A stretch of DNA of 64,000 bases from Natrinema marinum (GTDB lineage Archaea > Halobacteriota > Halobacteria > Halobacteriales > Natrialbaceae): NCBI RefSeq assembly GCF_024296685.1, contig NZ_CP100763.1:3348001-3412000 (forward strand), in the 5' to 3' direction. Positions 1-64,000 of this stretch are shown here, piece by piece. Under the pieces are notes generated by a model that saw nothing but the letters and a program-made list of their open reading frames with translations, did no database searches and was not told where the DNA came from. The translations under genes and the position numbers were made by a program. Each line of letters opens with the position of its first letter. The first letter of the stretch is position 1.

Positions 1-2
1 CG

Positions 3-653
3 CGGGAGATGGAAAACGTCGAGCCGGTCGCCGACGCGATCAACGAGAGCGACCGACCGGGCGAGGCGCTGGCGATCGAGTGCGACGTGACCGACCGCGA
101 GGCGGTCCAGGAGATGATCGACGAGACCGTCGACGAGTTCGGCGGCCTCGACATCCTGATCAACAACGCGGGGGCGAGCTTTCAGGCGCCACCCTCGGAA
201 ATTAGCGAGAACGGCTGGAAGACGATCGTCGACATCAACCTCCACGGCACCTTCCACTGCTCGCAACTCGCCGTCGAGTATATGCGGGACAACGGCGGCG
301 GCCGGATCGTCAACTTCGCCAGCGTCGCGGGCACCCGGGGCTCGAAGACGATGAGCCACTACGGCGCGGCCAAAGCCGGCGTCGTCAACTTCACCACCTC
401 CTCCGCGGCCGACTGGGCCGAAGACGGCGTCTGGGTCAACTGCATCGCGCCCGGCCTCGTCGCGACGGAGGGCGTCCGCACCCAGATGGGCGTCGAGGAC
501 GACGCCGACGAGATCGCCCGCACCTCACCGGACCGCACCATCGGCAAACCCGAGGAGGTCGCGGACCTCGCGCAGTTCCTCGCCAGTCCGGCTTCCTCCT
601 ACATGGTCGGCGAGACGGTCGAGATCAAGGGGCTCCCGCGTCTCGGCGAGTAG
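3..653 (+). CDS. SDR-family oxidoreductase, 5' end cut by window edge
   Basis: Short-chain dehydrogenase/reductase, probably an NAD(P)-dependent 3-oxoacyl- or 3-hydroxyacyl-type reductase. The visible part contains the NNAG structural motif, a catalytic Ser in the NFASVAG stretch and the catalytic YxxxK in SHYGAAKAG. The N-terminal glycine-rich TGxxxGIG dinucleotide loop is absent. The frame is open through the first bases of the window, so the true start lies upstream and the Met at position 9 is internal. It precedes a co-directional acyl-CoA ligase by about 100 bases, which fits a role in acyl-CoA metabolism. The substrate cannot be told from the sequence. Confidence 0.9.
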   Translation, partial: REMENVEPVADAINESDRPGEALAIECDVTDREAVQEMIDETVDEFGGLDILINNAGASFQAPPSEISENGWKTIVDINLHGTFHCSQLAVEYMRDNGGGRIVNFASVAGTRGSKTMSHYGAAKAGVVNFTTSSAADWAEDGVWVNCIAPGLVATEGVRTQMGVEDDADEIARTSPDRTIGKPEEVADLAQFLASPASSYMVGETVEIKGLPRLGE

Positions 654-716
654 GCCGACCGGACTCGAGACACTCCCCTTGGGGACCCGAAACACGTCCT
701 CTGTTACCACCACCCG

Positions 717-725
717 TATATTTTT
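717..725 (+). promoter_or_regulatory. TATA box for the acyl-CoA ligase
   Basis: The AT-rich run TATATTTTT lies about 30 bases before the ATG at 752. This is the spacing expected of an archaeal TATA box driving a nearly leaderless transcript. No Shine-Dalgarno sequence is seen in front of that ATG. Confidence 0.5.
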
Positions 726-751
726 CATCCCGAACGACAAACGCGGGGCAC

Positions 752-2332
752 ATGGAACTCGATGTCGTCCCCGCAGAGACGCTTTTAGAGGCCCCCTACG
801 ATGGGAACGTCGCACACCTGCTCGAGCGAGCGATAGCGGACGAGCCGGACGCGCTCGCGATCGAACACGCCGGCGAAACGATCACCTACCGCGAGTTCGG
901 CGACCGCGTCGAGCGCTTCGCCGACGGGCTTCGGGAACTCGGCCTCGAGGCCGGCGACCGGGTCGGGCTCTACATGCCTAATGGCATTCCCTTCTGCACT
1001 GCAGTCTGGGCCTGCTGTCACGCCGGGGTCATCGCGAGCCCGCTGAACCCCGAGTACCGCCGTCGTGAGATCGCCTACCAGCTCGAGCACGCTGACGCGA
1101 AGGCGGTCCTCGTCGAGGGCGAGCCCGACGACTACGTCGTCGAGGCCGTCGCCGACCTCGAGACGGAGATCGTCGCCACGACCTCCGGCGGCGACTACCG
1201 GTCGCTGCCGGAACTGGGCGCGGCCGACGCCGACCCGGACGTGGTCGACCGCGAGGACGACGACGTGTTGCTCCAGCCCTACACCTCGGGGACGACGGGC
1301 AAACCGAAGGGCGTCCTGCTGACCCACCGCAACTTTCGGGTCCAGATCGCCCAGAGCGTCTCGAGTTACAGCGCCGGCCCGATCGAGGGCGACGGGATCA
1401 TCGTCCTGCCGATGTACCACATCACCGGGATGCTCGGCATGATGTCCTCGCTGTGTGCCGGTCGGACGCTGCACCTGCTTCGCCCCGACCAGTGGGACCC
1501 GGAACTGGTCCTCGAGAAGTTAGACGAACACGACATTCCGGCCTTCGTCGGGGTCGCCGCGATGTTCGTCGACCTGCTCGACGCCCACGAGCCCGACGAG
1601 TACGACCTGTCGACGCTGATCAAGGCGGGGCAGGGCGGGGACAAGCTCCCGAAGCCGACACAGGAGCAGTTCGAGGAGGCGTTCGACGTCCCGCTCTCTG
1701 AGGGGTACGGGCTGACGGAGACGACCGCGACGAGCCACACCATCCGGTGGTCGTCCCTTGGCAACCGGCCCGGGAGCGTCGGCCAGCCGGTTGGCCACAC
1801 GCGCTCGAAGGTCGTCGACGAGGAAGGGAACGAACTCGGCGCTGGCGAGGAAGGCGAGATCCTCATCGCTGGCCCACAGGTCATGAAGGGATACTACGAG
1901 AACCCCGAGGCGAACGACGACGTCTTCACCGAGGACGGCTTCTTCCGCACCGGCGACATCGGTATGCGAGACGAGGACAACTACTACTACATCAAGGGTC
2001 GCGAGAAGGAGATGATCCTGACCGCGGGGTACAACGTCTATCCGCGCGAGGTCGAGAACCTACTCTACGAACACCCCGACATCCACGAGGCCGCGGTCTT
2101 CGGGCTCCCCGACGAGCGCCGCGGCGAGACCGTCGCGGCCGCGATCACGCCCAAGGAGGGCGCGGAACTGACCGAGGACGATGTCGAGGAGTACGTCCTC
2201 GGGGAACTCGCCCCCTATAAACATCCTCGCGTCGTCGAGATCCGGCGCGAACTCCCGAAGACCGGCAGCGGCAAGATCCGCAAGACGGAACTGCAAGACG
2301 AGTTCGTCGAGGAACACGGGCTGGAATCGTGA
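752..2332 (+). CDS. AMP-dependent acyl-CoA synthetase (class I adenylate-forming)
   Basis: 526-residue ANL-superfamily ligase that would activate a carboxylic acid as acyl-AMP and then acyl-CoA. The P-loop-like A3 motif YTSGTTGKPKGVLLTH starts near residue 177, GYGLTETT near 318, the hinge region GYNVYPREVE follows, and the C-terminal catalytic lysine lies in KTGSGKIRKTEL. Length and motif order are those of long- or medium-chain fatty acyl-CoA ligases. The start is supported by the TATA box about 30 bases upstream. It sits between an SDR and an MFS transporter, and two related ligases lie at 20.8 and 39.2 kb. Acyl chain specificity is unknown. Confidence 0.92.
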   Translation: MELDVVPAETLLEAPYDGNVAHLLERAIADEPDALAIEHAGETITYREFGDRVERFADGLRELGLEAGDRVGLYMPNGIPFCTAVWACCHAGVIASPLNPEYRRREIAYQLEHADAKAVLVEGEPDDYVVEAVADLETEIVATTSGGDYRSLPELGAADADPDVVDREDDDVLLQPYTSGTTGKPKGVLLTHRNFRVQIAQSVSSYSAGPIEGDGIIVLPMYHITGMLGMMSSLCAGRTLHLLRPDQWDPELVLEKLDEHDIPAFVGVAAMFVDLLDAHEPDEYDLSTLIKAGQGGDKLPKPTQEQFEEAFDVPLSEGYGLTETTATSHTIRWSSLGNRPGSVGQPVGHTRSKVVDEEGNELGAGEEGEILIAGPQVMKGYYENPEANDDVFTEDGFFRTGDIGMRDEDNYYYIKGREKEMILTAGYNVYPREVENLLYEHPDIHEAAVFGLPDERRGETVAAAITPKEGAELTEDDVEEYVLGELAPYKHPRVVEIRRELPKTGSGKIRKTELQDEFVEEHGLES

Positions 2333-2429
2333 TGGGACACGATCGGTCGAACTCTCGAGGAACCGCTACTGGACGGAACGTAGCGCTACTGGGCCCGAGA
2401 CCGCTCTCGGCGACCGCCCTCGTCCGCCG

Positions 2430-3737
2430 ATGACTGACGAGACCGCCGACTCCACGTACTCGAACGCGGAGATCCGGACGATCGCGCTCGCGGTTATCGC
2501 CGGCATCTTCTTCGGCGGGGTCGCGACGGGCGTCGCGTTCCCGACGCTGCCGCTGTTAGACGAGAAGCTGGTGATCAGCGCGATCATGCTGAGCGTGATC
2601 CTCTCGGCCAACCGCATCGCGCGGCTGTTCATGAACACGCCGGCGGGGACGATCATCGATCGGGTCGGCTCGCGCAAACCGATGATCTTCGGGCTGTTCA
2701 CCCAGGCGCTGGCTCCCTTCGGTTACATCGTCGGCCTCCACACGCCCCCGATCGATCTGGGCGTAGTGCCAGTACTCGGCGACGTGTCGCTTCCGGGCGT
2801 CGTCTTCGTCCTGGCGCGGCTGTTCTGGGGGATCGGCAGCGCGTTCGTCTTCATCGGCGCGTTCGCGACGATCACATACGTCACGACGACGAACAACCGG
2901 GGGCGGTGGGTCGGCTACATGCGCGGCGGCCAGTCGCTTGGCTTCCCGACCGGGCTCATCCTCGGGGGCATCCTGACGGACCTGGCCGATATGCAAACGG
3001 CGTTTCTCGTCGCCGGCGCGCTCGCGCTGGTCGCCGGCACCGTCGCGACGCTCGTCCTCCCGGACGTTCACGCGGGTGCGGGCTCGGAGAGCCGATCGGT
3101 GAGCCTCCGCGAGGTCCCCGCGCTGTTGGCCGGCAATCCGACCGTCGTCCTCGTCGGCTACGGGAACTTTGCCGTCCGATTCCTCTGGGGCGGCGTCATC
3201 CTCTCGACGCTCGCGAGCTACGCGAGCGTCTACGGCCTCGAGCTCTCCTTTCTCGAGGCGGCCGGAATCAGCGGCATCGTGATGGGCCTTGGCGTGCTCA
3301 CCTCGGGGTCGCTGACGATCGTCACCGGCTGGGCATCGGATCTGGTCGACGATCGGACGATTCTGACGGTGCCGGCCTTTCTGGCGATGGCGGTCGGTTT
3401 TCTGGTTATCGCCTACGTGCCAACGATCGAGGCGCTACTCGGTGCGATCGTCCTCGTCGGCGGCGGTATGGGCGCGGCCGCGCCGTCGCTGCTGGCGATC
3501 ATGGGCGATCTCACCCCCGGCGACGAACTCGGCCGGATGGGCGGTGCCTACCAGGTGATGGGCGATATCGGGCTCAGCCTGGGCCCGCTGCTGGCGATTC
3601 CGGCCGTCGAGAGCTGGTTCGGCTATCGGCTGACGTACGTCCTCTGTGCGGTGCTCGTCTTGAGTTGCTTGACGATCGTCTCGCTGCCGCTACTGCGTAA
3701 CCCCGAGGTCACCCGGACGGGAGTGAAAGCCGACTGA
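2430..3737 (+). CDS. MFS transporter
   Basis: 435-residue major facilitator superfamily permease with about 12 hydrophobic segments in two halves. The loop after the second helix carries a typical MFS basic motif, GTIIDRVGSRKP. The start was placed at the ATG that begins MTDETADSTYSN, because the longer open frame upstream overlaps the ligase gene and is Arg/Ser-rich shadow sequence. It begins about 100 bases after the ligase stop on the same strand, so co-transcription and transport of an acid or related metabolite are plausible. Nothing in the sequence fixes the substrate or direction. Confidence 0.85.
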   Translation: MTDETADSTYSNAEIRTIALAVIAGIFFGGVATGVAFPTLPLLDEKLVISAIMLSVILSANRIARLFMNTPAGTIIDRVGSRKPMIFGLFTQALAPFGYIVGLHTPPIDLGVVPVLGDVSLPGVVFVLARLFWGIGSAFVFIGAFATITYVTTTNNRGRWVGYMRGGQSLGFPTGLILGGILTDLADMQTAFLVAGALALVAGTVATLVLPDVHAGAGSESRSVSLREVPALLAGNPTVVLVGYGNFAVRFLWGGVILSTLASYASVYGLELSFLEAAGISGIVMGLGVLTSGSLTIVTGWASDLVDDRTILTVPAFLAMAVGFLVIAYVPTIEALLGAIVLVGGGMGAAAPSLLAIMGDLTPGDELGRMGGAYQVMGDIGLSLGPLLAIPAVESWFGYRLTYVLCAVLVLSCLTIVSLPLLRNPEVTRTGVKAD

Positions 3738-3868
3738 ACGAGGCGGTGACCCGCGTCCACGCAAGGGCGAACGCGGGGCCGTCGGGCTCACCGGCGCGAT
3801 TCCGCGACGAAGCCTACTCACGTGCGCGAAGCTTTCATGTGTAGTCGCGACTATTGGTATGTATTATC

Positions 3869-5410
3869 ATGACAAAGGAGCGCATATCGGGGGCGGTCGC
3901 CCGGGTGCGTCCGTGGCTTCCCGCGGTCGCCGTGGCGCTCGCCGCCGGACTCGCCGCCGTCGGGGGCTCGTACCTCTTCGTCGGCCGACGGCCGGCGTTC
4001 GTCGCGACGCCGATCGACCGGCTCGTCGTCACCCTCAGTCCCGAGGCGCTCGTGACCTTCGCGATCACCGAACTCGGGACGCTCGGCCACCGGCTGGCCT
4101 TCCTGACGGCGATCGTGCTGACCAGTCTCGTCTTCGGACTCGCGGCCCTGCCCGGCGTCGCGCTCCTCCGAAGGGCCCCGTCCGCCGACAGCGCACTGTC
4201 CCACCAGCGGTACGTCTCCGCCGCCGGCGTGATCGTCGGAGCGGTTCTGCCGGCGGCCGTCGCGTTCGGGCTGACGCGCTCGCTGCCCTCGAGCGCCGGT
4301 GCCGCCGCCGGGGCCGCCCTCGTCGTGTTGGTGGCGGTCGGAGTCGAACGCGCTGCGACGGCGGACGCTCCCCTCGGCTCGTCGGACCGCCGGCGCGTCC
4401 TCGGGGCCGTCGGGTCGGCGATCGGCCTGAGCGCGCTCGGGCTGTTCGTCCGCGGGACCGACACTGAATCCGTGGCCTCGCCCCTCGTGATCCCCGAGGA
4501 CGCCCGACCCGAGGTTCGAACGCTGCTCACGCGCGCGAAAGACCAGTCGTTCGACGTGGAGGGGCTCGAGCCGCTGGTCAGCACGGACTTCTACCAGGTC
4601 GACATCAACAACGTCGATCCCGCCGTCGACCGCGAGGCGTGGACGCTCTCGATTACGGGGGCCGTCGAGGAGGAAGCGACGTACGATATCGCCGACCTCG
4701 AGGCGATGACACTCGAAGATCGGTTCGTCACGCTGCGCTGTGTCGGCGATCAACTCAACGGCCGGCAGATGGACACCGCCCTCTGGAGCGGCGTGTCCGT
4801 TCGGTCGCTGCTCGAGGCGGCCGGTCCTCAGGGCAACTACGTCGTCCTCAGCGGGGCCGACGGCTACTACAACGAGTTCCCGATCGAGGCGCTGTGGCCG
4901 GGACTGTTGGCCTATCGGATGAACGGGCGCCCGCTGCCACGGGGCCACGGTGCTCCGGTTCGCGCCCTCGTTCCCGGCCACTGGGGCGAGATCAACGTGA
5001 AGTGGCTGACCGAGATCGAGGTCCGCGAGGAGGAGTCGATGGGCTACTGGGAGCACCGCGGCTGGCACGGCACCGGTCCGGTCCACACCGTGGCCAAGCT
5101 CTGGCAGGTCAACCACCGCAGCGGCGGCCGCATCGAGGTGGCCGGCCACGCCTACGCCGGTACTCGAGGGATCAGCGCCGTCGAGGTATCGATCGACGGC
5201 GGCGACACCTGGACCGAGGCCGAACTGTCCGAACCACTCCCTGGTGACGATGTCTGGCGACAGTGGCGCTACGAGTACGGGGCGGCGGGGAGACACGAAG
5301 TGATCGTCCGTGCTCGAGACGGGAACGGGAACCTACAGATCCCCGAAAAAGACGGGCCGAAACCCGACGGTGCTACCGGCTGGGTTTCCGAAACCGTGGA
5401 GCCGCGGTGA
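3869..5410 (+). CDS. Membrane-anchored sulfite-oxidase-like molybdopterin enzyme
   Basis: About 513 residues. The first ~200 form several hydrophobic helices. The rest is an oxidoreductase molybdopterin-binding domain of the sulfite oxidase/YedY class, followed by a Mo-cofactor dimerisation-like domain (VEVSIDGGDTWTEAEL is typical). A Cys in VTLRCVGDQLNG, near residue 291, is at the position that ligates molybdenum in this family. The ATG at 3869 is preferred; a TTG 15 bases upstream is possible. Homologues oxidise sulfite or reduce sulfoxides. The catalytic domain probably faces outside, with electrons passed to membrane carriers. The real substrate is unknown. Confidence 0.85.
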   Translation: MTKERISGAVARVRPWLPAVAVALAAGLAAVGGSYLFVGRRPAFVATPIDRLVVTLSPEALVTFAITELGTLGHRLAFLTAIVLTSLVFGLAALPGVALLRRAPSADSALSHQRYVSAAGVIVGAVLPAAVAFGLTRSLPSSAGAAAGAALVVLVAVGVERAATADAPLGSSDRRRVLGAVGSAIGLSALGLFVRGTDTESVASPLVIPEDARPEVRTLLTRAKDQSFDVEGLEPLVSTDFYQVDINNVDPAVDREAWTLSITGAVEEEATYDIADLEAMTLEDRFVTLRCVGDQLNGRQMDTALWSGVSVRSLLEAAGPQGNYVVLSGADGYYNEFPIEALWPGLLAYRMNGRPLPRGHGAPVRALVPGHWGEINVKWLTEIEVREEESMGYWEHRGWHGTGPVHTVAKLWQVNHRSGGRIEVAGHAYAGTRGISAVEVSIDGGDTWTEAELSEPLPGDDVWRQWRYEYGAAGRHEVIVRARDGNGNLQIPEKDGPKPDGATGWVSETVEPR

Positions 5411-5587
5411 ATGTACCCGCTCACTGTCAGTCGGTCGGGGTCCGTCCGGCCGTCGTCCGACTTCCGTCTCGCGGATCGGCTGCGGTGTCTTACCGGTCGT
5501 TGCCAACGTATGATGAGTAACATAAAGTACTGGAATATATTGATGCTAAAAAGCAACGCTGGAATCTGTCTGAAAAAAACGTGAATG

Positions 5588-5597
5588 TTTATATGCC
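5588..5597 (+). promoter_or_regulatory. TATA-like promoter of the carbohydrate ABC operon
   Basis: An AT-rich block, TTTATATG, sits in a generally AT-rich 80-base stretch and lies about 26 bases before the ATG at 5616. This spacing suits a leaderless haloarchaeal transcript and helps choose between the ATGs at 5607, 5616 and 5640. Confidence 0.45.
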
Positions 5598-5615
5598 TGT
5601 AGTTGGATGATAGCA

Positions 5616-7064
5616 ATGGACAAGAGTGATTGTGAACCAATGACACGGGATAACATCAACAGGCGGCGGGTGCTTACGGGTGCTGGTGCAGGAATTACGG
5701 CAGCGATGGCAGGTTGCATCGGTGGCGGTGGGGGTGGTGACGGCGATGTCCAATTCCTAACAGACTACTACAACGACGCATGGCAAGCGCTCTGGGATGA
5801 ACTCGAGCCGGCGTTCGAAGACGAGACCGATATCCCGGTCACCATCGAGGAAGCCGGAATGTCCGGAAGCCAGGAATCGCGGCTCTCACAGCTGATTCAG
5901 GCGGGTAATCCGCCGGAAGCGAACTCATCGACGTTCGATCAGGTGGCCAATATCTGGGAGACTGGGCAACTCGAGACGACCAACGATGTCGTCTCGTCGA
6001 TCGAAGAAGTCAACGGGGAACTGAACGCCGGTGGGGCGTTCCTCGGTGAGGGGGACGAGATCTACCAGATCCCCCACGGTGTATACGTCTCGAACTTCCA
6101 GTACCGGGCCGACGTCTACGAGGCACTCGGGCTGGAGGAGCCGGAGACGTTCAGCGATATCCTCGAGAACGCGCGAGCCATCGACGAGGCCGGCGGCGAC
6201 TACGAGGACATGCGCGGCTACGGGCTCGCCGGGGCGCCGACCGGTAAGAGTCAGGACGAAATGCTCGTCATGCTCGCGAGCGCGGGGATCTCCGGTATCG
6301 GGCTTCGCTGGAAGGATCCGGAGGCACAAGACGAACTCGAGATCTGGTGGCCCGAAGACGTAGTCACCGAGGTGCTGCAGTTCGCCAAGGATATCTCCCA
6401 GTACTCCCCGGACCCAACCAGCATCGGCTGGGCCGAGTCGCTGAGCCAATGGGTGCAGGGACAGTACGGCCAGTGTTATCATCTCAACGCTTGGCCGGTC
6501 GGCGTCACCGCACAGGCGGCCGAAGCGAACGACAGCGACGGACTGCGTTTCGTCGCCGAGAACACCGAGATCATCCCGTACCCGATGCTGGACGGGGTCG
6601 ATCCGAGCGAGAACTGGCTGTCATCTCCGGCCCCCGACGGCCACCATATCTTCTCGAACTCCGGTCGTCCGGGCGACGCCAAGGAGTGGTTCGAGTGGCT
6701 CTACGCAGACAGCATGGAGCGAACGGTGAGCTTCTACGAGACGGACCCCGGTCGGTTCCTCCCGACCTACTCCGACGTGCTCGGGTCGGACGAGTTCCAG
6801 AATCAGGACATCTTCCAGGCCCACCCCCACCTGCTCGAGAAACTCCAATACGTCCAAGACGAGATCTGGGGCAACCACTACGGCAGCGTCGAGGCGGCGA
6901 ACACCTCCTCGCCCGTGACGCTGTACATGCAGCGGCAGTGGTTCTACGGCGAGATGATCAACCGCGTGATCACCGATACAAACACCGTCCAGGAGGCCTA
7001 CGAGTGGGGTTACGGCCAGCTCGAGGAGGCCTTTGCTGAGGCACAGGAATCGTTCGGCGGATAA
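5616..7064 (+). CDS. ABC transporter substrate-binding lipoprotein (CUT1-like)
   Basis: Extracellular solute-binding protein of the carbohydrate family, about 480 residues, delivering substrate to the two permeases downstream. The N-terminus has a Tat motif (NRRRVLTGAGAG) followed by a lipobox MAGC and a Gly-rich linker, so it should be exported folded and lipid-anchored. The mature part begins VQFLTDYYNDAW and runs in frame to the end. The start could be 5607, 5616 or 5640; 5616 fits the TATA spacing. It is the first gene of a complete binding protein-permease-permease-ATPase set. A frameshifted paralogue lies at 11.2 kb. A sugar or sugar derivative is the likely ligand. Confidence 0.92.
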   Translation: MDKSDCEPMTRDNINRRRVLTGAGAGITAAMAGCIGGGGGGDGDVQFLTDYYNDAWQALWDELEPAFEDETDIPVTIEEAGMSGSQESRLSQLIQAGNPPEANSSTFDQVANIWETGQLETTNDVVSSIEEVNGELNAGGAFLGEGDEIYQIPHGVYVSNFQYRADVYEALGLEEPETFSDILENARAIDEAGGDYEDMRGYGLAGAPTGKSQDEMLVMLASAGISGIGLRWKDPEAQDELEIWWPEDVVTEVLQFAKDISQYSPDPTSIGWAESLSQWVQGQYGQCYHLNAWPVGVTAQAAEANDSDGLRFVAENTEIIPYPMLDGVDPSENWLSSPAPDGHHIFSNSGRPGDAKEWFEWLYADSMERTVSFYETDPGRFLPTYSDVLGSDEFQNQDIFQAHPHLLEKLQYVQDEIWGNHYGSVEAANTSSPVTLYMQRQWFYGEMINRVITDTNTVQEAYEWGYGQLEEAFAEAQESFGG

Positions 7065-7163
7065 TCCGATCGTAGCCGGTCCCCGTTCGGTCGATTCGGA
7101 GCAGGCGAATCGTTTATGGCTAACCGTGAGATTAACATACATGCATGGAGAGGAGATCTAGAT

Positions 7164-8117
7164 ATGGCCAGTGAAACTGGAGAATCAATACGACCTGGCA
7201 GGACGTACATCCCGTGGGACGACCTGCCGGTACAGCGGGAGACGGTCGCCGGTATCGGGACCGTTCTTCCCGTCGTCGTTCTGTACTTGCTCATCGCGGT
7301 GCTCCCGGTCGCGTTCGCGTTCTGGGCATCGTTACACGATATTCACACGCTCAATCCCGAGTGGCAGTGGGCTGGCCTCGCAAACTATCGCGAGGTCCTG
7401 AATATCTCCACCTTCTGGGGATCGTTATGGCGCGGTGTCATCTACATGGTTGGGAGCACGCTCATCCAACTCTCCGTCGGGCTCTGGATGGCGCTCGTGC
7501 TCAATCGTATCACGTACGGGCAGAAGTTGCTCACCGCAGTGGTCTTTACCGCCTACCTGATCCCGACAATCATCGTCTCGCTGGTGGCACTACGAGTGTT
7601 CGACCCGCTCGGGGGCGTCTTCCAGATGATGGGTGCCGAGTGGTTCGGCCTCTGGGGTGTCAACGAGGCGCCACTCGGTTCGCGGGATTGGGCGATGGAG
7701 CTACTGATCCTCATCGGTACGTGGAAGTTCGCCGTCTTCGTCACGATCTTCACGCTCGCGCAGCTGCGAGCGATCCCGGATCGATTCTACGAGGCGGCGA
7801 AGGTCTGTGGAGCCAACCGGTGGCAGATGTTCCGCGACATTACGCTGCCGCGTCTCATGGGGATCGTGACGGTCGTCGTCTTGCTCCGTTCGGTCTTCAT
7901 GTTCAACAAGTTCGACATCATCTGGCAGCTCACCCAAGGCGGGCCCGGTAACGCAACGACGACCTTGCCAGTGCTGGCCTACAAAACGGTCTATACGGAT
8001 CAGGCATACGGGCTCGCAAACGCGATCTCCGTCGTCATGTTCCTGTTCCTGTTGGCGTCGGCAATCATCTACTTCAAACTCTTCAACCCGAGCGAAGAGG
8101 TGGAGACAACCACATGA
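7164..8117 (+). CDS. ABC sugar permease, MalF-type
   Basis: About 317-residue inner permease of a CUT1 transporter with six or so transmembrane helices. The EAA loop that contacts the ATPase is visible (YEAAKVCGANRWQMFRDI). The start at 7164 is preferred over the ATG at 7116 because a purine-rich GAGAGGAGA lies 8 bases before it. It overlaps the next permease by four bases (ATGA), indicating translational coupling. Together with 8114-8986 it forms the heterodimeric channel. Confidence 0.92.
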   Translation: MASETGESIRPGRTYIPWDDLPVQRETVAGIGTVLPVVVLYLLIAVLPVAFAFWASLHDIHTLNPEWQWAGLANYREVLNISTFWGSLWRGVIYMVGSTLIQLSVGLWMALVLNRITYGQKLLTAVVFTAYLIPTIIVSLVALRVFDPLGGVFQMMGAEWFGLWGVNEAPLGSRDWAMELLILIGTWKFAVFVTIFTLAQLRAIPDRFYEAAKVCGANRWQMFRDITLPRLMGIVTVVVLLRSVFMFNKFDIIWQLTQGGPGNATTTLPVLAYKTVYTDQAYGLANAISVVMFLFLLASAIIYFKLFNPSEEVETTT

Positions 8118-8986
8118 GTCAGAGCGAACCTCCGGGAGGCGTCTTCGGCCTCTCATACGACGGCGAGACCCGAATCATAGAAGCACTGAAATTATTCAGC
8201 ACCGCGATCATCGTCATCGTCGGCTCGTGGCCGATCTACTGGATGGCCCAGTTGGCGTTCACGGACTACGAGACGGTTGAGGACGCTGTCACCATCTTCC
8301 CCACACCGGATATTTTCACGCTGGGGAATTTCTCGGTGTTGACGGATCCGGTGATGTACACCTACATGTTCAACACGGTCGTCGTGGCTATCGGTACGAT
8401 CGTGACGGTTGTCCTCGTCTCATTGCTCGCTGGCTACGGTCTTGCGCGTCTGGACTTCCCGCAAAAGGAGAACTTCGCGCGGGTTCTCCTGATCGGGTAC
8501 CTCTTTAGTCCCATCGTCATCGGGATTCCGCTCTACCAGATCTGGCAGAGCATCGGTCTCCTCGGTGCCCGTTTCGGGCTCATCATTGCCCTGTCGGCGA
8601 TTTCGATGCCGTTCGCCGTGTGGCTAATGTGGAAGTTCATCATGACGATTCCAGAGGCTCACGAGGAGGCGGCGTGGGTCGACGGCGCATCGCGTTGGCG
8701 TGGCTTCCGCGATGTCGTCGTGCCGCAGTGCCGACCGGCGATCATCGCCGCGGCCCTGTTTGCCTTCGCGCTCGCGTGGAACGACTTCACGTTCGCGCAG
8801 ATCCTTCTGCCCCAGACTGACACCACGACGTTCGCACCCGGTATCCTCCGGGCGATGGGGCAGGCCCAGTTCCTGCCGGATGCCTACCTGATGGCGATTT
8901 CGCTGGCCATGACCGTGCCACCGCTGCTGTTCGCCTACTTCATGCAGAGCTACCTGCTGCAGGGGTTCCAGGTCAGAGCGCTCTGA
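8114..8986 (+). CDS. ABC sugar permease, MalG-type
   Basis: 290-residue second permease of the transporter. It has about six transmembrane helices and an EAA loop, HEEAAWVDGASRWRGF, near two thirds of its length. The ATG overlaps the stop of the preceding permease. The C-terminus ends in LLQGFQVRAL, close to the usual MalG ending. Downstream, the ATPase gene follows after 43 bases. Confidence 0.93.
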   Translation: MSQSEPPGGVFGLSYDGETRIIEALKLFSTAIIVIVGSWPIYWMAQLAFTDYETVEDAVTIFPTPDIFTLGNFSVLTDPVMYTYMFNTVVVAIGTIVTVVLVSLLAGYGLARLDFPQKENFARVLLIGYLFSPIVIGIPLYQIWQSIGLLGARFGLIIALSAISMPFAVWLMWKFIMTIPEAHEEAAWVDGASRWRGFRDVVVPQCRPAIIAAALFAFALAWNDFTFAQILLPQTDTTTFAPGILRAMGQAQFLPDAYLMAISLAMTVPPLLFAYFMQSYLLQGFQVRAL

Positions 8987-9029
8987 GAGTCACCAACCTT
9001 ACAACTAACACCACCAGAAACACAAACAT

Positions 9030-10115
9030 ATGCCAGACATCGAGATCCGAAATCTGACGAAAGTGTACGAGGAATCGGGCAACAAAATCATCGCAGTCGA
9101 CGACGTCGACCTCACGATCGAGGACGGCGAGTTCGTGACGCTGGTTGGCCCCTCGGGCTGTGGGAAGACCACGACGCTTCGCTGCGTCGCGGGACTGAAC
9201 AAGCCGACCAGCGGCACGATCAAGTTCGGCGATCGCGATGTGACGGACAAGCCGGTCCAAGAGCGTAACATCGCGTTGCTCTTCCAGGACATCGCGTTGT
9301 ACCCGCACATGAGCGTTCAGGAGAACATGGCCTACGGCCTCAAGATCGCCGGCTTCTCGAGAGAGGAGCGTATGGCTCGTGTCGACGAGGCCGCAGAGTT
9401 ACTCCAGATCACGGACCAGCTCAAAAAGATGCCCGCAGACCTCTCGGGCGGTCAACAACAGCGCGTCGCGCTGGGGCGATCGCTCGTCCGCGATCCGGAG
9501 ATATTCCTGTTCGACGAGCCGATGTCGGACTTGGACGCGAAACTGAAGGCCGAACTACGGCCGGTCATCGAGAAAGTGACCGACGAGATTGGCTGTCCGA
9601 CCCTCTACGTCACCCACGATCAGGAGGAGGCGATGACCATGTCCGACCGCGTCGCGGTCATCAACGACGGCGAACTGGCACAGGTCGCCCCGCCGAAGGA
9701 AGTCTACGACGAACCGGCCTCGCAGTTCGTCAGCCAATTTATCGGCCAGCCATCGACGCAGTTCTTCGACGGATCGGTCGGCTCCGTCAACGGGACCGCC
9801 GAGCTCGATGTCGGTGGCTACGAGTACGATCTCGCCCGCGACGGCCTCGAAGGCTGGGCTGGCGAGGACGTCCGCGTCGGCCTCCGGCCACAGTACATCG
9901 GCGTCAGTGACGACCCCAATGCTGGTATCCCAGCAACGCACCTGCTCGACGAACCGCTCGGCGATGCGACCCACAGCTTCTTCGATACCGAGTTCGGCGA
10001 GGTCGTCGTCGTCACCAGCCCCGACTTCAATGGCAACGGCAAGGAGTACAGCCTTGTCTTCGACGACAAGTACATCCAGCTGTTCGACGCTGATTCCGGC
10101 GTCCGAATCTCCTGA
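9030..10115 (+). CDS. ABC transporter ATPase, MalK/UgpC-type
   Basis: 361-residue nucleotide-binding subunit. Walker A GPSGCGKTT is at residues 40-48, the signature LSGGQQQRV begins near 138, Walker B is LFDEPMSDLD, and the H-loop is YVTHDQEEA. About 130 residues follow the ATPase core and match the TOBE/OB regulatory domain of MalK-type proteins that energise CUT1 importers. It completes the operon begun at 5616 and ends five bases from the convergent RDD gene. Confidence 0.94.
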   Translation: MPDIEIRNLTKVYEESGNKIIAVDDVDLTIEDGEFVTLVGPSGCGKTTTLRCVAGLNKPTSGTIKFGDRDVTDKPVQERNIALLFQDIALYPHMSVQENMAYGLKIAGFSREERMARVDEAAELLQITDQLKKMPADLSGGQQQRVALGRSLVRDPEIFLFDEPMSDLDAKLKAELRPVIEKVTDEIGCPTLYVTHDQEEAMTMSDRVAVINDGELAQVAPPKEVYDEPASQFVSQFIGQPSTQFFDGSVGSVNGTAELDVGGYEYDLARDGLEGWAGEDVRVGLRPQYIGVSDDPNAGIPATHLLDEPLGDATHSFFDTEFGEVVVVTSPDFNGNGKEYSLVFDDKYIQLFDADSGVRIS

Positions 10116-10120
10116 TTCGG

Positions 10121-10699
10121 TCAGTTCTTTTTGCCGTCGCTCGTTCCGCGAGCGGCGGCACTCGTGTCAATCTCGGACGCGGCCGCAGCGTCTAGATCCG
10201 TTGGTGCCGTCGAGCGAACGACAATTGTCCCCGCGACGTGGTCCCCGACGCGACGGCCGTCAGTCACCAGCGCCAACGCGAGGCCGATGACCAGTGGGGG
10301 GACACCGAGCAGATCGACGTATAGACAGAGGTTCCGTACGGCACTGGCTCGATAGGTACACGGGCGACCGTCATTCATGACGACCAGGAGACCGCGATTG
10401 ACTTTTCCCGGCGTCCGCCCATAGCGCCACTCGAAGACGAACGAGTAACTGGCGTAAAGCGGTACGAGCAAGAGCAGCGACAGTGGGACGATAGCTCCAC
10501 CGAGCGCTTCGTAGGGACCGCTGAAGACTTCACCTACGGCATAGATCAGCGGGAACTCGATCAGTACGTAGCAGATGAACAGATCGATAGCCGCAGCGGC
10601 GCCGCGGGCAAGCAACACGTCTCGATCGCTGGCGGTCTCGACTCTCGGTTCCGGTTGCCGTTGACTCGGTAGAAATCCATCTAGCTTCCAGTCGATCAC
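10121..10699 (-). CDS. RDD-family membrane protein
   Basis: About 192 residues with three to four hydrophobic segments. It has the two RDD family hallmarks: an Arg and Asp in the first helix (LLARGAAAAIDLFICY) and the loop YGRTPGKVNRGLLVV. The start is uncertain: a GTG at 10699 (VIDWKLDGF) is preferred, and a GTG 48 bases upstream would add 16 residues. RDD proteins are poorly defined membrane proteins, sometimes linked to ion exchange. It converges with the ATPase gene and is co-directional with the small membrane protein at 10775. Confidence 0.75.
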   Translation of the reverse strand: MIDWKLDGFLPSQRQPEPRVETASDRDVLLARGAAAAIDLFICYVLIEFPLIYAVGEVFSGPYEALGGAIVPLSLLLLVPLYASYSFVFEWRYGRTPGKVNRGLLVVMNDGRPCTYRASAVRNLCLYVDLLGVPPLVIGLALALVTDGRRVGDHVAGTIVVRSTAPTDLDAAAASEIDTSAAARGTSDGKKN

Positions 10700-10774
10700 G
10701 GGCCCACCGCCTCGCCGTTCATGGTGACTTCTTTCGCCGGTGAGCACAAAATACCTACCGTCGTCTGCCCGCAG

Positions 10775-11056
10775 TCACTCCATGCGGATGTCGGTCCGTA
10801 GCGTTGCAAGGAAGTAACCCAACATGAGAATCGTGATCCCGCCAAACACCTGCACGTCGATAGAGAGATAGTTGTCAACTTGGTATAGCAGAACGCTCGT
10901 GACCGCCAGTACGACGATAGCACCGACCGTCCGCCAGCGTTCCAGAATCTTCTCGAGGGCGATGCTCGTCGTGGATTTCTCGACCGCATCCGACGCCCTT
11001 CGGATGTTTTCAAGTCCTGCACTGTCCGTTTTCCGTGATGTGGTATCTTCGCTCAT
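10775..11056 (-). CDS. Small two-helix membrane protein
   Basis: 93 residues. A polar, charged N-terminal ~45 residues is followed by two hydrophobic helices (VGAIVVLAVTSVLLYQV and GGITILMLGYFLATL) and a short charged tail. The composition is typical of real haloarchaeal membrane proteins rather than antisense shadow. It lies 75 bases upstream of the RDD protein on the same strand. I do not recognise a family and assign no function. Confidence 0.6.
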   Translation of the reverse strand: MSEDTTSRKTDSAGLENIRRASDAVEKSTTSIALEKILERWRTVGAIVVLAVTSVLLYQVDNYLSIDVQVFGGITILMLGYFLATLRTDIRME

Positions 11057-11240
11057 ATGTACCCGATATTCCCAGCCGAACGTAAATATCTATGGGTGTC
11101 GGTGCCACGGGACGCGATCTCAGGTCGCTCAGCCACCCGCTAGCAGTTGCCCGTTCGTCTCACGTGTCGCGGTATCAGCCGGGATGGCAGGGATGTCTCC
11201 ATCAGTGAATTGACATCACACTAGAACAATTGGATAGAAT

Positions 11241-12723
11241 GTGTGGGGGTCGGAGTCAACCAGACGCCGGATACTGTATGGTGCCGGTATCGGTGGCGCC
11301 GGTCTGATCGCAGGTTGTTGCGACAGCACCGGAACTGACGGTGGCGATACCGGTGACACTGACGGTCTCAATGAGAGCGCCGACATCGACGAGCACAGCA
11401 GTGGCGGCGAGGTTCACTTCCTCACTGACTACTACACCGCCGCGTGGGAGTCTCTCTGGGGTGACCTCGAGTCCGAGTTCCAGAACGAGACCGACATCCA
11501 GCTGACCATCGAAGAAAGCGGGACATCCGGGACGGGTGTGAAGCGTCTCGTTCAGCTGATCCAAGCGGGGACGCCGCCGGGCGCGAATACGTCCACGTTC
11601 GACCAGGTGGCCGGCGTCTGGGAGGCGGGCAAGCTCGAGACCGTCACCGACATCGTCTCCTCGATCGAGGGGGTCAACGGGGAACTGAACGCCGGCGGCG
11701 CGTTCCTCGGCGAAGAGGACGAACTCTATCAGATCCCCCACGGACTGACCGTTTCGAACTTCCAGTACCGGGCAGATGTCTACGAGGCCCTCGGACTCAA
11801 AGAGCCCGAGATTTAGCGATATCCTCGAGAACGCCAAGGCCGTCGACGAGTCCGACGAATTCCCCCACATGCGCGGGTACGGACTCGCCGGCTCACCGAC
11901 CGGCAAGAGTCAGGACGAACTCCTCGTCATGTTGGCGAGCGCGGGTATCCCCGGGATCGGTCTTCGGTGGCAGGACCCGAACGCCCGCGAGGAACTCGAG
12001 ATCCACTGGCCCGAGGATACGGTGACCGAGGTCCTGCAGTACGTCGAGCGTCTCTCCGAGTACTCGACGGATCCGACGGACATCGGGTGGGCGAACTCGC
12101 TCAGCGACTGGGTCCAGGGCCGGTACGGACAGTGTCACCACATCAACTGCTGGCCAGTTGGCGTCACCGCCCACGTCGCCGAATCAGAGGACAGCGACGC
12201 GCTGCGCTCCCTTGCCATGAATACCGAGGTCATCGCGTACCCGATGTTGGACGGCGTCGACCCGGACCAGAACTGGCTCTCGTCGCCGACACCCGACGGC
12301 CACCACGTCTTCTCGGGGGGAGGCAACATCGCCGGCACCAAGGAGTGGTTCGAGTGGCTCTACGCCGACAGCATGGAACGGACCGTCAGTCTCTACGAGA
12401 CGGACCCCGGACGGTTCCTGCCGGCCTACGCCGACGTGATCGAGTCCGACGAGTTCCGGAACCAGGACCTCTGCCAGATGCATCCGCACCTGCTCGAGAA
12501 ACTCGAGTACGTCCAGGAGAAAATCTGGGGCGACCACTACGGCAGCGTCGACGAGGCCGACATCTCCTCGCCTGAGGCTCTGTACATGCGACACCAGCAG
12601 TTCTACGGCGGGATGGTTAATCGCGTCGTCACCGATTCGATGAGCGTTGGAGAGGCCTACGACTGGGGCTATGAGCGGCTCGAGGACGACTTCGCGGCGG
12701 CACAGGAACAGTTCGGCAACTGA
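11241..12723 (+). pseudogene. Frameshifted paralogue of the sugar-binding lipoprotein
   Basis: Second copy of the solute-binding protein at 5616, strongly similar along its whole length. The GTG start, Tat motif (STRRRILYGAGIGGAG) and lipobox Cys are intact. The frame stops at a TAG at 11814-11816, in the middle of the conserved segment that reads EPETFSDIL in the intact copy. The remaining ~300 residues continue from RFSDILENAKAVDE in another frame to 12723. Aligned bases show a 2-base loss (GAGACGTTCAGC in the intact copy, GAGATTTAGC here). No permease or ATPase genes accompany it. It is either a pseudogene or a sequencing error. The ATG near 11776 in the second frame has no homologous counterpart. 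Confidence 0.85.
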
Positions 12724-12870
12724 CCGCGGTCGATCGTCTCGAGGGCGTCTCTGCCCTGCCGATCATCGTCTCGCCGGTGGCGCTGCGAGCGTGCGATCCG
12801 CTCGGCGGAACGGCGGTGACGAGTCACGGACGAAAAACGGCGCCGAAAACGGAGCGTTCGAGCGGAAGCG

Positions 12871-14121
12871 TTACTCGTCGAGTGCGTCGATGCGCAGATC
12901 CTCGTCGAACTGCAGGCTGTTCTCGATCTCGGCCGCGTCGACGTCTTCGAAGGCCCAGCGAGCGATCGAACGCCGGTGGACCTCGTCGGCCCCGTCGACG
13001 ATACGGAACCGGCGGACGGCCTCGTAGAAGTGGGCGATCGGCAGGTCCTTGCCGATCCCGTTACCGCCACAACACTGCAGGGCGAGGTCGATGGTGTCGT
13101 TGGTGACGTTCGCAGCGAACATCTTCGACATTGCCACCTCGATGCGGGCGTCGCTGCGGTCGAGTTCGCGCGCGGCGTGGCGGACCATACAGCGGGCGGC
13201 GTGCAGTCGGGTCTCGGCGTCGGCGATGCGATGGCGCAGCGCCTGCTTTTCCTCGAGTTTCGTGCCAAAGGCCTCGCGTTCTTGCAGGTAGGCTTTCGCG
13301 ACATCGAGCGAGCGCTCGGCCATGCCCGAGTAGCGCATGCAGTGGGTGAGTCGGCCGCCGCCGAGGCGCATCTGGGCGATCTGGAAACCTTCACCTTCCT
13401 CACCGATGGTGTTCTCGACGGGAACGCGGACGTTCTCGAACTTCACTTCGGCGTGGCCGCCCTCGCGCTCGGTGATGCCGTGGCCGCCCAGATGGGGGAC
13501 GTTGCGGACGACTTCGACGCCGTCGGCGTCGCGGGGTACCATGATGATCGAAGTGCCCTCGTAGGGATGGGCGTCGAGGTCGGTCCGGACCATCGCCAGA
13601 TAGTAGTCCGCGCCGAGACCGTCGGAGGTCCACCACTTGTGGCCGTTGATGACCCACTCGTCGCCGTCCTTGACGGCGGTGCTCTGGAGCATCTTCGGGT
13701 CCGAGCCGGCCCCGACCTTGGGCTCGGTCATCGCGAACGCCGTCTGAATGTCGCCCTGGACGAGCGGTCGGAGCCACTCCTCTTTCTGCTCTTCCGTGCC
13801 GACCATCTCGAGGGTGTGCATGTTGCCCTCCTGAGGCGCGTTCGCGCGGATCGCGAGCGCACCGATCAGCGAGCGCCCGACCTGCTCGAAGGACGGCAGC
13901 ATGTCGCTGAAGTCGAGCCCCTGGCCGCCGTACTCTTCGGGCACCTGTGGCGCGAATAGGTCCCGTTCCTTGGCCATGTCCCACATCTCGTGGATCTCGT
14001 CCATCGTGATCTCCTCGCCCGTCGCGAGCGCCTCCCGCTCGCGGGGGATGACGACTTCGTCCATGAACTCCTCTACGCGACCCGCAACCTCCCTGGCTTT
14101 CTCGGAGTCGTGGTACTCCAT
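12871..14121 (-). CDS. Acyl-CoA dehydrogenase (tandem copy A)
   Basis: 416-residue FAD-dependent acyl-CoA dehydrogenase, expected to catalyse alpha,beta-dehydrogenation of an acyl-CoA in beta-oxidation. Family segments are visible: FAMTEPKVGAGSDP in the FAD/substrate middle domain, KWWTSDGLGADYY, and the C-terminal YEAVRRFRIVDGADEVHRR. The start was set at MEYHDSEK because it matches copy B exactly and removes a non-homologous extension. It differs from the next gene (14439-15689) at only about ten residues. The FRIVDGADEVHR ending resembles branched or medium-chain acyl-CoA dehydrogenases, but specificity is not readable. Confidence 0.94.
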   Translation of the reverse strand: MEYHDSEKAREVAGRVEEFMDEVVIPREREALATGEEITMDEIHEMWDMAKERDLFAPQVPEEYGGQGLDFSDMLPSFEQVGRSLIGALAIRANAPQEGNMHTLEMVGTEEQKEEWLRPLVQGDIQTAFAMTEPKVGAGSDPKMLQSTAVKDGDEWVINGHKWWTSDGLGADYYLAMVRTDLDAHPYEGTSIIMVPRDADGVEVVRNVPHLGGHGITEREGGHAEVKFENVRVPVENTIGEEGEGFQIAQMRLGGGRLTHCMRYSGMAERSLDVAKAYLQEREAFGTKLEEKQALRHRIADAETRLHAARCMVRHAARELDRSDARIEVAMSKMFAANVTNDTIDLALQCCGGNGIGKDLPIAHFYEAVRRFRIVDGADEVHRRSIARWAFEDVDAAEIENSLQFDEDLRIDALDE

Positions 14122-14143
14122 ATCACCGACGACTAACTCCAGT

Positions 14144-14161
14144 ACTGTAAAGATATAGGTA
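14144..14161 (-). promoter_or_regulatory. Duplicated promoter of acyl-CoA dehydrogenase copy A
   Basis: On the minus strand this reads as a TATA-like CCTATATCTTTACAGT just upstream of the ATG at 14121. The same block recurs with one change at 15712-15729 in front of copy B, so the promoter was duplicated together with the gene or is maintained by conversion. Confidence 0.5.
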
Positions 14162-14172
14162 ACGAATCGCAT

Positions 14173-14438
14173 TAATTGGAAACTGCTCGTGGTGCTCTCG
14201 ATCCCTCGAGACCTGCCACCGTACCCCGCAATCGTCTCTCATCTCCTCTTCTCTCCTTTCCTCTCCCCATCGTGGCTCACCGCGTCGGCCCCCGCTCGAG
14301 CGGTTCGGACTCGCTCGAGGCCGATACGTCGGCCCCCGCTCGAACGAACGTAGCGACCTCTTCGCGTACAGACGGGCGGTTGCATCGGGAACGACGCTCG
14401 CCAAAAGAGAGCGAAAATTGGCTCCGAGAGCGACCGAA
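14173..14438. other. Intergenic spacer between the tandem dehydrogenases
   Basis: No convincing gene. It contains a 17-base direct repeat, CGTCGGCCCCCGCTCGA, at 14283-14299 and 14327-14343, and pyrimidine-rich sequence near 14230-14270. The spacer is the part of the tandem unit not occupied by coding sequence. Confidence 0.5.
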
Positions 14439-15689
14439 TTACTCGTCGAGCGCGTCGATTCGCAGGTCCTCGTCGAACTGGAGGGTGTTCTCGATCTCGG
14501 CCGCGTCGACATCTTCGAAGGCCCAGCGAGCGATCGAACGCCGGTGGACCTCGTCGGCCCCGTCGACGATGCGGAAGGCGCGGACGTTCTCGTAGAAGTG
14601 GGCGATCGGCAGGTCCTTGCCGATCCCGTTACCGCCACAACACTGCAAGGCGAGGTCGATGGTGTCGTTGGTGACGTTCGCGGTGAACATCTTCGACATC
14701 GCGACCTCGATACGGGCGTCGCTGCGGTCGAGCTCGCGTGCGGCGTGACGGACCATCGTTCGCGCGGCGTGGAGCCGCGTTTCGGCGTCGGCGATGCGGT
14801 GGCGAAGCGCCTGTTTCTCCTCGAGTTTCGTGCCGAAGGCCTCGCGTTCCTGTAGGTAGGCTTTCGCGATGTCGAGCGAGCGCTCGGCCATGCCGGAGTA
14901 GCGCATGCAGTGGGTGAGTCGGCCGCCGCCGAGTCGCATCTGGGCGATCCGGAAGCCTTCGCCCTCCTCGCCGATGGTGTTCTCGACGGGGACGCGGACG
15001 TTCTCGAACTTCACTTCGGCGTGGCCACCTTCGCGTTCGGTGATGCCGTGGCCACCCAGGTGAGGGATGTTCCGCTGGACTTCGACGCCGTCGGCGTCGC
15101 GGGGTACCATGATGATCGAGGTACCTTCGTAGGGATGGGCGTCGAGGTCGGTCCGGACCATCGCCAGATAGTAGTCCGCGCCGAGGCCGTCGGACGTCCA
15201 CCACTTGTGGCCGTTGATGACCCACTCGTCACCGTCCTTGACGGCGGTGCTCTGGAGCATCTTCGGGTCCGAGCCGGCCCCGACCTTGGGCTCGGTCATC
15301 GCGAACGCCGTCTGGATATCGCCCTGGACGAGCGGTCGGAGCCACTCCTCTTTCTGCTCTTCCGTGCCGACCATCTCGAGGGTGTGCATGTTGCCCTCCT
15401 GGGGCGCGTTCGCACGGATCGCGAGCGCACCGATCAGCGAGCGCCCGACCTGTTCGAACGAGGGCAGCATGTCGCTGAAGTCGAGCCCCTGGCCGCCGTA
15501 CTCTTCGGGCACCTGCGGTGCGAACAGGTCCCGTTCTTTGGCCATGTCCCACATCTCGTGGATCTCGTCCATCGTGATCTCCTCGCCCGTGGCCAGTGCC
15601 TCCCGCTCGCGCGGGATGACGACTTCGTCCATGAACTCCTCTACGCGGCCTGCGACCTCCGTGGCTTTCTCGGAGTCGTGGTACTCCAT
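14439..15689 (-). CDS. Acyl-CoA dehydrogenase (tandem copy B)
   Basis: 416-residue near-identical twin of the protein at 12871-14121. Differences are scattered: KATEV for KAREV, VQRNIPHL for VVRNVPHL, HAARTMV for HAARCMV, MFTAN for MFAAN, YENVRAF for YEAVRRF. All core family segments are kept (FAMTEPKVGAGSDP, FRIVDGADEVHRR). Start at MEYHDSEK as in copy A. It is transcribed in the same direction with its own copy of the promoter, and downstream of a thiolase gene on the same strand. The pair probably provides gene dosage or slightly different chain-length use, which is inference. Confidence 0.94.
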   Translation of the reverse strand: MEYHDSEKATEVAGRVEEFMDEVVIPREREALATGEEITMDEIHEMWDMAKERDLFAPQVPEEYGGQGLDFSDMLPSFEQVGRSLIGALAIRANAPQEGNMHTLEMVGTEEQKEEWLRPLVQGDIQTAFAMTEPKVGAGSDPKMLQSTAVKDGDEWVINGHKWWTSDGLGADYYLAMVRTDLDAHPYEGTSIIMVPRDADGVEVQRNIPHLGGHGITEREGGHAEVKFENVRVPVENTIGEEGEGFRIAQMRLGGGRLTHCMRYSGMAERSLDIAKAYLQEREAFGTKLEEKQALRHRIADAETRLHAARTMVRHAARELDRSDARIEVAMSKMFTANVTNDTIDLALQCCGGNGIGKDLPIAHFYENVRAFRIVDGADEVHRRSIARWAFEDVDAAEIENTLQFDEDLRIDALDE

Positions 15690-15711
15690 ATCACCCATGA
15701 TCGCATACAGC

Positions 15712-15729
15712 ACTGTAAAGCTATAGGTA
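15712..15729 (-). promoter_or_regulatory. Duplicated promoter of acyl-CoA dehydrogenase copy B
   Basis: The minus-strand TATA-like CCTATAGCTTTACAGT matches the block at 14144-14161 with one substitution, at a similar distance from the start codon. Similarity continues a further ~20 bases upstream (AATTGG at 14175 and 15743). Confidence 0.5.
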
Positions 15730-15860
15730 CCGGTTCACATGAATTGGCAAACGGCGCCGAGACTATCGGCTCCTCGACCCCTGTCGCCGCCCTCGTTCGC
15801 TTCACATCCCCGTCCGTTCCCTCTCCAGCGAACCGCGATACCCCTCGCTCGAGCGGGCGA

Positions 15861-17030
15861 TCAGACCCGCTCGATGATCGTCGCGACCCCCTGACCGAAG
15901 CCGATACACATCGTCGAGAGCGCGGTGTCCTGGCCGGTGCGCTCGAGTTCGTGAGCCAACTTCGTCAGCAACATCGCGCCGGTCGCGCCCAGCGGGTGGC
16001 CGTGGGCGATCGCGCCGCCGTTGACGTTGACGTCCTCCCAGGAGGCGCCGGTCTCCTCGAGCCAGGCCGCCGGCACCGAGGCGAACGCCTCGTTGACCTC
16101 GAACAGATCGATATCGCCGATCGTCATGTCGGCCTGCTCGAGGACGTTCTCGGTCGCCGGGATCGGCCCCTTCAGCATCGTGATCGGGTCGACGCCGACG
16201 ACTTCGGTCTGGACGATGCGGGCCATCGGTTCCCAGCCGTGTGCGTTTGCGGCTTCTTCGCTCGCGATCAGCAACGCACAGGAGCCGTCGACGATCCCCG
16301 AGGAGTTCCCGGGGTGGTGGAAGCCGTTGCCTTCCTCGCGGAACGACAGTGGCAGTTCGGCCAGCGTCTCCTCGTCGGTGCCGGGACGCGGGTGTTCGTC
16401 TTGCTCGACGACGACCTCCTCGCCGTCGAGTTCGGTCTCGACGGGCGTGATCTGGTCGTCGTAGCGGCCCTCGTCCCAGGCCTCCTTCCAGCGGCGCTGG
16501 GAGTCGGCGGCGATCTCGTCGAGCTCCGAGCGCGAGAAGCCGTATTCCTCGGCGATCCGTTCGGCGCCCTCGCCCTGATGGGTCACCTCGTCGAAGTGCT
16601 CGAAGTAGGTGTCGGTGAGGCTGTCGCCGCTGTCCGCCCCGTCCGCGCCGTCGGACCCCATCGGGACGCGAGTCATGTGTTCGACCCCGCCCGCGATGAG
16701 CACGTCGTGCTGGCCGGCCATGACGTTCGCCGCGGCGAAGTTCGCCGCCTGTTGGCCGGAGCCACACATCCGATTCAACTGGACGCCGGGGACGATGTCG
16801 CCCCAGCCGGCCACCATCGGCGCGAGTCTGGCGATGTTCAGCCCCTGCTCGTCTACGGGCGTCACGCAACCGTAGATGACGTCCTCGATCGTCTCCGGCT
16901 CGAACCCGTTGCGCTCGCGAAGCGCCTCGAGCGGTTCGGCGGCGAGGTCTTGCGGATGGGTATCCCGGAACGAGCCGCCGCGTTTCCCGAACGGTGTGCG
17001 GACGGCGTCGACGATGACTGCGGAGTTCAT
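15861..17030 (-). CDS. Thiolase (acetyl-CoA C-acyltransferase)
   Basis: 389-residue thiolase, cleaving 3-oxoacyl-CoA with CoA or forming acetoacetyl-CoA. The nucleophilic Cys is C89 in NRMCGSGQQ, the catalytic His is H345 in GGAIAHGHPLGATGA, and the second Cys is C375 in STMCIGFGQG. The start MNSAVIVDAVRTPFGKRGG was chosen because it aligns with the conserved thiolase N-terminus; the upstream open frame is not homologous. It is divergent from the SDR at 17191, and both may share a ~160-base control region. It lies upstream of the two acyl-CoA dehydrogenases on the same strand, consistent with beta-oxidation. Confidence 0.95.
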   Translation of the reverse strand: MNSAVIVDAVRTPFGKRGGSFRDTHPQDLAAEPLEALRERNGFEPETIEDVIYGCVTPVDEQGLNIARLAPMVAGWGDIVPGVQLNRMCGSGQQAANFAAANVMAGQHDVLIAGGVEHMTRVPMGSDGADGADSGDSLTDTYFEHFDEVTHQGEGAERIAEEYGFSRSELDEIAADSQRRWKEAWDEGRYDDQITPVETELDGEEVVVEQDEHPRPGTDEETLAELPLSFREEGNGFHHPGNSSGIVDGSCALLIASEEAANAHGWEPMARIVQTEVVGVDPITMLKGPIPATENVLEQADMTIGDIDLFEVNEAFASVPAAWLEETGASWEDVNVNGGAIAHGHPLGATGAMLLTKLAHELERTGQDTALSTMCIGFGQGVATIIERV

Positions 17031-17190
17031 GACGTGTGCGTGAGTATTCCACGATCGATCATAGAGGTTGTGCATAAATTCGCGATCGTTCGAGATGGAG
17101 ACTGTACCGTCGAATCTTTCCCCGCCTTGGCAGTGAAATCTGGTACCGCTCCCCAATGATTAAGTCAGATAACGAAGTATTCGCTCGGGC

Positions 17191-17976
17191 ATGGACTTTG
17201 GTATCCAGAACCGGACCGCCGTCGTCACCGGCGGGGCCGGCCGCATCGGAAGTGCCGACTGTCGAACGCTTGCCGAGGAGGGCGCGAACGTCGTCGTCCT
17301 CGACGTCGACGCCGACGGCGCGCGGGAAGTCGCTGACGAGATCGACGAGACGGCCGACGCCGGCGAGGCGATGGCCCTCGAGTGCGATCTGACCGACCGG
17401 GGGGACGTGGCCGACTCCATGGACGAGGTCCGCGACGCCTTCGGCGGCGTCGACATCCTCGTGAACAACGCCGCGATGGTCGACGCGCGCTCGCGGCTGG
17501 CCGACTACGACGACGACGTCTGGAACCGCGACGTGGAAATCAACCTTACGGGCACATACAACATCAGCGCGGAGGTGTTCCCGGAGATGTGCGACCGCGG
17601 CTGGGGCCGCGTCGTGAACATGTCTTCGATGGCCGGCTGGTACGGCGGCTTCGGCCAGATTTCGTACTCGGCGACGAAGGCCGCCATGATCGGCGTCGGC
17701 CGGACGATGGCGCTCGAGGGGGCCCAGTCGGGCGTCACCTCGAACGTCATCGCGCCGAACATCGTCGTCGGTCCGTGGTCGGAGATGAGCCCCGACGAAC
17801 TCCGCGAGAACGTCGACGAGTACTACGCCCGGATCGCCGAGGCGACGCCGATGCGCCACCTCGGGACGGAGGAGGACGTGGCCAACATGGTCGCCTACCT
17901 CTGCTCGGAGCAGGCTTCCTACGTCACGGGACAGATCGTCGGCGTCACCGGCGGGATCGACCTCTTCAGTTTCTGA
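17191..17976 (+). CDS. SDR-family 3-oxoacyl/3-hydroxyacyl reductase-like protein
   Basis: 261-residue short-chain dehydrogenase. The cofactor loop TGGAGRIG is at residues 13-20, with an acidic residue after the second strand (VLDVD) suggesting NAD(H) preference. The NNA motif and the Ser...YxxxK active site (NMSSMAG, ISYSATKAAM) are present, and the C-terminal GQIVGVTGGIDLF is typical. It is transcribed away from the thiolase gene, and converges with the amidase at 18017. A role as hydroxyacyl-CoA dehydrogenase in the neighbouring beta-oxidation set is plausible but unproven. Confidence 0.9.
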   Translation: MDFGIQNRTAVVTGGAGRIGSADCRTLAEEGANVVVLDVDADGAREVADEIDETADAGEAMALECDLTDRGDVADSMDEVRDAFGGVDILVNNAAMVDARSRLADYDDDVWNRDVEINLTGTYNISAEVFPEMCDRGWGRVVNMSSMAGWYGGFGQISYSATKAAMIGVGRTMALEGAQSGVTSNVIAPNIVVGPWSEMSPDELRENVDEYYARIAEATPMRHLGTEEDVANMVAYLCSEQASYVTGQIVGVTGGIDLFSF

Positions 17977-18016
17977 TCGCGGACTCGGGACCGTCTCGAA
18001 TCCGCCGTGCGTTTCG

Positions 18017-19453
18017 TTACGCCGGGTACGCGTCGTGCCACGGTCGCCGCCGCTCGAGGGCGGCGCTGGCCGCGAGCACGTCGTCGTCGGCGTGTCGCGG
18101 GCCCGCGAGTTGCATCCCGACGGGGAGCCCGTCGACGACGCCAGCCGGGACCGAGGCCGCCGGCTGCCCGGTGAGGTTGAACGGCTGCGTGAGCACCCAG
18201 CCGCGGTACGGTTCGATCTCGACGCCGTCGATCTCCTCGGGCTCCTCTCCGTGGGGGAACGGCGTCGTCCCGCAGGTGGCCGTCGCAAGGAGGTCGTACT
18301 CCCCGAAGAGGTCGATCAGTCCGTCGAGGACGTGCGTCCGAACGACGTCCGCGCGCTTGTACTCCCGCGTGGTCGGCTCGTCGGCCTCCATGATGAGCTC
18401 CACGAGATACGGCCGGAGGCGGTCGCGGTCCTCGCCGAGCGGATCGAAGCCCTCGTCCTCCAAGTTCTCGAGCAGCGACCCCCACCGCACGGTCGCCATC
18501 GTGTAGTAGGCATCGAGGATCTCCTCGTTACTGTGTCCGAGGTCGGGATCGACCGCGTCGACGGTCGCGCCGACGCGCTCGAGCGCCGAGACGGCGTCCT
18601 CGAGCGCGTCGCGGACCTCGGGGGCGACGGGATAGATCCCCATATCGGGGCTGTAGGCGATTTTCAGGTCGTCGATCGGCCGGTCGACCGCGTCGCGGTA
18701 TTCGCCACCCTTCGGGATCGAGAACGGATCGCGCGGGTGCGCCCCCGCCATCACGTCCAGCGACAGCGCCGCGTCTTCGACCGTCCGGGCCAGCGGTCCG
18801 TTCGTCGAAAACGGGGTGTGACTGGCGAACGCGTTGGGCCGGCTGACGTTCGGGATCACTCCCTGCGTCGGCTTGAGTCCGTACACGCCGCAGAAGCTCG
18901 CCGGAACCCGGACCGAGCCGCCGGCGTCGGAGCCGGGTGCCAGCGGCACGAGCCGATCGCCGAGCGCCGCCCCGGCTCCGCCGGAGGAGCCCCCCGAGAC
19001 GCGGTCGGGATCGAACGGGGTCCCCGTCGGCCCGGCGACGCGGTTGTCGGTCGTCACCCCGAGCCCGAACTCGGGTGTGTTCGTCTTCCCGACCACGATC
19101 GCGCCCGCTTCCCTGAGCCGGGCGACGAACGGCGAATCCGACTCGGCGACGCGGTCCTCGAAGAGCAGCGATCCCGAGGTCGTTCGGATCCCCTCGACGT
19201 CGTCTAAGTCCTTGATCGCGACGGGAACCCCGTGGAGCGGCCCGAGCGGCTCGCCCTCGTCGATCGCGTGGTCGGCGTCGGCGGCCATCTCGCGGGCCAA
19301 CTCGTCCGTGACGGTGACGAACGCGTTCGTCCGGTCGTTTCGATCGTGGATGCGCTCGAGGGTGGACTCGACGACCTCCGTGGCCGAGTAGTCGCCGTCT
19401 CGGATCGCTCGCGCGATCCCGGCGGCGGTTCTGTCTGTGACCCGTGTTACCAT
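18017..19453 (-). CDS. Amidase (amidase signature family)
   Basis: 478-residue Ser-cisSer-Lys hydrolase. The catalytic Lys is K81 in PVAIKDL, the cis-Ser is S156/S157 in GGSSGGAG, and the nucleophile is S180 in GSDAGGSVRVPASF. The start MVTRVTDRTAAG is the first Met after the upstream dehydrogenase ends; the frame is open further but that part is antisense-like shadow. It resembles aryl/acyl amidases more than GatA, since no GatB or GatC partner is nearby. It follows the acyl-CoA dehydrogenase at 19522 by 68 bases, so it may release a carboxylic acid from an amide for the adjacent ligase/dehydrogenase pair. Confidence 0.9.
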   Translation of the reverse strand: MVTRVTDRTAAGIARAIRDGDYSATEVVESTLERIHDRNDRTNAFVTVTDELAREMAADADHAIDEGEPLGPLHGVPVAIKDLDDVEGIRTTSGSLLFEDRVAESDSPFVARLREAGAIVVGKTNTPEFGLGVTTDNRVAGPTGTPFDPDRVSGGSSGGAGAALGDRLVPLAPGSDAGGSVRVPASFCGVYGLKPTQGVIPNVSRPNAFASHTPFSTNGPLARTVEDAALSLDVMAGAHPRDPFSIPKGGEYRDAVDRPIDDLKIAYSPDMGIYPVAPEVRDALEDAVSALERVGATVDAVDPDLGHSNEEILDAYYTMATVRWGSLLENLEDEGFDPLGEDRDRLRPYLVELIMEADEPTTREYKRADVVRTHVLDGLIDLFGEYDLLATATCGTTPFPHGEEPEEIDGVEIEPYRGWVLTQPFNLTGQPAASVPAGVVDGLPVGMQLAGPRHADDDVLAASAALERRRPWHDAYPA

Positions 19454-19521
19454 AGCATGGCGTATCAGCGTACCGAGTGAAAAACGTTCGTCTACGGGAA
19501 ACCTCGGGCCGCGACCGTGAG

Positions 19522-20805
19522 TCAGTCCGTGATCCCCATCGACTTCGCGATCGTGTTCAGCTGGATCTCGTCGGTCCCCTCGACGATCCGCAGGATGCGC
19601 GCCTGGTGGACCAGGTCCATGTAGGGGCTCTCCTCGGCCAGTCCGTTGGCCCCGTTGACCTGCACGGCCGCGTCGGCGACCTCCCAGAGGACGTTCGTCG
19701 CGAACCACTTCAGCACCGACGAGTCCATGATCGTCCGCTCGCCTTCGGCCATCTTCCAGGCGAGTTTGAGCCCCGCCGCGTCGGCCGCGTAGGTCTTCGC
19801 CCGCCCCTTCGCGAGCTTGGCGGAGACCTGCTGGAAGTTCCCGATCGATCGTCCGAACGCCTCGCGCTCGGTGACGTACTCGCCGGCCTCCTCGAGTAGG
19901 TACTCCGAGTACCCCACGGCCTCGGCGCCGAGCTCGAGTCGGCCCAGCGAGAGGAACTCCATCGCGGCGTAGAAGGCCTCGTCGACCTCCCCGAGGACGC
20001 GGTCGTCGGGGACGCGCACGCCATCCAGAATCACTTCGGCCTGGGACCCCTCCGCGCCGACGGCGTTGTTGTACGACCCGATCTCGTACTCGTCTGCCTC
20101 GACGATGAAGCAGGTGATGCCGCCGTAACGGCCGACCTCCTTCTGGGGCGTGGTCCGCGCGAAGAGCTGGATGAAGTCCGCGTATGGCGCGTTGGTGATC
20201 CACTGCTTGCGCCCGTTGATGATCCATTCGTCACCGTCCTTCTCCGCGGCTGCGCCGCTCCGTTCCGAGGCGCTCCGCGCCTCGCTCTTTTCGGCAGTGG
20301 TCTCCATGTTCGGCGAATCCGACCCGACGCCGGGCTCGGTCTGACCGAACGCCGTCGACTTCTCGCCGCGGACCACGGGCTCGAGATATTTCTCGCGCTG
20401 GTCGCCCTCGGCCTGTAAGAGCAGCGGCTTCGGGCCTTCGGGGCCGGCGAGGACGTAGCGCTCGAGGCCGCCGCCGTGGGTCGCGAGGTGCTTTTTCGCT
20501 CGATACCAGGTGACTGGCGAAATCCCGTCGCCGCCCGCGTCTTCGGGCAGGTTCATCGCGTAGAAACCTGCCTCGGCCGATTTGCGCCGGATCTCCTCGC
20601 GGGCCTCGAGCAGCTCGTCGGTCCAGCGACCGTTCTCGTGGTGACCCTTTCGGGGATTCGTATAGGTGTCGCCGAGGTCCTCGACGATCGGCTCGACCTC
20701 GCGCTCGACGAACTCGTCGATGCTATCGAGGATCAGTTCGGTCTCCTCGTCCGTGTCGAAACTCACGCCGCCGGTGGTGTTTACTCCCATGGTGGACTCT
20801 CTCAT
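19522..20805 (-). CDS. Acyl-CoA dehydrogenase with an in-frame palindromic insertion
   Basis: 427-residue acyl-CoA dehydrogenase. Family marks are FGQTEPGVGSDSP, WIINGRKQWIT and the C-terminal RILRIVEGTDEIQLN. The start may be the ATG at 20805 or at 20790. Oddly, about 16 residues rich in Ser, Ala, Glu and Arg (SEARSASERSGAA) interrupt the normal METTAEKDGDEW segment, flanked by a repeated AEK; the underlying DNA forms two GC hairpins. The loop lies between the active-site segment and a beta strand, so function may persist. It begins just 9 bases after the acyl-CoA ligase stop, implying one transcript. Confidence 0.92.
   Translation of the reverse strand: MRESTMGVNTTGGVSFDTDEETELILDSIDEFVEREVEPIVEDLGDTYTNPRKGHHENGRWTDELLEAREEIRRKSAEAGFYAMNLPEDAGGDGISPVTWYRAKKHLATHGGGLERYVLAGPEGPKPLLLQAEGDQREKYLEPVVRGEKSTAFGQTEPGVGSDSPNMETTAEKSEARSASERSGAAAEKDGDEWIINGRKQWITNAPYADFIQLFARTTPQKEVGRYGGITCFIVEADEYEIGSYNNAVGAEGSQAEVILDGVRVPDDRVLGEVDEAFYAAMEFLSLGRLELGAEAVGYSEYLLEEAGEYVTEREAFGRSIGNFQQVSAKLAKGRAKTYAADAAGLKLAWKMAEGERTIMDSSVLKWFATNVLWEVADAAVQVNGANGLAEESPYMDLVHQARILRIVEGTDEIQLNTIAKSMGITD
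20243..20298. repeat. GC-rich palindromic insertion inside the dehydrogenase gene
   Basis: Two tandem hairpins are visible: GCGGC-TGC-GCCGC (20246-20258) and GAGGCG-CTCCG-CGCCTC (20267-20283). The encoded AEK is present on both sides of the insertion, as a short duplication would leave. It keeps the reading frame. Confidence 0.6.
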
Positions 20806-20814
20806 TCCGCGTAC

Positions 20815-22503
<1,689 letters not shown>

Positions 22504-22710
22504 GGCCGTCTGCAGTGATTCTGTCCAGCGACTTATGGTTTGGGTCGATGTCGCCTCTTGAACTCGTTTTCGGGGATCGTTACCGTCCCGTTCGCGCGCT
22601 CAGCACGGTATTCGGAGACGATCGCTCCCGTGACCACCGGCTACATTTCGCCAGCGTCGTCCTGTCAACGTAGCCGAAAAACTATACACGCGGTCGTGGA
22701 GCGGTAGGTG

Positions 22711-22995
22711 ATGACAGATGATAGCATACATGAAGCCGTCGACGACCGGTACGAGTCGGGGATGGGGTGAGACGGGCACGTCCACGTCGGCGACGAGGCG
22801 TCGCTCAACATCGCCGAGGAGGCGCTGGGCCGTCACGCCGACTCCGAGGATACGGGACTCCACATCCGCGACTTCGAGTGCGGCGAGACCGAGACGTACA
22901 CCGTCGCTGAACTCGCTGCCGCGGCGAACCGAGTCAGCGACTATCTGGTCGAACACACCGAGCGCGTCGACCGCGTCGGCGCTCGTACGGACAGC
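22711..22995 (+). pseudogene. Relic of an acyl-CoA synthetase N-terminus
   Basis: An ATG at 22711 opens MTDDSIHEAVDDRYESG and reaches an in-frame TGA at 22768. The same frame then continues with ligase-like sequence: SLNIAEEALGRHADSED, then GLHIRDFECGETETYTVAEL and AAAANRVSDYLVEHTERV. This resembles the N-terminal ~90 residues of AMP-forming ligases, just before substrate-binding motifs appear. The similarity ends about 10 bases before the stop of the convergent CoA transferase gene, where the rest of the gene is missing. A nonsense codon plus a 3' deletion indicates a dead fragment. Confidence 0.65.
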
Positions 22996-23003
22996 AGACA
23001 GTC

Positions 23004-24167
23004 TCACAGGATCGACCCGGCGTCGCGGAGGGCGGCCAGTTCGCCCTCGTCGTACCCCACCTCGGCGAGCAGGTCGTCGGTGTGCTCGCCGTGGTCAGGC
23101 ACCGACTCGTCGTGGCTCTCGGGGACGTTCGACCCCACCGCGGGGAAGCCGACCCGCGGCGGCGCGTCGTCGGGCCGCTCGACCAGCCCGCGGGCCTCGA
23201 GTTGGGGGTGTTCGACGGCCTCGGCCGGCGTACAGACCGGTCCGGTCATCGTTTCGTCGCTCAGCTCGTCGAGCCAGGCGTCCCGCGACCGGCTCGCGAA
23301 CAGGGCCTCGAGTTCCTCGCGGACGGCTTCCAGTTCGGCCGGGTCGTCCGTTCCGTGCAGATCGACGAGGTCCTCGCGGTCGGTCTCCTCGCAAAAGGCC
23401 TGCCAGAACTTCGGCTCGAGCGCCGCGAAGGTGACGTAGCGCCCGTCGGCGGTCTCGTAGACATCGTACCAGGGGACCGCGCCGGTGAGGGTCGTCTCGC
23501 CGGGTCGCGGGTCGCCGCCGGTGAGCGCGTCGTGGGCGACGGCCTGCGAGAACGAGGCGACCACGTCGGTCATGGCCACGTCGACGTACTCGCCGCCGTT
23601 GCCGAGTTCGCGCGAGAGCAGTCCGCCGACGATCGAGAAGGCAGCGAACAGCCCGCCGCCCAAGTCGCCGATCTGATAGCCCGGGATCTGCGGGGCCATT
23701 TCCTCGTCCTCCCGGGTCATATCGAGTAAGCCGGCCACCCCGACGTAGTTCAAGTCGTGGCCTGCGCGCTCGGCGTAGGGACCGGTCCCGCCGTAGCCGG
23801 ATAGCGAGCAATACACCAGCTCCTCGTTGTACTCGCGCAGCGTCTCGTAGTCGATCTCGAGGCGTTCGGCGACGCCGGGCCGGAACTGCTCGAAGACCAC
23901 GTCGGCCTCCGCGACGAGCCGGTAGAACGCCTCGCGGCCCCCCTCCGATTTCAGGTCGAGCCCGACGCTTCGCTTGCCGCGGTTGACGCCGTCGAACAGG
24001 CCGCCGACGCCGCGTTCGGTCGTCGGCTGCGAGTATCTGGCGTAGTCGCCCGCGTCGGTGTCCTCGACTTTCACCACGTCCGCCCCCGCGTCGGCGAGCA
24101 GTTGCGTCGCGTACGGCCCCGGCAGGAGCCGCGACAGATCGAGTATCCGCACCGAATCGAGTCGCAT
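23004..24167 (-). CDS. Class III CoA transferase (CaiB/BaiF family)
   Basis: 387-residue family III acyl-CoA transferase, moving CoA between carboxylic acids through an enzyme-bound mixed anhydride. The N-terminus LDSVRILDLSRLLPGPYATQLLADAGADVVKVE is split here by family logic into RILDLSRLLPGPYA and DAGADVVKVED, both typical. GKRSVGLDLK and the Asp in GHDLNYVGVAGLLD follow, the latter matching the catalytic aspartate region. Alpha-methylacyl-CoA racemases share this fold and cannot be excluded. It is flanked by the ligase relic and the R2lox-like oxidase. Confidence 0.92.
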   Translation of the reverse strand: MRLDSVRILDLSRLLPGPYATQLLADAGADVVKVEDTDAGDYARYSQPTTERGVGGLFDGVNRGKRSVGLDLKSEGGREAFYRLVAEADVVFEQFRPGVAERLEIDYETLREYNEELVYCSLSGYGGTGPYAERAGHDLNYVGVAGLLDMTREDEEMAPQIPGYQIGDLGGGLFAAFSIVGGLLSRELGNGGEYVDVAMTDVVASFSQAVAHDALTGGDPRPGETTLTGAVPWYDVYETADGRYVTFAALEPKFWQAFCEETDREDLVDLHGTDDPAELEAVREELEALFASRSRDAWLDELSDETMTGPVCTPAEAVEHPQLEARGLVERPDDAPPRVGFPAVGSNVPESHDESVPDHGEHTDDLLAEVGYDEGELAALRDAGSIL

Positions 24168-24281
24168 GCTATCACGTCTCTGGCGGGTTCCAAAAGCCTA
24201 CCGTCGCGGCCGTTCGGCGAATCGCCCGACGACCCGCCCGCCGCTCGAGGGATCTCCCGACGACCCGCCGTCGCTTCGTCG

Positions 24282-25214
24282 TCAGTCGTCGCCCTCGAGG
24301 GACACCAGTTCGTCGACGTCCGGGATGTCGGCCGCGGCGTCGGTGATCTGTTGCATCCGGTCGGTGTGTTTGTCGACGGCGTAGGCGGCGAGTTTCCCCT
24401 CCTCTAGACCGACGCGCTCGTCGGGATCGTCGGGCTGGAACCGCTCGTCTTCGGTGATCCCCTGGACCAGCGGGAGGAGCTCGTCGACCGTCTCCTCGAT
24501 AATTGTGGGGTCGACGCCTTCGGCGATGAGCTTCTTGAGCTGGTTCATCCCGAAGCCGACGTGGCGGCCCTCGTCGCTGCGGATCTTCGTGAAGCCCTCG
24601 ACCAGCCCCGGCAGGTGCGGTAGCTCCTCGAACTCGCCGCCGTAGGAGGTCTGCATCCCGTAGTAGCCGGTCTGTGCCAGGATGCCCTCGACCGTGAGGT
24701 GGTAGTGGCAGTAGGCTTTTGCCCGGTTCTCGGGGGTGTCCGCCTCGAGCAGCCGGAACTGGGCCTTTCGGTTCCGGTCGAAGAGTTCGATGTAGGGATC
24801 GTTGAACCACCTGTCGTGGCGCGGGTTCGATCGCTCCCAGCCCAGTTCGTCCTCGACCGTCCAGATCACCTCCCGCCAGTACCGGTCGAAGAAGTCCGCG
24901 TGCTTTGCCTCCTCGTACAGCTGGGTCGTCAGGAACAGCTGATCGTCGATGTTATCGAGTACTGCACCAAGCGGCGCGAGGTCCTCGGTGACCGCGTCCT
25001 CGCCCGCGCCGAACTTCGCGATGCCGTTTAGCGTGCCGTACCACGACTCCCGATCGTACTCCTCCGCTCCCTCGATATACTCGAGCAAGTTCTCGACGTC
25101 TCGCTCGAGGTCGATCTCGCCGGGGTCCCAGTGGCGTTCGACCGCGTTCCGATAGTACCGGTTCGATCTGGACTCCCGATCCATCATCTCCGTTGGCGTG
25201 TACTCCGTTGCCAT
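24282..25214 (-). CDS. R2-like ligand-binding oxidase (R2lox)
   Basis: 310-residue ferritin-like protein related to the ribonucleotide reductase R2 subunit. All six metal-ligand positions can be read: E72, E102 and H105 (YEEAKHADFF), E176 (YHLTVE), E215 and H218 (SDEGRHVGF). The residues that form the R2lox Val-Tyr ether crosslink are also in place: V75 three residues after E72 and Y171 five residues before E176. These features mark the Mn/Fe ligand-binding oxidases, which bind a long-chain fatty acid-like ligand, rather than true R2. No ribonucleotide reductase large subunit is nearby. Location in a fatty-acid gene cluster fits a two-electron oxidation of a lipid, but the physiological substrate is unknown for the family. 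Confidence 0.87.
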   Translation of the reverse strand: MATEYTPTEMMDRESRSNRYYRNAVERHWDPGEIDLERDVENLLEYIEGAEEYDRESWYGTLNGIAKFGAGEDAVTEDLAPLGAVLDNIDDQLFLTTQLYEEAKHADFFDRYWREVIWTVEDELGWERSNPRHDRWFNDPYIELFDRNRKAQFRLLEADTPENRAKAYCHYHLTVEGILAQTGYYGMQTSYGGEFEELPHLPGLVEGFTKIRSDEGRHVGFGMNQLKKLIAEGVDPTIIEETVDELLPLVQGITEDERFQPDDPDERVGLEEGKLAAYAVDKHTDRMQQITDAAADIPDVDELVSLEGDD

Positions 25215-25295
25215 ATACCAAAGACGCCGATCGAACTATTAAATGTATGGTCGCTATGATATCCGCTCGCACGCACGACGGTCACTCGAGCGATT

Positions 25296-26684
25296 TCAGT
25301 CTCCGCCGCGGTCGGTCGCGTCCCCGTCGACGCGCTCGTGGCCCTCGAGCGAGGTCATCGTCCGATAGGTCTCGACGCGGTCGGTCTTGCCGAGACGGTA
25401 GCGGTAGTAGCAGTACGCGACGGCAAACCAGCCGACGAGGACGACGCCGACGACGGGTCGCTGGAGGAGCGTGACGACCCAGAACGCACCGGTGACGAGC
25501 GCGCCGCCGATCACCGCCGCGAGGAGACCGCGCGAGCGCCGGAGCCGGAACGGCGCATTGGCGTAGTGGTCTGGGAACTCCCGCGGGAGGTTCCAGAGGC
25601 CGATCGCACAGAAGAAGTACGCGGTGAGGCTGGCCAGTCCGATAAAGACGGAGAGGCCGACGATTTCGTTCGCGAGTGGAACGAGTACGAACGGCGGGAC
25701 ACCGAGGACGGCGACGGCGTAGTGGGGTGTATCGAACCGGGGATGGATCCGCGAGAACGCCCCCGGAAGGATGCCGTCGCGGCTCGCGCGCATGAGCGTC
25801 CGGGAGAAAACCAGCAGCGTCGTGTTGACCGTGGTGACGACCGCAAAGATCGCGCCCGCGGCGACGACGTACTCGCCCCACCACGGGAGAAATCTCGAGG
25901 CGGCGAGCGCGAGGTCGGCCTCGCCGCCCAGTTGTGCGAACGGAACGACGCCGACGAGGACAGCGATCAGCGCCACGTAGAACAGCGCGACGATCCCGAT
26001 TCCCAGCCCCAGCACGAGCGGGATCGTCCGTCGGGGATCGTCGATCTCCTCGCCGAGTTCGACCAGCAGCCCGAAGCCGAGGAACGGGTAGAACAGCGCG
26101 ACGACGGCGAGCCCGAACGCGCCGTAATCCGGGAAGAACGGCGCGTAGTTGGCCGCGTCGACGGCGGTCGCGCCGGGCACGATGAACGTCAACAACACCA
26201 GTACGAGCCCGGCGAAGAAGACGAGTTGCACCTGCGCGACCAGCCTGAGGCCGATCAGATTGATGAGGAGAACGAAGCCGAGCAGGACGTAGATCAACAC
26301 CATCGACGGCACGTCGAAGAAGATACGAGTGTACTCGGCGAAGCCGGTCGCCGTCACGAGCAGCGATGCCCACGCGACCAGGGGAACGGTAGCGGGGACG
26401 AGAAATCCCCAGTAGGGGGCCGTAAGCCGGGAAATGTAGACGTACAGCCCGCCAGCGACCGGCATCGCGGAGCCGAGCAACGCGTTGTAGAGGACGACGA
26501 AACTCGCCGGAATCGCTGCCAACACGATCGCCAGCACGACCGACGGACCGGCGGCCCCCGCCAGCGGTCCCGGCAGGACGAATATCGGCACCGAGATCGC
26601 GTTGCCGACCAGCAGCGCCAGCACGCCGACGATGCCGATGCTCGAGGAGAGCGTCTCCGACCCGCTCTCCGTCGATCCGCTCAT
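25296..26684 (-). CDS. APC-superfamily amino acid/amine permease
   Basis: 462-residue membrane transporter with about 12 hydrophobic helices. The first helix has the APC-type SIGIVGVLALLVGNAIS stretch and the rest shows APC organisation, including LGEEIDDPRRTIPLVLGL between helices, a typical APC marker. The start MSGSTESGSE was chosen because the longer frame upstream overlaps the next gene with shadow sequence. The start overlaps the stop of the small membrane gene by four bases, so the two are translationally coupled. Substrate unknown. Confidence 0.9.
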   Translation of the reverse strand: MSGSTESGSETLSSSIGIVGVLALLVGNAISVPIFVLPGPLAGAAGPSVVLAIVLAAIPASFVVLYNALLGSAMPVAGGLYVYISRLTAPYWGFLVPATVPLVAWASLLVTATGFAEYTRIFFDVPSMVLIYVLLGFVLLINLIGLRLVAQVQLVFFAGLVLVLLTFIVPGATAVDAANYAPFFPDYGAFGLAVVALFYPFLGFGLLVELGEEIDDPRRTIPLVLGLGIGIVALFYVALIAVLVGVVPFAQLGGEADLALAASRFLPWWGEYVVAAGAIFAVVTTVNTTLLVFSRTLMRASRDGILPGAFSRIHPRFDTPHYAVAVLGVPPFVLVPLANEIVGLSVFIGLASLTAYFFCAIGLWNLPREFPDHYANAPFRLRRSRGLLAAVIGGALVTGAFWVVTLLQRPVVGVVLVGWFAVAYCYYRYRLGKTDRVETYRTMTSLEGHERVDGDATDRGGD

Positions 26685-26932
26685 CTCCCGTCGGCCCGCT
26701 CGGCCCGTCGGCGACGGATCTCGCGGTCGCGAAGCCGCCGGCCAGCGGCGAACCCGGCGACGCCACAGAGCACGGGCGCGGCGAGAAGCAGCGCCTCGAG
26801 CGTCAGCAACGGGAGTACGATCCCGACGCCGAGCCCGAGTACGAGCCCACCTTCCGGGTACTGTGCCGCGGCCACTTCCCGTTCGATGTCGTCCATCTCC
26901 GCCGGCGCGTCCCGGTACCGTCCGATTGCCAT
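26681..26932 (-). CDS. Small membrane protein coupled to the APC permease
   Basis: 83 residues. MAIGRYRDAPAEMDDIE precedes two hydrophobic segments (GLVLGLGVGIVLPLLTLEA and a second ending AGFAAGR), and an Arg-rich tail closes the protein. Its stop overlaps the permease ATG (ATGA). Small partners like this are common beside secondary transporters in haloarchaea, but no family was recognised. A role as accessory subunit or a transcription-linked leader is inference. Confidence 0.7.
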   Translation of the reverse strand: MAIGRYRDAPAEMDDIEREVAAAQYPEGGLVLGLGVGIVLPLLTLEALLLAAPVLCGVAGFAAGRRLRDREIRRRRAERADGR

Positions 26933-27064
26933 GCAATGACTCACCACGATCTCGGCAAAGTATCTTTCGGGGAGCTGATACCTCCGGGGGCGGCGGATGC
27001 CGGTGACAGCGTTCGTTCCGCCGGGTTACCAAGAATTAAGTTGATTCTCGTGAAGGATGGTGTC

Positions 27065-27802
27065 ATGGCACAAAAGAGTGCAGCCGTCGTCGGTGGCGGC
27101 ATCATGGGCGCCGGTATCGCACAGGTACTCGCACGCAACGGCTACGAGGTCTCGGTCCGCGAGATCAACGAGGAGTTAGCCGAGGAGGCCGAGGAACGGA
27201 TCGTCTCGGGTAACTACGGACTGAACGACGCCGTCGAAGGCGGCTATCTCTCCGAGGACGAAAAACAGGAAGTCCTCGACCGGCTGACGTTCACCACCGA
27301 TCTCGACGAGGCCACCAACGGTACCGACTTCGTCATCGAGGCAGTGACGGAGAACCTCGCCATCAAGGGGCAGGTCTTTCGCGACCTAAACGAGGTCACC
27401 GACGACCAGCCGCTGTACTCGAACACGAGCGGCTTCGCGGTCACGTCGATCGCCAACGCCGTCGACGACCCCTCCCGCGTCGCGGTGACCCACTTTTTCA
27501 ACCCGGTCGCGGTCATGGACATGGTCGAGATCGTCCAGGCACCCGAAACCGACGAGGCCGTCGTCGAGCGCGCCGAGGAACTTGTCGACGAACTCGGCAA
27601 GACCCGCGTCACCATCGACGACGACCCCGGTTCCTACGGCTTCCTCGCCAACCGCTGTCACGCGGCCATGCGCGAGGAAGCGAAGAAGATCGTCGACGAA
27701 GGCATCGCCACGAAAGAGCAGGTCGACAAGGCCCTCGAGGACGGCTACAACCTCCCCGTTGGTCCGTTCTCGCTGGCCGGCCTCGGCGAGGAGTGGGACT
27801 GA
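27065..27802 (+). CDS. 3-hydroxyacyl-CoA dehydrogenase, C-terminally short
   Basis: 245-residue NAD-dependent dehydrogenase oxidising L-3-hydroxyacyl-CoA. The Rossmann loop GGGIMGAGIA and the catalytic His in THFFNPVAVMDMVEIV are present. The start MAQKSAAVV follows an AT-containing promoter region. It ends in GPFSLAGLGEEWD, whereas the related protein at 35313-36200 continues about 45 residues further after GPLTLTDHVG. The missing part corresponds to the end of the C-terminal helical domain. The stop lies about 60 bases before a palindromic element, so truncation by an insertion or rearrangement is possible. It may still be functional. Confidence 0.88.
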   Translation: MAQKSAAVVGGGIMGAGIAQVLARNGYEVSVREINEELAEEAEERIVSGNYGLNDAVEGGYLSEDEKQEVLDRLTFTTDLDEATNGTDFVIEAVTENLAIKGQVFRDLNEVTDDQPLYSNTSGFAVTSIANAVDDPSRVAVTHFFNPVAVMDMVEIVQAPETDEAVVERAEELVDELGKTRVTIDDDPGSYGFLANRCHAAMREEAKKIVDEGIATKEQVDKALEDGYNLPVGPFSLAGLGEEWD

Positions 27803-27860
27803 AAGATCCGTTTCGCCAACTGTTGGGGAGTCCCGTCAGTCTCCGACCGATGAATCGGTA

Positions 27861-28244
27861 TGCGGTGGCGCGCGCTGAACCGCAGTGAGCGACGAGCGAA
27901 CTGCGGTTCGATACTGCGCGAGGGATGAGCGAAGGAACGGAGTGACTGAGCGAATCGGCTGGGGAGGACGCGGAATCCCTAGTTGCCACGATAGCAGGAC
28001 GCTCTTACTCGTCAGTTCTAAACACCGTTCGACGAGTATCCGTGACCAAGAAAACGCGCGCTGCTATCGTGGCAACACGGGGGGACCACGCCCTCCCCAG
28101 CCGATTCGCTTGCGACGCTCGCTCATCCGAAGGAAGACGCTTCGCGTCTTCCAGGCCTTCGTTCACTCCGTTCACGAAGACCTCGCGCAGTATCATCGGC
28201 CGCCTTCACTATCGTTCGGCCGACCGACAGTGCGCGCCACCGCA
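27861..28244. repeat. 384-bp palindromic MITE-like element
   Basis: Both ends carry a perfect 13-base inverted repeat, TGCGGTGGCGCGC and GCGCGCCACCGCA. Inner arms also pair: GCGAATCGGCTGGGGAGG (27950-27967) with CCTCCCCAGCCGATTCGC (28092-28109), and TTGCCACGATAGCA (27983-27996) with TGCTATCGTGGCAA (28062-28075). The ~65-base centre is unpaired. No transposase frame exists inside. The whole stretch from 27803 to 28291 has no gene. It looks like a non-autonomous transposable element or a large structured intergenic repeat. Confidence 0.65.
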
Positions 28245-28291
28245 GGCCGAAAAATCGGCCGAGTGAGACGTCGGTCGCCCAACTCGTCCCG

Positions 28292-29089
28292 TTACTTCCC
28301 TTCGAACTCGGGTTCGCGGTCCTCGCCGAACGCGGCTGCGCCCTCGGCGTGGTCTTCCGTCTTGAGCAGTTCCGCGAAGAGGGAGCTGTCGTAGGCGAGC
28401 CCCTCCTCGAGCCCGCTGTGAACCGCCATGTCGGCGGACTTCTTGATCGACTGGATGGCCAGCGGGGCCTGGCCGGCGAGGTCGGTGACGAACTCGTCGA
28501 CCGCGTCCTCGAACTCGTCGTCGTCGTAGACGTGGTTGACGATGCCCTCCTCGTCCGCGCGCGCCGCCGAGATGTGCTCGCCGGTCATCGCCAGCTCCTT
28601 CGCGACGGCGGGGCCCGCGATCTTCGTGACGTACTGGACGCCGCCGGCGCCGGGGAGGATGCCGAGGTTGACCTCCGGGAAGCCGAACGTCGAACTCTCG
28701 GTCGCCAGCCGGAAGTCACAGGCCAGCGCGGTCTCTAAGCCGCCGCCCAGACAGTAGCCGTCGATCTTCGCGATGACCGGTGCCGGGAAGTCCCGGATGA
28801 AGTCGTAGTGAGACCGGGCCGAGGAGCCGCCGGACGACTCGTCGGAGAAGCCGCCGATGTCCGCGCCGGCACAGAAGGCCTTCTCGCCGGCCCCTTCGAG
28901 CACCACCGCGCGCAGGGCGACGCCGTCGGCGCCCTCGTTTTGTTCCTCGAGCAACTCGAGGCCGGCGACGATGTCTTCGCGCAACTGGGCGCTCAGTGCG
29001 TTCAGCGCGTCCGGCCGGTTCATCGTGAGCGTGCCAACGCCGCTGTCCTCGTCGTACTCTACCAGGACGGTGTCGAGTGATTCGTCCAT
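28292..29089 (-). CDS. Enoyl-CoA hydratase/isomerase (crotonase family)
   Basis: 265-residue crotonase-fold enzyme hydrating 2-enoyl-CoA to 3-hydroxyacyl-CoA. The oxyanion-hole segment FCAGADIGGF is present, as are both catalytic glutamates of true hydratases: Glu in GGGLETALACD and Glu in FPEVNLGILPGAGG. A Gly/Ser stretch (DESSGGSSARS) sits in the variable loop after the oxyanion hole. It faces the short 3-hydroxyacyl-CoA dehydrogenase across the palindromic element. Together they would supply the middle steps of beta-oxidation. Confidence 0.93.
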   Translation of the reverse strand: MDESLDTVLVEYDEDSGVGTLTMNRPDALNALSAQLREDIVAGLELLEEQNEGADGVALRAVVLEGAGEKAFCAGADIGGFSDESSGGSSARSHYDFIRDFPAPVIAKIDGYCLGGGLETALACDFRLATESSTFGFPEVNLGILPGAGGVQYVTKIAGPAVAKELAMTGEHISAARADEEGIVNHVYDDDEFEDAVDEFVTDLAGQAPLAIQSIKKSADMAVHSGLEEGLAYDSSLFAELLKTEDHAEGAAAFGEDREPEFEGK

Positions 29090-29187
29090 GCACGGTGGTC
29101 ACGGGCAACGATCAAAAAGGTACACTGTTCGTCGCCCCGAACAACCGGCCGCCGCCGGAGGCGAGCACTCGAGCGCCGACGCCCCTC

Positions 29188-30255
29188 TCAGAAGGCCCGT
29201 AGCTCCTCGAGCACTGCTGCCGCGCTGCCGTCGGCGATGACCTCGCGGGCCCGCTCGAGGCCATCCTCGAGACTATCCACGTCCTGTCGGGCGTACATCC
29301 GGAACGCGCCGTTCAACGCGATCGCGTCGGCGAAGTGGTCCTCGCGGTCGCCGGCGAGGACGTCCTCGGTGATCGTCGCCGAGTCGGCAGTCACGTCCTC
29401 GACCTCGAGGTCCTCGGCTTCCATCTCCATCCCGTACTCGGCGGTCTCGATCTCGTAGTCCTCGAGGTCCTCGCCCGAGTTCCACTCGGCGACTTTCGTA
29501 TAGCCGGGTCGGATGTCGTCGTACCCCTCCATTCCCTGGAAGAAGATGGCCCGCGAGTAGTCGAGTCGCTCGCTCTCGGCCAGCGTGTCGCTCAGCTTCT
29601 TCGCGAACGCGAGGTGGTAGAACGAGCCGAGGTGGACGTCGGCGTTCGCCGGGTTGGCGATGGTCTCGATCGTGTTGACGAACGTGCGCACGCCCATCCG
29701 ATCGCGCCGGTCGTAGAGGTCCTGAATCCCGGGATTGAACGCGGGCTGGTAGTAGAAGCCAAAGCCGGTCTCGTCGACCATGTCGGCACTCTCGGCGGGC
29801 TCTATCTCCGTCCGAACGTCGAGTTCGTCGAGGACGTGTTTGTAGGCCGTCGCCTTCTGGGTCGGGACGCGGTCACCGGAGTGGACGACGACGGGGGTGC
29901 CGGCCGCGGCGGCGACGATACCGGCACCCACGCCGAGGACGGCGGAGGTGTGCTTGCCGTCGTAGTTGGCCCCGCAGTCGACCGGCTCGCAGTTCGGCTC
30001 GGCGGTGACGACCGATTCCTCGCGCATGACGTCGGTGTAGGCCGCCAGCTCCTCGGGGTTGTTTCGCTTCCAGCGGTTGGCCAGCCAGAACGCGCCGAGC
30101 GTGGTCGGGTCGGGTTCGGCCGCCAGAATGCGCTGGAAGGCGTCGCGGGCCTGCTCGCGGGTCATGTCGTCGGCCGACTTCGGGCCGGAGCCGACGACCT
30201 CGGTCATCAGCCGCTCGAGCGGCCAGTCGCCGAATTCCTGGGTTGCCTGCGCCAT
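29188..30255 (-). CDS. TrpD-like phosphoribosyltransferase (anthranilate PRT family)
   Basis: 355-residue glycosyltransferase family 3 protein related to anthranilate phosphoribosyltransferase. The phosphoribosyl-diphosphate loop is divergent: DCGANYDGKHTSAV in place of GTGGDG, then HSGDRVPTQKATAYKHVLDEL in place of the usual H-G-N-R-x-V-S-S-K. YYQPAFNPGI matches the TrpD helical segment. No trp genes are near, so it is probably a TrpD2-like paralogue or related nucleic-acid/metabolite phosphoribosyltransferase, not the tryptophan enzyme. It is divergently transcribed from the siroheme decarboxylase with about 170 bases between starts. Confidence 0.8.
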   Translation of the reverse strand: MAQATQEFGDWPLERLMTEVVGSGPKSADDMTREQARDAFQRILAAEPDPTTLGAFWLANRWKRNNPEELAAYTDVMREESVVTAEPNCEPVDCGANYDGKHTSAVLGVGAGIVAAAAGTPVVVHSGDRVPTQKATAYKHVLDELDVRTEIEPAESADMVDETGFGFYYQPAFNPGIQDLYDRRDRMGVRTFVNTIETIANPANADVHLGSFYHLAFAKKLSDTLAESERLDYSRAIFFQGMEGYDDIRPGYTKVAEWNSGEDLEDYEIETAEYGMEMEAEDLEVEDVTADSATITEDVLAGDREDHFADAIALNGAFRMYARQDVDSLEDGLERAREVIADGSAAAVLEELRAF

Positions 30256-30425
30256 ATCGTGCAAGCGTTGGGGCGGATCGCGCAAAAGCCTCCCGCTTCC
30301 GGCGGACGTTCGCCCGTCAAACGACGGGTTTCGAGCCGATGGACGGTGGAACCGAAAAAACCGACCGTTCCCGGTATCCGGGCCGACCCGAAAACGATAC
30401 GGGCCCCTTCTCCCTAGAGCAATCA

Positions 30426-31466
30426 ATGAGTAGCCTGTCGGGGGACTGGCGCGAGGCCATCGACGACGCGGACGCGGCGCTGATCGACGGCTATCAGAGC
30501 GGCTTCCCCGTCGTCGAGCGACCGTTCCGCCGCGTCGGTGCCGAGATCGGCCTCGAGGAGTCGGCCGCGGTCGACCGCGTTCGCGACCTGAAGGAGGCGG
30601 GCGTCGTCCGCCGGTTCGGTGCCGTCCTCAACCCGCCCGTCATCGGCTCGTCGACGCTCGCCGCGGTGCAGGCCCCCGAGGAGCGGTTCGACGAGGTCGC
30701 GGCGATCGTCAACGAGTACCGGCAGGTCAACCACAACTACGCCCGCGACCACGAGTGGAACATGTGGTTCGTCGTCACCGCGGGCTCGCGGGAGACCCGC
30801 GACGAGATCCTCGCCGAGATCGAAGAGCGAACCGGCTGTGCCGTGTTGAACCTCCCGATGCTGACTGACTACTACATCGACCTCGAGTTCCCGGTGGTCA
30901 ACGCCGACCGTTTCGCGCGCGAATCGCTCGAACAGCGCACCGACGCCTCGGCGACTCGGATCAGCGAGGCGGCGACCGGCGGCCTCTCCGCGCTCGAGGC
31001 CGAGTTGCTGCTCGAGATTCAGGACGGCTTTCCCCTGTCGGCGACGCCGTATCGGGACGTCGCCGAGCGGCTGGGATACGCCGTCGAGGACGTGCTCGCG
31101 GCCGTCGAGCGCCTGCTCGAGAACGGTTGTCTCAAGCGCATCGGCTGTGTCGTCAACCACGTCGTGACGGGCTTCGACGCAAACTGCATGGTCGTCTGGA
31201 ACGTCCCCGACGACCGCCTCGACGAGTGGGGCGAGCGCGCGGGCGGCCTGCCCTACGTCACGCTCTGCTATCACCGACCGCGCAGACCCGATCAGGAGTG
31301 GTCGTACAACCTCTTTACCATGATTCACGGCCGCGACCCCGAGGCCGTCGACGAGAAGATCGACGAACTGGCCGCGGACTACCTCCCCGTCGACCACGAG
31401 CGGCTCTACTCGACTGAGACGCTGAAACAGACGGGCGCGCGCTACGACGAACTGGTCGGCATCTGA
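30426..31466 (+). CDS. ahbAB: Fused siroheme decarboxylase AhbA-AhbB
   Basis: 346 residues made of two Lrp/AsnC-like halves. Each half has a winged helix followed by a ferredoxin-like domain. The first half contains NHNYARDHEWNMWFVV and the second LCYHRPRRPDQEWSYNLF, the conserved stretches of AhbA and AhbB. The family removes the acetate side chains at C12 and C18 of siroheme as carbon dioxide to give 12,18-didecarboxysiroheme in the alternative heme pathway. Lrp-type regulators are the main alternative, but the paired halves and the Asn-Tyr/Trp motifs favour the decarboxylase. The start at 30426 follows a noncoding control region. Confidence 0.88.
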   Translation: MSSLSGDWREAIDDADAALIDGYQSGFPVVERPFRRVGAEIGLEESAAVDRVRDLKEAGVVRRFGAVLNPPVIGSSTLAAVQAPEERFDEVAAIVNEYRQVNHNYARDHEWNMWFVVTAGSRETRDEILAEIEERTGCAVLNLPMLTDYYIDLEFPVVNADRFARESLEQRTDASATRISEAATGGLSALEAELLLEIQDGFPLSATPYRDVAERLGYAVEDVLAAVERLLENGCLKRIGCVVNHVVTGFDANCMVVWNVPDDRLDEWGERAGGLPYVTLCYHRPRRPDQEWSYNLFTMIHGRDPEAVDEKIDELAADYLPVDHERLYSTETLKQTGARYDELVGI

Positions 31467-31809
31467 CCGCGGTTCCGAATCGGCAGTTTGACCGTTGAAC
31501 CGTCGGCGGCCGCGAGACCGATCATCCATTGCGATTGTTCAACAATGACCAAATTAACAGGGGATAGTCTCTTTAGATCAGGGCGAGAATGGGCGAACTG
31601 CACCGCGAGGTGCGCTATGTGTGAGGGTCGTTCACCACCTACCGTTCTGACCCTCACACAGCAGCTTCCGTCGCCGGAAGCGTCTCGTGGTTTGTCGACA
31701 TCCCTAATAAATGATTTCGCTCTTTCGAAGCGACAGATAGTGCGCCATCGGTCGATTTCACGGTCGTCTCGCGAGCGATGACGCGTCGAATAGCGACGCG
31801 TCAACGGCG
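31467..31809. other. Intergenic region with clustered hairpins (possible ncRNA)
   Basis: No credible protein gene. Three hairpins follow each other: GCACC-GCGA-GGTGC (about 31600-31613), GTGTGAGGGTC pairing with GACCCTCACAC (31619-31629 with 31649-31659), and GCTTCCG-TCGC-CGGAAGC (31664-31681). A further perfect inverted repeat GACGCGTCG / CGACGCGTC lies just before 31809. The surrounding DNA is relatively AT-rich. This could be a structured small RNA, or terminators of two converging transcripts. Confidence 0.45.
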
Positions 31810-34800
31810 CTATCGTCTCCGCTCGAGCGCTTCGGCGACGACCTCGATCGGCGTCGGCGGCTCCGTGCTGGCTCCCGGACGGTTCTCGAGTTGGGTGCGA
31901 CAGGACGCGCCGGGTGCGACGACGCGGTCGCCGTCGCTGTCGTCGACCTGTTCGTAGAGGATCTCGGCGATGGCATCGCTCATCGAGGCGTGTTCGGCCT
32001 CGTAGCCGAAGCTGCCGGCCATGCCACAACAGCCCGAATCGAGCGGGTCGACGGCGTAGCCGGCCCGCCGGAGAACGCCGACGGCGTGGTGGTCTTTCGC
32101 GACGGACTTCTGGTGGCAGTGGCCGTGGTACGTGAGGTCCTGCTGGACCGCCGCGGGGTCGAAGTCGATCTCCTCGTCCAGACGGAAGGTATCGATGTAC
32201 TCGCAGACGCCGTAGGTCGCCCCCGCCAGCGTCTCCGCCGCTTCCGTCGAGAGCAGGTCGAGATAGTCCGACTGGAACATGACCGCGTCGGAGGGCTCGA
32301 TGACGACCACGTCCCAGCCGTCCTCGACCCGCGGCGCGAGCGCTGTCACATTTTCGCGGGCCGCGTCACGCGCCGTCTCGAGGAACCCCTTCGAAAAGGC
32401 CGGCCGGCCGGTGTCGCCGAGGTCGTCGGGGACGGCGACGCGGACGCCCGCGGCCTCGAGGACGCGGACGGCCGCCTTGCCGGCCTCGGGATTGCTGTAG
32501 TTGGTGAAGGTGTCGGGGTAGAGGAGGGCCGTCCGCCGGGCTGCCGCCTCGCCGATCCGCGAGCCGCCTCGCTCTCGAAACCAGTCCCGAAACGTCTCCG
32601 CGCGGAACGTCGGCAGCGGCCGGCCCGAATCGATCCCGACGACGGCCTCGAGCAGCTTGCGCGCGCCCGGAACCTTCGGCAGGGCGTTCGAAACCGGCGC
32701 GAGCCGCGAGCCCCACCTCGAGAGGGGTTCGACGTTGGCGAAGAGCCGGTCCCGGAGCGTCGCGCCGTTTCGCTGGTGGTACTCGTGGGTCACTTCGGCT
32801 TTGAGTTTCGCCATGTCGACCTCGCTCGGACAGTCGATGGCACAGCCCTTGCAGCCGATACAGAGGTCCATCACCTCCTCGACTAACTCGTCGGAGACGG
32901 CCTCGTCGGGCGCTAGATCGCCGCTCATCGCCTGCCGGAGCGCGTTCGCGCGGCCGCGAGTCGCCGTGATCTCTTCCCGGCTGGCCCGGTAGGTCGGACA
33001 CATCACGCCGCCCGTGGTCGACTGCTCGCCGCGACAGCCGCCACAGCCGTGACAGAGCTCGACCATGCCCTGCATCCCGTTGTCGTTGTCCCACTCGAGT
33101 TCGGGCTCGAATCCCGTCTCGAACTCGTAGTCCGGCGAGAACCGCAGGTGTTCACGCAGGTCCGTCGGGTCGTCCTCGCGGAAGACGACCTGCCCCGGAT
33201 TGAGGAGCCAGTCCGGATCGAACGCCGTCTTGAGGCCCTGAAACGTCTCCCAGAGTTCGTCGCCGTAGAGCTTCTGATTCCACTGGGTCCGGGCGCGGCC
33301 GTCGCCGTGTTCGCCCGAGACCGAGCCACCGAGTTCGACCACCAAATCGGTCACGTCGTCTGCAATACCGTGGAGTTGCTCGAGCCCGAGCTCCGTCTTC
33401 GTGTTCACGAGCGGCCGGACGTGGAGCACGCCGGGGCCAGCGTGGGCGTAGAAGCTGGCGTAGGTGTCGTGGGCCTCGAGGATCTCCTCGAAGCGCTCGA
33501 CGAACTCCGGGAGCCGGGCGGGCGGGATCGCGGTGTCCTCGATGAAGGAGATGTGCTTCGCGTCGGTCGTCCGCGAGAGCAAGATTGGGAGCCCGGACTT
33601 GCGTAGTTTCCAGAGCTTCGCGCGCTCAGCGTCGTCGTAGGCCTCGAGCGCCTCGATGGCGAGCGTCTCGGCCTCGCTTTTCGCCGCGTCGGCGGCCGGT
33701 TCGCCCGTGGGCGTCGCCGACGGCACGCGGTCGGCGAGCAGGCCGGCGACCTGCGCTTTCCCGTGGGCGGCGTCCTCGGCGTAAAACTCGACGAGGAGGA
33801 CGGCGTTGGTCCCATCGGGAAGCATCTCGGCGACGGGACCGAACTCGGCGGTGTCGCGCGCGAGGTCGAGCAGTACATCGTCGAGGACCTCGACGGCCGA
33901 AGGCTCGTGTGCGAGGATCGGTTCGACGTCTCGCATCGCCTGGTGGAGGTCGGGATAGCAGAGCAAGGAGACCGCCTTCGTCTGGGGAACGGCCTCGAGC
34001 GAGACCGTCGCCTCGGTGACGACCGCCAGCGTGCCCTCGCTGCCGGCCAGCAGGCGCGCGAGGTTGACGGTGCCGGGCTCGCCGGTCTGCTCGCCGCCCG
34101 GCAACTCGTCGCCGCGAGCCTCCGCGACGAGCCGATCGAGGTTGTATCCGGAGACGTTTCGCTTGAGATCGGGATACGTTTCGTCGATGCGATCGGCCTC
34201 CTCCGTGAGGATTCGGTCGACTTCGGCGTAGATCCGGCCCTCGAGATCGCCGTCGGGATCGGCCCGCTCGGCGATCTCCGCCGTGGTGACCTCGCCGAAG
34301 CGGGTGACGGTACCGTCGGCCAGCACGGCCTCGACCTCCTCGATGTAGGCGTCGGTCTTGCCGTACTTCAGGGAGTGCGAGCCCGTCGAGTTGTTGCCGA
34401 TCGCACCGCCGATGGCGCTCTTGTCGCCCCACGCGGGGTCGGGGGCGAACTTGAGGTCGTGGGGGGCGAGCGCCTCGTTCAGCGTCCCGAGGATCGTCCC
34501 GGGCTGGACGGTCGCCGTCCGCTCGCCGGGATCGATTTCACGGATCTCGGTCATGTGCCGACTGAAATCGAGCACGACGGCTCGGTTGACCGTCTGGCCG
34601 GCGAGGCTCGTCCCGCCGCCACGCGGGAGAACCGGAATCCCGCGGGCGGCGCAGTACTCGAGAATGCCCGCTACGTCGGCGGTCGACTCGGGGAAGGCGA
34701 CGGCGATCGGCGTCACCTCGTAGGGGCTCGCGTCGGTCGCGTACAGCTCGCGGGAGTACGAGTCGGCCCTGACCTCGCAGTCGACGAGGGCTTCGAGGTC

Positions 34801-34893
34801 CGCGACCAGCGCCGGGCGATCGACGTCGTCGCTCCGGTAGTCGTAGTTCGCGCGCCGGTCGGCGGCCGGGTCCGCGCTCGGCTCCAGGGACAT
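31810..34893 (-). CDS. YdiJ/GlcD-GlcF-like FAD-linked and Fe-S oxidoreductase
   Basis: 1027-residue fusion of two modules. Residues ~40-260 form a PCMH-type FAD-binding domain (PVLPRGGGTSLAGQ, AIGGAIGNNSTGSHSLKYGK), followed by an FAD-oxidase C-terminal domain. A ferredoxin-like region has two cysteine clusters (CHGCGGC and CIGCKGCAIDCP), and C-terminal CCG-type motifs follow (HGHCHQKS, CCGMAG). This is the architecture and length of YdiJ-type D-2-hydroxyacid (D-2-hydroxyglutarate or D-lactate) dehydrogenases feeding electrons to the respiratory chain. The start MSLEPSADPAAD removes a non-homologous extension. It is a single gene here rather than split glcD/glcF. Confidence 0.9.
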   Translation of the reverse strand: MSLEPSADPAADRRANYDYRSDDVDRPALVADLEALVDCEVRADSYSRELYATDASPYEVTPIAVAFPESTADVAGILEYCAARGIPVLPRGGGTSLAGQTVNRAVVLDFSRHMTEIREIDPGERTATVQPGTILGTLNEALAPHDLKFAPDPAWGDKSAIGGAIGNNSTGSHSLKYGKTDAYIEEVEAVLADGTVTRFGEVTTAEIAERADPDGDLEGRIYAEVDRILTEEADRIDETYPDLKRNVSGYNLDRLVAEARGDELPGGEQTGEPGTVNLARLLAGSEGTLAVVTEATVSLEAVPQTKAVSLLCYPDLHQAMRDVEPILAHEPSAVEVLDDVLLDLARDTAEFGPVAEMLPDGTNAVLLVEFYAEDAAHGKAQVAGLLADRVPSATPTGEPAADAAKSEAETLAIEALEAYDDAERAKLWKLRKSGLPILLSRTTDAKHISFIEDTAIPPARLPEFVERFEEILEAHDTYASFYAHAGPGVLHVRPLVNTKTELGLEQLHGIADDVTDLVVELGGSVSGEHGDGRARTQWNQKLYGDELWETFQGLKTAFDPDWLLNPGQVVFREDDPTDLREHLRFSPDYEFETGFEPELEWDNDNGMQGMVELCHGCGGCRGEQSTTGGVMCPTYRASREEITATRGRANALRQAMSGDLAPDEAVSDELVEEVMDLCIGCKGCAIDCPSEVDMAKLKAEVTHEYHQRNGATLRDRLFANVEPLSRWGSRLAPVSNALPKVPGARKLLEAVVGIDSGRPLPTFRAETFRDWFRERGGSRIGEAAARRTALLYPDTFTNYSNPEAGKAAVRVLEAAGVRVAVPDDLGDTGRPAFSKGFLETARDAARENVTALAPRVEDGWDVVVIEPSDAVMFQSDYLDLLSTEAAETLAGATYGVCEYIDTFRLDEEIDFDPAAVQQDLTYHGHCHQKSVAKDHHAVGVLRRAGYAVDPLDSGCCGMAGSFGYEAEHASMSDAIAEILYEQVDDSDGDRVVAPGASCRTQLENRPGASTEPPTPIEVVAEALERRR

Positions 34894-35312
34894 ACCGTTT
34901 TCTTGCTCAGGGGCGGCTAAAAGTGCCCGCATTACCGATCGCAGGCCGACGACGAGGGCGGGCGAACGACCGCCGTTCGTCCGTCCGCTCACGCCGTCGC
35001 CGCGTCGACTGGGGTGTGTCGCGAACCGTGGCGTCTACGTTCGATGGTCCGCTCGAGAACGAATTGGGGTGGCCGAACGGCGGATCTCGAACCGCTCGGC
35101 CGGCACGCGGGGCGTTCCGATGCTGGGAGTGGTGACCGAGTCCGAAAGTGGCCCCGTCGTTTTCCCACGTGCGCCCCCGGGGCCGCCGCCCGATGACTCG
35201 GGCGGTACTGGCTTGTAAGCGGGGATACAAAACAAGCGGAACGCCTAACTAGTTGGGATAGCCGAGACCGACAGGCGGCCGGTCGTTCGATGTCGGGACC
35301 CGCGCGCCTGCT
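34894..35312. other. Intergenic region with two hairpins
   Basis: No gene seen. A strong hairpin CCGCCCGA-TGAC-TCGGGCGG occupies 35186-35205 and a weaker one, GCTTGT with ACAAGC, 35211-35237. They lie between the stop of the 3-hydroxyacyl-CoA dehydrogenase and the start of the FAD/Fe-S oxidase on the minus strand, so they may end the first transcript. The oxidase promoter should also be here, but no clear TATA box was identified. Confidence 0.4.
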
Positions 35313-36200
35313 TTACGCGTCGTCGCCCCAGTCGCCGCTCATCCCGACGCGCTCGCCGTCCTCCCAGACGTAGTAGCCCTCGCCGCTTTTCTTGCCGAGC
35401 TTGCCCGCTCGGACCTTCCGGCGCAGCGACTGCGGCGGTTTGAACCGCTCGCCGAGCTCCTCACGGAGGTGTTCGGCGATGTGCAGGCGCACGTCCAGCC
35501 CGACGTGGTCGGTCAACGTCAGCGGCCCCATCGGGTGGCCGTAGCCGATCGACATCGCCTCGTCGATATCGGCCGGGCTGGCGACGCCCTCGTCGACCAT
35601 CCGGATCGCCTCGAGGCCGAGCGCGAGGCCCAGCCGCGAACTGGCGAAGCCGGCCGTGTCCCGAACGACAACGTCCTCCTTCTCTACGTCACGTACGTAG
35701 TCGATCGCGAGTTCCTCCGTGCGCTCGTCGGTCTGCTCGGCGATGACGATCTCGACTAAGTCCATCAGATGCGGCGGGTTGAAGAAGTGCAGCCCCACCG
35801 CGCGCTCGGGGTGCTCGAGGGCGCTGGCCATCTCGGTCACCGACAGCGAGGAGGTGTTCGAGGCGATGACGGCGTCCTCGCTCGCGGCGTCTTCGACGTC
35901 CGAGAAGACCTCCTTCTTCAGGTCCATGTCCTCGGGCACGGCCTCGACGACCAGATCGGCGTCTTCGACCGCCGCCTCGAGGTCGGTCGTCCCCTCGATG
36001 CGCTCGAGGGCGGCGTCCATCTCCGATTCTGTGAGCTTGTCCCGGTCGACGCCGCCCTGTAGGTTCTCGCGGATCCCCTCGAGGCCGCTCTCGACGAACT
36101 CTTCTTCGATGTCCCGGAGGACCACGTCGTGGCCCGCCATCGCGGAGACCTGTGCGATTCCGTGTCCCATGCTTCCGGCGCCGAGCACTGCGATTTGCAT
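35313..36200 (-). CDS. 3-hydroxyacyl-CoA dehydrogenase (full length)
   Basis: 295-residue NAD-dependent dehydrogenase. The Rossmann loop GAGSMGHGIA is at the N-terminus, with the adenine-side acidic residue in VVLRDIEEE. The catalytic His is in GLHFFNPPHLMDLVEIV. The C-terminal domain runs through GYGHPMGPLTLTDHVGLD to a typical GKKSGEGYYVWEDG ending. The start MQIAVLGAG was chosen by alignment with the family. It is divergent from the thiolase at 36386, a natural pairing of the last two beta-oxidation steps. Confidence 0.94.
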   Translation of the reverse strand: MQIAVLGAGSMGHGIAQVSAMAGHDVVLRDIEEEFVESGLEGIRENLQGGVDRDKLTESEMDAALERIEGTTDLEAAVEDADLVVEAVPEDMDLKKEVFSDVEDAASEDAVIASNTSSLSVTEMASALEHPERAVGLHFFNPPHLMDLVEIVIAEQTDERTEELAIDYVRDVEKEDVVVRDTAGFASSRLGLALGLEAIRMVDEGVASPADIDEAMSIGYGHPMGPLTLTDHVGLDVRLHIAEHLREELGERFKPPQSLRRKVRAGKLGKKSGEGYYVWEDGERVGMSGDWGDDA

Positions 36201-36385
36201 GTGCGACATCTCTGGGGAAATGGTCAAAAGGATTCTCATACGGCGAAACGAGGGCGATGACATCGTATGGCGGCTCCCGTCTCCGAACGATCGTCTCGAG
36301 CGACGGGAAGCCGACGAAAGGCGGCGCGAAACCGAGCGACAGAGCGGAGCTACTTTACGGTCGGAGAGTGAGTTACTGCCTACCA

Positions 36386-37528
36386 ATGAGCGATCGGCAG
36401 CCAGTCATCGTGCAGGCAGTCCGGACTCCGCAGGGCAAACACGGGGGCGTCTACGCCGAGACGCCAAGCGAACAGCTCTCCGTGCCGCTCGTCGACGAGA
36501 TGATAGAGCGAACGGGCCTCTCCGGCGAGGACGTCGACGACGTGCGCTGGGGCTGTGCCAAGCAGGTCAACGAGCAGAGCAACAACATCGCGCGGGTCAT
36601 CGCCCTGCTCTCGGAACTGGGCGAGGGCGTCCCGGGAACGACGATCGACCGGCTCTGTGCCTCCTCGGCGGAGGCGATTATGAGCGCCAGCGACGCCATC
36701 CGGGCGGGCCAGCGCGACGCCATCGTCGCGGGCGGCGTCGAGAACATGTCCCGCAACGAGCGCCGCAAAGGGATCGGCTCCTACGAGGGGATCGCCGAGC
36801 AGTACGACGCGGCCGGCCTCGCGATGGGCCAGACCGCGGAGACGGTCGCTCGCGAGTACGATATCTCCCGCGATGCTCAGGACGAGTACGGCGCGCGCAG
36901 CCAGCAGCGCGCGGTCGAAGCGACGGAAGAAGGCAGATTCGACGACGAAATCGTCCCCATCGAAACCGAAGACGGCACCGTCACCGAGGACGAGGGGCTC
37001 CGTCCGGGCACGACGAAAGAGAAGATCGCCGGCCTCCCGCCGGCCTTCGAAGAAGACGGCACCGTCACCGCCGCCAACGCTTCCCAGATCTCCGACGGCG
37101 CGGCCGGCGTCATGCTCACGAGCCGCGAGTTCGCCGAGGAGCACGGCCTCGAGATCATGGCCGAAATCGAGGACCACAACGTCGCCGGCGTCGACCCCAC
37201 CGTCATGGGGATCGGCCCGGTACCTGCCGTCCGCGGGATCTGGGAGCGCAACGGCCGCTCGGCGAAGGACTACGACCTCGTGGAACTCAACGAGGCCTTC
37301 GCCAGCCAGACGATCTACTGCCGGGACGAACTCGGTTTCGACGACGAGACGTTCAACGTCAACGGCGGCGCGATCGCCATCGGTCACCCGCTGGGTGCCT
37401 CGGGCGCGCGCCTGCCGGTCACGCTGATCCACGAACTCCGGCGTCGGGGCGGCGGCCTCGGGCTCTCGACGATGTGCGTCGGCTACGGGCAGGGCGCGGC
37501 CGTCGAGTTCCGCGTCCCCGAGCAGTAA
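36386..37528 (+). CDS. Thiolase (acetyl-CoA C-acyltransferase)
   Basis: 380-residue thiolase. The nucleophilic Cys is C91 in DRLCASSAEA, the catalytic His lies in GGAIAIGHPLGASGAR, and the second Cys is C364 in STMCVGYGQG. The N-terminus MSDRQPVIVQAVRTPQGKHGG is typical, and the upstream open frame is shadow. It is only moderately similar to the thiolase at 15861, so the two probably differ in chain length or direction. Divergent from the 3-hydroxyacyl-CoA dehydrogenase with about 185 bases between starts. Confidence 0.95.
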   Translation: MSDRQPVIVQAVRTPQGKHGGVYAETPSEQLSVPLVDEMIERTGLSGEDVDDVRWGCAKQVNEQSNNIARVIALLSELGEGVPGTTIDRLCASSAEAIMSASDAIRAGQRDAIVAGGVENMSRNERRKGIGSYEGIAEQYDAAGLAMGQTAETVAREYDISRDAQDEYGARSQQRAVEATEEGRFDDEIVPIETEDGTVTEDEGLRPGTTKEKIAGLPPAFEEDGTVTAANASQISDGAAGVMLTSREFAEEHGLEIMAEIEDHNVAGVDPTVMGIGPVPAVRGIWERNGRSAKDYDLVELNEAFASQTIYCRDELGFDDETFNVNGGAIAIGHPLGASGARLPVTLIHELRRRGGGLGLSTMCVGYGQGAAVEFRVPEQ

Positions 37529-37765
37529 GGTCGGCTCGAGTACGGTCGGACCTGAGTCGAGCCGGATCGGGCCCGACTCGAGACGATCGAGCCGGACCGC
37601 CTCTCCCTCTTTTCGGTCTCTATATAATTCTGTGAGAGATTCAAATTCGGACTCGAGTACGAATGTAATCGCCGAGATAGGGCTCGAAAGGTGCTCTGGA
37701 ACGCGTCCACTATCCGATCGCAGTCTCCAAAAAAGTCCGAACGTTCGACCGTCGAACCGAGCCGC

Positions 37766-38905
37766 TTACAGGATCTGGTCGGCGATGATGTTCTTCTGGA
37801 TCTCGCTGGTGCCCTCGTAGATCTTCGTGATCCGGGCGTCGCGGTAGTAGCGCTCGGCGGGGTAGTCCGTGACGTAGCCCGAGCCACCGTGGACCTGGAT
37901 GCCCTCGTCGGCGACTTCGACCGAGATCTCGGACGCGAAGTACTTCGCCATGCTCGAGTACTGGGCAGCGACGTCTTGGTTGTTCTTCTCGACCTGCGAG
38001 GCGGCGCGGTAGGTCAGCGAGCGGGCTGCCTCGACCTTGGTGGCCATTTCGGCGATCTTGTGCTGGATGGCCTGGAACTCGGAGATTTTCTGGTCGAACT
38101 GCTCGCGCTGGTTCGCGTACTCGATGGCGGCGTCGAGCGCGCCCTGAGCAGCGCCGACGGCCTGGGCAGCGACGTTGGCACGACCGGCGGCGAAGAACTC
38201 CATCAGCTGGTAGAAGCCCTTGTCGACTTCGCCGATAACGTTCTCTTCGGGAATACGGACATCGTCGATAATGACCTCCGCGAGGTCGGAGGCGCGGATA
38301 CCGAGTTTGTTGTCGATCTTTTCGGTCTTGATGCCGTCCCAGTCCATCTCGACGAGGAAGGCGGTGATGCCTCGGTGGCCCTCGCCGGGGCTCGTCTTGG
38401 CCATGAGGACGCCGATGTCGGCGACGGTCCCGTTGGTGATCCACATCTTGTTGCCGTTGGCGATGAACTCGTCACCGTCTTTCTCGGCGACCGTCTCGAT
38501 CCCGGCGACGTTCGAGCCGTGTGCGGGCTCGGAGATCATCGACACCGACGCGATCTCGCCGTCGGCGATCTTGGGGAGCCACTCCTCTTTCATCCACTCG
38601 TCGCCGAACTCCATGATCATGTTCGAGCCGAACCCGGCGCTACCGATCGCGGAGCCGATCCCTGGGTCCGCACGCCAGAGTTCCTCGGTGACGATCGTCG
38701 AGGCGATCTTGTCCATCCCGGCACCACCGTACTCGAGGGGAATACTCGGTGCGACGAAGTCGTACTCGGCAGCCGTCCTACGGAGGTCTTCGGGATACTT
38801 GCCTTCCTGATCGTGTTCTTCTGCGACCGGCTTGATCTCGTTTTCGCCGAACTCGCGCACGGCGTCGCGAATCGCCTTTTGTTCGTCGGACAGCGTGAAT
38901 GCCAT
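37766..38905 (-). CDS. Acyl-CoA dehydrogenase (short/medium-chain type)
   Basis: 379-residue acyl-CoA dehydrogenase. Standard segments are visible: SMISEPAHGSNVAG in the FAD-contact region, KMWITNG, RANVAAQAVGAAQGALDAA, YANQREQFDQKI, and the C-terminal GGSGYVTDYPAERYYRDARITKIYEGTSE, here read as GGSGYVTDYPAERYYRDAR followed by ITKIYEGTSEIQ. The latter holds the catalytic Glu of short- and medium-chain enzymes (YEGTSE). Length and start (MAFTLSDEQKAIRD) are those of the family. It is convergent with the thiolase and co-directional with the downstream-coordinate acyl-CoA ligase. Confidence 0.95.
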   Translation of the reverse strand: MAFTLSDEQKAIRDAVREFGENEIKPVAEEHDQEGKYPEDLRRTAAEYDFVAPSIPLEYGGAGMDKIASTIVTEELWRADPGIGSAIGSAGFGSNMIMEFGDEWMKEEWLPKIADGEIASVSMISEPAHGSNVAGIETVAEKDGDEFIANGNKMWITNGTVADIGVLMAKTSPGEGHRGITAFLVEMDWDGIKTEKIDNKLGIRASDLAEVIIDDVRIPEENVIGEVDKGFYQLMEFFAAGRANVAAQAVGAAQGALDAAIEYANQREQFDQKISEFQAIQHKIAEMATKVEAARSLTYRAASQVEKNNQDVAAQYSSMAKYFASEISVEVADEGIQVHGGSGYVTDYPAERYYRDARITKIYEGTSEIQKNIIADQIL

Positions 38906-39224
38906 ACGTAACCACTAGGAGAGCGGTACCAAAATAGCTTCGATATATTCAACAGTTGCAAAAGATCGACTCCTCCGTTCTAACGATGTTAATACGTTTC
39001 CGTAGAACGGCTACCGCGTTATCGGTGTCATGGGGCGACATGGCACATCTAGTCGCACGACAGCGTTGCGAGTAGTGTGTCACTCGTTTCAGTAACTGTT
39101 ATTAGGTGGCGTCTGTAGCCCGCGTTACGCGGGCTCGTTCGTCTAGATGGGCGAATCGAACCTGGCCGGGAGGTGGGCCAGAGCGGCTCCCTCGCGCCTC
39201 GAGAACGAAAGTCGAGCGGGGCGA
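38906..39224. other. Intergenic region with one hairpin
   Basis: No gene recognised. The only clear structure is the hairpin GCCCGCG-TTA-CGCGGGC at 39118-39134, about 90 bases beyond the stop of the acyl-CoA ligase on the minus strand. It is not followed by a T-run on either strand. The AT-rich part near 38930-38960 probably holds the promoter of the acyl-CoA dehydrogenase. Confidence 0.4.
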
Positions 39225-40781
39225 TCAGTCCTCGTCGCGAAGTTCGAACTTCTGTACCTTCCCGGTGGTCGTCCGCGGCAGTTCCTTGACGAACTCGACC
39301 TCGCGCGGGTGTTTGTACTCCGCAAGGTTCTCGAGACAGTACTGTTTGATGTCCTCGGGCGTCGCCTCGGCGTCGGGCGTGGGGACGATGAAGGCCTTGA
39401 CGGTCTCGCCGCGGCGCTCGTCCGGGATCCCGACGACGGCGGCGTCGGCGACATCCTCGTGTTCGAAGAGGAGCTCCTCGACCTCGCGCGGGTAGACGTT
39501 GTAGCCGCCGGTGACGATCATGTGCTTCTCGCGGTCGACGACGTAGAAGAAGTCGTCCTCGTCCCAGTAGCCGATGTCGCCGGTGTGGAACCAGCGCTTG
39601 CCCTCGGACTCGGTGAAGGCCTCCTCGTTTGCCTCGGGCAGCCCGTAGTACTCCTGCATCACGTTCGGGCCGTGGATAACGAGTTCCCCCGTGATCTCGT
39701 GGATCGCGGCCTCGTCCTCGTCGATCGGCCCTTCCTCGACTCGCGGGACCTTGTTGAAGTCCTCGTCGACGATCTTCGCCTCGACGCCCTCGAGCGGCTG
39801 ACCGATGCTCCCCTTCCGGCGGGCGTTCTCGCGGTTGGCGTGGGTCACCGGGCTCGTCTCGGTGAGGCCGTACCCCTCGTAGAGCTCGACGCCCCACAGG
39901 TCCTCGAAGCGCTCTAAGACCTCGATCGGCAGGCTCGAGCCGCCGGAGTTGGTAAATCGGAGCGCCTCGAACTCGTAGGACTCGGCGTCGGGCTGGTTGA
40001 TCATGTCGTTGAACATCGCCGGCACGCCGAACATGATCGAGAGCTCCTCGTCCTCGAGGAGGTCCATCACGGTCGGTGCGTCCCACTCGGGGACGGGGTA
40101 GTAGGTGCCGCCGCTGTACATCGCGCCGTTCATGACGACGGACATACCGTAGATGTGGAACAGCGGCAGGACGCCGACGAGTCGGTCGGAGGCTTGGAAC
40201 CCGCCCGGCGGGACGTCCGCGTTCGCTCGCGTCGTCCAGCCGATGTTGTGATGCGTCAGCAGGACGCCTTTCGGCGTGCCCGTCGTCCCCGACGTGTAGG
40301 GCTGAACCGCGACGTCGTCGTCCGCGCGCTCGACGATGTCTTTCGTCTCGTCGGCGAGGAACTCGTCGAACTCGGTCGCGCCGTCGACGTCCCCGCCCAC
40401 GCTGACGACCTCCTCGACGTCGGTGTCGTCGAGCACCTCGAGAACGTTCGGGACGTTGTCGGCCAGCGAGACGACTGCCTTCGCCTCGCTGTCACCGAGC
40501 AGGTGGCTGATCTCGCGGGCTTTGTACTGCGGGTTCATCGGCACGATGGCCCCGCCGGCGCGCAAGATGCCATAGAAGGCCGTGACGAACTGCGGGAGGT
40601 TCGGCAGGTAGATCCCGACGCGGTCGCCCTCGCCGATCCCGCGGTCCTCGAGCGCCTGCGCGAACTGGCCGGTACGCTCCCAGAACTCCGCGTAGCTCAG
40701 CTCGGTCCCCTCGTAGACGATCGCGGCCGAGTCCGAGTGTTCCTCGACGGTCTCGGCGACGTCAGTGACAAGATTCGTCAT
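39225..40781 (-). CDS. Long-chain acyl-CoA synthetase-like ligase
   Basis: 518-residue adenylate-forming ligase. The A3 motif is YTSGTTGTPKGVLLTHHN, A5 is GYGLTETSP, the hinge is GGYNVYPREVEELL, and the C-terminal lysine lies in RTTTGKVQKFEL. The start MTNLVTDVAETVEEH was preferred over a Met eight residues upstream by family alignment. It is most similar in layout to the ligase at 752. It lies downstream of the TRAP transporter permease by about 105 bases on the same strand, which suggests it could activate an acid imported by that transporter. Confidence 0.93.
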   Translation of the reverse strand: MTNLVTDVAETVEEHSDSAAIVYEGTELSYAEFWERTGQFAQALEDRGIGEGDRVGIYLPNLPQFVTAFYGILRAGGAIVPMNPQYKAREISHLLGDSEAKAVVSLADNVPNVLEVLDDTDVEEVVSVGGDVDGATEFDEFLADETKDIVERADDDVAVQPYTSGTTGTPKGVLLTHHNIGWTTRANADVPPGGFQASDRLVGVLPLFHIYGMSVVMNGAMYSGGTYYPVPEWDAPTVMDLLEDEELSIMFGVPAMFNDMINQPDAESYEFEALRFTNSGGSSLPIEVLERFEDLWGVELYEGYGLTETSPVTHANRENARRKGSIGQPLEGVEAKIVDEDFNKVPRVEEGPIDEDEAAIHEITGELVIHGPNVMQEYYGLPEANEEAFTESEGKRWFHTGDIGYWDEDDFFYVVDREKHMIVTGGYNVYPREVEELLFEHEDVADAAVVGIPDERRGETVKAFIVPTPDAEATPEDIKQYCLENLAEYKHPREVEFVKELPRTTTGKVQKFELRDED

Positions 40782-40886
40782 CCTCTGGGTGTGTGTCGCA
40801 CGCATTCACAAAAGGGTTGTTACTTGCAAATCAACGCAAGCGTAGTGGACGAAGCGGAGTAGCGGGATGCCGCGCCGATTACCCGA

Positions 40887-43052
40887 TCAGTCGAGCGCCG
40901 AGCGCTCGGCTTCGGGAGTCGTTTCGGTCTCCGCGGGCATCTCGTATCCGACGACGACTCGAGCGTGGAGAAGCACGCCGACGATGGCGGCCGCGGCGAC
41001 GAGCTGTACCCCGACGTGAACGAGTGAGCCGAACATCGCACCGAGCGCGCCGACGACGTAGAGCGCGCGGACCGGAGTGGAGAGGTCTCGCGCTCCGTCG
41101 AAACCGATCGTCGCGACGATCAGGCCGACGGTGCCGGCTAACACGAGCGGGAAGGCGAGCAGCGTCTCGCTCGACCAGTAGATGAGGCTGTCGTTCGCGA
41201 TGAAGGCGTAGGGGATGACGAACCCGGGTGCACCGAGACGGAGCGCCTGCTTACACGACTGGAGGAAGCTCGCGTTCGCGATACGTGCGCCGACCGCAAC
41301 CGAGATTGCGACCGGTGGCGTGATCGCTGACAGCATCGCGAAGTAGAACACGAACATGTGCGTCGCGATGGTCGGCGTCCCGAGGTCAGTGATCGGTTTA
41401 GCGACCAGAATGGCCACGAGGATGTACGCCGCGGGCGTCGGCATTCCCAGCCCGAACAGGATACTCGCGATCATCGCGAGGAACAACACGACGAACAGTC
41501 CTCCGCCGAACCCGAGGATGCTCACTTCGCTCATACCGATGATACTCGTCGCGACGCGGGCCGTCAATCCGGTCCCCTCGAGTAGCTTGATGATCACGCC
41601 CATCGCCGCGAGCACGCCGACGAGCGGTGCCATGTCGATGCCCCCCTGTTTGAGTCCGTCAAGCGTCTGTTTGGTCGTCCGGGCTACGCTCGCGACGATC
41701 TCGTCGCCCGAGACGTCTTCTGTCTCGAGTTCGAATCCGTCCTCGAGATCTACTTCGAGGAATCTGACGACGAGGTTCCGGACGTACATCACACCGACGG
41801 TCGTGAAGATGGTGTACATCCCCGCTGTGAACGGTGAGTATCGGAGTACCACGAGCGTCACCAAGAGCACGCCCATCGGGACGGTAAAGTGCAAGCCCCG
41901 GAGGAGGAGCCGCCAGTTGAACGGCGTCAGGTCGCTCGAGATCCAGCCGAATTTGAGGATCGTGAAGTGAACGGCCAGGCAGACGCTGAAGTAGAACAGC
42001 GCTGCCGGAATGACCCCCGCTTGTACGATGTCCAGATACGGGACCTGAATAATGTCTGCCATCAGGAACGCTGCGACGCCCATCACCGGCGGCAGCATCT
42101 GGCCGCCCGCGGAGGCGACCGCCTCGATCGAGGCAGCGACGTCGTCGCTGACGCCTTGGTCCTTGATCATCGGGATCGTGAAGCTGCCGGTCGTCGCGGT
42201 GTTCGCGGCCGCGCTGCCGGTGATCGATCCCATGATCATGCTGGAGATGACGGCGATCTGGACGACGCCGGTCCGGAGACTCGTCCCGAGTTCCTCGCCG
42301 ATTTCGCGGACGAACTCCATCAGGCCGAAGGTCTTGGCGAGCCCGGCGAACATGATGAAGATCGCGACCCAAGTCGATCCGACCCGCATGAGAGTCGGAT
42401 CGTAGACGCCACTGATCCCGACCGCGCCGTTTTCGGCGATCTGTTGCCAGCTCATTCCCGAGTGGCGGAACACGCCGAACAGCTGCGTGCCGACCATCGA
42501 GTGAGCGTACAGGATAGAGAGGACGGCGACAGCCGCGATGACCGTCCCGAACGCTCGACGAGTCACGTCGATCGCCAGCGCAATCACTATCCCGCCGATA
42601 ACGTGATCTATGGTATTGTATCCGAGGATGAACGCGTCTCCCTGAAGTCGGGTGAAGTTGGCGTAGATATAGGCCGTCGCTGCGACTGCCGTCACGGCCA
42701 ACGCGATGGCGATGTATGGATCGATCACCGCGTAGATGCCTCGGAGTCCAGATTCGGCCGCTGCATCGCCGCCAGCTCCGTCGTCGGTGTCTTCCCCCGT
42801 TACGCCGAATCGATCCTGGGCGTAATCGAGATAGTACAGCGCTACCCCCATTCCGAAGAACAGGATCATGTACCGTTCGACCCGTGTCACCCACTCCGGT
42901 TCGGCGATGATCCCCTCCAGCGGCCATCCGAACACGAGGGAGACGGCGTACAGCAGGGTAAACAGCGTCAAACCGGCGCCTAACCAGTAGGTAATGCCAT
43001 CGAGGGCACGCAGAGGAACGCCTCGTTCGGAACGTCGATCCGTTGTAGACAT
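40887..43052 (-). CDS. TRAP transporter fused permease (DctQ-DctM, TAXI type)
   Basis: 721-residue membrane protein with some 16-18 hydrophobic helices. The first ~200 residues correspond to the small DctQ-like subunit and the remainder to the large DctM channel subunit; fused 4TM/12TM permeases pair with TAXI-type binding proteins. Conserved DctM-like glycine/proline segments are visible (SMIMGSITGSAAANTATTGS, GLGMPTPAAYILVAILVAKP). It follows the binding protein by five bases, so both are one operon. Uptake would be driven by an ion gradient, likely sodium. Substrate unknown. Confidence 0.93.
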   Translation of the reverse strand: MSTTDRRSERGVPLRALDGITYWLGAGLTLFTLLYAVSLVFGWPLEGIIAEPEWVTRVERYMILFFGMGVALYYLDYAQDRFGVTGEDTDDGAGGDAAAESGLRGIYAVIDPYIAIALAVTAVAATAYIYANFTRLQGDAFILGYNTIDHVIGGIVIALAIDVTRRAFGTVIAAVAVLSILYAHSMVGTQLFGVFRHSGMSWQQIAENGAVGISGVYDPTLMRVGSTWVAIFIMFAGLAKTFGLMEFVREIGEELGTSLRTGVVQIAVISSMIMGSITGSAAANTATTGSFTIPMIKDQGVSDDVAASIEAVASAGGQMLPPVMGVAAFLMADIIQVPYLDIVQAGVIPAALFYFSVCLAVHFTILKFGWISSDLTPFNWRLLLRGLHFTVPMGVLLVTLVVLRYSPFTAGMYTIFTTVGVMYVRNLVVRFLEVDLEDGFELETEDVSGDEIVASVARTTKQTLDGLKQGGIDMAPLVGVLAAMGVIIKLLEGTGLTARVATSIIGMSEVSILGFGGGLFVVLFLAMIASILFGLGMPTPAAYILVAILVAKPITDLGTPTIATHMFVFYFAMLSAITPPVAISVAVGARIANASFLQSCKQALRLGAPGFVIPYAFIANDSLIYWSSETLLAFPLVLAGTVGLIVATIGFDGARDLSTPVRALYVVGALGAMFGSLVHVGVQLVAAAAIVGVLLHARVVVGYEMPAETETTPEAERSALD

Positions 43053-43057
43053 CGATG

Positions 43058-44098
43058 CTATTTCTCGTCAGCGCGCTCGAAGTCTTCGCTCCAGACGCCG
43101 AGCTCGTCCTTGTAGAAGTCGGCCGCGGCCGGATGGAACGGGACCCCGTCGTACATGTTTTTGATCCAGAAGTCGTTGCTCTCGAAGGTGGCCAAGAGGC
43201 CGTGGTAGTCCGCGAGCTCCGACTGCTGCTCGTGCATCGCGGTGAGGAAATTGTAGACTGCGTCGTAGTCGAGGTCGTTGCGCGAGACGAAGTTGTACGC
43301 GAACGTCGGGGCGGCGATCTCGCCGGGCGTCGTCGCGTTCTCGATCGAGCCGGTGTCGACCGTCTGGGACAGCAGCCGTTCGTCGTCCTCCCACGCCTGG
43401 GCCGTCGCGTCTTCGACATCGAGAACCTTCATGTCGACTTCGCTTGCGATCTGCTGAAGCCAACTGGGCGTCACTGCGAAATTCATTAGCGTCCCCATAC
43501 CGACATCGAGCTGGTTTTCGTTCATTGCGCTGCCCTGACTGCCGTAACCGACACTGGCACGCTCGTATCCGTCAGTCGCGTAACTGAGTGCCTTCTCGAG
43601 CGCGGGTGCGGTTCCGGATCCCTCCGGTGTCGGCGAAACCTTCGTGTTAGCACCGATGTCCGACAGCGTCTCGAGCTCCGAGTCGTTGGTGATGAAGAAC
43701 CACGGCAGATCGTAGTAATGGAAGATCTGCACCATGTCGAAATTGAGCTGCCCGTACGGATCGTTGCCCTGTTGAACGTCGTAGGCAGACCAATTCTGGA
43801 GGTAGACCATCTCTGCGTCCTCGCTCTGGAGAGCGCCGAGGTTCGCTTCGGTCCCCTGGCTCGTTTGTGCTTCGACGAAGAGCTCGTCGGTCTGATCGTT
43901 GACCGCGCTCGCGAGCCCCTGATTCGCGCTGTATGCCGTCGTACTCGATGTCGACGTCCGCATTCGAATAGTCGTTTCGTCGCTTCCACTACCGCTCCCG
44001 GAACAGCCGGCTAGCGCCGTTGCGGCTCCGATACCGGTCGCTGCGAGAATCGATCGTCGAGTCGAACGCCTATCCGTGTGACTGTGTTCGTTCGCCAT
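43058..44098 (-). CDS. TAXI-family TRAP solute-binding lipoprotein
   Basis: 346-residue secreted binding protein. The N-terminus carries a Tat motif (STRRSILAATGIGAA) and lipobox LAGC followed by a Gly/Ser linker, so it should be lipid-anchored outside the cell. The body has TAXI features (TTAYSANQGLASAVN, TSQGTEANLGAL, PSDIG-like LETLSDIGANTKVSP). The start MANEHSHTDRRS is favoured over a Met five codons earlier. It feeds the fused permease directly downstream. TAXI proteins bind dicarboxylates, glutamate and related acids, but this one cannot be assigned. Confidence 0.92.
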   Translation of the reverse strand: MANEHSHTDRRSTRRSILAATGIGAATALAGCSGSGSGSDETTIRMRTSTSSTTAYSANQGLASAVNDQTDELFVEAQTSQGTEANLGALQSEDAEMVYLQNWSAYDVQQGNDPYGQLNFDMVQIFHYYDLPWFFITNDSELETLSDIGANTKVSPTPEGSGTAPALEKALSYATDGYERASVGYGSQGSAMNENQLDVGMGTLMNFAVTPSWLQQIASEVDMKVLDVEDATAQAWEDDERLLSQTVDTGSIENATTPGEIAAPTFAYNFVSRNDLDYDAVYNFLTAMHEQQSELADYHGLLATFESNDFWIKNMYDGVPFHPAAADFYKDELGVWSEDFERADEK

Positions 44099-44165
44099 GA
44101 GACATTTCTTCATAGTTACCTATTATAGTCCTTGCGCTATCTGCCGAAATTGGCTGTTATTTGTA

Positions 44166-44195
44166 TGTTATCATATATATGTAAGAATGATAACA
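44166..44195. promoter_or_regulatory. Inverted repeat flanking a TATA box (candidate operator)
   Basis: A perfect 8-base inverted repeat, TGTTATCA and TGATAACA, brackets a 14-base AT-rich spacer that contains TATATAT. It lies about 70 bases before the TRAP binding-protein start (minus strand) and about 130 before the glutaryl-CoA dehydrogenase start (plus strand). A dimeric regulator bound here would block or recruit TBP. The IclR protein at 45621 is an obvious candidate. Confidence 0.5.
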
Positions 44196-44321
44196 TTCGG
44201 TCCGATTGGAAAGTGGCCTTCGTTTCCGGACAGCAAGAATCCTCCCCAGTCGCCGTTTCGTCGTCGATCACGAGACCATCGGTATCGCAACGCCTATTGT
44301 GCCATTCGCATAAGTCTATGT

Positions 44322-45485
44322 ATGCTGGATTTCGTTCAGCTCGAGGAAGATCTCGATCAGGAAGAGCGGATGATCCGGGACACGGCCCGGGAGTTCGTCG
44401 AGGAACACGTCAAACCCGACATCGGCGAGCACTTCGAGAACGGGACGTTCCCGAAGGAGCTCATCCCGAAGATGGGTGAGCTCGGCTTCTACGCCCCGAA
44501 TCTCGAGGGCTACGGTTCGCCGAACGTCTCCGAGACGGCCTACGGGCTCCTGATGCAGGAACTCGAGGCGGGCGACTCGGGGCTGCGCTCGATGGCGTCG
44601 GTTCAGGGCGCGCTCGTGATGTACCCCATTCACGCGTACGGGAGCGAAGAACAGAAAGAAGAGTGGCTGCCGGCGCTGGGCGAGGGGAAGGCGATCGGTT
44701 GTTTCGGTCTGACCGAGCCCGAACACGGCTCGAACCCGACGGCGATGGAGACCCGCGCCGAGCGCGACGGTGACGGCTACGTTCTCAACGGCTCGAAGAC
44801 GTGGATCACGAACTCACCGATCGCCGATGTTGCCGTCGTCTGGGCGCGCGACCAGTCGGCCGAGGACTCCCCGGTGCGGGGCTTCCTCGTCGAGACCGAC
44901 CGCGACGGCGTCACGACCAACAAGATCACCGAGAAGCTCTCGCTGCGCGCTTCGATCACCGGCGAGATCGGTCTCAACGACGTCCACGTTCCCGAGGAGA
45001 ACGTCCTGCCGGGCGTCTCCGGGATGAAGGGGCCGCTGTCCTGTCTCACGCAGGCCCGCTACGGTATCGCCTGGGGCGCGGTCGGTGCGGCCCGCGACTG
45101 CTTCGAGGAGGCCCGCCAGTACGCACAGGACCGCGACCAGTTCGGCGGCCCGATCGGCCGCTTCCAGCTCCAGCAGCGCAAGCTCGCGGAGATGGCCACC
45201 CAGATCACGCTCGGCCAGCTGCTCGTCTACCGCGTCGCCGACCTCAAAGAGCGCGGCGACCTCCGCCCGCAGCACATCTCGATGGCCAAGCGCAACAACG
45301 TCCGCATGGCCCGCGAGCAGTCCCGCGTCGCCCGCGAGATGCTCGGCGGCAACGGCATCACCACCGACTACTCGCCGATGCGCCACCTCGCGAACCTCGA
45401 GACGGTCTACACCTACGAGGGCACTCACGACATCCACACGCTGATCCTCGGCGAGGACCTCACGGGGCTGCAGGCCTACCAGTAA
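44322..45485 (+). CDS. Glutaryl-CoA dehydrogenase-like acyl-CoA dehydrogenase
   Basis: 387-residue acyl-CoA dehydrogenase of the glutaryl-CoA dehydrogenase branch, which oxidises and decarboxylates glutaryl-CoA to crotonyl-CoA. Branch marks are GCFGLTEPEHGSNPTAMETRA, given here as FGLTEPEHGSNP, the segment CLTQARYGIAWGAVGAA with its conserved Arg, and the C-terminal YEGTHDIHTLILGEDLTG. Start MLDFVQLEEDLDQEE; the longer upstream frame crosses the promoter. Divergent from the TRAP operon and followed by an IclR regulator, suggesting a glutarate or lysine/tryptophan degradation unit. Confidence 0.9.
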   Translation: MLDFVQLEEDLDQEERMIRDTAREFVEEHVKPDIGEHFENGTFPKELIPKMGELGFYAPNLEGYGSPNVSETAYGLLMQELEAGDSGLRSMASVQGALVMYPIHAYGSEEQKEEWLPALGEGKAIGCFGLTEPEHGSNPTAMETRAERDGDGYVLNGSKTWITNSPIADVAVVWARDQSAEDSPVRGFLVETDRDGVTTNKITEKLSLRASITGEIGLNDVHVPEENVLPGVSGMKGPLSCLTQARYGIAWGAVGAARDCFEEARQYAQDRDQFGGPIGRFQLQQRKLAEMATQITLGQLLVYRVADLKERGDLRPQHISMAKRNNVRMAREQSRVAREMLGGNGITTDYSPMRHLANLETVYTYEGTHDIHTLILGEDLTGLQAYQ

Positions 45486-45548
45486 CCGTCTCTGTCGTTC
45501 TCGACCGTCGCTTTTTGCGTCCCGTCTCTCGTCTCTCCGTCTCCCGAT

Positions 45549-45570
45549 GCTGTTCCGACCGACGAACAGC
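45549..45570. promoter_or_regulatory. Inverted repeat upstream of the IclR gene
   Basis: GCTGTTC and GAACAGC form a 7-base perfect inverted repeat around an 8-base spacer. It lies 50-70 bases before the IclR start and about 65 after the dehydrogenase stop. It could be an autoregulatory operator or a terminator hairpin. Confidence 0.3.
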
Positions 45571-45620
45571 GCGTTTCACTCTCCGGAACATTGATTGCAG
45601 TCTACGAGTAGAATTTGGAC

Positions 45621-46391
45621 ATGGGCACGAATCGCGACGAGAACGACGCCGAGGAGGTCGGCGTCTCGACGACGCGGAAGACGTTTGCACTCCTCGAGGC
45701 GCTCAAAGACGAGGAAGGCGTCACCATCGCGGAGCTTACCGACCGAACTGACCTGAGCAAGAGCACGGCGTACCGGCATCTGCAGACGCTGACCGACCTC
45801 GGCTACGTGATCGAACGCGACGGGCACTACTACGTCGGCTTTCGCTTCGTCGAACTCGGCGAGCAGGCCCGCTCCCGGAGAGTGGGATACACGGCGGCCA
45901 AGCGGGCGGTGTTCGAACTCGGTCAGGAGACCGACGAACGCGCCGTCTTCATCGTCGAAGAGGACAACGAGGCCGTCTACGTCCACCGATACGGGAGTCT
46001 CTCGAACACGATGATCGGGCATCGGCGGCCGCTCCACTCGATGGCGTCGGGAAAAGTCATTCTCGCGGAGTGGGACGACGTCGCGGTCGCCGACTACGTC
46101 GATTCCGTCGGCCTCGAAGCCCTTTCAGCGAACACGATCACGGATCCCGACGCGCTGTTCGACGAACTCGAGACGATTCGCGACCGCGGGTACGCGGTAA
46201 ACGACCAGGAACACATGGACGGCCTTCGCGGGGTCGCCGTTCCAGTCTACACGCCCGACGACGAGTTCCTCGGCGCGTTGGCCGCGTTCGGGCCGACCAG
46301 CCGATTCACGGACGACTACGTCCACGACGACCTTCCGACGCGCCTCCGAGACAAGGCCGGCGAGATCAGAGTTACGCTCGCGTACGGCTAA
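45621..46391 (+). CDS. IclR-family transcriptional regulator
   Basis: 256-residue regulator. The N-terminal winged helix-turn-helix spans roughly residues 15-75 (TIAELTDRTDLSKSTAYRHLQTL is the recognition part, quoted as DLSKSTAYRHLQTL), and an IclR effector domain follows (AVYVHRYGS, HSMASGKVILAEW, GLRGVAVPVY). The ATG at 45621 is preferred to a TTG two codons upstream. Haloarchaeal IclR proteins often regulate sugar, aromatic or acid catabolism. Its position after glutaryl-CoA dehydrogenase suggests it controls that gene and perhaps the TRAP operon. Confidence 0.93.
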   Translation: MGTNRDENDAEEVGVSTTRKTFALLEALKDEEGVTIAELTDRTDLSKSTAYRHLQTLTDLGYVIERDGHYYVGFRFVELGEQARSRRVGYTAAKRAVFELGQETDERAVFIVEEDNEAVYVHRYGSLSNTMIGHRRPLHSMASGKVILAEWDDVAVADYVDSVGLEALSANTITDPDALFDELETIRDRGYAVNDQEHMDGLRGVAVPVYTPDDEFLGALAAFGPTSRFTDDYVHDDLPTRLRDKAGEIRVTLAYG

Positions 46392-46578
46392 CGATCTCTT
46401 GCAATCGCTTTCCCCTACGACGTTCGATACGCGTCCGGTTTCGACCGGACGATCGGTGATCGATCCGATCGTTTCACGGGTCGAAACGAAGCCGAGTTGC
46501 TCGATGCTCGTCGAGCGCGCGACTGTCTTCTATGCCGCCGCATGGGAAAGTCGACCCGACACGCGGACGGTTCGTTTC

Positions 46579-46620
46579 GGAAAGTGAATTTCCTCGCCCT
46601 TCGCTTCGAAATCACTTTCC
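46579..46620. promoter_or_regulatory. Inverted repeat upstream of rdfA
   Basis: GGAAAGTGA (46579-46587) and TCACTTTCC (46612-46620) form a perfect 9-base inverted repeat with a 24-base spacer ending 23 bases before the rdfA ATG. It may be an operator or an mRNA hairpin in the promoter/leader. Confidence 0.4.
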
Positions 46621-46643
46621 TAAGCCAGTCGAATTTCCGTACA

Positions 46644-47258
46644 ATGAACGAGCGATCTACGGGACCGGGGCCGGACCCCAAGGTCCTGCGGCTCATCCGA
46701 AAGTACGATTTCGAGGGCCTCGGCGACGATCTCGAGGCAGAGTGGACTCGTCCCGAGGACCGAACGAGCCTGCGAACGCTCGCCGATTCGTTCAACGAGC
46801 GACTTCTTCGCGCCGCGCTGGCCGAAGCCGACGTGGAGACGATCACCGACGATGTCAGCCGGTTGTACGCCCTCCTCAACGGCGACGCGGGGAGCCGCGG
46901 TGAGCAGACCGCGGCCCGCCGACGGCTCGAGCGGGCGGGCGTCGACGTGGCGACGATCACCGACGAGTTCGTTTCCTACGGCGCGATCAGATCGTATCTG
47001 ACGGGATACCGAAACGCCTCGCTTCCCGAGACCGACGACGAGACGTGTGCGACGGAAGTGAGCGCCATCGAGGGGCTTCGCCAGCGAACGGTCGCCGTTA
47101 CCGAGAGCAAACTCGACCGTCTGTGCGACGCCGACCGCCTGCAGCTCGGCTCCCACCGCGTCCTCGCCGATATCCAGGTTCTCTGTGAGGAATGCGGTCG
47201 ACAGTACGATGTCGCCACGCTGCTCGAGAGCGGTGCGTGCGAGTGTTACGACTCGTAG
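46644..47258 (+). CDS. rdfA: Rod-determining factor RdfA
   Basis: 204-residue haloarchaeal cytoplasmic protein. The family pattern is easy to follow: PKVLRLIRKYDFEGLGDDLE, then WTRPEDRTSLRTLADSFNERLL, then LYALLNGDAGSRGEQTAARRRLERAGVDV and DEFVSYGAIRSYLTGYRNA, read as consecutive blocks. The C-terminus has CEECG and a CEC pair that look like a degenerate zinc site. RdfA is known in Haloferax as a factor needed to form rod-shaped cells. The start MNERSTGPG fits the family; the upstream frame crosses a promoter. Multiple paralogues are common in haloarchaea, so this may not be the main copy. Confidence 0.82.
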   Translation: MNERSTGPGPDPKVLRLIRKYDFEGLGDDLEAEWTRPEDRTSLRTLADSFNERLLRAALAEADVETITDDVSRLYALLNGDAGSRGEQTAARRRLERAGVDVATITDEFVSYGAIRSYLTGYRNASLPETDDETCATEVSAIEGLRQRTVAVTESKLDRLCDADRLQLGSHRVLADIQVLCEECGRQYDVATLLESGACECYDS

Positions 47259-48017
47259 CGTCCGGCCTCAAGTGGGTCGGCGGACTCGTCCAAAAGCCGT
47301 AACATCCGTACTGATGTTATATGTTTCTCTCACGTCCCGTTTCGCCGCTCCGGCTCGTTCGGCGATATCCTCTCGATGGTGTCGATCGAATATACAGTTC
47401 AATATTATGGTAGTCGTCTCACGTGGTGAACTGATGCGGCGGTCGGCAGAACCGGTTTCAGCTCGACGAAACCGATAGCGATCGGCCTTCTCGGCGATAT
47501 AGTTGCAGCAATCCACGACGAGGAGGGTGATTCCGCGCGCTCGGTCCCCGACCCGCGTTCCCGATCCATTTTTCGGTCGAACTGGGGCTTGCTCCCCGAA
47601 AAATCGACATTAACCGTGCTCGAAGGGCTGAATTGACGGGCGTTCGCCGATCGAGCTAATTAACTTCTAGATCGGAACATGTTCTCGGATCTATCTCTTT
47701 CAGCACACGTTTTACCGTCGCACTCTCGTATCGCGGTCGTTCCGAACACGCACTGATGAACCCATCGTCTCGGAGGCGTGGCCATCGGACGCACGGCCGC
47801 GGTCGCCAATCGAACCGAACTCGGCCCGGCCGCGTCGGCGAACGGACAGTCGGACGTGTCGCTGTCCGCGGACGACGCCTCGAATTTGAGCCGCCGGCTG
47901 CTGATTTTGTGCCGACGCCCGCCGGCGGGTCGGCTACCCCTTGAGAATGAATAACGTCCGACACTGCCATAATCCGCAAGTAGAACCACTAACCCTCGCA
48001 AACCCGTGCTAGAATCT
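47259..48017. other. 759-base region without a convincing gene
   Basis: Open frames here are Arg/Ser/Cys-rich and not acidic, unlike real genes around them. One structure is visible: TTTTTCGG at 47569-47576 pairs with CCGAAAAA at 47596-47603, enclosing a nested GGGG/CCCC stem. The AT-rich stretch near 47300-47410 (for example GTTATATG and AATATACAG) could contain promoters. Confidence 0.45.
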
Positions 48018-48377
48018 ATGGTGAACGCAATCGGACACGACAGGCGGTTCGATTTACCGGGTACCACCGGACTGCGGGCCACGTTCTTCAGCCTCTGGTT
48101 CGTCGACCTCGTCGCCACGGTTCTGTTCTTTATCGTGCCGTACGCCACCGAGATGAATCCCGTCACGGTCTTTCTGCACGATCTGTTCGGTCTCGCCGGC
48201 GTCGTTCTCGCCGCCCTTATCTATGCCGGATTCGTGGTCGGTATCGGTTACGTCCTCTCGAAACCGTTCGACATCGCCTTCGTGACTTCCATCGTCGTCC
48301 TCTACGCGCTCTTCGCGAGTAACAACGTTGTGCTCCTGCTGTCTCGCGAACCGTTACTGGCCCCGGTCTTGTCGTGA
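48018..48377 (+). CDS. Small four-helix membrane protein
   Basis: 119 residues, with hydrophobic stretches near residues 22-42, 55-80 and 85-110 (FSLWFVDLVATVLFFIVPYA, GVVLAALIYAGFVVGIGYV, AFVTSIVVLYALFA). Composition is typical of haloarchaeal membrane proteins. A GTG 12 bases upstream is an alternative start. I do not recognise a family. It stands alone between a noncoding stretch and the convergent aldehyde dehydrogenase. Confidence 0.65.
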   Translation: MVNAIGHDRRFDLPGTTGLRATFFSLWFVDLVATVLFFIVPYATEMNPVTVFLHDLFGLAGVVLAALIYAGFVVGIGYVLSKPFDIAFVTSIVVLYALFASNNVVLLLSREPLLAPVLS

Positions 48378-48572
48378 CCGAGACGGCTTGTCCCGAGCCG
48401 GCTGCCGCCGGCATCCGATCCGTGCGTCGGGACGAAGAACGAGGCCCGTCGCTTGCGAACCGCTCTCTGTATCGCTGATATCGCCTGTGAGAAAGTTCTC
48501 GACGACGAAGGGATCGAGTAACGGCGGGGGCGTCGACTGGCTGACGGCTCCTGGCTGGGGAGAGACGACGGA

Positions 48573-50093
48573 TTAGAGTTCGGGATCGTCGATCTGGATG
48601 TTGATCGTCTTCGTCTGCTGATACTCCTCGAGCGTCTCTTTCGCACACTCCCGACCGATTCCGGACCGTTTGTATCCGCCGAACGGCGTCCCCGGAACCA
48701 GACGGCCGTACTGGTTTACCCAGACCGTGCCGGCTCGGATATCGTCCGCAGCGGCGTGGGCGAGCGAGAGGTTCGTCGTCGCCACCCCCGCGGCCAGGCC
48801 GAAGTCGATGTCGTTCGCGATGGCAATCGCTTCGTCGTAGTCGGAAAACGTGAGCACGGATGCCACCGGGCCGAAGATTTCCTCCTGTGCGATCCGCATG
48901 TCGTTCGTGACGTCGTCGAAGATGGTCGGTTCCACATACCAGCCGGCGAGTTCGTCATCGAGCGTATCTGTTCCGCCGCCACGGACCACCGTCGCACCTT
49001 CGCGCCGGCCGAGTTCGATGTACTCGTTGACCTTCTCGAACTGTTGTTTCGACGCGAGTGGCCCGGTCGTGGTCTCCTCTCGAAGCGGATCGCCGACGGT
49101 CCGTGCGGTTGCCTCGGCCTCGAATAGGTCCATAAACTCGTCGTGGACGTCTTCGTGGACCAGTGTTCGGGAGAAAGCCTCACACGACTGACCCGTGTTG
49201 TAGAAAACGCCCTCGGCGGCGATCGAAGCCGCCTTTTCCAGGTCCGCGTCCGGGAAGACGATGAACGGCGATTTCCCTCCGAGCTCGAGCGTCACGGGGG
49301 TGATTCCCTCGGCGGCGGCTTTCATCACCGTTTCACCGGTCGCATCCTCGCCGGTAAACGAGAGCTTGGAAACGCCCTCGTGACGCGTCAGCGGAGCGCC
49401 GACCTCGTCGCCGAAGCCGTGGACGACGTTGAGTACGCCGGCCGGGAGGACACCCTCGGAGAGCTGGGCGATCCGCGTCGCCGAAAGCGGCGTCTGCTCT
49501 GCGGGTTTCAACACGACGGTGTTCCCCGCCGCGAGCGCCGGGCCGAGCTTCCACGCCGTGAGTATGAGGGGATAGTTCCAGGGAACGATGAGTCCGGCGA
49601 CGCCGTAGGGCTCGCGTTTCGTGAACGCGTGGACGTCGTCGGCGACCGGGATCTGGTGGCCCTGTTCGCCCCGGACGACGTGCGCGTAGTACTCGATGTA
49701 ATCGAGTGCCTTACCCACTTCGTACGTCGCGTTCGCGATCGGTTTGCCCGCGTCGAGACTCTCGAGCAGGGCCAACTCTTCGCTGTTCGCCCGGAGGACC
49801 GACGCCCACTCGAGGATGGCGTCCGATCGCTCGTCGGCAGTCATCGATCCCCACGTGCCGTCGGATGCCGCCTCGGCCGCATCGACGGCCGCGTCGACAT
49901 CGGCCGCAGCACAGCGCGGGACGGTCGTGATCGGGTCGTCGACTGCGGGCGTACGCGTCTCGAAGCGTCGGCCGGTATCGGACGGAACCGACGCGCCGTC
50001 GATCCAGGCGTCGAACTGAACGTCCGCTGTCGCCTCGTCGATCGCTCGTTCGTGATTCCGTTGGAGCGTGTCGGTGAAGCCGTCGGTCGTCAT
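48573..50093 (-). CDS. NAD(P)-dependent aldehyde dehydrogenase
   Basis: 506-residue aldehyde dehydrogenase oxidising an aldehyde to the acid. The general base is E270 in LELGGKSP, the nucleophile is C304 in GQSCEAFSR, and the cofactor segment PWNYPLILTAWKLGPALAAGN, shown here as PWNYPLILTAWKLGPAL, is intact. The C-terminus has FGGYKRSGIGRECAKETLEEY. It resembles betaine/aminobutyraldehyde dehydrogenases, fitting the amine genes that follow. Next to it, on the same strand, is an Lrp-type regulator. Confidence 0.93.
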   Translation of the reverse strand: MTTDGFTDTLQRNHERAIDEATADVQFDAWIDGASVPSDTGRRFETRTPAVDDPITTVPRCAAADVDAAVDAAEAASDGTWGSMTADERSDAILEWASVLRANSEELALLESLDAGKPIANATYEVGKALDYIEYYAHVVRGEQGHQIPVADDVHAFTKREPYGVAGLIVPWNYPLILTAWKLGPALAAGNTVVLKPAEQTPLSATRIAQLSEGVLPAGVLNVVHGFGDEVGAPLTRHEGVSKLSFTGEDATGETVMKAAAEGITPVTLELGGKSPFIVFPDADLEKAASIAAEGVFYNTGQSCEAFSRTLVHEDVHDEFMDLFEAEATARTVGDPLREETTTGPLASKQQFEKVNEYIELGRREGATVVRGGGTDTLDDELAGWYVEPTIFDDVTNDMRIAQEEIFGPVASVLTFSDYDEAIAIANDIDFGLAAGVATTNLSLAHAAADDIRAGTVWVNQYGRLVPGTPFGGYKRSGIGRECAKETLEEYQQTKTINIQIDDPEL

Positions 50094-50283
50094 CGGTACT
50101 CGGGGACCGACGCGAGAGTCGATACGCGTTCGGTCGGATCGGTTTCCCGTCTATTAATTCGACTTTTCCTTTTTGCCTGGAACATGAGACAATCATAGTG
50201 TGCATAAGTTATAAATTCTTCCAAAATAGTGTGGGCCGATAGGAAGGCATGACGACAGGTTACCGGTGAAAGCGACGGCCGAT

Positions 50284-50778
50284 TCAGTCCTGAAGCGGTT
50301 CCAGGTTATCGAACAGTAACTCGAGATCGAAGTCGTTGAGTGGACGGTTCTCGTCTTTGATCGTCTTGATCGCGAACTTGGAACTCGTCCGATTAATCTC
50401 GTCGATCGCTTCGAACTGTTCGACGATATGTTCGACCATATTTCGGTTCGCCAGTCGGGAGATGACGACGAAGTCCGTGTCGCCCATCGTGAAGTAGACC
50501 TGATTGACGCCGTCGACCTCGCTCAGTCGCTCTCCGACTTCGTTGTGATACCCTTTATCGTAGTCCGCCCAGACCTCGGTAATGACCGTGATATTCAGTC
50601 CGACCTTCTCCATATTCAGGTCGAACAGATCGTTTCTGATCACGTTCTTCTCCTGCAGGTTATCCAGCCGATAGTGGACGGTCGATTTCGGAATATCGGT
50701 TTCCTCGGAGATTTTTTCGGCACTTCCCGTTTCGATCTTCGCAATAGCGTTAAGAATCCGGATATCTTTTCTGTCCAT
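50284..50778 (-). CDS. Lrp/AsnC-family transcriptional regulator
   Basis: 164-residue regulator with an N-terminal winged helix (DIRILNAIAKIETGSAEKIS, IPKSTVHYRLDNLQEKNVI) and a C-terminal RAM-like ligand domain (VYFTMGDTDFVVISR). Archaeal Lrp proteins usually sense amino acids and bind palindromic sites near TATA boxes. It is 190 bases from the aldehyde dehydrogenase start and probably controls it and other genes of the amine cluster. Its own promoter is likely in the AT-rich DNA at 50820-50865. Confidence 0.92.
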   Translation of the reverse strand: MDRKDIRILNAIAKIETGSAEKISEETDIPKSTVHYRLDNLQEKNVIRNDLFDLNMEKVGLNITVITEVWADYDKGYHNEVGERLSEVDGVNQVYFTMGDTDFVVISRLANRNMVEHIVEQFEAIDEINRTSSKFAIKTIKDENRPLNDFDLELLFDNLEPLQD

Positions 50779-51194
50779 GGTTTGAGTCCGTGGTGTCTGG
50801 TAGACAGTATGTCGTATCCTATCTACTTTATTGTATTGTTATATGCAAGTATGTTATTTAAAACGGATGAGGGATGCCAGTAGCGATTCGGTCCCTCGAG
50901 ACGGTCTCGATCGATGGATCACGACCCGCAAGCGGACGCCGGATTCAAATTACAGGCATATGGGTGTAAAACCATGACTACCTCCCTTGGTCTGAATCCA
51001 GATCGACGAAATATATATCTATCGTATCTCGTCCAGTTGCAATCACTATATTTGGATAAGATCGATAGGGACTGTCAGATTGACGACTACGAGTCGGACC
51101 GGCGTCGCGTGAGACTCCGCGTGAGTTCCGTCGGATGCGAGCCGAAATCGAACGCGGCCGAAACGCGACGGCGTCGGGGCGGCGGCGAGTAGCC
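50779..51194. other. AT-rich intergenic region upstream of the Lrp gene
   Basis: No gene supported. DNA here is unusually AT-rich, with TTATTGTATTGTTATATG near 50827-50845 and AAATATATATC near 51010. It holds the likely Lrp promoter on the minus strand and the 3' end of the ornithine-cyclodeaminase-like transcript. A short open frame from 50914 lacks support. Confidence 0.4.
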
Positions 51195-52202
51195 CTACCG
51201 TTCGGCGTGGGAGTCTGCGACGCCGAGGAGGTCAAACGTCGTTCCGCTCCCGTTTTCGGTCGCGGACTGATACGCGATGCGTGCGGTCGCGACGTCCTGG
51301 ATCGCGAGGCCGGTACTGTCGAAGACGGTGATACCATCGTCGCCCGCTCGGCCCGCTTTCGTTCCGACGACGATCTCGCCGAGAGCGGCGTGAATGTCTT
51401 CGTCAGTGAGCACGCCCGTCGAGTAGGGGACGTTTATCTCGCCGGAGTGAGTCGTCTGGGCGTGATCGTCGATGACCAGCGTGGCCTCGAGGAGCACGTC
51501 GTCGGCGAGCTCCTGTTTTCCCGCAGCGTCAGCACCCATCGCGTTGACGTGCGTGTGGTCGCCGATATCGTCTAACTCGACGATCGGGTCTCTCACGGGC
51601 GTCACCGTCGACAGGACGTCGCAGGACGCGGCATCGCCGACGTCGCCCTCGCGGACGGCGAACCGGTCGTCGAAGTGGTCGGCGAACGCTCGAACCCGAC
51701 TCTCGTCGAGATCGCTGACGACGATCTCCCGGATCGGCCGCACCTCGGCGATCGCTTCGACCTGCGTGTACGACTGGATCCCGGCACCGACGATACCGAG
51801 GCTCGTCGCGTCTTCGACGGCGAGCTCGTCGGTCGCGACTGCCGCCGCGGCGCCGGTCCGTTTCATCGTCAGTTCGGTCCCGTCCATGATGGCGAGCGGG
51901 AGGGCGGTCTCGGGGTCGGAGTAGATCATCGTTCCCATCACCGTCGGCAGGTCGTGCTTCTCGCCGTTATCGGGGTGAACGTTGACCCACTTGATGCCGG
52001 CGGCGTCCCACTCGCCGGCGTCCAGGTAAGCGGGCATGGCACGGAAGTCGCCGTTGTACCGCTCGAGGTCCACGTACGATTTCGGCGGCATCTGGGCCGT
52101 TCCGCGTTCGTACGCGGCGAAGGCCTCTCGAACGGCCGGTACCACGTCCGACATTTGCGCGTTCTCGCTGACGTCCTCGCTGGAAAGCAGACGAACAGAC
52201 AT
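51195..52202 (-). CDS. Ornithine cyclodeaminase / mu-crystallin family protein
   Basis: 335-residue NAD(H)-dependent enzyme. The family's N-terminal region has KSYVDLE and GIKWVNVHPDN with the substrate lysine, MDGTELTMKRTGAAAAVAT is a family marker, and the Rossmann loop is GIVGAGIQSYTQ. Members include ornithine cyclodeaminase, archaeal alanine dehydrogenase and other amino-acid or ketimine reductases, and the sequence alone does not decide. Beside an Lrp regulator and divergent from a class III aminotransferase, it likely handles an amino acid or cyclic imine. Confidence 0.88.
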   Translation of the reverse strand: MSVRLLSSEDVSENAQMSDVVPAVREAFAAYERGTAQMPPKSYVDLERYNGDFRAMPAYLDAGEWDAAGIKWVNVHPDNGEKHDLPTVMGTMIYSDPETALPLAIMDGTELTMKRTGAAAAVATDELAVEDATSLGIVGAGIQSYTQVEAIAEVRPIREIVVSDLDESRVRAFADHFDDRFAVREGDVGDAASCDVLSTVTPVRDPIVELDDIGDHTHVNAMGADAAGKQELADDVLLEATLVIDDHAQTTHSGEINVPYSTGVLTDEDIHAALGEIVVGTKAGRAGDDGITVFDSTGLAIQDVATARIAYQSATENGSGTTFDLLGVADSHAER

Positions 52203-52380
52203 ACCTCAAGACGTATCACATACCGTAATAGTTCGACCCGTCCCGGCAATATCGTCTTATATCTCACATTCGATTATAATATCGGATTCAGTTTAATGCC
52301 GGTCGCCCGGCGGTCGTCGACGGGTCCGTCCGACGCGTCGGTCGATCGGGCCGGTATTCCTCGGTTCGGAGCGCCGGTAA

Positions 52381-52390
52381 TAATATATAG
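52381..52390 (+). promoter_or_regulatory. TATA box of the class III aminotransferase
   Basis: TAATATATAG lies about 30 bases before the ATG at 52416. The spacing indicates a leaderless or nearly leaderless transcript and supports that start. Confidence 0.5.
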
Positions 52391-52415
52391 CATCTACTGT
52401 AATAGGTTGGTTAGA

Positions 52416-53741
52416 ATGAAATCCAATGATTCGGCCATAAAGTTGGACGAGCTCTCAAGCAACATCCCCCACTGGTACGACCCGGAGGGTGATGGAGTCC
52501 CCCTGACCGAGGGATGCGGCGCGACGGTGACCGACGCCGCCGGCGACTCCTACCTCGATTTCGTCTCGTCGCTGTACTGCGTCAACGCTGGTCACGACGA
52601 CCAGCGGATCATCGAGGCGATCACCGATCAGCTCGGACGGATCCCGTACGTCTCCTCGGCGAAGGAAAACGACGCGCGAGCGAGGCTGGCGGACGCGCTG
52701 GCGGACGTGGCACCGGAGCCGCTCACGGACGTAACGTTCTCCGTCTCGGGGAGCGAGGCGAACGAACTGGCGATCCAGATCGCTCGCGAGAGTCAGGACG
52801 CGCCGAAGGTGCTGACTCGATGGCAGTCCTATCACGGGAGTACGTACGGCGCGGCGAGCCTGACCGGCGATCCCGAAACTCGAAACGCCGTTCAATCTCA
52901 CGCGGCGACGACCGGCGGCGTCAAGTTCCTGCCGCCCCTCCCTGACGTGTTCGACGCCGAAGGAGCGGAGCTCGCGGAGAAGGCCGCCGACCACGTCGAG
53001 TTCGTCATCAGGAACGAAGGACCCGATTCGATCGCTGCGATCGTCATCGAGCCCGTCGCGGGATCCAGCGGTGGATTTCCGGCCCCGCCGGGATACTTCG
53101 AACGGCTCCGCGAGCTCTGTGACGAGTACGACATCCTCCTGATCGCCGACGAGGTGATCACCGGGTTCGGTCGCTGCGGGGAGATGTTCGGGATGCAGAC
53201 CGAGGGTGTGGATCCGGACATGATCACGTTCGCGAAGGGCGTCACGAGTTCGTACGTCCCGCTCGGCGGTGTGCTCATGCGGGAGGCGATCGCCGATCGC
53301 GTCCGCGACGGCGGTACCGCGGTCGGGCAGACGTTCGCCGGCCATCCGGTGGCCTGCGCCGCCGGCCTCGCCGCGCTCGAGGCGTACGAGGACGGCCTCA
53401 TCGACAACGTCCAGTCCCTGGCGCCCGTCCTGCGGGAGGAACTCGAGGCCCTCGCGGAACGCCACGATGTCGTCGCCGAGGTCCGCGGTCGAGGGTTCCT
53501 CTGGGGGGTCGTCGTCGAGGACCCCGAAACCGGGGAGCCGTTCGCGAACGCGTGGGTCGACGACGACGCCGAGAACCCGGTCGAGGATGTCGCCGAGGCG
53601 GCGCGGGATGCGGGGCTCCTCGTCGGCGTCGGCCGGCCGAACTTCCAACTGCTCGTCGCGCCGCCGCTCTGTATCGACGAATCCGACATCTACGACGCGG
53701 TCGAGACGCTCGACGAGGCGTTCACTGCCGTCTTCGAGTAA
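52416..53741 (+). CDS. Class III (PLP) aminotransferase
   Basis: 441-residue fold-type I aminotransferase of class III. PLP-binding residues are visible: SGSEANELA for phosphate, ADEVITGFGRCG with the ring-nitrogen Asp, and the Schiff-base lysine K274 in ITFAKGVTSSYVPLGG. Resemblance is to omega-amino acid/polyamine transaminases (pyruvate- or 2-oxoglutarate-dependent). The start follows a clear TATA box; the longer frame upstream overlaps the ornithine-cyclodeaminase-like gene in antisense. It could take the amino group of a polyamine or beta/omega-amino acid to give an aldehyde for the dehydrogenase at 48573. Confidence 0.93.
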   Translation: MKSNDSAIKLDELSSNIPHWYDPEGDGVPLTEGCGATVTDAAGDSYLDFVSSLYCVNAGHDDQRIIEAITDQLGRIPYVSSAKENDARARLADALADVAPEPLTDVTFSVSGSEANELAIQIARESQDAPKVLTRWQSYHGSTYGAASLTGDPETRNAVQSHAATTGGVKFLPPLPDVFDAEGAELAEKAADHVEFVIRNEGPDSIAAIVIEPVAGSSGGFPAPPGYFERLRELCDEYDILLIADEVITGFGRCGEMFGMQTEGVDPDMITFAKGVTSSYVPLGGVLMREAIADRVRDGGTAVGQTFAGHPVACAAGLAALEAYEDGLIDNVQSLAPVLREELEALAERHDVVAEVRGRGFLWGVVVEDPETGEPFANAWVDDDAENPVEDVAEAARDAGLLVGVGRPNFQLLVAPPLCIDESDIYDAVETLDEAFTAVFE

Positions 53742-53772
53742 GCGCTGCCCGATCGATTCTCTCCGGTCGCGA

Positions 53773-54402
53773 CTATCGGTGACAGTACGCGGCGAAGTTC
53801 TCGAGCACCGCCGTCGCGTTGCACTCGTCGAACGAGTGATCGCCGTCGCTCCAGTCGCTGGGACGATCGCGAACGCGCGTCGTGAACTCGGGGTGGAACT
53901 GGACCGTCCAGATCGGCGCGTCGGCGTGGCGAGTACAGAAGTACTCGTTGTACTCGGTTTCGGCGATGACCTCCATTCCCGATCCGGGCTCGACGACCAG
54001 ATCGGAGTGGAGCACGGGAACGATCGGCTCGACCCCGGCGAGGACGGGGTCGTCCGCGTCGACGCTCACCATTTCGACGAACGTGGCTCGGCGCCGGTCC
54101 TCGACGACTTCGCCGCCGAGCGCGGCGTTGATCAATTGGTGGCCGAAGCAGACGCCGAGCAGCGGCAGTTCTTGGTCGCGACCCGTCCGAACGAGCTCCA
54201 TCTGCGTGTCGAACCACGGATATCCCTCCTCGTAGACGCTGGCGGTACTTCCGCTGATAATGACGCCGTCGTACTCCTCGAGCGGTGGGTGATCGCGATC
54301 CTCCGCGTACACGTGATAGTCGCTTTCGGGGGTGAAGTGTTCGATCTCCGGACCGAGATAGCGATACTCCGGTCTGACTTCGTCGTCGAGGACGAGTATC
54401 AT
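53773..54402 (-). CDS. Class I glutamine amidotransferase-like hydrolase
   Basis: 209-residue GATase1 domain protein. The nucleophilic Cys is C85 in GVCFGHQL and the His/Glu pair is H170 and E172 in QFHPE. It stands alone, not fused to a synthetase, like the GMP-synthase-like amidotransferases that hydrolyse gamma-glutamyl bonds. It is divergently transcribed from the glutamine-synthetase-like ligase, with 159 bases between starts. That arrangement suggests a PuuD-like role, freeing glutamate from a gamma-glutamylated intermediate, though it is not the same family as PuuD. The start MILVLDDEVRP is favoured over a GC-poor extension. Confidence 0.85.
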   Translation of the reverse strand: MILVLDDEVRPEYRYLGPEIEHFTPESDYHVYAEDRDHPPLEEYDGVIISGSTASVYEEGYPWFDTQMELVRTGRDQELPLLGVCFGHQLINAALGGEVVEDRRRATFVEMVSVDADDPVLAGVEPIVPVLHSDLVVEPGSGMEVIAETEYNEYFCTRHADAPIWTVQFHPEFTTRVRDRPSDWSDGDHSFDECNATAVLENFAAYCHR

Positions 54403-54561
54403 CAACGCTCGGTACTGACCCGAGAACAATAAATTATAGTACCTCTACCGCAATCTCCATTCAGACGGTGCCACACCCTCAATGAGAATATCTACCACAC
54501 AGCAATCGATCCGTGAGGGGCCGAACCGCGGGGGACGGATCCGCGAGGAGGCGATGCTCGA

Positions 54562-55869
54562 ATGACCGACGCGACCGATCGGATGATCGAAGCGGTCGAG
54601 GACCCCGCGATCGACCACGTCTTCATCGAGTTCGCCGATGTCAACGGCATCTCTCGTTCGAAGCAGCTCACCGCCGACACCTTCCTCGAGAAGTGGGCCG
54701 ACGGGTTCACGATGAACCTCGTGATGTTGGCCCAGACGCCGCGCAATCACGTCCCGGAGGGCTCCGGACTCGGCGCGGAGATCGGACACAGCGACGGGAT
54801 CGTTCACCCGATCCCGGAGACGACGACGCGGCTGCCCTGGCGCGAGAACGCCGTCCGGGTCCTGTGTACGTTCACCCACGAGGGCGAGCGGCTGGCGAGT
54901 TCGCCGCGGGCGGCCCTGGAGTCGGTGCTCGCGGCCAATGACTTCGGGTTCGACTTCTACGCCGGGAGCGAGCTCGAGTTCTACCTCCTCGAGGAGGGTT
55001 CCGGGAACGAGTATGTCCCCGCGACCGACGGCAACCACGAGTGCGTCTCGTGGGCGACCGAGGAGGTCTCCGACTTCTACGACCGACTCGCCGGGTGGGC
55101 CGGCGACTACGGCATCGACCTCACCGCGCTCCACCACGAGCACGGTGCCGGCCAGCTCGAAGTGCTATTCGACTACGGCCGACCGCTCGAACAGGCGGAC
55201 ACGACCTTCGACTTCAAGCGGCTCGTCAAACAGGTCGGCCGCAGCTTCGATCAGTGGCCGACGTTCATGGCCAAGCCCTTCGCCGACCGGCCGGGCAGCG
55301 GCTATCACCTCCACGTGAGCGCGTTCGACGACGGGGAGAACGCCTTCGAGGCCGACACGGGCGATACGCTCTCCGAGCGGGGCCGGCACTTCGTCGGCGG
55401 CCTGATGGAACACGCCGACGCGCTGACCGCGCTCGGCACACCGAACATTAACGGATTCAAGCGGTTCGAACCGAGTTCGTTCGTCCCCTACACCGCCTCG
55501 TGGGGGTACGACAACCGGATGACCGCGGTCCGCGTCCCGTTGGGGGAGCCGCGTCTGGAGGCGCGGATCGCCAGCGCCGACGCCAACCCCTATCTGGTCA
55601 TCGCCGGGACGATCGCCGCGGGCCTCGACGGGCTCCGGCGCGAGCTGGAGCCGCCGGCGCCGACCGACGGCGACCCGACTGGGGATCGCCCGGAGCTCCC
55701 GCGCTCGCCCGAGCTCGCCCTGCGCGCGCTCGAGGCGGACGACGCGCTCGTCGATCTCCTCGGCGAGGATGTCGTGCGCATGTTCGCGGCCTCCAAGCGG
55801 CGCGAGCTGCAGGCGTTTCGGGATCACGTCACCGACTGGGAGCGCGACCAGTACGTGGAGACGATTTGA
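54562..55869 (+). CDS. Glutamine-synthetase-like gamma-glutamyl-amine ligase
   Basis: 435-residue GS-fold ligase. The metal/ATP site segments are present: GSELEFYLLEE, GAGQLEVLFDY, SGYHLHVSAF and the C-terminal NINGFKRFEP then YDNRMTAVRVP in place of the canonical NPxxR motifs. The N-terminal domain is short and the adenylylation tyrosine region of true GlnA is not seen. It belongs with GlnA3/GlnA4/PuuA-type proteins that join glutamate to polyamines or ethanolamine rather than ammonia. A purine-rich GAGGAGG about ten bases before the ATG is a likely ribosome-binding site, unusual in this window. Confidence 0.85.
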   Translation: MTDATDRMIEAVEDPAIDHVFIEFADVNGISRSKQLTADTFLEKWADGFTMNLVMLAQTPRNHVPEGSGLGAEIGHSDGIVHPIPETTTRLPWRENAVRVLCTFTHEGERLASSPRAALESVLAANDFGFDFYAGSELEFYLLEEGSGNEYVPATDGNHECVSWATEEVSDFYDRLAGWAGDYGIDLTALHHEHGAGQLEVLFDYGRPLEQADTTFDFKRLVKQVGRSFDQWPTFMAKPFADRPGSGYHLHVSAFDDGENAFEADTGDTLSERGRHFVGGLMEHADALTALGTPNINGFKRFEPSSFVPYTASWGYDNRMTAVRVPLGEPRLEARIASADANPYLVIAGTIAAGLDGLRRELEPPAPTDGDPTGDRPELPRSPELALRALEADDALVDLLGEDVVRMFAASKRRELQAFRDHVTDWERDQYVETI

Positions 55870-56119
55870 CAGCGCGAATCGGAAGCGCAGTCATAGAGTG
55901 GTGCGGCGATCGGGGTCACCCGACGTGAAGCGGAGGACGTGGCCCTTGAGCGACTGATCGCAGTCATAGCGAACCGGAAGCATCGGGGCGCGATTCCAAA
56001 ATCTCTCTCGTTGGCACAGCGCTACTACGAACACTATTCGCAGGATAGAGTGGTGTTTTGATGATATATGGGGGAATCTATATGAAAGGTAATCGCCTAC
56101 GAACGGACGTGAACGACCG

Positions 56120-58456
56120 ATGACGGACGCGTCTGAGCTGTTAGACCCGTTTATTGTACAGCCCCCGACGTTAGACGAACAGCGGGCGGCACGGATCGCC
56201 GAACGCGAGTTCGGTAAGCGAGGGACGGTGACGGAACTCGGCGGGGAGCGAGATCAGAACTTCCGAATCGATGCCGACGACGGCGAGACGTACGTACTGA
56301 AGATCTCCAGTCCGGCCGACGACGTTTCGTCGCTCGAGCTGCAAGCCGAGGCCCTGCGGCACGTGTCTCGGACCGATCCCGACCTCCCAGTGATGGAGAT
56401 CGTTCCGACCATCGAAGGCTCGCCCTGGACGTCCGTCGACGACGACGAGACGTATCTCGTGCGGATGTTTACGCACGTGCCCGGGCGAACCGTTTCGGGG
56501 ACGGAACTCGACGGGGAGGCCCTGTACGAGTACGGAGCGACGGCGGCGAGACTCGGAGAGGCCCTTCGCGGCTTCTTCCACCCCGACGCGGACTACGACA
56601 TACTGTGGGACCTGCGACACACCGCCGAACTTCGATCGCTACTCGACAGTGTCACCGACGAAGAGCGACGCGCTCTCGCCGGCCGCATCCTCGATCGGTT
56701 CGAAGATCGGGTCGAACCGGTTTTCGATTCGCTCCGCGCGCAAGTGATCCACAACGACCTCACGCTCGACAACGTCCTGCTGGACGAGCGCGATCGGGTC
56801 AGCGGGATCGTCGATTTCGGCGATCTCACCCATACGGCCCTCGTGAGCGACCTCGCGATGGCGATCGCGAGCGTAATGTATCGCCGCGAAGACCCGATCG
56901 AAGCGGCCCAGGCGGTGATCCGGGGTTACGTCAGCGTCACGCCGCTCGAGGACGAGGAGGCCGGCCTGCTGGCGGACCTCGTCGCGGCCCGGCACCTCAC
57001 CTGGGGAGTCACGGTCGCGTGGCGGCTCGACGAACATCCCGACAAGACCGACGAACACAGCGTCGCCGGCGTCGACGACGGATGGGAACTGTTGCGATCG
57101 CTCGACGAACTGGGGTTGGACACCGTCGGTCGACGCCTGCGAACCGCCGCGCTGGCCGGTAACGTTCCGTACTCTCGAACGGACACGGCCGATTTGGAGT
57201 CTCGGCGACGCCGGGTTCTCGGACCGTCGCCCCTCTCGTACCGCGACCCCGTCCACTTCGTCGGCGGCGAAGGGGTGTGGTTGTACGATTCGTCCGGCCG
57301 TCGCTACCTCGACGCGTACAACAACGTACAGGTCGTAGGTCACGCGAACCCCGCAGTCGCGGACGCCATCGGCGGACAGGCGCGCAAACTGGCCACCAAC
57401 ACTCGGTACCTGCACGAGGCACCAGTCGAGTTAGCCGATCGCATTCTGGCAACGATGCCCGACGAACTGGACCGAGTCCTGTTCGTCAACTCCGGTAGCG
57501 AGGCGACCGACACCGCCTGGCGGCTGGCTACGGCGGCCACCGGAAACGACGGCGCGATCGTTTCGGAGAACGCGTATCACGGTATCACCGAGGCGACGAC
57601 GGCGCAATCGCCCACGATTTGGCCCGAGAGTTTCCGCCCGGACCACGTCGAGACGGTCCGGCCGCCGGTCGACGAACTCCCCCGCCGGACGCGCGCGGAT
57701 CGAGACCCGGTCGAAGATATAAACGAGTCGCTCGAGACTCTCGAGAAACGAGGGCGGGGAACTGCGGCGTTCGTGTTCGACTCGCTGTTCACCAGCGACG
57801 GAATCTTCCCTCCCGAGGGAGGCCGATTGGGATCGATGATCGATCGTGTCCGCGAGGCCGGAGGTGTCGTCGTCGCGGACGAGGTACAGGCTGGATACGG
57901 ACGAAGCGGCTCGAATATGTGGGGGTTCCAGAGTGCAGGTGTCATCCCCGATATCGTCACGATAGGGAAACCGATGGGCAACGGACATCCCGTCGCGGCC
58001 GTCGTGACGCGGTCGGACATCGCGTCGACCCTGTACGACCGGACGGGCTTTTTCAGTACGTTCGGCGGGAATCCAGTGTCCTGTGTGGCTGCGCTGGCGG
58101 TGTTGGACGAGATCGAGGAGAGGGACCTGCTGACTCACGCCGCCGAGGTCGGCGAGTACCTTCGTGACGGGCTGCGGGAACTGGCCGTCGAACACGAACG
58201 CATCGGCGAGGTCCGTCAACGGGGACTGATGATCGGTGTCGAACTGGTCAGAGACCGAGCGACCCGGGAGCCGGCACCGAACGAGGCGACGGCAGTAGTC
58301 AACGGGCTCCGTCAGCGTCGGGTGCTCATCGGCTCGACCGGCAAAGAGGGTAACGTGCTGAAGATCCGCCCGCCGCTGGTGTTCGAAAAAGGACACGCGG
58401 ACCGCCTCTTGGAAGCGTTAGACGACGCACTCTCGGAACGGAGCGCCGGGAACTAA
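56120..58456 (+). CDS. APH-type kinase fused to a class III aminotransferase/phospholyase
   Basis: 778 residues in two modules. Residues ~20-330 are an aminoglycoside/choline kinase-like phosphotransferase with the catalytic loop VIHNDLTLDN (H211, D213) and metal-binding DFGD near 232. Residues ~360-778 are a class III PLP enzyme with SGSEATDTAW, ADEVQAGYGRSG and Schiff-base lysine K617 in IGKPMGNGHPVAAV. That last motif matches phosphoethanolamine/phosphohydroxylysine phospholyases (AGXT2L type). The fusion predicts that an amino alcohol is phosphorylated and then cleaved to aldehyde, ammonia and phosphate in one protein. Substrate (ethanolamine, hydroxylysine or other) is inference. A TATA-like CTATATGAAA lies ~35 bases upstream. 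Confidence 0.88.
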   Translation: MTDASELLDPFIVQPPTLDEQRAARIAEREFGKRGTVTELGGERDQNFRIDADDGETYVLKISSPADDVSSLELQAEALRHVSRTDPDLPVMEIVPTIEGSPWTSVDDDETYLVRMFTHVPGRTVSGTELDGEALYEYGATAARLGEALRGFFHPDADYDILWDLRHTAELRSLLDSVTDEERRALAGRILDRFEDRVEPVFDSLRAQVIHNDLTLDNVLLDERDRVSGIVDFGDLTHTALVSDLAMAIASVMYRREDPIEAAQAVIRGYVSVTPLEDEEAGLLADLVAARHLTWGVTVAWRLDEHPDKTDEHSVAGVDDGWELLRSLDELGLDTVGRRLRTAALAGNVPYSRTDTADLESRRRRVLGPSPLSYRDPVHFVGGEGVWLYDSSGRRYLDAYNNVQVVGHANPAVADAIGGQARKLATNTRYLHEAPVELADRILATMPDELDRVLFVNSGSEATDTAWRLATAATGNDGAIVSENAYHGITEATTAQSPTIWPESFRPDHVETVRPPVDELPRRTRADRDPVEDINESLETLEKRGRGTAAFVFDSLFTSDGIFPPEGGRLGSMIDRVREAGGVVVADEVQAGYGRSGSNMWGFQSAGVIPDIVTIGKPMGNGHPVAAVVTRSDIASTLYDRTGFFSTFGGNPVSCVAALAVLDEIEERDLLTHAAEVGEYLRDGLRELAVEHERIGEVRQRGLMIGVELVRDRATREPAPNEATAVVNGLRQRRVLIGSTGKEGNVLKIRPPLVFEKGHADRLLEALDDALSERSAGN

Positions 58457-58588
58457 CTCCCGAAAGTTCCGCCGGGGCCCCGGCCGGGCGATAGCACTCT
58501 TCGAGCAGTCCTGGACGGGCAAAACGAATCACGTTCTCTCGCAGGAAGCGGGTGTGCCGTCGCGCGAGCAGCGGCGCGGCCGGTTCGG

Positions 58589-59932
58589 TTACTGCTTCTC
58601 GGCGAGCAGCGGGGCGACGGATTTGAACGCCTCGAGGTGCTCGTCGATGTGTTCTTCCTCGTGTTGGACGCTGATGGTCCACTGCTGGGAGGCGTCGTGC
58701 GGGTGCGGCAGAACGCCCTGGTTGAGCATCGCGAACCAGTAGTTCTCGTGGAACTCGGTGTCGACGTGCTCGAGGTAATCGCGATAGTTCTCGATCCGCT
58801 CCTCGGTAAAGTGGACGATTCCCTGCGAGTTGACGTTCTCGACGTGGCCGTCGATCCCGGCGTCGGCCATGATATCCTCGTAGCCCCCGACGAGTTTCTC
58901 GCCGAGCGCGTTGACGTGCTGATAGGCGTCGTCGGTGAGCACGTCGCGGAGGACGGTCGTGACCGCCTGCAACACGAGCGGGCTCCCGTTGTACGTTCCG
59001 TAGTGGGCCGCGCCGTCCTCGATCGTTCGCATGACTTCCTCGCGACCGCCGAAAGCGCCGACGGGGAAGTTGCCGCCGATACTCTTGGCCATCGCGACGA
59101 GGTCGGGTTCGACGTCGTAGTACTCGGCCGCGCCGCCGGGGGCGACCTTGACGCCGGTCTTCACTTCGTCGAAGATGTAGGCGATGCCGTACTCGTCACA
59201 GAGCTCGCGGAGCCCCTGCAGGAACTCCTTGTACGGTTGCGTCACGCCGACGTTCATCACGATCGGTTCGACGATGAGGGCACCGATCTCGTTCATGTGC
59301 TCGCGCATGATCGCTTCGACCGACTCGAGGTCGTTGAACGGGGCGATCTCGACCGTGTCGGCGATCGCTTCGGGGATCCCCTCGCTCTCGATCAGCTTCG
59401 TCGGACGTTCGGGATGGCCCAGTTTCCCTTTCGGCGTCGACTTGCTGATTAGGACGGCGTCGTGGACGCCGTGATACGATCCTTCGATCTTCAGAAGCTT
59501 GTCCTTGCCCGTGTACGCCCGCGCGATTCGAATGGCGTGCATCGTGCTCTCCGTCCCGCTGTTCGTAAACCGGACGAGGTCGACGGGGTCCCACCGCTTC
59601 TTGAGTTCCTCGGCGGCCTCCGCAAGGAGGTCGTGCGGATGGGTGAAGAGCGTCCCCTCGTCGAGTTGGGTCTTGACCGCGTCAGTGACGGCGGGATGCG
59701 CGTGTCCGACCATCCCCGCTCCGTTGTTCATGTCGAAATCGAGATAGGAATTGCCGTCGACGTCGTGCAGGTGGACGCCCTCCGCCCGGTCGACCACGAA
59801 CGGATGCGGATCCCACGCGCGGTACGTGCTGGCCACGCCGGCGGGGACGTGGTTCCGAATTTCTTCGAACCGTTCCTTGCTCTTGGGGGTGCGATCGACG
59901 TATTCTGACTCGAGACTGTCCCAGATCTCCAT
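58589..59932 (-). CDS. Class III aminotransferase, glutamate-1-semialdehyde aminomutase-like
   Basis: 447-residue PLP enzyme. TNSGTESTMHAIRIARA, FDEVKTG with D255, and the Schiff-base lysine K283 in MAKSIGGNFPVGAFGG place it close to glutamate-1-semialdehyde 2,1-aminomutases and related beta-amino acid transaminases. Unlike HemL it is not next to heme genes, and it lies between the kinase fusion and the polyamine-type ABC permeases, so a catabolic transaminase is more likely. It is convergent with the kinase fusion and downstream of the permeases. Confidence 0.9.
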   Translation of the reverse strand: MEIWDSLESEYVDRTPKSKERFEEIRNHVPAGVASTYRAWDPHPFVVDRAEGVHLHDVDGNSYLDFDMNNGAGMVGHAHPAVTDAVKTQLDEGTLFTHPHDLLAEAAEELKKRWDPVDLVRFTNSGTESTMHAIRIARAYTGKDKLLKIEGSYHGVHDAVLISKSTPKGKLGHPERPTKLIESEGIPEAIADTVEIAPFNDLESVEAIMREHMNEIGALIVEPIVMNVGVTQPYKEFLQGLRELCDEYGIAYIFDEVKTGVKVAPGGAAEYYDVEPDLVAMAKSIGGNFPVGAFGGREEVMRTIEDGAAHYGTYNGSPLVLQAVTTVLRDVLTDDAYQHVNALGEKLVGGYEDIMADAGIDGHVENVNSQGIVHFTEERIENYRDYLEHVDTEFHENYWFAMLNQGVLPHPHDASQQWTISVQHEEEHIDEHLEAFKSVAPLLAEKQ

Positions 59933-59956
59933 GTGTCGCTCGTTCGTTCGTACCGT

Positions 59957-59970
59957 AATAAATATTTATA
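59957..59970 (-). promoter_or_regulatory. TATA-type promoter of the GSA-AM-like gene
   Basis: On the minus strand TATAAATATTTATTA lies 25-40 bases before the ATG at 59932. It is the most AT-rich point of the 129-base gap between this gene and the permease operon. Confidence 0.5.
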
Positions 59971-59992
59971 CTACATTCAAAAGGATGCCATT

Positions 59993-60013
59993 TGATAGGA
60001 CTATGTCCTATCA
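59993..60013. promoter_or_regulatory. Perfect palindrome near the aminotransferase promoter
   Basis: TGATAGGAC-TAT-GTCCTATCA is a 9-base inverted repeat with a 3-base centre. It lies just upstream of the TATA box at 59957-59970 and about 48 bases after the permease stop. It could be an operator or a terminator hairpin for the permease transcript; no T-run follows. Confidence 0.45.
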
Positions 60014-60061
60014 GTCGTAGATGTTTTGTCGAAAATGGGTACAGACGCGGACTGAGCGAAA

Positions 60062-60898
60062 TCAGCGCCGGCGGATGAGTTCGCTCGCGACGATGAGCCC
60101 GATACTGAACAGCAACACCATCGTGCTGATTGCGTTGATGACGGGGTCGGTCCCGTGCTGGACCTTCGACCAGATGTAGATGGGGAGCGTGTTCTGGACG
60201 CCGCTGGTGAAGAACGCGATCAGGAAGTCGTCGAACGACAGGGTGAAGGCGAACAGCGCACCGCTGACGATACCGGGCATCAGGATCGGGAGCGTCACCC
60301 GGCGATACGTCTGCCACTTGCTGGCACCGAGGTCGCGAGCGGCCTCCTCGAGTTCGGGGTCGAAGCCGCGAAGGCGCGCGCTGACGGTGATCAAGACGAA
60401 CGGCGTGACGAACACGAGCTGGCCGATCATCACCGTCACTAGCGACGTGTTGATGTTCAGGAAGTTGAACCAGAGCAGGAGAGCGATCCCGAGGATGAGT
60501 CCGGGAATCGTCATGGGCGCGACTACGAGCGCGCGGTAGAACCCCTTACCCCGGAAATCGGCCCGCACGAGGGCGATCGCACCGAGCGTTCCGAGGGTGG
60601 TCGCTCCGAACGTCACGACGGTACCGACGTAGAGACTGTTCATCGTCGCGCGGATGAGGCGCGTGTCGCTCACCATCTCCGCGTACCACTGCATCGTGAA
60701 CCCGTCCCAGGGGACCGACGAGAACGTCCCCTTCTCGAAGGAGAAGAGGATCAACACGGCGATCGGCGCGTAGAGGAACGTGAACACGAGCACGGTCCAG
60801 ATCGGGAGCCAGTACCGCTCCGCGACCGCGAGGATCGAACCGATCGAGTTGGTCACGGTCTCGCTGCCAGCGTTGGTCTCAGACGTTTTCGTACTCAT
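60062..60898 (-). CDS. potC: Spermidine/putrescine ABC permease, PotC-type
   Basis: 278-residue permease with about six transmembrane helices. The EAA loop EEAARDLGASKWQTYRRVTLP contacts the ATPase and is quoted here as EEAARDLGASKWQTYRR. The first helix region has VLFTFLYAPIAVLILFSF-type hydrophobic sequence, and the N-terminus is a polar cytoplasmic tail. It lies two bases downstream of the PotB-type gene, so the pair forms one transcript. Substrate assignment to polyamines rests on family similarity and the neighbouring amine enzymes. Confidence 0.9.
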   Translation of the reverse strand: MSTKTSETNAGSETVTNSIGSILAVAERYWLPIWTVLVFTFLYAPIAVLILFSFEKGTFSSVPWDGFTMQWYAEMVSDTRLIRATMNSLYVGTVVTFGATTLGTLGAIALVRADFRGKGFYRALVVAPMTIPGLILGIALLLWFNFLNINTSLVTVMIGQLVFVTPFVLITVSARLRGFDPELEEAARDLGASKWQTYRRVTLPILMPGIVSGALFAFTLSFDDFLIAFFTSGVQNTLPIYIWSKVQHGTDPVINAISTMVLLFSIGLIVASELIRRR

Positions 60899-60900
60899 CG

Positions 60901-61797
60901 TTAGAACATCTCCTCCACGTCAGTGTAGCCCATGAGCGACCAGAGGACGCCGGCGACGATCAGCATGAGGACGCTCCCCAGCGCCGCGCCGACAGGCCAG
61001 TCGCCGCCGATACCGAACGCGTACCCGATCCGCGTTCCGACGAACAGTTCGCCGCCGCCGATCATCGCCGGGACGATGTACGCGCCCATGCTGAAGATAA
61101 AGACGAAAATGATCCCGCCGACGAGCCCCGGGATCGATAGCGGGAGGACGATCCGACGGAACACCGCCAGTCGCGACGCGCCGAGATCGTACGCGGCCTC
61201 GATCAGGCTCTCGTCGATCTTCTCGAGGCTGGAGTACAGCGGCAGGACCATGAAGGGCAGCCAGAGGTACGTCAGCCCGAGCCAGATGGAGAACTTCGTG
61301 TTGATGATCCACGAGATCGGCTCGTTGAGCACGCCTATCCAGATGAGCATGCTGTTCAGGATGCCCTTCGATCCGAGGATGATCTGCCAGCCGTAGATTC
61401 GGACGATATAGTTCGTCCAGAACGGGATCATGACCAGAATTAAGAGGAGGTTCTGGTACTCCCCGCCACGTCTGGCGATGTAGTAGGCGAACGGGTACGC
61501 GACGATTACTGCGGTGACCGTCGTCAGCACCGCCATCGTCGTCGTATTGATGAACGCGGCGCGGTTGGCCGGACCGGTGAACACTCCGATGTAGTTCTCG
61601 AGCGTGTAGGCCTGTTGCAGCGCGAAGTCCTCCATCCGCATCGTCGCGATGAAGAACATGATCGCGAGCGGACCGATGAAGAACAACAGCTCGAGGAACA
61701 AGATCGGCCCTCCCGTCGCGAGGAACCCGTTCGATCCCCTGACTCGGTTGACTATAGTCCGAAATAGACTATCATTTTCCCTTGAATCGGCTACCAT
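60901..61797 (-). CDS. potB: Spermidine/putrescine ABC permease, PotB-type
   Basis: About 298 residues and six transmembrane helices. The EAA loop IEAAYDLGASRLAVFRRIVLP, given here as IEAAYDLGASRLAVFRR, and the early segment GPLAIMFFIATMRMEDF are PotB-like. The ATG at 61797 is preferred: it lies about 26 bases from a TATA-like AATATAGC at 61822-61829, while the upstream GTG at 61821 would overlap it. The gene is divergent from the binding protein at 62075. The 250-base gap between them must hold both promoters. Confidence 0.9.
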   Translation of the reverse strand: MVADSRENDSLFRTIVNRVRGSNGFLATGGPILFLELLFFIGPLAIMFFIATMRMEDFALQQAYTLENYIGVFTGPANRAAFINTTTMAVLTTVTAVIVAYPFAYYIARRGGEYQNLLLILVMIPFWTNYIVRIYGWQIILGSKGILNSMLIWIGVLNEPISWIINTKFSIWLGLTYLWLPFMVLPLYSSLEKIDESLIEAAYDLGASRLAVFRRIVLPLSIPGLVGGIIFVFIFSMGAYIVPAMIGGGELFVGTRIGYAFGIGGDWPVGAALGSVLMLIVAGVLWSLMGYTDVEEMF

Positions 61798-62035
61798 ATC
61801 CGCTATGTTAAAACGGCGCACAATATAGCTTGTGATTCACTCACCGAGCCCGTCGCTTCGATGTGGTCGTTCTCCGGTTCTCAGGGCGGATTTACCCAGA
61901 AGCGCGTACACTGTCAGATTATATCACCCTGTATTCCGAACGAACGGCGACGGTCTCTTGTCTCAGATTCAGTATTATAACTAATAGCTGGATGGTGTCA
62001 GATCACAACTCTGTGCGTTGGATAGTGTGGGAAAG

Positions 62036-62045
62036 TATTATATAT
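62036..62045 (+). promoter_or_regulatory. TATA box of the PotD operon
   Basis: TATTATATAT lies 30 bases before the ATG at 62075. The facing promoter for the PotB operon (AATATAGC, 61822-61829, minus strand) is in the same intergenic region. Confidence 0.5.
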
Positions 62046-62074
62046 CCCTATGAGACAACGTAACACGAGCCGTA

Positions 62075-63238
62075 ATGAGAAAATTCGAAGACATAACGGG
62101 CGACGACAACGGACGCGCACGTATCGGTGCATCGCGACGAACCTTCCTTCAGTCGGCCGGCATCGCCGGAACGGCGGCGATGGCGGGCTGTCTCGGAGAC
62201 GCGTTGGGCGGCGGGACGACTCTCAACGTGCTGACGTGGGAGGGGTACGGTACCGACACGATCGTCAACGAGTTCGAGTCCGAGCACGACGCTACGGTCA
62301 ACATCAGTCTCCTCGCCAGCGACCCGGAAGGGTTCAATATCCTCAAGAGCGGCGGGACGTCCGATTACGACCTGCTCACAGTGAACAACACCTGGGCGGC
62401 CCGCCACGCCGAGGCCGGGACGATCGAATCGCTCAATCCCGACGACTTCCCGGAGATGGACAACTTCCTCGAGAAGTTCCAGTGGCCGTTCGAGTCGTTC
62501 GCGTACGAAGACGAGATGTACGCGCTACCGACTCGGTGGGGCTGGGACACGCTGACGGTCAATACGAACGTAGTTCCCGAAGAGCATTACTCCTCCTACG
62601 AGGTCCTCTGGACCGGCGGTCCGAACGGCGAGTACGAGGGCAAGATGGGTATCATGGACTGGCCGACGTGGAACATTCCGAAGATCGCGCAGTCGCTGGG
62701 TTACCCGCCCTTCGAGCAGAACGAGGAACAACTCGCCGACATCAAGGAGCGACTCGTCGAGATGTTCAACAACATGGGAGCGATCTACAGCGGGACCAGC
62801 GCGATCCGACAGGCGTTCCTGCAGGAAGACATCGTCATTTCCCCAGTCGGGAATTTCACGATGTCCGAACTCCGCGCTCAGGGCAACGACTGGGTCAACG
62901 TCGTCCTCCCCGAACAGGGCGGAATGGGGTGGACCGAGGGAATGTGCATGGTCAAGGATCCCGCCAACCCCGACCTCGCGGTCGACTTCATGAACAAGGT
63001 GATTTCCCCGAAGGGACAGTACAGCGTCGCCTGGGAGCCCGCAGCCAAGAGTCCGCCGGTGAACACCGCCTCGTTCGATCAGTTCGACGCGGACCAGCAA
63101 GAGGCGCTCATGTTCAGCGAGGACGGGTTCGACGCCGCGCAGACAATCTCGGAACAGACGACACCGTACGAATTCTCGGAGAATACGGACGCGTGGACGG
63201 ACATGTGGGAAGACGCGAAAGCGCAAAGCGACGTGTAA
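62075..63238 (+). CDS. potD: Polyamine-type ABC solute-binding lipoprotein, PotD-like
   Basis: 387-residue binding protein. The N-terminus has a Tat motif (ASRRTFLQSAGIAGTAA) and a lipobox MAGC, indicating export and lipid anchoring. The mature sequence (LNVLTWEGYG, YDLLTVNN, YALPTRWGWDTL) follows PotD/PotF-type proteins that bind spermidine, putrescine and related cations. The stop TAA is followed directly by the ATG of the ATPase gene, with no spacer. Ligand specificity is not certain from the residues visible. Confidence 0.9.
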   Translation: MRKFEDITGDDNGRARIGASRRTFLQSAGIAGTAAMAGCLGDALGGGTTLNVLTWEGYGTDTIVNEFESEHDATVNISLLASDPEGFNILKSGGTSDYDLLTVNNTWAARHAEAGTIESLNPDDFPEMDNFLEKFQWPFESFAYEDEMYALPTRWGWDTLTVNTNVVPEEHYSSYEVLWTGGPNGEYEGKMGIMDWPTWNIPKIAQSLGYPPFEQNEEQLADIKERLVEMFNNMGAIYSGTSAIRQAFLQEDIVISPVGNFTMSELRAQGNDWVNVVLPEQGGMGWTEGMCMVKDPANPDLAVDFMNKVISPKGQYSVAWEPAAKSPPVNTASFDQFDADQQEALMFSEDGFDAAQTISEQTTPYEFSENTDAWTDMWEDAKAQSDV

Positions 63239-64000
63239 ATGGAAAGCGATACCACGACATCCTCGAAAAGCGAGTCTATGATAGAAGAAACAGCAGTCGA
63301 CAACACGGGAACGGCGACCAGCGAACGTGGCGAGTCGGATGCGACTCGATCCGGGACCGTAGAGCTCGACGGATTGCGGAAGGAGTTCGGGGACGTAACC
63401 GCCGTCGACGGGGTCGATCTGCAGATCAACCCGGGCGAGTTCCTCACGCTGCTCGGCCCGTCCGGCTGTGGGAAGTCGACCACGCTTCGGATGATCAGCG
63501 GTCTCGAGACGCCGACCTCGGGCGACGTGTTCATCAGCGGTCAGCGAGTCACCAGCGCGGCCGCGAACAAGCGCAACACCAGTATGGTGTTTCAGGAGTG
63601 GGCGCTCTTCCCGCACATGACCGTCGAGGAGAACATCTCGTTCGGACTCGAGATGGACGGCGTCCCAGCCGACGAGCGGGAGGAGAAAGTCACCGAAGCG
63701 CTGGAGCTCGTCGAACTCCCGGGCTATCAGGATCGGAAGGCGACGGAGCTGTCGGGCGGGCAGAAACAGCGGATCGCGATGGCGCGTGCGATCGTCCGCG
63801 AACCCGACGTCTTGCTGCTCGACGAACCCCTTGCGAGTCTCGACCGCAAACTCCGACAGCACATGCAGGTCGAACTCAAGAAGATTCAGGAAGAGTTGGG
63901 GATCACGTTCATCTACGTCACGCACGATCAGGAGGAAGCGCTGACGATGTCGGATCGGATCGCCGTCCTGAACGACGGCCAGATCGAGCAGGTCGGGCCG
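63239..64000 (+). CDS. potA: Polyamine-type ABC ATPase, PotA-like, 3' end outside window
   Basis: 254 codons visible; the frame is open at the right edge. After a ~40-residue polar N-terminal extension, Walker A GPSGCGKST is at residues 73-81, the signature LSGGQKQRI at 171-179, Walker B VLLLDEPLASLD near 191, and the H-loop YVTHDQEEA follows. A second in-frame ATG at 63278 would shorten the extension by 13 residues. It directly abuts the PotD gene, so PotD and PotA are one operon divergent from PotBC. The missing part should be the TOBE domain. Confidence 0.93.
   Translation, partial: MESDTTTSSKSESMIEETAVDNTGTATSERGESDATRSGTVELDGLRKEFGDVTAVDGVDLQINPGEFLTLLGPSGCGKSTTLRMISGLETPTSGDVFISGQRVTSAAANKRNTSMVFQEWALFPHMTVEENISFGLEMDGVPADEREEKVTEALELVELPGYQDRKATELSGGQKQRIAMARAIVREPDVLLLDEPLASLDRKLRQHMQVELKKIQEELGITFIYVTHDQEEALTMSDRIAVLNDGQIEQVGP

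What the first reader, a model, noticed from the sequence alone, without database searches (positions are those of the whole stretch)
48573..64000. Apparent amine-utilisation locus with kinase/phospholyase and gamma-glutamyl branches
In 15 kb there are an aldehyde dehydrogenase, an Lrp regulator, an ornithine-cyclodeaminase-family enzyme, two single-domain class III aminotransferases, a kinase-aminotransferase fusion, a GS-like ligase, a lone class I glutamine amidotransferase and a PotABCD-type transporter. Individually these families are known. The combination suggests two ways of opening an imported amine, by gamma-glutamylation (as in the Puu pathway) and by phosphorylation followed by phospholyase cleavage. 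The amine oxidase (PuuB) of the bacterial route is not in the window, so an aminotransferase may replace it. The set as a unit may be an undescribed haloarchaeal pathway.
Basis: partly seen in the sequence, partly recalled or inferred. Interest (0 to 1): 0.75.

Follow-up and report, generated by a model that had tools for sequence, protein, structure and literature searches.

The report
Haloarchaeal polyamine-breakdown gene island
A salt-loving archaeon carries a gene cluster that very likely imports and breaks down polyamines by a route already known in bacteria and in one relative, with one unusual addition: a fused kinase-lyase enzyme of unknown substrate, usually encoded right beside the enzyme that tags amines with glutamate.

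Summary
The genes are real and the grouping is conserved. The locus runs 4.5 kb past the window (third class III aminotransferase, agmatinase-family enzyme, second aldehyde dehydrogenase). The GS-like protein keeps the metal/ATP/glutamate residues of glutamine synthetase but has H for Y179 and F for E327, as expected of a gamma-glutamyl-amine ligase; such an enzyme is published in Haloferax mediterranei. The "ornithine cyclodeaminase" is closest to archaeal alanine dehydrogenase and probably recycles pyruvate for the neighbouring omega-aminotransferase. Of 22 ligase-bearing haloarchaeal loci (window included), 19 have the amidotransferase, 17 PotA, 16 AT1 or AT2; the closest known system is Pseudomonas spuABCDEFGH/Puu. 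A flavin oxidase is in 7 of 22, not here. The kinase-aminotransferase fusion is rare (12 of 391 genomes). Its C-terminal half is phospholyase-like (its two best solved matches are phospholyases). In its main clade it lies directly downstream of one ligase clade in 8 of 9 loci; the two clades coincide in 7 of 8 genomes (Fisher p 2e-13). A four-genome side clade stands alone. New is the ligase/kinase-phospholyase pairing; its substrate is unknown.

The parts
48573..50093 (-). aldehyde dehydrogenase (ALDH1)
   Evidence: Pfam Aldedh 562 bits; a 75% identical gene lies in a GS/Pot/agmatinase locus of Haloarcula sp. JP-L23 and a 61% one in G162; not seen at 55% or more in the other loci (in L047 the stretch ends about 1.4 kb beyond Lrp, so it was not tested there)
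50284..50778 (-). Lrp/AsnC-type regulator
   Evidence: Pfam AsnC_trans_reg and HTH_24; an Lrp gene at 50% identity or more is present in 12 of 22 GS-bearing loci
51195..52202 (-). OCD-family NAD(P) enzyme, most like archaeal alanine dehydrogenase
   Evidence: best NCBIfam ala_DH_arch 357 bits, below its 409 cut-off; best PDB 1omo alanine dehydrogenase 285 bits, next kind 218
52416..53741 (+). class III omega-aminotransferase AT1
   Evidence: Pfam Aminotran_3; best PDB taurine:2-oxoglutarate aminotransferase 6jix 247 bits, then other class III aminotransferases, among them an amine transaminase; present in 9 of 9 loci that hold the OCD gene
53773..54405 (-). class I glutamine amidotransferase, candidate gamma-glutamyl hydrolase
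   Evidence: Pfam GATase 83 bits and Peptidase_C26 45 bits; GVCFGHQ and HPE motifs; in 19 of 22 GS-bearing loci
54562..55869 (+). GS-like gamma-glutamyl-amine ligase (GS_a)
   Evidence: Pfam Gln-synt_C; catalytic residues kept, Y179 to H and E327 to F
56120..58456 (+). fused APH-type kinase (about residues 38-271) and phospholyase-type class III PLP module (about 356-772)
   Evidence: full length in 12 of 391 genomes of the class
58589..59932 (-). class III aminotransferase AT2, GSAM/GntE-like
   Evidence: NCBIfam GntE 403 of 525 bits; PDB GSAM 269 bits; at 60% identity or more in 12 of 22 GS-bearing loci
60062..60898 (-). ABC permease PotC-type
   Evidence: Pfam BPD_transp_1
60901..61821 (-). 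ABC permease PotB-type
   Evidence: Pfam BPD_transp_1
62075..63238 (+). solute-binding protein PotD-type
   Evidence: Pfam SBP_bac_6/SBP_bac_1; 78% identical relative in Natronosalvus halobius annotated PotD/PotF family
63239..64000 (+). ABC ATPase PotA-type, continues to 64411; followed outside the window by AT3 (64427-65749), agmatinase-family (65742-66749), ALDH2 (66955-68493)

Best explanation
A polyamine-utilisation island. PotABCD imports a cationic amine (candidates: agmatine, cadaverine, putrescine). The agmatinase-family enzyme outside the window would open a guanidino amine. The GS-like ligase caps one amine with gamma-glutamate. Aminotransferases AT1 and/or AT2 turn the free end into an aldehyde, and the OCD-family alanine dehydrogenase regenerates pyruvate from alanine. 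Aldehyde dehydrogenases make the acid, the class I amidotransferase removes glutamate, and AT3 with an ALDH feeds GABA-type acids to succinate. The kinase-phospholyase fusion is a parallel entry for an amino-alcohol taken up with the polyamines: the kinase half phosphorylates the hydroxyl, the PLP half eliminates phosphate and ammonia, and the aldehyde joins the same dehydrogenases. Shown: gene content, residue patterns, conserved linkage. Inferred: every reaction, the substrates, and the order of steps.
For: Family and residue evidence for each gene. Linkage: Lrp-OCD-AT1-GAT-GS-fusion-PotCB-PotDA in the window genome, Natrinema gelatinilyticum, Natronosalvus halobius and three Halopenitus genomes. 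Across 22 GS-bearing loci (window included): amidotransferase in 19, PotA in 17, AT1 or AT2 in 16, agmatinase-family in 9. GS clade and main fusion clade each in 8 of 391 genomes, both in 7 (Fisher p 2.4e-13); tandem on one strand, GS upstream, in 8 of the 9 main-clade loci. Phospholyase module: PDB hits 354 and 304 bits to phospholyases against 199 for the next kind; NNV and [T/S]RY in 24 of 24 modules aligned (window's included) and 0 of 3 ordinary aminotransferases. H. mediterranei GlnA-2 is a glutamate-putrescine ligase (PMC8394153). Agmatine and cadaverine are the main polyamines of Haloferax volcanii (PMC5178350).
Against: No expression or enzyme data. The fusion is found without these partners in 4 of 12 genomes, once beside a different ligase (Natribaculum luteum), and the GS clade once without the fusion (G278). 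None of 12 bacterial kinase and/or phospholyase loci (17-21 kb each) showed a GS-like gene. The amidotransferase has no BLAST hit to E. coli PuuD and its relatives only 23-26%. The agmatinase-family gene is outside the window and not found in the Halopenitus stretches fetched; its nearest solved structures include other guanidino hydrolases. A flavin oxidase sits in the cluster in N. gelatinilyticum, and a distant one exists in the window's genome. Nothing identifies the amino-alcohol.
Confidence: 0.55

Rival explanations
1. Ligase and fusion act in series on one hydroxylated diamine (for example 2-hydroxyputrescine): the ligase caps the far amine, the kinase phosphorylates the hydroxyl next to the free amine, and the phospholyase yields the gamma-glutamyl amino-aldehyde that the Puu-type dehydrogenase uses, so that no oxidase or transaminase is needed.
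For: Tandem ligase-fusion order on one strand in 8 of 9 main-clade loci, gaps 66-820 bases; the pair stands without the other cluster genes in Halorientalis salina contig C11; in Natribaculum luteum the fusion sits beside a different, 52% identical ligase.
Against: The four-genome side clade of the fusion has no ligase nearby. The ligase clade shows no clear active-site difference from ligases without the fusion: 7 columns are fixed in its 9 sequences and absent from the 17 others, none of them among the residues checked as catalytic. Hydroxy-diamines are not known to me as common in brines (recalled).
Confidence: 0.12
2. The ligase-fusion pair is an ethanolamine (or 1-amino-2-propanol) system: the ligase is a gamma-glutamylethanolamide synthetase like Streptomyces GlnA4 and the fusion a kinase plus ethanolamine-phosphate phospholyase, two routes for one small amine.
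For: GlnA4 precedent (PMC9397018, passages); the two phospholyases nearest in the PDB act on phosphoethanolamine (5g4i recalled; 6tor by its title).
Against: The module differs from 5g4i and 6tor at the fifth position of NNVxH: V in 11 and I in 1 of 12 haloarchaeal fusions; what that residue does was not tested. PotABCD, agmatinase-family and GABA-transaminase-like genes point to polyamines.
Confidence: 0.15
3. The fusion is a passenger: partly plasmid-borne catabolic islands are mosaics and it serves an unrelated substrate such as hydroxylysine.
For: Fusion without partners in 4 of 12 genomes; four copies on records titled plasmid; patchy distribution over family labels; the kinase is annotated as hydroxylysine kinase in one bacterial operon (PMC13275390, one passage).
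Against: Repeated tandem with one ligase clade across family labels f1, f3 and f4, p 2.4e-13 (genomes are not phylogenetically independent).
Confidence: 0.12
4. The C-terminal half is an ordinary aminotransferase and the kinase half is regulatory or acts elsewhere.
For: Pfam calls it only Aminotran_3; no assay exists.
Against: Sequence places it with phospholyases by a wide margin and it has the motifs they share.
Confidence: 0.06

Closest known systems
Pseudomonas aeruginosa spuABCDEFGH polyamine uptake and utilisation operon
   Same: gamma-glutamylation genes, a putrescine:pyruvate aminotransferase and a polyamine ABC transporter in one cluster (PMC10606097, passages; that spuA is an amidotransferase and spuB GS-like is recalled)
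   Different: haloarchaeal; adds alanine dehydrogenase-like, agmatinase-family and kinase-phospholyase genes; several divergently oriented genes; spu protein sequences were not compared here
E. coli Puu pathway (PuuABCDE)
   Same: ligase (31% to PuuA), ALDHs (41-43% to PuuC), GABA-transaminase-like AT3 (36% to PuuE)
   Different: no flavin oxidase in the cluster; amidotransferase without a hit to PuuD (23-26% for two relatives); ABC import instead of PuuP
Haloferax mediterranei GlnA-2 (HFX_1688) glutamate-putrescine ligase
   Same: haloarchaeal GS-like protein with ammonium-site residues changed, transporter genes beside it (PMC8394153)
   Different: its sequence was not compared here; no kinase-phospholyase is reported beside it in the sections read
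Class III phospholyases (human ETNPPL 6tor; 5g4i, from Arthrobacter as recalled) and bacterial kinase + phospholyase genes
   Same: PLP module 354 and 304 bits; kinase next to phospholyase on bacterial plasmids
   Different: kinase and PLP module fused directly; the one bacterial fusion examined is 1017 aa with an M23 domain between them, the window's is 778 aa without; paired with a GS-like ligase

Membership tests
gamma-glutamyl-amine ligase (PuuA/GlnA-2 type) | GS catalytic domain with metal, ATP and glutamate residues kept | tested here: met
   E129, E131, E212, E220, H269, H271, R321, R339, R344, R355, E357, R359 identical to E. coli GlnA (the roles of these residues are recalled)
gamma-glutamyl-amine ligase (PuuA/GlnA-2 type) | ammonium-site residues of true GS replaced | tested here: met
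   Y179 is H and E327 is F; PuuA has T or N and Y there. D50 is not reliably alignable: N, E
gamma-glutamyl-amine ligase (PuuA/GlnA-2 type) | ATP-dependent glutamylation of an amine | not testable with these tools
   needs an assay
gamma-glutamyl-amine ligase (PuuA/GlnA-2 type) | reaches NCBIfam equivalog cut-off for gamma-glutamylputrescine synthetase | tested here: not met
   242 of 650 bits; so a relative that may work like it, not a curated member
Puu pathway | gamma-glutamylamine flavin oxidase PuuB in the cluster | tested here: not met
   none in the locus. In the genome: E. coli PuuB finds only two short hits; three oxidases of the Natribaculum luteum locus and that of N. gelatinilyticum find one DAO-family protein about 86 kb past the window end at 29-35%
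Puu pathway | amidotransferase of the PuuD (Peptidase_C26, recalled) kind | tested here: inconclusive
   Peptidase_C26 above cut-off (45 of 20.5 bits) but GATase scores higher (83)
spu-type polyamine cluster | GATase, GS-like, class III aminotransferase and Pot transporter clustered | tested here: met
   window map; recurs in related loci
spu-type polyamine cluster | induced by and needed for polyamine use | not testable with these tools
   no expression data
PLP phospholyase | closest to characterised phospholyases among class III enzymes | tested here: met
   354 and 304 bits against 199 for the next kind; motif columns
PLP phospholyase | 1,2-elimination of phosphate and ammonia | not testable with these tools
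   needs an assay
APH-type amino-alcohol/hydroxylysine kinase | intact catalytic HxD...N and DFG motifs | tested here: met
   HNDLTLDN and DFGD in the window protein
APH-type amino-alcohol/hydroxylysine kinase | substrate specificity | not tested
   solved-structure hits are weak (30 bits)
archaeal alanine dehydrogenase (OCD superfamily) | passes curated model cut-off | tested here: not met
   357 of 409 bits; best PDB is alanine dehydrogenase by 66 bits
agmatinase | passes curated agmatinase cut-off and keeps metal-ligand motifs | tested here: met
   177.8 of 174.3 bits for TIGR01230, but 203.7 of 302 for NF002564 agmatinase; GGDH, DAHTD, DIDSVDP; nearest PDB entries span several guanidino hydrolases, so the substrate is open

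The most novel reading that the evidence does not exclude
A two-enzyme relay in which a gamma-glutamyl ligase first caps the distal amine of a hydroxylated diamine and a fused kinase-phospholyase then turns the remaining amino-alcohol end into the gamma-glutamyl aldehyde by phosphorylation and elimination: an oxidase-free and transaminase-free entry into the Puu pathway, in my searches seen only in haloarchaea.
Probability: 0.1. Interest if true: 0.75.

Novelty: new variant of a known kind. Interest (0 to 1): 0.42.

Why it matters
It suggests that gamma-glutamylation polyamine catabolism in haloarchaea comes as modular, partly plasmid-borne islands with interchangeable amine-to-aldehyde steps (flavin oxidase, omega-aminotransferase with alanine dehydrogenase, possibly phospholyase), and it ties a rare kinase-phospholyase fusion of unknown substrate to a specific ligase clade. 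That narrows the substrate search to amines that a ligase and a kinase-phospholyase could share, and it can be tested with two purified proteins.

Tried and rejected
Structure prediction of the fusion from six sequences gave mean pLDDT 43 and was not used; no fold search was run. A regex motif screen missed true motif variants and was replaced by alignment columns. The idea that the ligase beside the fusion has a distinct pocket found no clear support. The idea that the aminotransferase strictly replaces the flavin oxidase was weakened by Natrinema gelatinilyticum and Natronorubrum aibiense, which have both. EutBC-type ectoine use was considered because of the OCD gene and rejected: the EutC model scores 165 bits, alanine dehydrogenase 357. 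PbfA (phosphonate lyase) was rejected for the PLP module: 208 of 525 bits. Side-clade fusion neighbourhoods gave no partner above the cut-offs. A first Pfam scan of the distant flavoprotein was made on the wrong strand and found nothing (tenth protein; seen); the right strand is DAO family.

Paper searches for a kinase-phospholyase in haloarchaea, a GS-kinase pair or related routes listed none that describes them; searches returned no paper at all, and the library holds open-licence papers only.

Rows not in the 26-locus matrix: the second Natrialba magadii locus L084 (only a GS found in 20 kb); GS hits in G262 and G338 and Halomarina sp. PSR21, which were not fetched. In that matrix some 100% entries are self-matches of the reference (Natribaculum luteum GS, oxidase, deacetylase; Natronosalvus halobius aldehyde ferredoxin oxidoreductase).
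Full report
Observation. The window lies in one 3.77 Mb contig. Reading past the window end shows that PotA is followed directly by a third class III aminotransferase, an arginase/agmatinase-family enzyme and a second aldehyde dehydrogenase (Pfam and NCBIfam). The locus is about 20 kb, 15 genes from ALDH1 to ALDH2.

Individual enzymes. The GS-like protein (435 aa) is 31% identical to PuuA and, over 286 residues, 30% to GlnA of E. coli. In two alignments (6 sequences, 28 sequences) twelve residues of the GS active site are kept, while Y179 is H (8 of 9 in its clade, F in one; H in 17 of 17 other haloarchaeal cluster ligases) and E327 is F (9 of 9 and 17 of 17). Position D50 aligned differently in the two runs and is not used. 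Haloferax mediterranei GlnA-2, which showed glutamate-putrescine ligase and no GS activity, also lacks E327 and has Y179 replaced, there by alanine (PMC8394153: abstract, first part of Results, and Discussion read). NCBIfam's gamma-glutamylputrescine synthetase model gives 242 bits, far under its 650 cut-off, so the substrate is open.

The OCD-family protein matches the archaeal alanine dehydrogenase model best (357 bits, cut-off 409). Its best solved relatives are 1omo/1vll alanine dehydrogenase (285 bits), then a pyrroline-2-carboxylate reductase (218). AT1 is nearest to a taurine:2-oxoglutarate aminotransferase. OCD gene and AT1 occur together in 9 of 9 OCD-bearing loci. A pyruvate-using omega-aminotransferase with alanine dehydrogenase as recycler is the natural reading; the amino acceptor is inferred (the nearest solved relative uses 2-oxoglutarate). 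AT2 is GSAM/GntE-like. The amidotransferase has GVCFGHQ and HPE motifs. The agmatinase-family protein passes one agmatinase cut-off narrowly (177.8 of 174.3) and misses another (203.7 of 302); its top solved relatives are two proteins named agmatinase 2, then guanidinopropionase and guanidinobutyrase.

The fusion. Residues 38-271 are an APH-type kinase with intact HxD...N and DFG motifs, and 381-771 a class III PLP domain. The PLP half matches the solved phospholyases 5g4i (354 bits) and human ETNPPL 6tor (304 bits); the next kind scores 199. The columns NNV and [T/S]RY are kept in 24 of 24 phospholyase-type modules aligned (window's included) and in 0 of 3 ordinary aminotransferases. The residue after NNVx is H in 5g4i and 6tor but V (11) or I (1) in the 12 haloarchaeal fusions. 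The best NCBIfam models, PRK06148 and PRK06149 (1015 and 972 positions), match in two stretches each; that they are kinase-M23-aminotransferase fusions is recalled, and one such protein, from Pararhizobium, has the M23 domain. The window protein has none. The haloarchaeal fusions separate from all bacterial ones in trees of both halves (support 0.998 and 0.999, FastTree), with a main clade (73-100% identical to the window's) and a side clade (about 60%).

Distribution. Full-length fusions occur in 9 of 242 genomes of the class and, in the larger draw, 12 of 391: 8 main clade, 4 side clade. The GS clade at 84% identity or more occurs in 8 of 391. Seven genomes have both, adjacent in each; Fisher p 2.4e-13, an overstatement because three are of one genus (Halopenitus) and genomes share ancestry. 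The eighth fusion genome, Natribaculum luteum, has a 52% identical ligase 1.2 kb away on the other strand. The eighth GS genome, G278, has the GS near a contig end; the 955 bases beside it hold a fragment of another GS and no start of the fusion, and no fusion was found elsewhere in that assembly. With Natrinema gelatinilyticum, which is not in the sample, 9 main-clade loci were read; in 8 the GS is directly upstream on the same strand, gap 66-820 bases.

Neighbourhoods. 26 loci were scored by tblastn with identity cut-offs that I set per gene. They were chosen because they hold the ligase or the fusion, and the stretches differ in length (about 20 to 35 kb), so the counts describe these loci and are not frequencies in the class. 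Of 22 with a ligase (window included): amidotransferase 19, PotA 17, AT1 or AT2 16, AT2 12, Lrp 12, AT1 10, OCD 9, agmatinase-family 9, fusion 9, flavin oxidase 7. Halopenitus has Lrp-OCD-AT1-GAT-GS-fusion-Pot and no AT2, AT3 or agmatinase above cut-off in the fetched stretches. Three loci (Halorientalis salina contig C22, G079, G280) have Pot, AT2, ligase, amidotransferase, agmatinase-family, AT3 and aldehyde ferredoxin oxidoreductase without OCD/AT1/fusion. Natrialba magadii has ligases with flavin oxidases, a class II deacetylase-family gene and Pot-like ABC genes. Thus a core (ligase, amidotransferase, aminotransferase, Pot) is combined with exchangeable modules. The four side-clade fusions have none of the scored genes above cut-off; weak ABC-transporter matches (31-37%) lie near one of them (L043), and a deoxyhypusine synthase gene about 6 kb from another (Halalkalicoccus jeotgali).

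Flavin oxidase. In N. gelatinilyticum a flavin oxidoreductase frame (L047 5712-6848) lies between AT1 and the amidotransferase; in the window these genes are 31 bases apart. In the window's genome the four haloarchaeal oxidases used as queries find one near-full-length hit, 29-35% identical, DAO family, about 86 kb past the window, plus short partial hits; E. coli PuuB finds only short hits. So the cluster either works without an oxidase or borrows a distant one; that an aminotransferase does the step is inference.

Bacterial relatives. Of 814 plasmid records matching the fusion (40 listed) ten bacterial loci with a kinase were read: kinase and phospholyase are adjacent separate genes in nine (by frames only in L091 and L093) and fused with M23 in one. 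With two phospholyase-only loci that makes 12, of which 3 have a PotA/B/C-like set nearby (Burkholderia, Microvirga, Bosea), 2 a deacetylase-family gene, and none a GS-like gene. The pairing with a ligase therefore looks haloarchaeal within what was examined.

Context from the literature. Pseudomonas spuABCDEFGH combines gamma-glutamylation genes, a putrescine:pyruvate aminotransferase and a polyamine transporter (PMC10606097, passages; PMC9397018, passages). Agmatine and cadaverine are the main polyamines of Haloferax volcanii (PMC5178350, passages including the abstract). Ten early haloarchaeal genomes were said to have arginine decarboxylase and agmatinase (PMC3102087, passages). Ethanolamine-phosphate phospholyase and a close relative were called in 2021 the only documented lyases of that class III type (PMC8154272, passages). 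A bacterial operon of haloacid dehalogenase, 'hydroxylysine kinase', aminotransferase and Lrp is mentioned in PMC13275390 (one passage), the same gene order as in Variovorax. My paper searches listed no account of the haloarchaeal fusion or of the ligase-fusion pair; the library is open-licence only.

Verdict. The cluster is a haloarchaeal variant of the known gamma-glutamylation/aminotransferase polyamine systems. The kinase-phospholyase fusion is a real, rare and non-randomly placed addition whose substrate is unknown. I score interest 0.42: a good experimental lead, not a new kind of system on present evidence.

Noticed in passing
35313-45485: An acyl-CoA/beta-oxidation group (3-hydroxyacyl-CoA dehydrogenase, thiolase, two acyl-CoA dehydrogenases, AMP-binding enzyme) with a DctM-type transporter subunit and an NMT1-like binding protein, which looks like a TAXI-type TRAP transporter (Pfam; the TAXI label is recalled).
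   Followed up: partly
45615-46391: IclR-family regulator beside an acyl-CoA dehydrogenase, between the beta-oxidation group and the amine locus.
   Followed up: no
46497-47258: Rod-determining factor A (RdfA) family protein, 228 bits, between the catabolic groups.
   Followed up: no
L043, L044, L045, L046: Side clade of the kinase-phospholyase fusion (about 60% identical) in four genomes, including Halalkalicoccus jeotgali plasmid 2 and Natronorubrum texcoconense, with none of the scored polyamine-locus genes above cut-off in 20 kb.
   Followed up: partly
L118 1-2263: G278 carries the ligase near a contig end beside a fragment of a second ligase and a frame that reads like a transposase piece (by eye); perhaps a decayed copy of the island.
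   Followed up: partly
L047 5712-6848: Flavin-dependent oxidoreductase frame between AT1 and the amidotransferase in Natrinema gelatinilyticum, missing at the same place in the window.
   Followed up: yes
L035, L036, L037, L041, L042: Near the cluster, three of three Halopenitus genomes have an aldehyde ferredoxin oxidoreductase (81-82% to that of Natronosalvus halobius) and two of three a class II deacetylase-family gene (66-67%): a possible alternative aldehyde-oxidising step.
   Followed up: partly
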